DNA of 34,598 bases, taken from contig JADLGZ010000010.1 in assembly GCA_020849075.1 (NCBI GenBank), positions 1-34,598 on the forward strand, given 5' to 3'. The stretch's first letter is position 1. The number at the start of each line of letters is the position of its first letter. Below are positions 1-34,598 of the stretch, in pieces. The notes beneath the pieces are model-generated. The model had not been told where the DNA came from, searched no databases, and worked only from the letters and a program-made list of their open reading frames with translations. The stretch comes from Fimbriimonadaceae bacterium. GTDB lineage: Bacteria; Armatimonadota; Fimbriimonadia; Fimbriimonadales; Fimbriimonadaceae. A program made the translations under genes and the position numbers.

Positions 1-2
1 CC

Positions 3-1439
<1,437 letters not shown>

Positions 1440-1470
1440 GCTCCGTAGCGGAAACTTTACATTGCCAGTT

Positions 1471-1507
1471 GGGCTGCTGAATCTCATTCAGCAGCCCTCT
1501 TGATTTT
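1471..1507 (+). terminator. Rho-independent terminator after atpD
   Basis: Perfect 12-bp inverted repeat GGGCTGCTGAAT-ctc-ATTCAGCAGCCC followed by a T-rich tract. Confidence 0.8.
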
Positions 1508-1590
1508 CGTAGATTTGAACGTCGCAATATCGTTATTTCACGTATTTTTGCGTGGCCGCTTTTGTTAGGCCGGACGACACAATGGTACTC

Positions 1591-2613
1591 ATGAAACAAC
1601 TTCCTGTCTTCGCTATCATGTTCGCACTCACTCTCGGGAATGCCCACGCCGCGACGGTGCAAGTCAAGGTTCTCGCAACCGTGGATTACTGCGTGATCGC
1701 GGGCGGGCTTGCCTCCGTACCCGACAATGCCCCGGTCGAAATGACCTTCAATGTTGATACGACAAATTTCCTTGACAGCACCAACTTTCCAACCCGCGGT
1801 TACGCGGTAGACCTCGCGTCGTTCAACCTCAATGTTGGCGGCGTCAGTGTGCCCATCGTTAACCCTCAAAGTCCTCAGTGTTGGTTTGTTCTTCGCGATA
1901 ATGACCCGGCAGTGGATGGCTTTTTCATAAGCCGAGGGGGCGTGGAGCTCCCATTCAATTGGCAAGTCACCATTCCTGGCCTCGCGGCAGTGCATGAACT
2001 GGACTTCTCACGAGGTTTTAACGACGCCACGCCGTTCTCGTCGCTTGATATCTTAGGTGAGCTCGGAATCTACGACTTTTCGAACATGGGCTCCTACCAG
2101 TTCACCATTGGTCGGTTTGGTAATCCCGGCGCCGAGTTTGTATACCAATCCACCGAGTTTTCACTAGTTCAATCGAACATTGACCTCACCGGCAACTTGG
2201 TTCTTCAGGACACGGGCGTGTTTGCCGCCAACCGCACTATTGGCTATCAAGTGATGCAAGGGACGGTAAATCTTGGCTCCGGCACGGTGGTCGCCGGTTC
2301 AAGCTCAACTGCCTTCACCATCCCGGTCCCCGCCAGTGCAACAGGCAGCGCAACCATCGTGTGGGATGGCAGTTCCTTCCTGCGACGTAACACCGATATT
2401 TCGCTGACCGGTAGCAATGTCGCCGTTGGAAACGCCAGTCTCCAGAACGGCGATACCAACAATTCGGGCGAAGTGGATGCCGCCGACATTGATGCGATCA
2501 TCGCCGCCTTTGGTGATCAGACTGTCGGTGATACCGACCTCGATGTAAGTGGAGAAGTCGATGCTGCCGATATTGACATCGCGATTGCCAATCTTGGCGG
2601 CCAGAACGACTAG
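1591..2613 (+). CDS. Exported protein with C-terminal type I dockerin-like calcium-binding repeats
   Basis: Probable start at MKQLPVFAIMFALTLGNAHA (signal peptide-like). C-terminal duplicated GDTNNSGEVDAADIDAIIAAFG / DTDLDVSGEVDAADIDIAIANLG dockerin pattern. Confidence 0.75.
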   Translation: MKQLPVFAIMFALTLGNAHAATVQVKVLATVDYCVIAGGLASVPDNAPVEMTFNVDTTNFLDSTNFPTRGYAVDLASFNLNVGGVSVPIVNPQSPQCWFVLRDNDPAVDGFFISRGGVELPFNWQVTIPGLAAVHELDFSRGFNDATPFSSLDILGELGIYDFSNMGSYQFTIGRFGNPGAEFVYQSTEFSLVQSNIDLTGNLVLQDTGVFAANRTIGYQVMQGTVNLGSGTVVAGSSSTAFTIPVPASATGSATIVWDGSSFLRRNTDISLTGSNVAVGNASLQNGDTNNSGEVDAADIDAIIAAFGDQTVGDTDLDVSGEVDAADIDIAIANLGGQND

Positions 2614-2652
2614 GTCCCGGATAGAGCGATTGGGGTATCTTTCACTTCACCC

Positions 2653-2728
2653 GGTCGGTTAGCTCAGTTGGTAGAGCACTACAATGACACTGTAGGGGTC
2701 ACAGGTTCAAGTCCTGTACCGACCACCA
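2653..2728 (+). tRNA. tRNA-Val(GAC)
   Basis: Acceptor GGTCGGT/ACCGACC, D-arm GCTC/GAGC, anticodon stem CTACA/TGTAG with loop ATGACAC (anticodon GAC), T-arm ACAGG-TTCAAGT-CCTGT, encoded CCA. Confidence 0.96.
2684..2728 (+). repeat. att direct repeat copy 1 (3' part of the intact tRNA-Val)
   Basis: ATGACACTGTAGGGGTCACAGGTTCAAGTCCTGTACCGACCACCA; exact match to 14115-14159 and 25335-25379. Confidence 0.93.
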
Positions 2729-2787
2729 CTCCTTTTGAACTTGAGGTCCTCTTTTTAGGGGGAGTGCATGAGACTCACTAGGGCTTG

Positions 2788-2817
2788 GTCTCTCCATTCG
2801 TCTCTCCACAGTCTCTC
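2788..2817 (+). promoter_or_regulatory. Putative integrase arm-type sites, right arm of element 1
   Basis: GTCTCTC at 2788, 2800 and 2811 (spacing 12 and 11 bp). Confidence 0.6.
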
Positions 2818-2908
2818 TTTTCACGTATTTTGATTCTCGGTTGAGCCTTGACTCAAGAATCGCTGATTGCCCTCATTTCCACCGACCACTAAACTCCACC
2901 ATTTCAAC

Positions 2909-3160
2909 ATGGAAGTGGGTTCGGGGCAAAAACTTGCTTATACGATTGACGAAGCAGCAGAGCTGCTCTCCCTATCACGGGCCAAGCTTTATCGACTTAT
3001 CGACACGTGCGAAATTGGCTCGGTCCTGATCGGTCGCTCCCGCCGTATCACGCACTCGCAGTTGGAGGAATTCCTTCGCCGCCTTGAAGCGCAGGATGTT
3101 GCTGCATCGTTGCACCTGCGGCAGCCGATTCGCCAATTTAGGCGCACCCAAGGAGCATAG
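2909..3160 (+). CDS. Excisionase-family/MerR-like HTH DNA-binding protein (element 1)
   Basis: YTIDEAAELLSLSRAKLYRLIDTCEIGSVLIGRSRRITHSQLEEFLRRLE is the typical excisionase/HTH_17 pattern; upstream of the integrase. Confidence 0.8.
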   Translation: MEVGSGQKLAYTIDEAAELLSLSRAKLYRLIDTCEIGSVLIGRSRRITHSQLEEFLRRLEAQDVAASLHLRQPIRQFRRTQGA

Positions 3161-3164
3161 CTGC

Positions 3165-4310
3165 ATGAAAGGAAGAGCCGATGACAACGACGGCTCATGC
3201 CGTGAAATCTTGACAGGTCGCCATGCTGGAAAATGGCGCGTACAATTCCGTTACCTAGATGAGACCGGCGTAAGGCGCCGGCTCTCAAAACTGTTTCAAA
3301 CCAAGACTGAGGGCAAGAAGTACTTGCAATGCCTTCGCCGCGGAGGGCGAGTCCAAGAAGCGGCGCAGACTCATGAACTAACATTTGGAGAGTGGTTTGA
3401 GTGGCTAGCGGAAAACGACTGGCCAGAAACGCTCGCTAGTGTCACCATCGCACAGCGTAGAGCCCGATTCAGGAAGTACTCCGCAAAGGTCTTTGGAAAC
3501 CAGCCTCTTAGCGGCATCGACGCATTGAAGGTCCGCGCCTTCTATCGCGAGCTACGAGGAGCGGGTGCAAGCGATTCGCTCATCATTTCGGTGAAGAGCG
3601 ATCTCGTCAGAGCATTCAACCAAGCAATCAACCCGTATCAGCAAGTCCCTCACACACTCGCAAATCCGTTCAGGCTTTCAGTGTCACAGCCTAAGCCGAG
3701 AGCGGCAGTTGCCCTCTCTGTTGAGCAGGTGAAGAATGCTATCAGTAGCCCATCACTGAGCCCTAGCCAGCAGGCACTTCTTGGGCTGCTCTTGCTGGCC
3801 GGGCTTCGTCTCGGCGAAGTGATGGCTATCACCAGGCAGCAGCTACGTCTTGATGATAACCTTATCGCGGTTGATAGGGCCGTTAAAGTTGAGTTTGGCG
3901 GAAAGCAGAGCGTTGGACTTCCAAAGAAGGACAAGACTCGAAACGCCGTGATGTGTCAGACACTCCAAGCATTATTTGAATCCTTCATCGAAGGCATGGA
4001 GCCTGAAACACTTCTTTGGCCAGCGGTTAGTGACAATAAGCCAAGGATGAAGAAGCGATTCTACGAGTTTTGGAAGGAGGCAGCGAAGTCAGCTGGGTTG
4101 CCGCCAGAAATGTCTCCCCACGACTGCAGGCTGACTCACATAAACCTCATCGAGAAACTCATGCCACTGGTATCGCCAACGACCTTAAAGGAGCATGTCG
4201 GTCACTCAGCGACGGGCGTCACCGAAGCCAACTATACGAGGCCGCTTAGTGCTTCGCAGGAAATCCTAAGGCGCGAGCTGGATCGAGTTTTCGGAGAAAT
4301 GTCCCAATAG
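3165..4310 (+). CDS. Site-specific tyrosine recombinase/integrase (element 1)
   Basis: AGLRLGEVMA (Arg), SPHDCRLTH (HxxR), EHVGHSATG (His), ANYTR (Tyr). Start chosen at MKGRADDNDGSC, matching the paralogs. Confidence 0.93.
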   Translation: MKGRADDNDGSCREILTGRHAGKWRVQFRYLDETGVRRRLSKLFQTKTEGKKYLQCLRRGGRVQEAAQTHELTFGEWFEWLAENDWPETLASVTIAQRRARFRKYSAKVFGNQPLSGIDALKVRAFYRELRGAGASDSLIISVKSDLVRAFNQAINPYQQVPHTLANPFRLSVSQPKPRAAVALSVEQVKNAISSPSLSPSQQALLGLLLLAGLRLGEVMAITRQQLRLDDNLIAVDRAVKVEFGGKQSVGLPKKDKTRNAVMCQTLQALFESFIEGMEPETLLWPAVSDNKPRMKKRFYEFWKEAAKSAGLPPEMSPHDCRLTHINLIEKLMPLVSPTTLKEHVGHSATGVTEANYTRPLSASQEILRRELDRVFGEMSQ

Positions 4311-4333
4311 CCCAGCTGCAGCTGGGCTTTTTC
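4309..4333 (+). terminator. Rho-independent terminator after integrase 1
   Basis: AGCCCAGCTGCAGCTGGGCT palindrome followed by a T-run; overlaps the integrase stop codon. Confidence 0.8.
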
Positions 4334-4409
4334 TTATATTTTCTTGGTAGACAGCGAACCGTTTGCCCTGCTTGAGACATATACTGGTAAGAGTTCTGTG
4401 TTTTCACCG

Positions 4410-4760
4410 ATGGCACTGAGTCACATTAATAACCCACGCAATGTTGGGCCGCTCGAGGGAGCGACCCACTATGGCGTTGCCGGTGTGCCAGGTGACGGAC
4501 CATTTGTTCAAATGTGGTTCATCGTAAACAGTGGCCAAATCGAACGCGGAACTTACAAGACCTACGGATGCCCAACCTCCATCGCCAGCGCGAGCATGAT
4601 TGCTGAGTTGGTGGCCGGAAAATCCGTAGAAACCGCACTCTCCTTAACCGAGGCTGACATTCGAGCTTTGCTTGCCTTTGTGCCCGAAGGAAAGGAAGAC
4701 TGCCCCCCAAGAGCGGTGCGCGCGCTCCAAAACGCGTTTGAGGAAAAGACTGATGACTGA
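4410..4760 (+). CDS. NifU/IscU-like scaffold homolog with degenerate Cys set (element 1)
   Basis: HINNPRNVGPLEGATHYGVAGVPGDGPFVQMWFIV...YKTYGCPTSIASASMIAELVAGKSVETAL...KEDCPPRAVRALQNA matches the IscU/NifU-N pattern; the first Cys (usually in GxPxCGD) is absent. Confidence 0.8.
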   Translation: MALSHINNPRNVGPLEGATHYGVAGVPGDGPFVQMWFIVNSGQIERGTYKTYGCPTSIASASMIAELVAGKSVETALSLTEADIRALLAFVPEGKEDCPPRAVRALQNAFEEKTDD

Positions 4761-4983
4761 ACTGCCCTTTAGCCCGGCCCGTGGCCCTGTTCAAGATTGT
4801 GATTCATGCGGTGACCCGAAGGGCGGCGTTTGCGTATTTGGATCGAACAATTCGCACTCACTGATGATGCCTCCTGGCGCTCCTGGCAGTGGTCCCTGGT
4901 GTCCCGCACCAAATCTTAGTAATGCAAGTGACATGGACAGTTGGAAGTGTCATTACGTCCGCCTCCTCCTTTCAAATCCATGA
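4753..4983 (+). CDS. Small Cys-rich protein coupled to RHS (element 1)
   Basis: MTELPFSPARGPVQDCDSCGDPKGGVCVFGSNNSHSLMMPPG...WCPAPN...; 8-bp overlap with the NifU-like gene and ATGA overlap with RHS; homologous to 19260-19487. Confidence 0.7.
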   Translation: MTELPFSPARGPVQDCDSCGDPKGGVCVFGSNNSHSLMMPPGAPGSGPWCPAPNLSNASDMDSWKCHYVRLLLSNP

Positions 4984-7900
4984 TACGCCCTGAAGTTTGG
5001 CCTTGGGAAATTGATGCAGCATCAGGCGGCTGCAAGATTGATCCTGTTGCTCACCACCCTCACCGGCCAATCCCCGATCCTGCAACTGGCCACCTCGTGG
5101 CCGACCCTGATATCGTTCTCAAAGCCAAGGGTTTCGATCTTGAGATCAGCTTCTTTTACAGCACCGCGTCTCAACCTGGAGGCGTAATGTGGGGGAACCG
5201 GCGATCTGCGAGTGTCAATATGCAGATCAAAATTGACCAAGTCAATGGCAACGTGAATGTCATTCGTGGCGATGGGAAGGTTTACGGCTTCAGCGGGATT
5301 TGGGCGCCAAGTACACCAACTTCGATGACGCCAAATCCGACGCTGTACAGCGGAACCGAACTCTTATGGGACGGGAGCCAGTTCATAGAGACGTTCCCAG
5401 ATGGCAAGACTGTAACTTATGGAGAAGAGCTCCAGGCCGACACTTACTACGCAGTTAGTGAGATTGAAGACCTATCGGGAAATGTGCACGCATACACCTA
5501 CGACGGCATCAATTTGATCCGTATCGAGGTGCCAGGCGGAAACCGCGTCACGTTCCATTACGATGGCGACGGGCATGTCGAAATGGTCCAGGACTGGGGC
5601 GACCGCCGATGGTTGATGACCTACGATGAGTTTGACCAGCTCGAAACTTATACACTGCCAACGGGCTGTCAGACGCAATACTTTTACCCTGGCGACAACG
5701 GTCTAGTCAATGCCATTATGGACCCTCGGGGATATGTGTCGAGTTACACGTTCAATGACTTTGACCGTGTAGAAACGATGTCTCTCGGTACAGCTACGTG
5801 GACCTATACGTATTACCAGTATGCTGGCGGCCCCTTAGGCTCCCGCGTTGAGTCCCCTACCGGAGCGATTACAACCTACCTGCTTGATAGCGTCGGCTTT
5901 ACAATCGCCAAGGAAGTGCCGGAGGGCTACATTATTTCCTATGCCTACGATGCGACTGGGAACAAGATTATCGAGGAGATGCCTTACGGTCACGTCCTTA
6001 GCCTCACCTACAACGCATCCAATTTGCCCCTTACGAGCCGAGACCCTCTCGGCAATGTGACGACCTACAATTACGACGTCAATAACAATCTGGTCAGCCT
6101 CATGAATGCGCTTGGCGAGGTGACGACAATGACCTATGATGGGCAACGTCGCATGACGAGCCGAATGGACGCCCTGGGCAGAGTCACATCGAATGTTTGG
6201 AATACCGATGGCACCCTCAAGGCGCAAGTTGATGGGCGCGGACTTCGTACAACGTACGCCTATGACGCAGTAGGAAATCTAGCCAGCACGCTATACGCGG
6301 ACCACTCGGTGTCGACCTATACCTACGATGTTCTCAATAGGCGGATTTCTGCCAAGGACCCATTAGGGCGCGTGACTACAACGGCCTACGATGCGGTCGA
6401 CCACATTGTCTCGATCATGAACGCGGCCGGTGAGATATCGACTTTTATCTATGATTCCTGCTTCCTGCAACAGAAAGTGAACCCTCTAGGTTATCGCACG
6501 ACTTACACCTACGAGCGGTACGGAAAGGTCCGAACGGTTAAGAACGCCCTTGGGCAAGTCACGACGACCAACTACGACAATATGGGTTACCCTGTCACCA
6601 TTCAGAACGCTCTGGGTTACGTGACCACCATGATCTACAATGCCGCAAATCAAAGGCTTGCGGTTCAAGACGCCAATGGTAACCGAGTGACAACGGCATA
6701 TGATTTCGGTGGCAGGCCAGTCAATTTCATCAACGGAGAAGGCATCATAACAAGTACGGTTTATGATGCTCGTGGCCCGATCGCTTCAGAAGATGCCCTA
6801 GGCCGGCGAACGACGATGATTATGGATGCGCTGGGGAGGCGTATCGCAACGCAAACTCCCATGAACTTCCGAACTACCACGATCTACGATCAGGCAGGGC
6901 AGGTTCGGGCAACTCAGGATGCAAGAGGATTCCTAACCACAAATTGCTATGACCTGGCGGGCAATCTTGTAACCGTCTGTGATGCAAGAGGTTTTATTAC
7001 AACGCGGGTCTACGAAGATACCAGTAATCGAGTGAGAGTTAGTCAAGATAAGACGGGCGCTCGCACGACTTTCACTTACGATGTCTCGGGCCAACCCATC
7101 GCACTTCAGAATGCGAGGGGGTTTCGCACGACTCTTACGTTCGACCTCGCAGGTCGAACGAGGAGCATCCAGAATCCGTTTGGCTGGCGGACAACGTACA
7201 GCTACGATGCGGCCGGCCAAAACGTCGAGGTCAAAAACGTCAGCAGTTTTAGCCACACGACGATTTATGATGCCCTTGGGCGAGTCACGGCAACGCAAAC
7301 ACCACTCAATATTCGGACAACATATTCATACGATGCTGTTGGACACCAGATCGATACGCAAGACGCAGACGGGTTCCGATGGAGTACGATTTACGACCCA
7401 GCAGGACGCGCAATTGCCAGCCAAACGCCACTGAACAATCGCACGACAACCACTTATGACAAAGCCAATCGCCCAATCGAAGTGAGGAACCCACGGGGCT
7501 ATGTAACAACGAGCACGTACGATTTGGCGTCAAGAGTCATTTCCCAACAAAACCCGCTTGGTCATCTAAAGCAATTTGGCTATGATGCTGACGGGCGCAA
7601 TGTGACGATCGCCAACGCCATCGGCGGCATTATCACAATGGTGTACGACGAGGTCAGCCATCTTCTTGAAATTGCTAATGAGTTGAATCACAGGACAACC
7701 TATACTTACGACCCGGTCGGCAATGTGTCCACCAGGCGCTTCGCCAATGGGGATAGAACCACTTACTTGTACGATCCCGTTGGGCGGCAGATAGGCAGAC
7801 ACTACGCCGATAATGCACGTGTGACCTTAACATACGACGCCGTCGGGAACTTGGTGGAGCAAGCTGAAAACATTGGTTCAGGTTCCGCTCAAATGACCTA

Positions 7901-9653
7901 CGATTCCATCAATCGGATGGACTACCGTCAGGACCAGTACGACATGGCCTTGCAGTACTTCTATGAGCGTACCGGAGAGCTAGCCCAAATTTTCGACCCG
8001 GGCACTAGCAGTTATGTGTCTTCTTGGACCCGCGACCCAGATGGCCGCATCGTAAGATACGAGAACTCCAATGGAGATCCGATAGAGCCAAGCTATGATG
8101 GCAGGGGCCACAAAATCGCAATCTCTTATTACTCAGGCCACTTGCAGGAGTTTGCATTTGATAGCGATGGCCGTAATGTTGGTATCAAGGATACGGTAGG
8201 GTCCGAAGTCCAGCGCTTCACCTATACGTTCGATGGTAATGGTAATCGAACGGGGACACAAGATAAGAATGGCTCGACTTCGGCCTATGCCTATGATGCG
8301 CTCGACCGCATTGAGTCCGATACGACAACGGGGACGGACGCGCACACATACACCTATGTGTTTGATTCGCGAAGTAATTTGACTCACCATACCGAAGACA
8401 CGGTCATTACTACTATGACCTACGATGCGGCAAGTCGAATTCAGACGATGCAGATCGCCGCAGCTTCGGGAAGCTATGTTCATGACTTGAATGGAAACAT
8501 GGTGCAGAGCGGCGCCACAGTCATGACCTATGACAAGGAAAATCGTCTTCGAACAATTCCTGATAAGAACATCGGGGGAGCCATAGTAACCTTCACATAC
8601 GACGCCTTTAGCCGTCTGCGGGAAGAAAACTTTGGCGGTGACATCAATGAGGTCTATTGGCTCGATGATATTAGTATAGGTGAGCGATCTGACTCCACAC
8701 CAGTTGGCCAGTTTTCGAATATATACATGTCGCTTGACGGAGTCATCATGGGCGACACTGGAAATCCGTTCATTGCCCCAGAATGGTCCGACTATCTGGT
8801 CGACTTCCTTGGGTCTATTACTGGCGAAGTGGATGCAGGCGGAGGTGTTTCTGGAACCAGACGTTACAAGCCATTTGGCCCGCGCTTATCTGGTGCCGCC
8901 GTGGCTCGTCAAACATTTGGGTTTACGGGAAACACGGGTTCAAGACATACCGCCATAGCCTTGGCTGAACAATATAATCGGTTCCGAATTTACACGTCAT
9001 GGCTTAAGCAGTGGACGACACGAGATCCGATTTGGCCAAGCGAGTTGCCGTACTCTTATGTACAAGGTAATCCGACAAGTTGGCTAGACCCATACGGGCT
9101 TGCGCGAAATGGAGATATGCCTTCGCCTCCTAATCGACCCTTGATACCCACGGACGAAAACCCCGAAGATAATATAAACACGGGTTTTGATCCATGTCTT
9201 TCGATCGTGTTTCCGCTTGGGACATGGGGACCAGCCGCCATAACGCTAAAAATAAGGTTCTGTCAGCAACTTTATGACACAACTTGTTGTTTAGGTCCGG
9301 CGGCTTCAAAGTGTACTAAGATTCAGGCCTCTGTAGCGGCCGAACTACCTTTATCCCCAGCCGATCTGTTCGACAATCTTAGTGACCAAGTTAGTCAGGC
9401 AATTGAAGCGATCCTTGGTATAGCTGCAGGATTTGGAAATCTTACCGTTGGACAAGTCCCGATTAAGGGGTGCCCTGCTCCCCGACAAGACGTGACCGTG
9501 GAAGTATGTATTGGAGGGTGCATTTTTATTCAAACCCTAAAGGGCTGTTTTGCTATTCCACCTGGCAAGCTATACTTAGAGTCAAAGACTGGTTACTGTG
9601 GGATATTAAGTGCGGAGATAGAAGGCTCAATTTCGATCGAAAACTGTGAGTAA
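4980..9653 (+). CDS. RHS/YD-repeat polymorphic toxin-like protein (element 1)
   Basis: Dozens of TTYxYDxxGxxxxxxxxxG repeats; C-terminal core RDPIWPSELPYSYVQGNPTSWLDPYGL then a variable Cys-rich tail. Start at MIRPEVWPWEIDAASGGCKIDPVAHHPHRPIPDP by comparison with the paralog. Confidence 0.93.
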   Translation: MIRPEVWPWEIDAASGGCKIDPVAHHPHRPIPDPATGHLVADPDIVLKAKGFDLEISFFYSTASQPGGVMWGNRRSASVNMQIKIDQVNGNVNVIRGDGKVYGFSGIWAPSTPTSMTPNPTLYSGTELLWDGSQFIETFPDGKTVTYGEELQADTYYAVSEIEDLSGNVHAYTYDGINLIRIEVPGGNRVTFHYDGDGHVEMVQDWGDRRWLMTYDEFDQLETYTLPTGCQTQYFYPGDNGLVNAIMDPRGYVSSYTFNDFDRVETMSLGTATWTYTYYQYAGGPLGSRVESPTGAITTYLLDSVGFTIAKEVPEGYIISYAYDATGNKIIEEMPYGHVLSLTYNASNLPLTSRDPLGNVTTYNYDVNNNLVSLMNALGEVTTMTYDGQRRMTSRMDALGRVTSNVWNTDGTLKAQVDGRGLRTTYAYDAVGNLASTLYADHSVSTYTYDVLNRRISAKDPLGRVTTTAYDAVDHIVSIMNAAGEISTFIYDSCFLQQKVNPLGYRTTYTYERYGKVRTVKNALGQVTTTNYDNMGYPVTIQNALGYVTTMIYNAANQRLAVQDANGNRVTTAYDFGGRPVNFINGEGIITSTVYDARGPIASEDALGRRTTMIMDALGRRIATQTPMNFRTTTIYDQAGQVRATQDARGFLTTNCYDLAGNLVTVCDARGFITTRVYEDTSNRVRVSQDKTGARTTFTYDVSGQPIALQNARGFRTTLTFDLAGRTRSIQNPFGWRTTYSYDAAGQNVEVKNVSSFSHTTIYDALGRVTATQTPLNIRTTYSYDAVGHQIDTQDADGFRWSTIYDPAGRAIASQTPLNNRTTTTYDKANRPIEVRNPRGYVTTSTYDLASRVISQQNPLGHLKQFGYDADGRNVTIANAIGGIITMVYDEVSHLLEIANELNHRTTYTYDPVGNVSTRRFANGDRTTYLYDPVGRQIGRHYADNARVTLTYDAVGNLVEQAENIGSGSAQMTYDSINRMDYRQDQYDMALQYFYERTGELAQIFDPGTSSYVSSWTRDPDGRIVRYENSNGDPIEPSYDGRGHKIAISYYSGHLQEFAFDSDGRNVGIKDTVGSEVQRFTYTFDGNGNRTGTQDKNGSTSAYAYDALDRIESDTTTGTDAHTYTYVFDSRSNLTHHTEDTVITTMTYDAASRIQTMQIAAASGSYVHDLNGNMVQSGATVMTYDKENRLRTIPDKNIGGAIVTFTYDAFSRLREENFGGDINEVYWLDDISIGERSDSTPVGQFSNIYMSLDGVIMGDTGNPFIAPEWSDYLVDFLGSITGEVDAGGGVSGTRRYKPFGPRLSGAAVARQTFGFTGNTGSRHTAIALAEQYNRFRIYTSWLKQWTTRDPIWPSELPYSYVQGNPTSWLDPYGLARNGDMPSPPNRPLIPTDENPEDNINTGFDPCLSIVFPLGTWGPAAITLKIRFCQQLYDTTCCLGPAASKCTKIQASVAAELPLSPADLFDNLSDQVSQAIEAILGIAAGFGNLTVGQVPIKGCPAPRQDVTVEVCIGGCIFIQTLKGCFAIPPGKLYLESKTGYCGILSAEIEGSISIENCE

Positions 9654-10119
9654 CGAAGTGACATATAACAGGTCTGCCGATGCCCTAAGAAAAGAAGCCG
9701 CAAAGTTCCGTATTGGCTTTGTTTTGATTGGATTGGCAGCTTTCAGCCTTTCAGGGTGGAGCATTGTCTCACGTGCACCTGAAGTCTTCTTCTTTGCTTG
9801 TGTACTCGTGCTATTCTTTTTTGGATTGTTTAGGTATCGGCCCAGCTTTCCAGCAAAGATTGTTACGCACCAAGATTGGGTTACCTTTGTGATGCCGGAC
9901 GGGAAAACTGTCGAATTCAGATCTGGCGATGAAGTGCATGTAAAAAAGCCGTTGGGCAGACCATCAGTTTCAATTGGGCCCTTCCAGTTGGTTAGGGGAG
10001 AGACCAAAGTGACATTAGATGAAGGCTACGAGGGATTTTCAGGCCTGGTTCGTGACCTGTATCGACTCTTTCCCGAGTGCAAAGAAAAGTTAGCGTATTG
10101 GACCGCGATTCCAGAATAA
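9646..10119 (+). CDS. Candidate membrane-anchored immunity protein for RHS 1
   Basis: GTG start overlaps the RHS stop by 8 bp; hydrophobic hairpin FVLIGLAAFSLSGWSIV / VFFFACVLVLFFFGLF followed by a soluble tail. Confidence 0.55.
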   Translation: MSNEVTYNRSADALRKEAAKFRIGFVLIGLAAFSLSGWSIVSRAPEVFFFACVLVLFFFGLFRYRPSFPAKIVTHQDWVTFVMPDGKTVEFRSGDEVHVKKPLGRPSVSIGPFQLVRGETKVTLDEGYEGFSGLVRDLYRLFPECKEKLAYWTAIPE

Positions 10120-10140
10120 GAACCTAAGAAAGTCTACGCT

Positions 10141-10680
10141 TTAGTTGGTTAACATTTCGCATTTGCGCGGGATCCGTCCGATTCCGTAGCAATCGACAAG
10201 TCGGTCTGGCTCTACAGTGTGTTCCCAAACCTGCACGCTTTCTAAACCTTTCAAAAGACCTTCCATTCCTCCGATTCTGATTCGCCAACAATCCAGCGGA
10301 TATGGGTGGTATGGCCACGAAGCAGGAGCGGTAAGTACGAGCCATCCCCCCGGCTTCAGCACGCGGCGCATTTGCTCGACGGCAATCCACGGTGTCTCCA
10401 TGTGTTCGAGGGCCTGCCCGGAAAGCACGATATCAAACTCGCGACCGAGGGAAACAAGATCATATGCACTGACGACTCTATCGACATTAGGTCCCGCCGT
10501 CATGTCAGTTCCAAAGTAGGAGAGCCCCAGGGATTCAACGATGGGTCGGTAAGTCCCGTTTACGTCGTAAGAACCCACGTCCAAGAGTTCGCCTTCGCCA
10601 TGCTGGTTTTCAGCAACGATCTTTGTTAGCAACTCACCTATGGTCCGATAACTCGACTCATGCATTTCGACAGTGTACAC
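10141..10680 (-). CDS. SAM-dependent methyltransferase (type 11-like)
   Basis: LLDVGSYDVNGTY motif I-like, FDIVLSGQALEHM, MRRVLKPGGWLVLTAP. Confidence 0.85.
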   Translation of the reverse strand: MYTVEMHESSYRTIGELLTKIVAENQHGEGELLDVGSYDVNGTYRPIVESLGLSYFGTDMTAGPNVDRVVSAYDLVSLGREFDIVLSGQALEHMETPWIAVEQMRRVLKPGGWLVLTAPASWPYHPYPLDCWRIRIGGMEGLLKGLESVQVWEHTVEPDRLVDCYGIGRIPRKCEMLTN

Positions 10681-10706
10681 TTGACGCTCCTAGGTACTCT
10701 GCTCAA

Positions 10707-11336
10707 ATGGTGCCAACGGTCAAGATATTCGTGCTCTCACACGATCTAGCCACGCTTCGGCTGGTGCCCTTGTCAAGGGAGTTCGAAACCATCCATCTTG
10801 GATCTCTAGCCGTCGGCGAATATCAATCCAACCAACTCGGTGAGTGCCGTGCTTTCTTTCAGAACTTCAGCGGCGTGGATGCTGATTTCATTGGATTTGC
10901 AAACGCCAGGTGGGATCAGAAGTATTTTCAGTTGCACACCAGGTTGCATTCGCTCGTCGAGCAGACCCGCCGATTAGCTGCTCCTGGCTGGGTGCTTGCG
11001 CCGTGGCCCGCGCACAGTTGGATTGATGTTACTTTGCATCACCATCCAACCATGAAGCCTTTACTTGATGAGCTTCTCATCACAATGGACATCACGAAAA
11101 ATAACCATCGACTGTCTCTTTGGGCAAATGACTTCGTATGCCATCGCAGTGTGTTCTTGGACTGGCACAGGTTTTGGCAAACAGCCTTCGGCCATTTCTA
11201 TAGCAAGTATGGCCTTGAATTGCCCTTTGGGAAAGAAGGCACAGATGAGTCCAGGCACGCAGCTTTCTTCTTTGAACGAATCACTACCGCTTATTTTGCG
11301 AATCGGCTCGATGTGAGAATCGCTCCCTTCGAATAG
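10707..11336 (+). CDS. Uncharacterized protein in a glycosyltransferase cluster
   Basis: Long ORF between a methyltransferase and a GT2 gene; VKIFVLSHDLATLRLVPL..., no confident family assignment. Confidence 0.6.
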   Translation: MVPTVKIFVLSHDLATLRLVPLSREFETIHLGSLAVGEYQSNQLGECRAFFQNFSGVDADFIGFANARWDQKYFQLHTRLHSLVEQTRRLAAPGWVLAPWPAHSWIDVTLHHHPTMKPLLDELLITMDITKNNHRLSLWANDFVCHRSVFLDWHRFWQTAFGHFYSKYGLELPFGKEGTDESRHAAFFFERITTAYFANRLDVRIAPFE

Positions 11337-11380
11337 CATCACGGTTCACTTTCATGAGGCAAAATGAGTGAGGAGCGACG

Positions 11381-12184
11381 ATGACATCTGTAGTAGTAGT
11401 TACCTATCTTTCTGCCAGCACGATTGAAGTTTGCCTCGCCTCTTTACTCGACCATACGCCAGGTGAGTTTGAAATTATTGTCGTTGACAACGCGAGCTCA
11501 GATGGAACCCTAGTCATTACTGAGAGAATGGCTTTGCGAGATGAGCGGATTTCGGTTTATAGGAATACGGAGAACCTGGGTTACAGCAGAGCGCTCAACG
11601 TTGGGTTGAAAGCGGCCAAAGGTGATGTCCTCGTCTGCCTCAACCCAGATACCGAGGTCTTTGTAGGGTGGCTATCGCCCATTCTAAATGCGATTGCTTT
11701 GCCAGACGTCGGCGCAGTAGGGCCAGTGAGCGATGTTGTTGGTGGCCAGCAATGCCTTAGCCACTACCTGGACCGCTCCGTTGGTCCTTATCCAGACATG
11801 GTCAGGTGGCTAAAGCGGCACTTCGCCGGCGAAACAGTCGAAACGAAGCTGCTCATTGGATTCTGCATGGCGTTCTCGCGGAAAGTTATGGAGCGCGTCG
11901 GATTGATGGATGAGGACCTCATCTTGGGGGCTGATGACATGGACTACTCATGGCGTTTGCGGCTTGCCGGTTATCGGTTGCTCGTGGTCAAAGATTCATT
12001 CGTTCGTCACATCTGTGGAGTTAGCTTTGGGCAACTCGAGAGTACAAAGAAGGCTCAGATGGTCCGTGAAAGCGACCTAGCCCTCAAACGAAAGCTCGTC
12101 GCTCACTATGGCGATATCTCCAATTTATCATCCGATTACCTGTTTGGATGCGACATCTTTGAGCATGTATTGAGGGAAGCGTAA
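11381..12184 (+). CDS. Glycosyltransferase family 2
   Basis: TSVVVVTYLSASTIEVCLASLLDHTPGEFEIIVVDNASSDGT...LNPDTEVF...GADDMDYSWRLRLAGY. Confidence 0.92.
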   Translation: MTSVVVVTYLSASTIEVCLASLLDHTPGEFEIIVVDNASSDGTLVITERMALRDERISVYRNTENLGYSRALNVGLKAAKGDVLVCLNPDTEVFVGWLSPILNAIALPDVGAVGPVSDVVGGQQCLSHYLDRSVGPYPDMVRWLKRHFAGETVETKLLIGFCMAFSRKVMERVGLMDEDLILGADDMDYSWRLRLAGYRLLVVKDSFVRHICGVSFGQLESTKKAQMVRESDLALKRKLVAHYGDISNLSSDYLFGCDIFEHVLREA

Positions 12185-12185
12185 G

Positions 12186-12893
12186 TTGCACGCTGCGATA
12201 ATCTGTCATGACGACTCGCTCTACTTAGGCGCAGTCATTGAGGCTCTTGAGGGTCTCCCGGCGACGGTGTTTGTCAATGAAGTTGCTTGGGGGAATGCTG
12301 AGCCGGGCGATTGGGTTGAGACGGCCCGCATCGCGCAAGCGTGCGGTGCTTCCGTGATTACAGGATGCTGGGCAACTGAAGAAGCCCACCGATTGGCCGT
12401 TATCCAATGGGCGCAACAGCAGGGCATCCAGCATTTGTTGATTCCCGATTCCGATGAAATCCTAAGCCCTGATTTGTTGGATTCCCTGCGAAAGATTGCT
12501 TCGACAGACCTAAGCGATGCTGTGTATTGCACGATGGACACGTATTGGAAGAGTCCGGAGTACGTGATTGAGCCGCGTGAACGCCTGATGCCGGCAATCA
12601 TGGTGAATCCGCTTTCAGCGGGGTATCACGGGATTCGGCAATTCTCTGGCACTCGCCCATTGATGTTGAGCCACGAGCACGGCGTCTTGCACCACTTGAG
12701 CTACGCTGGCCCGGAAAGCCGCATTGCCCGAAAGGTAAGTACCTGGAGCCATAAGGATGAGCTAGTCGCGGATTGGTGGAAGGACATTTGGTTGCGGTGG
12801 GATGGCGAACGGAGACTGCGAAATCTGCACCCTACAGTCCCTGTCGCGTACGGCGAAGCGATCCGGCGGCCGATAGGCAAATCTCGACTTTAG
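12186..12893 (+). CDS. Glycosyltransferase-like protein, paralog of the N-terminal domain of 30542-33550; probably 3' truncated
   Basis: IICHDDSLYLGAVIEALEG...LLIPDSDEIL...YCTMDTYWKSPEYVIEPRERLMPAIMV aligns with the element 3 paralog until about VPVAYGEAIRRP, then diverges and stops. TTG start. Confidence 0.7.
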   Translation: MHAAIICHDDSLYLGAVIEALEGLPATVFVNEVAWGNAEPGDWVETARIAQACGASVITGCWATEEAHRLAVIQWAQQQGIQHLLIPDSDEILSPDLLDSLRKIASTDLSDAVYCTMDTYWKSPEYVIEPRERLMPAIMVNPLSAGYHGIRQFSGTRPLMLSHEHGVLHHLSYAGPESRIARKVSTWSHKDELVADWWKDIWLRWDGERRLRNLHPTVPVAYGEAIRRPIGKSRL

Positions 12894-13997
12894 GGCGTGA
12901 GCGAATCCTTGTCTTATCAATGAGGCATTATCAAATGGTTCGCTCCCGTTTAGACCAGCAGATTCAAATACCGCCTCTAGCTTTCCACTCCCTCGAACGG
13001 GTAGTTCATGATCTATTCCTTGTTCTGATCGATCACAAAGGCATAGAACATTGGCACCTGATTGAATGGCCTCTTTAACAAGCGTATCTGATTCGGATAG
13101 CTCCGTAATCATCACGATCCGGTCGGATGAGCACCAATCGACTGTTGTGGCGCCGGATTGTTCTGCATAGATGATTCTATTTTCAATTTCTCCTTTCTCA
13201 CGAAGTTGCTCTACAATGTGGGTGACGAATCCAAGCGAAAGGACACGTGCCTCGGACGCTAGCTTTCGTAGCTCACCTGAAGGCGGGTTCATGAGCCACT
13301 TAGTGAGGCCCGTTGCTTCTTCTTCATATCCTCCACAAAACCACTCCTGCGTTGGAACTTCCTTCGGAAATCTAGCGGGCCATACCTTCCTAAACCACAG
13401 CTCTGCGTCGTAGAGTCCCTTGGCATCAATACCCAGCTTTCCAAGTGCCCAAACGAGCACCGAAGGGTGCTTGTTAATCTGTTGAGCGAGCTCAACCGCC
13501 GAGAAGGCGAAGACCTCTCTAAACTCGCCCTCACCTTTCTTTCCTTCCAGCCACGAAACTATGTCCGGCCATTGTCCCAGTTGAACCGCTACGAAGGAAC
13601 AGACCTTTCGTCGAGCGGCATCAATCTTCTCGACCCTGGAGTTAAAGTCACCATTGAACTTGCCTGTTGCATCGTCCTTCTTTGCCGAAAACTCCACAAA
13701 GTGATCGCCTGCCGGGATTCCACATACCGACGAGTCTTTAGGGATGTGGAGGTACCCGTCTACGCCGCGAAAGAAGATTGTTTTTCCACCACCCATGCCG
13801 TTGATGGTTACCCCATCCGTCGTGGCAGCCAAGCGGGCAAAAAGAAGCGATACAAACGCCTTGTCCGCCATGTGCTCAGCGTGGTAGATCAAATCGGCTT
13901 CAGTTATCTCTAATACAGGCACGAGCAAAGAATACCGTTCAAGGATGCGGCAGGCAGCGCATGTAGAAATAGGGCTATTGGACCAAATGTCACGCAC
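12762..13997 (-). CDS. Uncharacterized 411-aa protein; C-terminal part antisense to a glycosyltransferase gene
   Basis: Long ORF filling 12894-13997 where no plus-strand alternative is convincing; overlaps the preceding gene by about 130 bp. No confident family. Confidence 0.5.
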   Translation of the reverse strand: MRDIWSNSPISTCAACRILERYSLLVPVLEITEADLIYHAEHMADKAFVSLLFARLAATTDGVTINGMGGGKTIFFRGVDGYLHIPKDSSVCGIPAGDHFVEFSAKKDDATGKFNGDFNSRVEKIDAARRKVCSFVAVQLGQWPDIVSWLEGKKGEGEFREVFAFSAVELAQQINKHPSVLVWALGKLGIDAKGLYDAELWFRKVWPARFPKEVPTQEWFCGGYEEEATGLTKWLMNPPSGELRKLASEARVLSLGFVTHIVEQLREKGEIENRIIYAEQSGATTVDWCSSDRIVMITELSESDTLVKEAIQSGANVLCLCDRSEQGIDHELPVRGSGKLEAVFESAGLNGSEPFDNASLIRQGFAHALKSRFAYRPPDRFAVRDRDCRVQISQSPFAIPPQPNVLPPIRD

Positions 13998-14020
13998 CTA
14001 AGCTTAACAACCCATTTGAG

Positions 14021-14038
14021 GTCTCTCTAAAGTCTCTC
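14021..14038 (+). promoter_or_regulatory. Putative integrase arm-type sites, left arm, end of element 1
   Basis: GTCTCTC at 14021 and 14032 (spacing 11 bp), upstream of att copy 2. Confidence 0.6.
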
Positions 14039-14114
14039 AATTGGAGGAGCGGAAAGGAGCAAGCCTGATACAGTGGTAGACTCGACTCGAGTGGTCAGTA
14101 CCGGATGAATTCCT

Positions 14115-14159
14115 ATGACACTGTAGGGGTCACAGGTTCAAGTCCTGTACCGACCACCA
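14115..14159 (+). repeat. att direct repeat copy 2 (tRNA-Val 3' fragment)
   Basis: Exact 45-bp copy; also shares GAATTCCT immediately upstream (14107-14114) with copy 3 but not with the tRNA gene. Confidence 0.93.
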
Positions 14160-14217
14160 TTATTTTGAGCCCAAATAGCTTGGTTTCGAATCACTGTTGG
14201 CAATTCACTCCGGCGAG

Positions 14218-14248
14218 GTCTCTCAGTTAGTCTCTCAAATGGTCTCTC
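14218..14248 (+). promoter_or_regulatory. Putative integrase arm-type sites, right arm of element 2
   Basis: GTCTCTC at 14218, 14230 and 14242 (spacing 12 and 12 bp). Confidence 0.6.
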
Positions 14249-14344
14249 AATTGCACCTCAGAAAGTTGAGGGGCGGTTGAGCAGAAACTCAATCCTAAGG
14301 CATATCGCCCTCACTGTAAGGTATGGCCATTACAGCATTTGCCC

Positions 14345-14584
14345 ATGGATCAAGCAAAGCTGTGCTACACCGTTGATGAAGCAGCCAGCCTTCTTTCGAT
14401 AAGCCGTGCTCAGGTGTACCGCTTAATTGATAGGGCCGACATCGCCTCAATAAAGGTCGGACGGTCTCGGCGGATTACACATGCTCAACTGATTGAGTTC
14501 TTGAAGAGGCTTGAGGCAAAGGACAAATCGACTTTGCTCACCTGGCATGCGATTCGCACGACACCGCAAACTCGGCAACGCTAG
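14345..14584 (+). CDS. Excisionase-family/MerR-like HTH protein (element 2)
   Basis: MDQAKLCYTVDEAASLLSISRAQVYRLIDRADIASIKVGRSRRITHAQLIEFLKRLEAKD. Confidence 0.82.
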   Translation: MDQAKLCYTVDEAASLLSISRAQVYRLIDRADIASIKVGRSRRITHAQLIEFLKRLEAKDKSTLLTWHAIRTTPQTRQR

Positions 14585-14588
14585 GGGT

Positions 14589-15728
14589 ATGAGACATCGA
14601 GCCGATAATAATGACGGCTCATGCCGTGAAATCTTAACAGGTAAGCACGCTGGTAAGTGGCGCGTCCAATTCACCCTCCGGACCGACACCGGGAGAAAAA
14701 GTCGCTTGTCCCGGATCTTTCGCACCAAGAGTGAGGCAAAGTCGTTTCTTCACCAGCTCTTGAGAGGCGAACGCATTGAGACTACCTTTGCCAGTAAGGA
14801 AACGACAATGGGAGACTGGTTTGAGTGGCTAGCCGAAAACGATTGGCCCGAGTCCATTGCTGAGGTCACCATAGCTCAACGAAGAGCACGGTTCAAAAAG
14901 TATGCCCAGGCACACTTTGGACGGATGCCTTTGTCCTCAATCGATGCCGTGCGCGTTAGAGCCTTTTATCAGGAACTTAGAGCGCAAGGAGCGAGTGCGT
15001 CGCTGCTTGCTTCCGTAAAGAGTGACCTTGTCCGAGCATTTGGGCAGGCCATCACTCCTTACCAGAAGATTCCAACCTCTAACGCGAATCCGTTCCGGCT
15101 ATCTCTGCCAGCTCCCGAGCGACGAGCAGCTGTTGCCTTATCGGTTGATGAAGTAAGGGCCGCGATACATTCGCAACGACTTGACTCAAGCCAACGAGCT
15201 CTACTCGGACTCCTGCTATTGGCAGGGCTTCGACTAGGTGAGGTCATGGCCATGACTAAGCAGCAGCTAATGATCGATGAGAACCTAATTGCGGTCGATA
15301 GGGCCGTCAAGGTCGAATTCGGTGGCAAGCAAAGCATTGGACTTCCTAAGAAGGACAAGACCCGCAATGCAGTGATGTGCCAAACGCTGAAGTCGATCTT
15401 ACTCCCATTTATTGCAGACCTTGGGCCAGAGGTACTCCTGTGGCCCGCGGCTAGTGAGAATAAACCTCGAATGAAGAAACGGTTCTACGAATTCTGGAAG
15501 GCGACCGCGGCCGCAGCTGGTCTACCCAAGGAGATGTCGCCCCACGACTGTAGACTGACGCACATCAATCTTATTGAGAAACTCATGCCAAAGGTGTCGG
15601 CAACGACTTTCAAAGAACACGTTGGGCATTCAGCAACTGGCGTTACTGAGGCGAACTATACGAGACCCATCTCGGCCTCTCAGGAAATCCTCAGGTCAGA
15701 ACTTGATCGAGTGTTTGGTTGTAACTGA
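14589..15728 (+). CDS. Site-specific tyrosine recombinase/integrase (element 2)
   Basis: AGLRLGEVMAM, SPHDCRLTH, EHVGHSATG, ANYTR; paralog of integrases 1 and 3. Confidence 0.93.
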   Translation: MRHRADNNDGSCREILTGKHAGKWRVQFTLRTDTGRKSRLSRIFRTKSEAKSFLHQLLRGERIETTFASKETTMGDWFEWLAENDWPESIAEVTIAQRRARFKKYAQAHFGRMPLSSIDAVRVRAFYQELRAQGASASLLASVKSDLVRAFGQAITPYQKIPTSNANPFRLSLPAPERRAAVALSVDEVRAAIHSQRLDSSQRALLGLLLLAGLRLGEVMAMTKQQLMIDENLIAVDRAVKVEFGGKQSIGLPKKDKTRNAVMCQTLKSILLPFIADLGPEVLLWPAASENKPRMKKRFYEFWKATAAAAGLPKEMSPHDCRLTHINLIEKLMPKVSATTFKEHVGHSATGVTEANYTRPISASQEILRSELDRVFGCN

Positions 15729-15733
15729 TTCAT

Positions 15734-15766
15734 TGAGCCCGGCACTCCGCCGGGCTCATTTTCTTT
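15734..15766 (+). terminator. Rho-independent terminator after integrase 2
   Basis: TGAGCCCGGC-actcc-GCCGGGCTCA followed by TTTTCTTT. Confidence 0.82.
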
Positions 15767-15847
15767 CAAGAAATACTTGCAACAATGATTCAGGATAAGA
15801 TTAAGTGCTGAGTTCTGGCCGGCAGACTCAGATTGAAGGAGAACTAC

Positions 15848-16015
15848 ATGAACGACGATTCGCAATCCAATGGGCCGAACGAGCCCCGGCCTGACCAAGA
15901 CCAGCCGAAACCTAAAAACCGTGGGTTGCCTAAAGTTACTTATACCTACGACGCCGTAGGATTTTTGGTAAAGATCACTCCTGCCACGCCGGATTCCGCA
16001 AGCACTGAAGATTAA
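15848..16015 (+). CDS. 55-aa peptide with a single YD-repeat-like motif
   Basis: MNDDSQSNGPNEPRPDQDQPKPKNRGLPKVTYTYDAVGFLVKITPATPDSASTED; GGAG-type ribosome-binding site just upstream. Confidence 0.45.
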   Translation: MNDDSQSNGPNEPRPDQDQPKPKNRGLPKVTYTYDAVGFLVKITPATPDSASTED

Positions 16016-16229
16016 TCCATGTGATGGGTTGAAAACTTCTGCGCTCTTCGCCTTGCTCTCGATATATTACGGAGCCCGCTTCGTGGCCGGGATCTGCGTG
16101 GTATCGCTTCGTGGCTCCCCAGTGAGGATGATCCAGCAATAACCTCGTATGGGGCTTATCCCGTCAAGGACGTAGGCCCTACTCACGTGGCCATCTACCG
16201 CTGTATCTGGCATTCCCGACAGGGGCTTT

Positions 16230-16733
16230 TCACCATGAGCCCATGACTTCGGGTTTTAGAGTATGCCGTTCGACGCGAACCCCAAGGGCACTGCCTTCGT
16301 AGGGAGCAAGGTAATTGAAGGCGTAATTGTGCCACCGTTTATCCTCACTAACCTTAAACCGGGCTGGGTTAAGCAGTGACCATCGCGTTTCACGAACTTT
16401 CTTCCAGGCGATACGAAGTGCCTGGACCTTGCTAGGCGCCGCAGGCTGGACAGTAGACGAACCCCGGATCTTCCGCAGATAGGGCGGCTCAAGGTTGATG
16501 CTTATTTCCCAATCAGGATACGACTTTGAGTTGACGATCACCACGCTTTCCTTTGGTTCGATGACAATTTGATCACCGTTAACCTGGGGGACTGCGTCAA
16601 GGTTTCGGTCTAGTGCCGTCCATATTTCGGCTTCCCTGTCAGGAGCCGGGGAGGTTCCACTTTGCGCGGCCGTCGGGTTGCAGCCAACCACGGACGCTCC
16701 CAAAAGGACTACCAGATAAAGCCCCAATCGCAT
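16230..16733 (-). CDS. Candidate lipoprotein immunity protein for the zincin-RHS toxin
   Basis: MRLGLYLVVLLGASVVGCNPTAAQS lipoprotein signal with lipobox VVGC; start overlaps the 3' end of the upstream toxin-like gene. Confidence 0.6.
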   Translation of the reverse strand: MRLGLYLVVLLGASVVGCNPTAAQSGTSPAPDREAEIWTALDRNLDAVPQVNGDQIVIEPKESVVIVNSKSYPDWEISINLEPPYLRKIRGSSTVQPAAPSKVQALRIAWKKVRETRWSLLNPARFKVSEDKRWHNYAFNYLAPYEGSALGVRVERHTLKPEVMGSW

Positions 16734-18682
16734 ACACCGCACTCCTTTGGCAAGGCAACGCCACAATTGTACTCAAACTTGACGTTCCAGCATGCACTTT
16801 TTATGACAATACAGTAGTCGTCAAAGCACTTTTTGTATTTAGCTCCTGTGAATTTGGAACAGTCGTTTTTTTGCCCTTCAATCAAACACTTCAAGGAGAG
16901 AATGTTTGCACGGCACTCGGACTCGTTCACAAACTGCTTCGGTAATGGCGGCACGTAAAACCCATGCTCGTGGCAACCTAGCCCACCCTTTTTATTGCGC
17001 CAGTCTATATGATCGCGCTCGTGCTTCTTTATACAATTGTAGATCCCAATAGGCCAGTCCTTCTTAGTATTGTAAACGCACGCATGCATTACCCCATCGC
17101 AGCACACTAGGCCGCCATATTGATTCTTGCTGACGAGGCCCTTGTGCTCAGCGTATCGGCAGGGTCCCCCGGGCCACGAACCGCACTCGTGTGGAGTGGG
17201 CCAGTCACTTGCGCATGGTGCTAAGCCAGTGGGATCAATGTACGTTGTAGGATTGCCCATCGCGTACGCGTATGGGGGTTCGCCGCCGATCCATTCTGCC
17301 TCCCGAACCCTGGTCGTGAATTGGGCGAGGCCGGTCATGTAGGGGCGATGTCCGGGCTGGTATTGGGTAAACGGTTGCGGACCCGATACCTGCGGCGTTG
17401 GCCGCGGTGGTCCAGACGCTTTCGGAACTTGGTTAGTTGGTGGTTTCATTTGACGCTCTCGGTTTTGACGTTTGATTTCTTGGATTCTCTTGATTTCTTC
17501 CAACTGGCTTACTCTTGGTAACGGATTCTCAAGTGAAAATGGTCCCAAGGATTGGCCGTCTGGCGTGCTGAAGGTGATCTGTTGACCGCTTGCCACTCTT
17601 TGCATCTCATAAGTCGCGCCGTTGGGGATAGCTTCCTTGGCGATTACGCGGGCGACCTCGCATTTCAGAGCTACGGAACAGCCTGGGAGCCAATTTGGCC
17701 GCTTGTCTTGCTTCGTTATCTTGCCGCGCGGAGGTATCAGGTCACCCTCCAGATCGATTGGATCGCCGCTGTATTCGAAGGCAAGCAGCAAGCAGGCATC
17801 GATTGACTTGCGCACTGACTCCTTACTTCTGTAGCCGTTTTCAAGCACCGCTTTCGCCATGCCTGCGGCTAGTAAGGCAAGCTCTGGATCGTACTGGCGA
17901 ACAATTTCGCTGGCGCTTGTGGCTGGAAGTGGCAAATTGGTTGTGGGCATTGTCGTCAAAACGATGTCTGCCGCAAGTGCCAACGCCATAAAGACCCCTT
18001 CCCGCCTCGTTTCTGGCCGATAGCCTGCTTCCATTGCCCTGCCCAACGAGGCCATGCTCTCCTCATGTGCGACGTGAATCACGTCAACATCAAAGCCCTT
18101 TTCCGCAATGATTTCGTTCACCCATAGATCAAGAACGAAGGATTGGACAAAGCAAAGCTGGTTCATGCGCGGTCCATCCTTAACCTCGCGAAAGACCCGT
18201 TCATCCTCTCCTTGCTCAACGAATTCGATCCATGCGTGTCCCAGCTCATGCGCAAGGTGCGTCTCATGCACTCGTGCCGCGTCGATAAAGAGAAGGACGA
18301 AGTCAGGGTGGCCGATCGTATTGATGTAGTGGCACTCGAGCGCACCTTTGTCGCGCCTCAACTCGGGAGTTGTGTCGAAGATCGCCAACTCCTTTGGCGT
18401 GCATGCCATTACCTGGTCGATAAACTGCACGAGCTTATCGCTGAGGTTTCTAATGCTGACAACGGGATACAGGTCATCGTCAGAGGGGCCTTGTTCTCGA
18501 ATTCGGCCGATGGTATTTACGGTCGGAGCGTGCCCATGTTGTTCGACAACGAACTCGATGGCGTGCTTGTTCGTGAGCTTTGCACCCAAAGCGGGAAGGC
18601 TGTGGGTGTACCGCCTCATCACGACATCGCCGGTTGGCGAAGCGACCATCAACGCATCTCTTTGTATGTTGCTGGCTTGCAC
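16709..18682 (-). CDS. Zincin-like metallopeptidase domain fused to RHS-core remnant and Cys-rich toxin-like C-terminus
   Basis: THLAHELGHAWIEF (HExxH), Pro-rich linker, GGEPPYAYAMGNPTTYIDPTGL RHS core end, then CIKKHERDHIDW... with 17 Cys. Confidence 0.75.
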   Translation of the reverse strand: MQASNIQRDALMVASPTGDVVMRRYTHSLPALGAKLTNKHAIEFVVEQHGHAPTVNTIGRIREQGPSDDDLYPVVSIRNLSDKLVQFIDQVMACTPKELAIFDTTPELRRDKGALECHYINTIGHPDFVLLFIDAARVHETHLAHELGHAWIEFVEQGEDERVFREVKDGPRMNQLCFVQSFVLDLWVNEIIAEKGFDVDVIHVAHEESMASLGRAMEAGYRPETRREGVFMALALAADIVLTTMPTTNLPLPATSASEIVRQYDPELALLAAGMAKAVLENGYRSKESVRKSIDACLLLAFEYSGDPIDLEGDLIPPRGKITKQDKRPNWLPGCSVALKCEVARVIAKEAIPNGATYEMQRVASGQQITFSTPDGQSLGPFSLENPLPRVSQLEEIKRIQEIKRQNRERQMKPPTNQVPKASGPPRPTPQVSGPQPFTQYQPGHRPYMTGLAQFTTRVREAEWIGGEPPYAYAMGNPTTYIDPTGLAPCASDWPTPHECGSWPGGPCRYAEHKGLVSKNQYGGLVCCDGVMHACVYNTKKDWPIGIYNCIKKHERDHIDWRNKKGGLGCHEHGFYVPPLPKQFVNESECRANILSLKCLIEGQKNDCSKFTGAKYKKCFDDYCIVIKSACWNVKFEYNCGVALPKECGVCDWGFIW

Positions 18683-18921
18683 CCTAGACCTAGTATATGG
18701 AATTTTTTGGCGGGCAGAGAAGTTTTTTGCGTTTGGTGCTGCTCATCGTACGGGCGTAGAACCATTGCCGTCTCACAAATCGAGCAGGTTTGAACTTAGT
18801 TCATCCCCCCTCACTTCCCTGATGCGAGCACGGAAGAGACTTCGTTTCACAATCTTTAAAAATCATCGAACCTTTTGCCTTGCTTGCGACATATACTGGT
18901 AAGAGTTCTGTGTTTTCACCG

Positions 18922-19263
18922 ATGGCACTGAGTCACATTAACAACCCTCGCAACGTGGGGCAGCTTGAAGGAGCGACCCATTACGGCGTTGCCGGCGTGC
19001 CGGGTGATGGACCTTTCGTCCAAATGTGGTTCATCGTAAACGGTGACCAAATCGAGCGCGGGACTTACAAGACCTACGGATGCCCAACCTCCATTGCCAG
19101 TGCGAGCATGATCGCTGAGCTAGTGGCCGGAAAGTCCGTAGCAACGGCGCTCTCCTTGACCGAGGCAGACATTCGAGCTTTGCTTGCATACGTGCCCGAG
19201 GGAAAGGGCGACTGCCCGCCAAGAGCAATACAGGCGTTACAGAACGCATTGGAGAAGTTATGA
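18922..19263 (+). CDS. NifU/IscU-like scaffold homolog with degenerate Cys set (element 2)
   Basis: Near-identical by eye to 4410-4760: HINNPRNVGQLEGATHYGVAGVPGDGPFVQMWFIVNGDQIERGTYKTYGCPTSIASASMIAELVAGKSV. Confidence 0.8.
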   Translation: MALSHINNPRNVGQLEGATHYGVAGVPGDGPFVQMWFIVNGDQIERGTYKTYGCPTSIASASMIAELVAGKSVATALSLTEADIRALLAYVPEGKGDCPPRAIQALQNALEKL

Positions 19264-19487
19264 CGACAATGGGATCTTTGCCGTTTAGTCTAGGGAGTGA
19301 TTGCCCTAGCTGCGATCAGCCTACTACAGGCGGGATGTGTGTTGTAAGCGCAACCCGAGCCTATAGTTTGATGATGCCGCCTGGGCTTGGCAATAATGGC
19401 GGATTCTGCCCAGTACAAAACATGGCAGCCGATGTTGATAGTTCGGAAAAGAAGTGCGAGCATGCCCCGCCTCCGCCGCCCATTTAG
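19260..19487 (+). CDS. Small Cys-rich protein coupled to RHS (element 2)
   Basis: ATGA overlap with the NifU-like stop; DCPSCDQPTTGGMCVVSATRAYSLMMPPGLGNNGGFCPVQN...KKCEH. Confidence 0.7.
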   Translation: MTTMGSLPFSLGSDCPSCDQPTTGGMCVVSATRAYSLMMPPGLGNNGGFCPVQNMAADVDSSEKKCEHAPPPPPI

Positions 19488-19504
19488 AGTTAGAGAAGAT
19501 AAAG

Positions 19505-22500
19505 ATGGACCGTCCAGAACTTTGGCCCTGGGAAGTTGACGCAGCCGCTGGTGGCTGCAAGATTGATCCCGTTGCGCATCATCCCCACAGACCGATTCCC
19601 GACCCGGTAACGGGACACCTAGTGGTGGACCCTGAGATCGTTCTAAAAGCTCGAGGTTTCAATCTCGAGATTAGCTTCTTCTACAACACTGCATCTCAAT
19701 TTGCACCTGGATGCTGGGGCAAGCTGAGGTCCGCGAGCGTTAATGTTCGGCTATTGGAAGGGAGTAATGAAGTTTGGTTGATTCGGGGAGATGGAAAGTC
19801 TTACCGATTTACCGGTTCATGGGCACCTACAGTGGTCACCACGATGACTGCTGACGCAGATATGTACAGCGGCACTCAGCTAGTCTGGGATGGCGCACAA
19901 TTTGTGGAGACGTTCGCCGATGGCAAAACAATCACATATGGTGAAGCACTTCCCGACAGCTACTTTGGCGCCACTGAAATCGCGGACGCATCGGGCAATA
20001 TCCAGACCTACACATATAGCTCTGGCAACCTTGAGAGCATTGAGGTGCCGGGTGGAAACAAAGTCACGTTTCTCTACGATGGCTCACTAGTCGAGACGGT
20101 TCAAGACTGGGGCGGCCGGCGATGGACTTTTACTTATGACGGTGATAGCCAGCTGGAGACCTTTACAATTCCAACTGGATGTCAGACTCAATATAGCAAC
20201 CCATCGACCGATGGATTGATCGATGCAATCACCGATCCTCGCGGATATACAACTAGCTACACGTTTTACGGAGATGGGAGAGTTGAGACCATGTCCCTGG
20301 GAGCCGCGGTCTGGACATACACCTATAGCACTGGTTATGGAACGTACGGCGGATCGGCCGTCGAGTCACCGACCGGTGCCTTAACAACGTATTTATTCGA
20401 CGTTAACGGCGTGATCGCCGAAAAGCAAGTGCCCGAGGGTTACTCAATTCAGTACGTGTATGACGTCAATGGCAACATTGCTCGTGAGATCATGCCCTAC
20501 GGCGACGTAGTCTCGATGACCTACAACGCCTTCAACCAACCTCTCACAAGCAAAGACCCGCTCGGTAACACCACCACATTCAAGTACGACACGGACAATA
20601 ACTTGGTGAGTGTTATGAATGCTCTGGGTCAGATTACAACCATGGCCTACGATGGTGACCGACGCATGGTCAGCCGGATGGACGCCCTGGGCCGCGTTAC
20701 CACCAATGTCTGGAATGGCGATGGCACTCTGCGAGCGCAAGTTGATGGTCGGGGGTTACGCACTACGTATGCGTATGATGCTGTCGGCAACCTTGCCAGC
20801 ACGCTTTACTCAGATGGCTCTGTTGCAACCTACACCTACGACACGCTGAATCGCAGAGTCGCGGTCAAAGACCCGCTTGGGCGCATTACGACGACGGCCT
20901 ACGATGCGGCAGACAATGTAGTATCGGTGATAAATGCCGCTAACGAAGTCACGACATACATCTACAGCACCTGCTTGCTCCAAGCCGTCGTAAACCCTCT
21001 TGGCCACCGGACAAGCTACACCTATGAACGATACGGCAAGGTTCGTACAGTCACCAACGCGCTGAACCAGGTGACGACAACCAATTACGACAATATGGGT
21101 TATCCGGTCACGATCCAGAATGCTCTGGGCTTCGTGACAACGATGGTCTATAACGCCGCTAAGCAGCTCCTCTCGGTGCAGGATGCCAATGGCAATCGCA
21201 CAACAACCAACTATGATGCCGGTGGCCGGCCCGTAACGTACATCAACGGCGCGGACATTATCACGACGACAGTTTATGATGCTCGGGGCCCCGTTGCGAC
21301 CGTCGATGGCTTAGGTAGAAGGACCACTATGGTCTTTGATGCAGTGGGCCGACAGATTGCAACACAGAGCCCAATGAACTTCCGCACGACGACCATTTAT
21401 GACGCGGCAGGGCAAGTTTGGGCAGTTGAAGACGCGCTGGGCTACCGAACGACGAACAGCTATGATCTCGCCGGCAACTTAGTTACGGTCATTGACGCCA
21501 GAGGTTTTGTCACGACCCAGATTTACGAGACCACGTCAAACCGTGTGCGGGCAACACAGGACGCGACCGGGGCCAGGACGACTTACAGCTATGATATAGG
21601 TGGCCAAGTGGTGACCACGATGAACGCACGTGGGTACGTTACAACAACCACGTATGATGCGGTGGGGCGGGTGAAGGAAGTGCGAGATGCGCTGGGCTAT
21701 CGAACGACCTATAGCTACGATGCGGCGGGCCAGAATACGGCCGTCAAAAACGCTCGTAACAACACTTTCACGACCATTTATGACGCATTGGGCCGGGTGG
21801 CGGCGAGCCAGACACCGCTGAATATCCGCACCACGAATATTTATGATGCAGCTGGTCAACAGATCGCAACGCAAGATGGCGATGGCCACCGATGGACAAC
21901 GATTTACGATCCCGGTGGAAGGGTCTGGGCAACTCAGACTCCTTTGAACTATCGGACCACGACGACTTATGACGGCGCAGACAGGCCTTTCTTGAGCCAG
22001 AATCCGCGTGGCTATGTCACGACCACCGTGTATGACGCGGCGAATCGCGTGATCTCGATCATGAATGCGCTTGGCCATGTCAAGCAATTCGGATACGACC
22101 TCGATAGCCGCAATGTCACGATCGTGAACCCTGCGGGCGGCACAATAACGATGGCCTATGACAATGCCGGGCAGATGATTGGTATAGCCAATGAACTGAA
22201 CCAGCGCACAACATACACCTATGACCCCATCGGTAATGTTGCGACCAGGAAGTTCGCCAACGCCGATGTGACGTCCTACACGTACGATCAAGTTGGCAGA
22301 GAATCAAAACGCGAGTACATGGATGGCTCTAAGGTGACGTTTGCATACGACACCGTCGGGAATCTCACCACCATGATGGACGCGCTTGGTACGGCAACCT
22401 ATACCTACGATGCGGTGGACCAAACCCTTCTAGAAGTGGACGAGTCAGCTCGCAAGCAACAGTTTACGTATGACGCGGTAGGGAATCGTACACAACTAAC

Positions 22501-24247
22501 CTTCACTGACATAGGTCACTTTTACACGTGGGCATACGACAACGATGATCGACAAATCCAAACGATCGACCCACTAGATAACGAGGTCAACACCCAGTTT
22601 AATGCCAGGGGATTACGCACAACCGTTACCTATCAAGGTGGACGAAACCAAGTTTTCACATATGACAATGCAGGGCGGAATGTTGAAATCTTAAACAACT
22701 CAAACCTAAAGGTCGAGATGTTCACGTACACGTACGATGAGAATAGTAATGTCTTTACCTGGAAGCATGCTACCAACGTAGCGACGTACACCTATGACGC
22801 CATAGACAGGCTAACCGCCGATACGACGACGGGATCAAATGCTCATACATATGGATACAGCTATGATTCGCGCGGCAATATCCTGACGAATAACGAGTCG
22901 GGGACGATTACAACGCACTCTTACGATGCTGCTAGCAGATTGTCGGTGTCTCTTGAGGGCTCCATTCCCACGACCTACGTTTACGACGTGAATGGGAATC
23001 CAGTTCAGATCGAGAAGGGTTCTGACCAGGTCTCAATGGCATATGACTTTGAGAACCAGATGTCGTATTGGGAGGACAACATTGGGAACACAACCTACTT
23101 CGCCTATGATCCTTTCATGCACTTGAAAGAAGACAACAACGTTGCTACTACAGCACGGTGGCACATGTGGCTCGAGGATATGATTGTTCGGACCTTCGAT
23201 ACAGGTGGAGGTACGCGTGCTTACACGACGAACGATGGCGTAATCGTTGGCGAGGTTGACGACCTAACTGGTACGCCTGCGACTACCTACTATCTGACCG
23301 ACCTCTTGGGTTCGGTGACGGGCACTCACTTTACCGGGACCTTCCCGACCACGAGCCGCCGATTTACTCCGTATGGCAGGCTAATGACAGGCACCGCCCT
23401 CACGCCATACGTTCCTGCATGGATAGGGGGGCATGGCTACTACAACAATGACCTGCCATGGGCAGAGTACATGGCTTGGCACCGGTTTGTCTCGACGAGA
23501 ACGAGCCAATGGACCACGAGAGACCTGCTTTGGCCCGATGAGTTGCCGTATGGGTATGCCTGGGGAAATCCAACAACTTGGAGTGATCCAAACGGGCTTG
23601 GACCTTGTACCTTGCAAATTCCCAGGAATAGCATTGCGGATACGCCGTGTAGCGATAAAGCCGGAAGGTCTGCTTGGAACACATATATCTACAAGTACTG
23701 CAAGTGCGCAAAAACCCGCGAAACAAAGCTCCGATGTGACGAACTCTCACGAGAGTATTACAAGAAATGCAAGGGACAACCCGGGGCGGGCCCGTTTGCA
23801 CCTGGTCCCTCAGGAATTGTTCCGCTAGACGTTCAAAAGTGCTTTGTATACCAATGCGAGTGGAAGCCTGGGCACTATGCAGGGCTCGCGCCTGGGCATC
23901 TCTTTATTTGTGCCTCTATTACGGGCAAGGGTCGGAGGAGAAAATGCTCGGCAGGCTTAAGTCCATTCAGCAACACAGCACCGGGATGGACGCCGGGGTA
24001 TGTTAGTGATACAGACTACGACTGTCCTCCTACTAATGAACCTGAGATAAAATGCCGCCTAGTATGGGCCGGTTCCGGAGATGATTTGCAGTGCAGATAT
24101 GCTGGAGCCCTATGTGATTGCATTGATCGATTACCGCCAAAACAGGATTATAATTTCTGGACCAGAAACTGCACCCACTTTGTGGGAGAATTAGATGAGT
24201 GCGCCAAAGCGGCCGCAATGAAGTCATGGGCAAAAGGAAAGCAGTAG
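19505..24247 (+). CDS. RHS/YD-repeat polymorphic toxin-like protein (element 2)
   Basis: MDRPELWPWEVDAAAGGCKIDPVAHHPHRPIPDP; repeated TTxYDxxG motifs; core RDLLWPDELPYGYAWGNPTTWSDPNGL; variable tail ending in NFWTRNCTHFVGEL. Confidence 0.93.
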   Translation: MDRPELWPWEVDAAAGGCKIDPVAHHPHRPIPDPVTGHLVVDPEIVLKARGFNLEISFFYNTASQFAPGCWGKLRSASVNVRLLEGSNEVWLIRGDGKSYRFTGSWAPTVVTTMTADADMYSGTQLVWDGAQFVETFADGKTITYGEALPDSYFGATEIADASGNIQTYTYSSGNLESIEVPGGNKVTFLYDGSLVETVQDWGGRRWTFTYDGDSQLETFTIPTGCQTQYSNPSTDGLIDAITDPRGYTTSYTFYGDGRVETMSLGAAVWTYTYSTGYGTYGGSAVESPTGALTTYLFDVNGVIAEKQVPEGYSIQYVYDVNGNIAREIMPYGDVVSMTYNAFNQPLTSKDPLGNTTTFKYDTDNNLVSVMNALGQITTMAYDGDRRMVSRMDALGRVTTNVWNGDGTLRAQVDGRGLRTTYAYDAVGNLASTLYSDGSVATYTYDTLNRRVAVKDPLGRITTTAYDAADNVVSVINAANEVTTYIYSTCLLQAVVNPLGHRTSYTYERYGKVRTVTNALNQVTTTNYDNMGYPVTIQNALGFVTTMVYNAAKQLLSVQDANGNRTTTNYDAGGRPVTYINGADIITTTVYDARGPVATVDGLGRRTTMVFDAVGRQIATQSPMNFRTTTIYDAAGQVWAVEDALGYRTTNSYDLAGNLVTVIDARGFVTTQIYETTSNRVRATQDATGARTTYSYDIGGQVVTTMNARGYVTTTTYDAVGRVKEVRDALGYRTTYSYDAAGQNTAVKNARNNTFTTIYDALGRVAASQTPLNIRTTNIYDAAGQQIATQDGDGHRWTTIYDPGGRVWATQTPLNYRTTTTYDGADRPFLSQNPRGYVTTTVYDAANRVISIMNALGHVKQFGYDLDSRNVTIVNPAGGTITMAYDNAGQMIGIANELNQRTTYTYDPIGNVATRKFANADVTSYTYDQVGRESKREYMDGSKVTFAYDTVGNLTTMMDALGTATYTYDAVDQTLLEVDESARKQQFTYDAVGNRTQLTFTDIGHFYTWAYDNDDRQIQTIDPLDNEVNTQFNARGLRTTVTYQGGRNQVFTYDNAGRNVEILNNSNLKVEMFTYTYDENSNVFTWKHATNVATYTYDAIDRLTADTTTGSNAHTYGYSYDSRGNILTNNESGTITTHSYDAASRLSVSLEGSIPTTYVYDVNGNPVQIEKGSDQVSMAYDFENQMSYWEDNIGNTTYFAYDPFMHLKEDNNVATTARWHMWLEDMIVRTFDTGGGTRAYTTNDGVIVGEVDDLTGTPATTYYLTDLLGSVTGTHFTGTFPTTSRRFTPYGRLMTGTALTPYVPAWIGGHGYYNNDLPWAEYMAWHRFVSTRTSQWTTRDLLWPDELPYGYAWGNPTTWSDPNGLGPCTLQIPRNSIADTPCSDKAGRSAWNTYIYKYCKCAKTRETKLRCDELSREYYKKCKGQPGAGPFAPGPSGIVPLDVQKCFVYQCEWKPGHYAGLAPGHLFICASITGKGRRRKCSAGLSPFSNTAPGWTPGYVSDTDYDCPPTNEPEIKCRLVWAGSGDDLQCRYAGALCDCIDRLPPKQDYNFWTRNCTHFVGELDECAKAAAMKSWAKGKQ

Positions 24248-24633
24248 CAATAGTTCTGAAAAGCCTTGTGGCTTTTTCGGCAATATGTGTTGCCGGTAAA
24301 CTCTATTTTGATCGGGTAAGTGAAGAGTTGAAACACAATCAGCTCCGTACTGGTTCGCAGATTGTTAGTGAGGCATACAGTGGTAAGGCCCTTGATCTTA
24401 GTAGCAATCCGGTGGCGAGAAAGTTAGTACGTATTGCGGAAGATTATGGTGAGGTTCAATCGTTCGATATAGTCGAGGCGGGCGCGGTGCCGTACAAAGA
24501 CGTAGCCACATTTATCATTAGTGTGCGCCGACAGCAAGGCTTTACGACAGAACGCGTAACATTACGGGGTCAAAAAACTGCAGAAGTAAAGGTCATGAGT
24601 ATTCACCGGGAAAAGAGCACCCCAGAGAATTAA
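24226..24633 (+). CDS. Candidate membrane-anchored immunity protein for RHS 2
   Basis: 22-bp overlap with the RHS 3' end; single N-terminal TM segment VAIVLKSLVAFSAICVAGKLYF. Confidence 0.55.
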   Translation: MGKRKAVAIVLKSLVAFSAICVAGKLYFDRVSEELKHNQLRTGSQIVSEAYSGKALDLSSNPVARKLVRIAEDYGEVQSFDIVEAGAVPYKDVATFIISVRRQQGFTTERVTLRGQKTAEVKVMSIHREKSTPEN

Positions 24634-24738
24634 AGCAAAAAAGACTGTCTTGTTCACAAGATTTCGTTTCTACAAATTGGTGGGCTCCCCAGGGAACCAA
24701 CCGTTGGGTGGCACGGATCCCAATTGCGGGTAGAATTC

Positions 24739-25110
24739 ATGCCCGACTCTTTGGAGTCGGGCAAGATTTACGTCTCGATGGAGCACGGCGTCGCAATACA
24801 CATGTGCTGCTGCGGCTGTGGAAACAGAGTCGTAACACCAATAGCCCCATCGGAATGGCAGCTAACGTACAACGGCAAGGTTGTCAGCCTCACTCCTTCC
24901 ATAGGAAACTGGAGCTTCCCATGCCGCTCTCACTATTGGCTCACGCCAAAGGGCATCCGATGGGCCGAACAGTGGAGCGACGATCAGATCGCAAGGAATC
25001 GCGCGGAGTCAGCTCCGGTTGATGGAGACAATCCCCTACTTGCAGGGGAATCAGACCACGCCAGCCATCCAACTTGGTGGCAGCGTCTAATAAAGTTCTT
25101 TGGCCTTTGA
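24739..25110 (+). CDS. DUF6527-like metal-binding protein
   Basis: MPDSLESGKIYVSMEHGVAIHMCCCGCGNRVVTPIAPSEWQLTYNGKVVSLTPSIGNWSFPCRSHYWL resembles the DUF6527 pattern as I remember it. Confidence 0.65.
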   Translation: MPDSLESGKIYVSMEHGVAIHMCCCGCGNRVVTPIAPSEWQLTYNGKVVSLTPSIGNWSFPCRSHYWLTPKGIRWAEQWSDDQIARNRAESAPVDGDNPLLAGESDHASHPTWWQRLIKFFGL

Positions 25111-25158
25111 CCATTGTACGCGAATCAGACATGAGGCCCCTAAACTGTATGCAACCAC

Positions 25159-25182
25159 GGAAGGTGCGGGGCCTTCCTTTTT
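25159..25182 (+). terminator. Rho-independent terminator after the DUF6527-like gene
   Basis: GGAAGG-loop-CCTTCC followed by TTTTT. Confidence 0.6.
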
Positions 25183-25240
25183 GAGATCAATGCATTTGTT
25201 TGCTGGGCGTACTCTTGACCCGGGGGGAAGTAGTTTATTG

Positions 25241-25258
25241 GTCTCTCCAAGGTCTCTC
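25241..25258 (+). promoter_or_regulatory. Putative integrase arm-type sites, left arm, end of element 2
   Basis: GTCTCTC at 25241 and 25252 (spacing 11 bp), upstream of att copy 3. Confidence 0.6.
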
Positions 25259-25334
25259 AATTGGGAGAGCAATACTGAGAATATCTGAGACAGTGGTAGA
25301 CTCCAAAAAAGTTGGCGGAGCTTGCAGAATTCCT

Positions 25335-25379
25335 ATGACACTGTAGGGGTCACAGGTTCAAGTCCTGTACCGACCACCA
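25335..25379 (+). repeat. att direct repeat copy 3 (tRNA-Val 3' fragment)
   Basis: Exact 45-bp copy, preceded by GAATTCCT at 25327-25334. Confidence 0.93.
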
Positions 25380-25438
25380 TCCTTTTTGAACCTAAAGAGC
25401 TTGCTTCCGAAGCACTTTTGCGAATTCACTCCGGCGAG

Positions 25439-25469
25439 GTCTCTCAGTTAGTCTCTCAAATGGTCTCTC
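25439..25469 (+). promoter_or_regulatory. Putative integrase arm-type sites, right arm of element 3
   Basis: GTCTCTC at 25439, 25451 and 25463 (spacing 12 and 12 bp). Confidence 0.6.
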
Positions 25470-25566
25470 AATTGCGCCCCCAGAAAGTTGAGGGCCGGTT
25501 GAGCGGCGACTCAATTCTAAGGCAGATCATCCTGACGCCAAGGAATGGCCATTACAGCATTGGCCT

Positions 25567-25806
25567 ATGGATCAAGCAAAGCTGTGCTACACCGTTGAGG
25601 AAGCAGCCAACCTTCTTTCGATAAGCCGCGCGCAGGTGTATCGACTCATTGATAAGGCCGAACTCGGCTCCGTAGCAGTTGGGAGGTCGCGGAGGATCAC
25701 CCATGCCCAATTGCTGAATTTTCTTACAGGGCTTGAGGCAAAAGACAATTCGTCCTTGCCCACGTGGCAAGCGATTCGCATGAAGCGGCAACACGAGCAA
25801 CGCTGA
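25567..25806 (+). CDS. Excisionase-family/MerR-like HTH protein (element 3)
   Basis: MDQAKLCYTVEEAANLLSISRAQVYRLIDKAELGSVAVGRSRRITHAQLLNFLTGLEAKD. Confidence 0.82.
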   Translation: MDQAKLCYTVEEAANLLSISRAQVYRLIDKAELGSVAVGRSRRITHAQLLNFLTGLEAKDNSSLPTWQAIRMKRQHEQR

Positions 25807-25810
25807 ACGC

Positions 25811-26956
25811 ATGGGACATCGAGCCGACAATAATGACGGCTCATGCCGTGAAATCTTAACAGGAAAGCACGCCGGCAAATGGCGGGTCCAATTTACACTC
25901 CGCACTGACACAGGTAGAAAGAATCGCTTATCCCGGATTTTTCGCACCAAGACTGAGGCAAAGTCGTTTCTTCACCAGCTATTGAGAGGTGAACGTATTG
26001 AGTCGACCTTGGTCTGCAAGGAAACAACCATGGGAGACTGGTTTGAGTGGCTTGCCGAGAATGATTGGCCCGAGTCGATTGCTTCAGTTACCATAGCTCA
26101 ACGAAGAGCAAGGTTTAGGAAGTATGCCCAGGCACACTTTGGGCGGATGCCCTTGTCCGCAATCGATGCGGTGCGCGTTAGAGCCTTTTATCAAGAGCTA
26201 AGGGCGCAAGGAGCAAGCGCTTCGCTGGTTGCTTCTGTGAAGAGTGACCTTGTCAGAGCATTTGGGCAAGCCATCACTCCTTACCACAAGGTGCCATCAT
26301 CTCACGCCAACCCGTTCCGTCTCTCCTTACCTGCCTCCCAGCGCCGAGTGGCGATTGCCTTGTCGGTCGATGAAGTAAGAGCAGCAATTCAAGCACCATT
26401 GCTCGACGGGAGTCAACGCGCCCTACTCGGGCTCCTTCTACTGGCGGGCCTTCGACTGGGTGAGGTCATGGCTGTGACTAAGCAGCAACTAAGGATTGAT
26501 GAAAATCTTATTGCTGTCGATAGGGCCGTCAAGGTCGAATTCGGTGGCAAGCAAAGCATTGGACTTCCTAAGAAGGATAAGGTCCGCAATGCAGTAATGT
26601 GCCAAACACTGAAGTCAATCTTACTTCCATATATTGCGGACCTCGAACCGGAGGCACTTCTGTGGCCCGCATCATGTGAGAACAAGCCACGAATGAAAAA
26701 GCGCTTCTATGAGTTCTGGAAGGCTACCGCAGCCTTAGCTGGCCTACCTGCAGAAATGTCGCCCCACGACTGCCGGCTGACACATGTAAACCTAATAGAG
26801 AAGCTGATGCCAACGGTTTCAGTGACCACACTTAAAGAGCATGTGGGCCATGCAGCGACGGGCGTAACTGAAGCCAACTATACCCGACCGATCTCTGCCT
26901 CGCAGAGAATCCTAATCATTGAACTTGACCGCGTATTTGGCATTGCCAATTCCTGA
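25811..26956 (+). CDS. Site-specific tyrosine recombinase/integrase (element 3)
   Basis: AGLRLGEVMAV, SPHDCRLTH, EHVGHAATG, ANYTR. Confidence 0.93.
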   Translation: MGHRADNNDGSCREILTGKHAGKWRVQFTLRTDTGRKNRLSRIFRTKTEAKSFLHQLLRGERIESTLVCKETTMGDWFEWLAENDWPESIASVTIAQRRARFRKYAQAHFGRMPLSAIDAVRVRAFYQELRAQGASASLVASVKSDLVRAFGQAITPYHKVPSSHANPFRLSLPASQRRVAIALSVDEVRAAIQAPLLDGSQRALLGLLLLAGLRLGEVMAVTKQQLRIDENLIAVDRAVKVEFGGKQSIGLPKKDKVRNAVMCQTLKSILLPYIADLEPEALLWPASCENKPRMKKRFYEFWKATAALAGLPAEMSPHDCRLTHVNLIEKLMPTVSVTTLKEHVGHAATGVTEANYTRPISASQRILIIELDRVFGIANS

Positions 26957-26984
26957 GCCCAGCACATTGCTGGGCTATTTTTTT
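26956..26984 (+). terminator. Rho-independent terminator after integrase 3
   Basis: AGCCCAGCA-cat-TGCTGGGCT followed by ATTTTTTT. Confidence 0.82.
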
Positions 26985-27245
26985 CAGATCCTGGCACCTC
27001 GTTTCGAAAGAGGCGCTGGCCCGGAATGAAAACCCATAGATCAAGAACCCCTAGCGTAATGTTGCCTCGCCGGTGAAAACGAATGCCTGTCCCGCCTTGC
27101 GTTTCCCAAATTTTGGCACGACTTTCCAAAATATTTTGGCGTCCTAACGTTCATCCCAGCATGAAGTTATATGCAGACACATGTCTAGTATGATAAGATG
27201 CGAATGCCTGCACACTAGGTAGCATGCTGGAGACCGTTACACAAA

Positions 27246-27539
27246 ATGAACCCAAACCTTACCGAACGCACCCTACTTCCCACACCCTTGGCTAATGAGA
27301 TGATTTGCTTTATGGGCATTTCAAATGTCGACCTCTTGGATCGAATTGAGCAGTCCGGGCTACTTTCCGACCCGAACACGTATGCCGCCCGTAAGTTGGA
27401 ATTCGACTCTATCAACTTCCTCGCCTTTAGGAATGGCAAAGACTCAATCCGCATCTTCCTTTCAAGGGAGTGGCTAAACGATGTAGAAGTAATGCGGCCC
27501 GAAAGTATCTCATGGCAAGGAGATAACCAGGGAGGCTAA
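27246..27539 (+). CDS. 97-aa uncharacterized partner of the HD protein
   Basis: ORF with TAATG stop/start overlap to the HD-domain gene (27537-27541). Confidence 0.6.
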   Translation: MNPNLTERTLLPTPLANEMICFMGISNVDLLDRIEQSGLLSDPNTYAARKLEFDSINFLAFRNGKDSIRIFLSREWLNDVEVMRPESISWQGDNQGG

Positions 27540-28918
27540 TGCGCGCTCATCTCTATCGAGACCTGATTCATGGGCAGATTCGATTTCCAAGGGTCGAGCT
27601 AGGCCCATCCCCGCAGGATTCTTCAGGTGCAATCGGGTATCTCGTTCCCGGACTAAGGAACACGCCGGCTTTTCAGCGTCTCAGGTCAATCCGCCAAAAC
27701 GGATTGACCAATTTTGTTTTTGCTACCATGGAGCACTCGCGATTTGTCCATAGCATGGGTACTTATTGGATGTGCAATCGAATGTACGACGCCATTGTTC
27801 GCAACTCGGGCTTGAAAGTCGACGAACGGGATCGCACTTTAGTTGCCATCGCTGGACTACTTCACGATATCGGGCACGGCCCATTTTCGCACTCATTTGA
27901 GAAGTCGGTGGAAGGCTTCGATCATGAGGCCATGTCAATCAAGTTGCTCAGAGAGTACGAGCCAATTGCTTCCCTACTCAATGAAGTTGATGATGAGTTC
28001 CTTGAGGACATGATCCCGTATATTGACAAGTCAGCACGAACTGTGGATAAGTGGTCCTACCGCATAGTATCGAGTCAACTAGATGCAGACAGGCTTGACT
28101 ACATGCTTAGAGATTCAAGACTTGCTGGCCTCGATGGGCACGGATTTGATCTTGAACGACTTCTAGACATGCTTACGACTGAGAACGGCAGGATTGCAAT
28201 CGACGATCGGGCTACTCCTACCATTGAAGCTTATCTAGTGATGAGGCTCCACTTGCACGAGATGGTTTACTTCCACAAGGGTGTCAGAGCATCTCAGTCA
28301 CTGTTAGTGAGCATTTTTAAGAGATGTTTTGATCTAATTCGAAGCGGAAGCTTGCAGCATTTAGATTCCCTTCCCAGTGTTGCATCCCACATCTTTCAAT
28401 GCGTTGCTCGAGCTGAGGAAGTCCCAATTGACGCTTATGTTCGTTTTGGCGAGCACCATTGCTGGGTGGCTTTTGACACCTGGGCAACCGAAGCACAAGA
28501 CCACATCTTGCAAGACCTTGCTCAAAGGATCGTTAGCCGCAGGCCATTTAAAGCGATCACCCTTTTGCCAATGGCAAGCGAGGAATCAGAACGGCAGCAA
28601 ATGAATAAAGCAGTTTCTAGGGTCGCGAAGGAGCTGAATAGGTCAGAGGACGAGGTGCGACGTTATTATTGCTTGATCGACGAGCCTCAAACACTAGCCT
28701 ATAAAACATTTGACCCTGACGGGAAAAAGCCTGAAGAAGAGATTTGGTTCAGGGGCCGGGACACCACCATCAAGCGGCTCAGCGAGTACAAGGACAATTC
28801 GATTTTCGAAGCCACAAAAATACCTCGGATCAGCCAATTCTTCATTTTTCCCGAGGAGGGGAGGCGTATCGCGCAGGACACCTTCTCATACAAGGAATAT
28901 GCTGGCCCATCACACTAG
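27539..28918 (+). CDS. SAMHD1/dGTPase-like HD-domain phosphohydrolase
   Basis: FQRLRSIRQNGLTNFVF...EHSRFVHSMGTYW, GLLHDIGHGPFSHSFE (HD motif), SSQLDADRLDYMLRDS are hallmarks of dNTPase-like HD proteins. Confidence 0.88.
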   Translation: MRAHLYRDLIHGQIRFPRVELGPSPQDSSGAIGYLVPGLRNTPAFQRLRSIRQNGLTNFVFATMEHSRFVHSMGTYWMCNRMYDAIVRNSGLKVDERDRTLVAIAGLLHDIGHGPFSHSFEKSVEGFDHEAMSIKLLREYEPIASLLNEVDDEFLEDMIPYIDKSARTVDKWSYRIVSSQLDADRLDYMLRDSRLAGLDGHGFDLERLLDMLTTENGRIAIDDRATPTIEAYLVMRLHLHEMVYFHKGVRASQSLLVSIFKRCFDLIRSGSLQHLDSLPSVASHIFQCVARAEEVPIDAYVRFGEHHCWVAFDTWATEAQDHILQDLAQRIVSRRPFKAITLLPMASEESERQQMNKAVSRVAKELNRSEDEVRRYYCLIDEPQTLAYKTFDPDGKKPEEEIWFRGRDTTIKRLSEYKDNSIFEATKIPRISQFFIFPEEGRRIAQDTFSYKEYAGPSH

Positions 28919-28960
28919 ACCTACCCTGTTTTCAGGGATCTCCGCAGACCTTAGGAATAC

Positions 28961-30568
28961 CTAAGGCAAGAGGACGGCATCGAAAACCGGGTGATCCCAT
29001 ATTAGAACTGAGGACAGTCCTCGAATGCCGCCGTAAAAGTCGGATAGCTTTTGACGGAGCTGGAGGTCACTTGCCCTGATCTGGTTCTCTGCAGTGCTCG
29101 TGGAGATTGCGGAGAAGCTGACGCCATGACGGTGTTCTACGAACACATCGAGTACGATTAAGAGCTTATACCCGAGTGTACGTAGTCTCCAACTTAACTC
29201 CAAATCGTCGGCTCCGAGAAACATTGCTTCGTCAAGGAGACCGCACTCCTTTAGCGTTTCGCGTTTTAGCCCGATACAGAAGCCAATGAGCATTGCGGTC
29301 TCTTCGACCTGTCTATGAAACTGTTCACATAATTCAGCATTATCTTGTGCGCTGGCTTCGTGATCGTATCGAGCTGAAAAGGACTGCCTGCCCATTACGC
29401 GGTCGGAGATTGGTCCTACAGCACCACAACCTGGGATATCAAGAGCTTCCTTAAAGGCTTCTTTCCAATCGCCAATGAAAGTCACATCTGGATTAGCTAA
29501 GACTATGTACTCTCCTGAAGAAAAGCGTATGCCAGCATTGGCAGCCTTAGCGTAACCCAGATTCGAATTCATTCGGCGAAGGTGAATTTGCGGCCACGTA
29601 AGTCGAATCGCCTCAATCTTTTCGCAAGTGCCGTCGCTGCTATCGTTATCGACGACGATGACTTCATCCGACGGCGAAAGATCACGTAATACGCTCAGAA
29701 GGCACTCTTCGATTGTCGACTCGGACTGAAAAGTTACGATGACGACGGACACCCTGCTTATGGCTCCATCGCTAAGTGGCACCCTTGATCTAAGGAGGAG
29801 TTCGCGCTTCTCGGGTTGTCGGTCCAAATCTGGTTGCATCTCAGCGAATGCCAAGACCTGGTATGTGGATAGCTCCCGCGCCGCAACCTCACTTTCTACA
29901 CCCAAGTCACTAGCCGCCCTTACAATTGCATCACATTCAGATGAGCCCAGCATTGTCCTACCTTCACCCTTCACGGTAAAGCCGCATCTCCAAAGGGCTT
30001 TCCGGAGCGAGGCGGGAGTGAAAAACCTTCGGTGAGTGCGGTCAAGCAATCCACTATCCCCATATTCAAACTCACCGTTCAGAAGTTCAAGGACAACAGT
30101 CCAGTGGCCGATGTTTGGCACGCTTGCAATCAAGTGCGCACCGATCTTCAAGTGCGGCTTCAGGCGTACCAGCACACTTTCTGGATCGACAAGGTGCTCT
30201 AGGGTGTCTCCAAAGATGAGGCAGTCAAAGTAATCACGGGGAAGTAGCGAATAGTCTAGCGCTTCAACATCGCCCTTGATCACATGCGTCAGTTTCTTTT
30301 TGGCGACGGTGGCGGCACTTTCATCTAGTTCGATTCCCCAAAACTCGCACCTTCTAGACTGAATGAGCTGGGCACCCAATTCGCCATTTGCGCAGCCCAC
30401 TTCCAAGATGCAGCGAGCTGTTTTGGGCACAACGTCTAGGATTGCCTGATTCACACCATCGTAATAATCTCTCGGTTTCAAGTCCTTACATCTTACGCGC
30501 CTATAGCAATTCTTGGCACAGCATGGGTTAGAATTCGATTTGTGATCTGCGCCGCCTATTGTGTTCAC
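28961..30568 (-). CDS. Methyltransferase-GT2 glycosyltransferase fusion
   Basis: ILEVGCANGELGAQL, DCLIFGDTLEHLVDPESVL then VSVVIVTFQSESTIEECLLSVLRDLSPSDEVIVVDNDSSDGT...GADDLELSWRLRTLGY. True start may lie downstream of the annotated Met. Confidence 0.9.
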   Translation of the reverse strand: MNTIGGADHKSNSNPCCAKNCYRRVRCKDLKPRDYYDGVNQAILDVVPKTARCILEVGCANGELGAQLIQSRRCEFWGIELDESAATVAKKKLTHVIKGDVEALDYSLLPRDYFDCLIFGDTLEHLVDPESVLVRLKPHLKIGAHLIASVPNIGHWTVVLELLNGEFEYGDSGLLDRTHRRFFTPASLRKALWRCGFTVKGEGRTMLGSSECDAIVRAASDLGVESEVAARELSTYQVLAFAEMQPDLDRQPEKRELLLRSRVPLSDGAISRVSVVIVTFQSESTIEECLLSVLRDLSPSDEVIVVDNDSSDGTCEKIEAIRLTWPQIHLRRMNSNLGYAKAANAGIRFSSGEYIVLANPDVTFIGDWKEAFKEALDIPGCGAVGPISDRVMGRQSFSARYDHEASAQDNAELCEQFHRQVEETAMLIGFCIGLKRETLKECGLLDEAMFLGADDLELSWRLRTLGYKLLIVLDVFVEHRHGVSFSAISTSTAENQIRASDLQLRQKLSDFYGGIRGLSSVLIWDHPVFDAVLLP

Positions 30569-33550
30569 GATGACAACACGTACTTGAGGGCGTCGTTGGG
30601 CTCAGTCGAAGCTGTCGCTCGATTTGTGTTCATAAGTAAAGTTGATTGGACTGGTAAGGAAGGCGACTGGAAGAAGACCATTCAGATCGCTGAGGAAGCT
30701 GGAGCAGAAGTAGTCATTGGCGAATGGGACGACGAGACATCCCACCGGAGAGCAGCCCTTCAACACCTTCGGGACCTCAGTCATAGTCATGCGATCACAA
30801 TCGATTCAGACGAAGTGATCGAGCCTTTGCTACTGGATCACCTGATCAGAATTGCCGAAAGCGACCTGGCTGACCGAGTTCACATTAGATGGGACACATA
30901 CTGGAAAGACGCTGAGCATGTCGTCCGTCCGCGGGAGCCCTTCTCTCCCTGCATCATGATTGCCCTCAACAAAGTTGATCACCAGTTCATCCGTGAGTAC
31001 ACAGGCGGCAGGCAACTCTTCCTGAACGAAAGCTTCGGTATCGTTCACCATCTTAGCTATGCCGGTGGAGACGAGCGTATTTGGAAGAAGATTAACACTT
31101 GGAGCCACAGGGATGAGATAACTCCCAATTGGTGGCAACGAGTTTGGAAGGCATGGGACCAAAATCCGCTCCTTCAGAACTTACACCCTACTCATCCCGA
31201 GAACTACAGGTTTGTCGAGCACATACACTTGCCAGAAATCCTGAAAACGCATGGGCTAGCGTCGGTAGCCAAATCAGAGAACATCCCTAATGCCAGCAAG
31301 TGCGACATCGTCATTCCAACTTTTGGTCAGCAAGAACTCTTGGACGACTGTCTTGCCAGCCTGCGTGACTGTGACAATAACATCTCCGATATTATCGTCG
31401 TAGACGACGGCTCGCCAGAGCCCATCACCGTGCCGGATGGCGTCATCCTCATTCGACTGGAGGAGAACCAGGGGTTTGCTGCAGCTTGCAACGCAGGCTT
31501 CGAACGAAGCAACGCTGAGCTGATAGTTTTTCTCAACAGTGACACGGTCGTGTCTCCCATAGCCCTGGCGCACTTGCTTGCATCGCTGGAGGCATCAGGA
31601 TCGATCGGTGCGGCCGGACCCTTCACTAACTATTCAAGCCACTTCCAGCAAGTGCCTCCAACCTACACTTCTATGGAGACACTGGGATTATTCGCCCAAG
31701 ACTTCGCTCGCCATGGGCGAGAAGACATCGAGGTCGATATGCTGGTCGGGTTCTGCTTTGCAGCAAAGCGAAGTGTTCTGAATGAGGTCGGCACCTTTGA
31801 TACTGGCTTTGGCATCGGGACTTTCGAAGACAACGACCTAAGCTACCGCATTCTCAGAGCCGGCTACCGCCTCGTGCTGAGTGCCAAGTCTTTCATTCAC
31901 CACGTTGGATCGAAATCCCTGCGGTCCACGAACCATAACCTTAACCAGCTTCTCAGTAGGAATGAGCAGTACTACCGGACCAAGTGGCAGAGCGATATTG
32001 AATCTGGCTTTGCCACGCACCTAAGTGGGATTTCGACTGAACGTATCCGCTTTAACCAAGAGCGAAAACCCGAGAAACGAATAGCGAACGCCCAGAGCCT
32101 TGCTGAGGCCGCAGACATCTCACTTTGCATGATTGTTCGCGACGAAGAGCAGAACATCAGAGCTTGCCTTGAAAGCGTGAAGCCGTTTGTTCGGGAAATG
32201 CTCGTGCTGGATACTGGTTCGAAGGACACGACCCCTGAAATTGCTGAGCAATGCGGCGCTATCGTCAGATCAATCGACTGGCCCGATAGCTTTGCTAAAG
32301 CAAGAACTGAGTCCATGAGAGATGCGAAGGGCAAATGGATTCTATGGGTCGATGCGGACGACACGATGCCCTTAACATCTGGGGAAACCATCATGAATGC
32401 TGTCCTCTCAGCACCAGAAGAAGTAATGGGCTTTATCGTCAAAGTCCGCTTTTTGGAGTCACAAGGATCTGCAACCGAAGTAGACCACGTCAAGGTCTTT
32501 CGCAATTATCCTGACCTCGAATGGGAAGGTTACATCCACGAGCAAATCATTGCATCCCTTCGGGCAGCAAACCCGAAGGGAATCTTGGCGTGGACTAGCA
32601 CCCACGTGCTTCATTCCGGCTATGACAATTCAGATGAGGGTCAAGAAAAGAAGAGGCGGCGTGACAAACATCTGTTAAGGTTGGACCTCAAGGAACGGCC
32701 CCGTCATCCATTTGCCCTATTCAATCTTGGGATGACGGCTCACTATCTGAGGCGCCATAGGGTCGCTTGCGGTTGGTTCAGGCGATGCACCGGTGTCAGC
32801 GGCGATTCAGAATCACACCTTAGAAAGGCCTATGCTTTGTGGGTTGGCTCGCTGAAGGAGTTGGGCAAAGTAGATGCTGCAGCCAAACTTTGCGATGAAG
32901 CCCTGCGTCGCATACCGAACGACCCAGAGCTTTTGTTCCTGCTGGGTCAGCTAATGGCCACCAAGGGTGATCATCAGTCAGCCATCCAGTACTACCAGGC
33001 CTCACTGAAGGGCAATACTAATGGTGTCTTCACGAGCGTTGATCCTGGCATCAGGGGATGGAAGGCACTCCACAACGTCGCCCTTTCTCATATCGCACTC
33101 GGAGATTGGCCCTCGGCAAAATCAGCCTGGCTTGCAGCACTTAATGGCGAGGGCCGCCTTGAGGCCGCCGCGCCTCTTTTTAAGTTTGCGATCGACTTCG
33201 GAGACCTACAGATTGTTCGCACCGTGATGGATTGGGTTAGGAAGCATCAGGGCGAGGCGGGCCTGCTGCCGGGCATGCTCGGGGAGTTATCGCAAGCAGT
33301 TGGTATTGAGCCAACTCAGCTTTGGCAAGGGTTGGTACATGAAAATCCTCACAACGATGAAGCCCGTCGCCTTCTAGCTTTGTCCCTCCTAAACTCGAGC
33401 CGAGAACAAGAGGCCGTTCCTCATCTCGATCTCTTACAACGGCGAGGTCATCGACAAGGAGCAGATTTGCTATCCGCTCTTGCAAGAAATCAAGGTGACA
33501 TTGAACTCGCGGAGCGATGGCAACTCAGAGCGCGCGAGCTGCAATCGTAG
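30542..33550 (+). CDS. Multidomain glycosyltransferase (three GT-A-like domains plus C-terminal TPR-like repeats)
   Basis: Domain 1 paralogous to 12186-12893; domain 2 CDIVIPTFGQQELLDDCLASL...VVDDGSPEP; domain 3 ISLCMIVRDEEQNIRACLESV...LDTGSKDT; then TPR-like repeats. GTG start. Confidence 0.9.
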   Translation: MICAAYCVHDDNTYLRASLGSVEAVARFVFISKVDWTGKEGDWKKTIQIAEEAGAEVVIGEWDDETSHRRAALQHLRDLSHSHAITIDSDEVIEPLLLDHLIRIAESDLADRVHIRWDTYWKDAEHVVRPREPFSPCIMIALNKVDHQFIREYTGGRQLFLNESFGIVHHLSYAGGDERIWKKINTWSHRDEITPNWWQRVWKAWDQNPLLQNLHPTHPENYRFVEHIHLPEILKTHGLASVAKSENIPNASKCDIVIPTFGQQELLDDCLASLRDCDNNISDIIVVDDGSPEPITVPDGVILIRLEENQGFAAACNAGFERSNAELIVFLNSDTVVSPIALAHLLASLEASGSIGAAGPFTNYSSHFQQVPPTYTSMETLGLFAQDFARHGREDIEVDMLVGFCFAAKRSVLNEVGTFDTGFGIGTFEDNDLSYRILRAGYRLVLSAKSFIHHVGSKSLRSTNHNLNQLLSRNEQYYRTKWQSDIESGFATHLSGISTERIRFNQERKPEKRIANAQSLAEAADISLCMIVRDEEQNIRACLESVKPFVREMLVLDTGSKDTTPEIAEQCGAIVRSIDWPDSFAKARTESMRDAKGKWILWVDADDTMPLTSGETIMNAVLSAPEEVMGFIVKVRFLESQGSATEVDHVKVFRNYPDLEWEGYIHEQIIASLRAANPKGILAWTSTHVLHSGYDNSDEGQEKKRRRDKHLLRLDLKERPRHPFALFNLGMTAHYLRRHRVACGWFRRCTGVSGDSESHLRKAYALWVGSLKELGKVDAAAKLCDEALRRIPNDPELLFLLGQLMATKGDHQSAIQYYQASLKGNTNGVFTSVDPGIRGWKALHNVALSHIALGDWPSAKSAWLAALNGEGRLEAAAPLFKFAIDFGDLQIVRTVMDWVRKHQGEAGLLPGMLGELSQAVGIEPTQLWQGLVHENPHNDEARRLLALSLLNSSREQEAVPHLDLLQRRGHRQGADLLSALARNQGDIELAERWQLRARELQS

Positions 33551-33583
33551 TTGCTATTACACAGCGTGCAAACTTCTGCGCAA

Positions 33584-33946
33584 CTACTTCACTCGCCTAT
33601 ACCTAATGTTTAGGTGTAACTCCCCCTCAGTTGCAACAACCGAGGCCGAGTCATCGCTGGCCCACGGGTATAGCTCATACTCTCTTGTTCTTCCTTGGCT
33701 TGTCACGCTCAGGCGGTAAACCGGCTTTGTTGGATATAGCCTTTCACTTCTCAATATCTCGCGCCCATCAAGTCTTAGGACCTGGGAAGTGTCGCTTCTC
33801 GCAATCAACACCGGATTTCCGACAAAGAAGAACCCATACACGACCAAAATCAAAATCGCGAGGCCCAAGAATATGAAAACGAATTTTCCGCGTGAATTCA
33901 CAGCAGGTACCCCTGATTCCACAGTGCCCCGCATGTTCTGTGGCAA
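33584..33946 (-). CDS. Candidate membrane-anchored immunity protein for the fourth RHS C-terminus
   Basis: Overlaps the RHS 3' end by 49 bp; TM segment FVFIFLGLAILILVVYGFFFVG then a soluble domain. Confidence 0.55.
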   Translation of the reverse strand: MPQNMRGTVESGVPAVNSRGKFVFIFLGLAILILVVYGFFFVGNPVLIARSDTSQVLRLDGREILRSERLYPTKPVYRLSVTSQGRTREYELYPWASDDSASVVATEGELHLNIRYRRVK

Positions 33947-34598
33947 TCGACTCTTGGAACTTGTGATCCAGCCCAGAATCCATATCCATTGTTTGTAAGG
34001 TCCTTAGTGGAGTCCTTCAGGCCTTCGACGCTACGCCATGACTGAGGCTCATGTAGGTAAACAAGGCGAGCACACTTTGGCCCGCACCTATGTACAGCTA
34101 GGCAGCTTCCAACGCAATGTCTCATCGCGTTGTTAAAGCCCTGCGAGCCGTTATATGCTTCTCCTACCGAGTCGTAAAGTTTGTTCAAGCAGGATATGCA
34201 GTTACATAGCCAGTCCGTAACATTATCCTTCGTCGTCCAAATTGGCGTAAAGTCAGGGGTCCATGAAGGGTCAATGGTTTGTCTGCCGGTTGGATCGACA
34301 AACAATGTTGGCTCGTTTTCAACATAACAAAAGGCCATCTCTCGTGGCCAAAGAGGATCAACAGTCATCCAGCGAGAGAGATTAGTTCGGTAGTAGCGAG
34401 CTCGCACATAAAGCCGGGAAGCAAGGTCGGCATAGTAGCCCAGTGTGCCAACAAAGCCCCAAGGACTTGGATTCGATCCAGACGAAGTTCTTACTTCTCC
34501 AAACGGCCAAAACTCAGTCGAAGATGTCAGTGTCCCCGCGGAGTTTCTCGTCTGCACAACGCTTCCTAAGGGATCAGAAACATACCGAGTGATCACCG
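33898..34598 (-). CDS. RHS-repeat protein, C-terminal part (5' end outside the window)
   Basis: LASRLYVRARYYRTNLSRWMTVDPLWPREMAFCYVENEPTLFVDPTGR RHS core, then a Cys-rich variable tail. Runs to the window edge. Confidence 0.85.
   Translation of the reverse strand, partial: VITRYVSDPLGSVVQTRNSAGTLTSSTEFWPFGEVRTSSGSNPSPWGFVGTLGYYADLASRLYVRARYYRTNLSRWMTVDPLWPREMAFCYVENEPTLFVDPTGRQTIDPSWTPDFTPIWTTKDNVTDWLCNCISCLNKLYDSVGEAYNGSQGFNNAMRHCVGSCLAVHRCGPKCARLVYLHEPQSWRSVEGLKDSTKDLTNNGYGFWAGSQVPRVDCHRTCGALWNQGYLL

What the first reader, a model, noticed from the sequence alone, without database searches (positions are those of the whole stretch)
2653..25379. Head-to-tail array of three integrative elements in one tRNA-Val gene
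The tRNA 3' 45 bp is repeated exactly at 14115 and 25335. Each repeat is followed by its own xis-like gene, tyrosine recombinase and terminator, giving units of 11,431 bp, 11,220 bp and at least 9,264 bp. Independent integrases with accretion at one site and no phage or conjugation genes recall cargo-type elements such as tycheposons, but here they are densely stacked and loaded with toxin-like cargo.
Basis: partly seen in the sequence, partly recalled or inferred. Interest (0 to 1): 0.75.

Follow-up and report, generated by a model that had tools for sequence, protein, structure and literature searches.

The report
Tandem tRNA-anchored mobile gene islands
Three related mobile DNA islands, each with its own integration enzyme and a cargo of toxin-like or sugar-modifying genes, sit head to tail in one tRNA gene of an uncultured Armatimonadota bacterium; a close relative lacks exactly two of them, and similar stacked islands recur across the bacterial family.

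Summary
tRNA-Val(GAC) is at 2653-2728, and its last 45 bp recur exactly at 14115 and 25335. Each copy is followed by a xis-like gene, an intact tyrosine integrase and a terminator. A fourth copy, on contig C167, closes the array against chromosomal genes, so the array has at least three units.

The main refutation test was run. In a same-genus genome (G004) the left flank aligns through the tRNA and then jumps to window 25335: units 1 and 2 (22,651 bp) are exactly absent. The G004 integration module is a unit-2/unit-3 mosaic that switches inside the integrase gene.

Every att copy is flanked by paired GTCTCTC motifs, which I read as integrase arm-type sites. The paired motif occurs 146 times in 85 genomes of the family (reversed control: 4). 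It marks tandem junctions in 10 genomes, including tRNA-Arg arrays of up to six att copies over 75-79 kb with one integrase or none.

This is site-specific accretion, as in Dehalococcoides ssrA islands and CIME/ICE composites, in a new integrase family. Cargo is Rhs toxins, glycosyltransferases and, on C167, a Menshen defence system. Excision and transfer were not shown.

The parts
63..1439 (+). Chromosomal left flank: AtpD-like ATP synthase beta subunit (100% aa in G004, 97.6% in G003)
2653..2728 (+). tRNA-Val(GAC), intact; its 3' 45 bp (2684-2728, from the anticodon loop on) is the att core of the left-most attL
2788..2817 (+). Three GTCTCTC motifs (2788, 2800, 2811): putative integrase arm-type sites of unit 1, integrase side
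2909..3160 (+). xis1, HTH_17 excisionase-like
3168..4310 (+). int1, tyrosine recombinase (380 aa)
4309..4328 (+). Terminator-like hairpin after int1
4374..4760 (+). NifU/IscU-N-like protein, unit 1
4941..9653 (+). Rhs/YD-repeat polymorphic toxin gene, unit 1
9646..10119 (+). Small protein overlapping the Rhs stop, candidate immunity gene
   Evidence: position only; no family hit
10141..10680 (-). Methyltransferase, unit 1 cargo
11381..12184 (+). GT2 glycosyltransferase, unit 1 cargo
12762..13997 (-). 411-aa protein of unknown family, unit 1 cargo
   Evidence: no hit
14021..14038 (+). Two GTCTCTC motifs: distal (attR-side) arm of unit 1
14115..14159 (+). att core copy 2 (45 bp exact): attR of unit 1 / attL of unit 2
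14218..14248 (+). Three GTCTCTC motifs: integrase-side arm of unit 2
14345..14584 (+). xis2, HTH_17
14589..15728 (+). int2, tyrosine recombinase
15734..15758 (+). Terminator-like hairpin after int2
16709..18682 (-). 657-aa protein with a weak Rhs-associated-core match and an HELGH metalloprotease-like motif, unit 2 cargo
   Evidence: TIGR03696 below cut-off; motif read from the sequence
18880..19263 (+). NifU/IscU-N-like protein, unit 2
19502..24247 (+). Rhs/YD-repeat polymorphic toxin gene, unit 2
24724..25110 (+). DUF6527 protein, unit 2 cargo
25241..25258 (+). Two GTCTCTC motifs: distal arm of unit 2
25335..25379 (+). att core copy 3 (45 bp exact): attR of unit 2 / attL of unit 3; G004 joins its tRNA directly to the sequence that starts here
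25439..25469 (+). Three GTCTCTC motifs: integrase-side arm of unit 3
25567..25806 (+). xis3, HTH_17
25811..26956 (+). int3, tyrosine recombinase
26956..26976 (+). Terminator-like hairpin after int3
27539..28918 (+). HD-domain hydrolase, unit 3 cargo
28961..30568 (-). Methyltransferase-GT2 fusion, unit 3 cargo
30542..33550 (+). GT2-TPR protein, unit 3 cargo
33898..34598 (-). Rhs-associated core and C-terminal tip, cut by the contig end; the third unit continues beyond the window (distal end probably on contig C167, attR at C167:6753-6797)

Best explanation
The locus is a site-specific accretion array. A lineage-specific family of cargo-type integrative elements of Fimbriimonadaceae (Armatimonadota) inserts by its own tyrosine integrase at the anticodon-loop/3' half of a tRNA gene. 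Each insertion duplicates 45 bp of tRNA-Val(GAC) and restores a whole tRNA. Each copy of the core is a new target, so related elements stacked head to tail in one orientation: three integrase-bearing units, closed by a fourth core copy on contig C167. The integrase is inferred to bind paired GTCTCTC arm-type sites (three on the integrase side, two on the distal side), with the HTH_17 protein as directionality factor. Units are gained by integration at a core copy. They are lost by excision between cores or, as the mosaic module of G004 suggests, by recombination between neighbouring integrase genes. Shown: repeats, intact genes, conserved arms, closure of the array, exact absence of units 1+2 in G004, recurrence of arrays in relatives. 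Inferred: integrase-arm binding, current mobility, route of transfer.
For: Exact 45-bp cores at 2684, 14115, 25335 and C167:6753, with no other copy in the genome. C167 carries the distal arm, the core, then chromosomal genes. G004 C9 aligns 1-2741 to window 1-2740 (92.3%) and 2686-11940 to window 25335-34598 (88.8%), so units 1 and 2 are exactly absent; G004 C49 carries an attR with the same right-flank gene (98% aa) as C167. G004 matches unit 2 from the attL through the 5' part of int, and unit 3 from the 3' part of int onward. In the window 13 of 15 plus-strand GTCTCTC motifs lie within 110 bp of a core. The paired motif occurs 146 times in 85 family genomes against 4 for the reversed control, and twice in 28 genomes of other families of the order (sums mine). 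Homologous integrases sit beside tRNA-Val(GAC/CAC/UAC), tRNA-Arg(CCU) or a tRNA-Thr, mostly with the same arms. tRNA-Arg(CCU) arrays: G033 six copies, G001 five, G119 four, G009 four (two contigs), G120 three, G029 three. Integrases are under purifying selection (dN/dS about 0.07-0.08 where dS is measurable).
Against: No excised circle, empty-site read or experiment is available. No genome with an empty version of exactly this atpD-tRNA-Val-ch111 site was found; G001 and G002 carry the tRNA without the element but in a different neighbourhood. In G003 the two flanks are about 70 kb apart, so chromosomal rearrangement complicates the comparison. C10 and C167 do not overlap, so a further unit could lie in the gap. 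Arm-site function is inferred from position and conservation only.
Confidence: 0.88

Rival explanations
1. The array is a fossil: a few old integrations now fixed, with the integrases in slow decay, so the units are no longer mobile.
For: Units are strongly diverged (int1 against int2/int3 saturated at synonymous sites). Many related arrays keep one integrase or none, as expected of decaying, CIME-like units.
Against: All three integrases are full length with their catalytic residues and low dN/dS. Cores are identical at 45 of 45 bases although flanking arms differ by up to about 30%. G000 and G004 differ by two whole units although their flanks are 92% identical.
Confidence: 0.2
2. The repeats arose by local tandem duplication of one island followed by divergence of the cargo, not by independent integrations.
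For: Units 2 and 3 share closely related xis-int modules (88% aa), and units 1 and 2 share an Rhs-NifU module (89% nt over 300 bp). Recombination between neighbouring int genes is suggested by the G004 mosaic.
Against: Cargo outside the module is mostly unrelated between units. int1 is closer to the integrase of G003 (83%) than to int2 or int3 (about 71%), so the modules have separate histories. Each unit has its own arms.
Confidence: 0.05
3. The elements are phage satellites or degenerate prophages carried in capsids.
For: HTH_17-type xis plus tyrosine integrase in a tRNA, sizes around 11 kb and defence/toxin cargo resemble phage satellites.
Against: Apart from the xis and int proteins, no PHROGs match among the cargo proteins scanned. 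No match of the integrase in 50,697 phage records or 72,556 plasmids. The viral-contig scan could not be run.
Confidence: 0.07
4. The repeats are an assembly artefact of a fragmented metagenome bin.
For: 248 contigs, 78% complete; both contigs that hold the array break in Rhs repeats.
Against: Units differ in sequence throughout, three att cores lie inside one contig, the separate G004 assembly gives the same boundaries, and similar arrays lie inside a single-contig genome (G119).
Confidence: 0.02

Closest known systems
Dehalococcoides ssrA genomic islands (PMC3146451)
   Same: Many tandem islands bounded by repeats of the 3' end of one structural RNA gene, all within about 100 kb; some units carry an integration module and others lack it; no duplicate islands within a strain; strain-variable cargo; proposed accretion.
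   Different: Serine (Ccr-like) recombinase, ssrA (tmRNA) target with a 20-bp repeat, reductive dehalogenase cargo. Here: tyrosine integrase plus xis-like protein, tRNA-Val/Arg/Thr targets, 36-45 bp repeats, paired GTCTCTC arms, Rhs/defence/metal cargo.
ICE/CIME/IME accretion in tRNA genes (reviewed in PMC5704250)
   Same: Site-specific stacking of elements at att sites of a resident element, with integrase-less units flanked by attL and attR.
   Different: ICEs and IMEs carry conjugation or mobilisation genes; none was seen in the proteins scanned here. The review says tandem functional elements generally have distantly related integrases; here they are close relatives (71-88%).
Tycheposons (described in PMC10872708)
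   Same: tRNA-anchored cargo islands with a tyrosine recombinase.
   Different: Different organisms and integrase; that paper cites 4-200 kb elements with nutrient-related cargo. Membership was not tested.
Additive flexible genomic islands marked by repeated tRNA 3' fragments (tRNA-Lys fGI-2 of Methylophilaceae, PMC10872708)
   Same: Recurring copies of a tRNA 3' end that delimit variable cargo.
   Different: No paired arm motif or per-unit integrase is described in the passages read.

Membership tests
Tyrosine-integrase integrative elements in tRNA genes | att core = 3' part of a tRNA, exact direct repeat at both ends, tRNA restored | tested here: met
   G011 gives a 36-bp exact pair around 34 kb at tRNA-Arg(CCU)
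Tyrosine-integrase integrative elements in tRNA genes | Intact integrase with catalytic R-H-R-H-Y residues next to attL | tested here: met
Tandem accretion array (ICE/IME/CIME, ssrA-GI type) | Several units, same orientation, separated by att copies, closed by a terminal attR and a chromosomal flank | tested here: met
Tandem accretion array (ICE/IME/CIME, ssrA-GI type) | Precise unit gain or loss between relatives | tested here: met
   G004 lacks exactly the 22,651 bp between core 1 and core 3
Tandem accretion array (ICE/IME/CIME, ssrA-GI type) | Excision as circles / experimentally shown mobility | not testable with these tools
   no reads or cultures available
ICE | Relaxase and type IV secretion genes | tested here: not met
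   no such Pfam match among proteins scanned from the window, C167, or the 20 proteins scanned from the G119 and G033 arrays; not every ORF was scanned
Phage satellite / prophage | Phage structural, packaging or capsid-remodelling genes | tested here: not met
   only xis and int match PHROGs among 10 proteins scanned; no integrase match in phage records
Tycheposon | Membership of the Prochlorococcus-type recombinase/tRNA module families | not tested
   reference sequences not fetched; resemblance by architecture only
Menshen defence system (C167 tail) | nsnA-nsnB-nsnC in order | tested here: met
   PADLOC NsnA 2e-112, NsnB 6.8e-92, NsnC 5.9e-48 on C167 3467-6649; the name Menshen for Nsn genes is from memory

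The most novel reading that the evidence does not exclude
A family-wide, undescribed integration platform in Fimbriimonadaceae: one integrase family with diagnostic paired GTCTCTC arms builds and reshuffles large-cassette arrays at several tRNA genes. In many arrays a single tRNA-proximal integrase would act on several integrase-less 8-28 kb cassettes that keep att cores and arms, a tRNA-based analogue of an integron for whole operons (toxins, defence, metal resistance).
Probability: 0.35. Interest if true: 0.65.

Novelty: new member of a known kind. Interest (0 to 1): 0.45.

Why it matters
It shows that stacked tRNA islands, known from Dehalococcoides, streptococci and a few other groups, are common in a little-studied phylum. 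It gives a sequence signature (paired GTCTCTC motifs 189-199 bp apart across a tRNA 3' end) that finds them without annotation. The G000/G004 pair gives a concrete case of loss or gain of whole units, possibly by recombination between neighbouring integrase genes. The arrays carry Rhs toxins, Menshen, CBASS, restriction systems and metal resistance, so they may be a main route by which these bacteria swap competition and defence genes.

Tried and rejected
Phage or plasmid origin: no integrase match in 50,697 phage or 72,556 plasmid records. Viral-contig scans failed three times for technical reasons, so they are no evidence either way. G001 as the empty tRNA-Val site: rejected as a strict test because its tRNA-Val lies in another neighbourhood. 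G003 as an empty or one-unit control: its contig ends inside the element and its flanks are rearranged. Joining C10 to C167: no overlap of 15 bases or more, and the two Rhs ends differ; no other contig of G000 bridges them (the only extra match, C244, is weak). PDB: only a weak integrase match (3nkh). Papers: none found in the held library describes tandem integrative arrays in Armatimonadota or Rhs-bearing tRNA tandem arrays of this type, and none links NifU-like proteins with Rhs.
Full report
CHECK OF THE OBSERVATION. The window is the whole contig C10 of a metagenome-assembled genome (G000: 2.08 Mb, 248 contigs, 78% complete). It holds one tRNA, tRNA-Val(GAC), at 2653-2728. The last 45 bases of that tRNA recur exactly at 14115-14159 and 25335-25379. 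Each copy is followed by an HTH_17 excisionase-like gene, a Phage_integrase tyrosine recombinase and a terminator-like hairpin directly after the integrase. The stated coordinates and unit lengths are correct. The three integrases align over their whole length (int2 and int1 are 88% and 71% identical to int3), with the conserved R, H-x-x-R, H and Y residues.

THE ARRAY IS CLOSED. The genome has a fourth exact copy on contig C167 (6753-6797). To its left lies the same kind of distal arm as left of 14115 and 25335. To its right the sequence passes into chromosomal genes: a 111-aa gene, an Fe-S oxidoreductase and an MlaE-like permease (the last two names are my reading of the sequence). C10 and C167 both break in Rhs repeat sequence and do not overlap. 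In G004 a homologous Rhs gene occupies the corresponding part of the island. The simplest reading is that unit 3 runs from 25335 across the gap to the attR on C167, giving three units; a fourth unit in the gap is not excluded.

PRECISE GAIN OR LOSS. In the same-genus genome G004 (its contig C9 matches JADZDX010000009, Fimbriimonadaceae bacterium SJ800), bases 1-2741 match window 1-2740 at 92.3%, and bases 2686-11940 match window 25335-34598 at 88.8%. G004 therefore has unit 3 joined directly to the tRNA; the 22,651 bp of units 1 and 2 are exactly absent. The right-flank gene ch111 follows the attR in both genomes (98% aa). At informative sites the G004 module follows unit 2 from the attL through xis and the 5' part of int, then unit 3 from the 3' part of int onward. 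That is what a deletion by recombination between int2 and int3 of a stacked array would leave. An exchange of modules at another time is also possible, so this step is inferred.

THE ATT ANATOMY. GTCTCTC occurs 15 times on the plus strand of the window, 13 of them within 110 bp of a core: three direct copies on the integrase side of every core and two on the distal side. Homologous integrases in relatives sit beside tRNA-Val(GAC), tRNA-Val(CAC), tRNA-Val(UAC), tRNA-Arg(CCU) or a tRNA-Thr, and most carry the same motif pairs although the core differs. The pattern GTCTCTC-N4-5-GTCTCTC has 146 matches in 85 genomes of the family, against 4 for the reversed pattern, and 2 matches in 28 genomes of other families of the order (sums are mine). 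I read these as arm-type binding sites of the integrase. This is inferred from position, conservation and established knowledge of lambda-type integrases; no binding was tested.

ARRAYS ARE COMMON IN THE FAMILY. Two arm pairs 189-199 bp apart on one strand mark a junction between two stacked units. Such junctions occur in 10 genomes (G000, G001, G009, G029, G033, G059, G105, G115, G119, G120). Counting the tRNA-Arg(CCU) core directly gives six copies over 75 kb in G033, five over 79 kb in G001, four over 68 kb in G119, four in G009 (two contigs), three over 71 kb in G120 and three over 26 kb in G029. Within these spans a PF00589 search finds one tyrosine integrase in G033, G009, G119 and G120 and none in G001 and G029. 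Most of those units are therefore without a tyrosine integrase and CIME-like. Against that background the window is unusual in that each of its three units keeps a full integrase. Their dN/dS is about 0.07-0.08 where synonymous divergence can be measured.

CARGO. Units 1 and 2 carry a NifU/IscU-N-like gene, a small Cys-rich ORF and an Rhs/YD-repeat gene of about 1,580 codons. Unit 1 also has a methyltransferase and a GT2 glycosyltransferase. Unit 2 has a 657-aa protein with a weak Rhs-core match and an HELGH motif, and a DUF6527 protein. Unit 3 has an HD hydrolase, a methyltransferase-GT2 fusion, a GT2-TPR protein and a cut Rhs tip. The C167 tail encodes NsnA, NsnB and NsnC, the Menshen anti-phage genes. 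The G004 tail encodes a CD-NTase, an E1-E2 protein and a phospholipase effector (type II CBASS) plus PDC-S53. The tRNA-Arg arrays of G033 and G119 carry type I restriction systems, copper ATPase, RND/HlyD efflux and a molybdopterin oxidoreductase. No relaxase, type IV secretion or phage structural gene appeared in any protein scanned; not every ORF was scanned.

COMPARISON WITH KNOWN SYSTEMS. The closest architecture in the papers read is the Dehalococcoides ssrA islands (PMC3146451): tandem islands bounded by repeats of an RNA gene's 3' end, 16 with an integration module and 15 without. They use a serine recombinase and a 20-bp ssrA repeat. Accretion of ICEs, IMEs and CIMEs in tRNA genes is reviewed in PMC5704250. 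Tycheposons and additive tRNA-Lys islands are described in PMC10872708. The present elements work like these accretion systems; I do not file them as ICEs (no conjugation genes seen), phage satellites (no phage genes seen) or tycheposons (membership not tested). What is new is the family: its integrase, its arm sites, its hosts and how widespread the arrays are. I found no paper on it in the held library.

LIMITS. No reads or cultures were available, so excision, circular forms and transfer are untested. The relatives are mostly drafts. The strict empty site (atpD-tRNA-Val-ch111) was not seen: G001 and G002 have an unoccupied tRNA-Val elsewhere, and in G003 the flanks are rearranged. The viral-contig collection could not be searched.

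Noticed in passing
window 4374-4983 and 18880-19487 (also L050 7572-7943 and G004 C49 near 7923-8267): A NifU/IscU-N-like protein plus a small Cys-containing ORF stands directly upstream of the Rhs gene in units 1 and 2; a NifU-like gene is also next to Rhs in G003 and G004. By eye it seems to have lost the first scaffold cysteine. No paper found links NifU-like proteins with Rhs; it could be a maturation or delivery partner.
   Followed up: partly
window 16709-18682 (-): 657-aa protein joining an HELGH metalloprotease-like region to a weak Rhs-associated-core match and a second HxxxH-type tail; possible Rhs-delivered metalloprotease toxin.
   Followed up: partly
G004 C49 1-4450 (L106): Several copies of Rhs C-terminal core plus different tips lie downstream of a full Rhs gene: a stock of orphan toxin tips.
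   Followed up: partly
L005 (C167) 3467-6649: Complete nsnABC (Menshen) defence operon right beside the terminal attR.
   Followed up: yes
L052 (G004 C49) 9912-16884: Type II CBASS-like operon (JAB-like peptidase, E1-E2, CD-NTase, phospholipase) plus a PDC-S53 candidate defence gene beside the attR.
   Followed up: yes
L052 3677-5335, L097 12491-14110, L153 12519-14288: Serine recombinase-like genes inside three of the islands; they may mark nested elements or a second integration system.
   Followed up: no
G003 C6 9.7 kb and 79 kb (L050, L087): The two chromosomal flanks of the array are about 70 kb apart and consistent with an inversion that has one breakpoint at the tRNA-Val/att site.
   Followed up: partly
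attL and attR regions of G009, G011, G033, G051, G015, G057: A second motif, TTGAACCTA, stands just outside the core on the integrase side and before the core on the distal side; possibly another Int or Xis site.
   Followed up: no
G011 and G033 islands: The G011 element (17-34.6 kb) aligns to G033 units 2 and 3 without the internal att copy, suggesting fusion of units by loss of an att site, or insertion of one in G033.
   Followed up: partly
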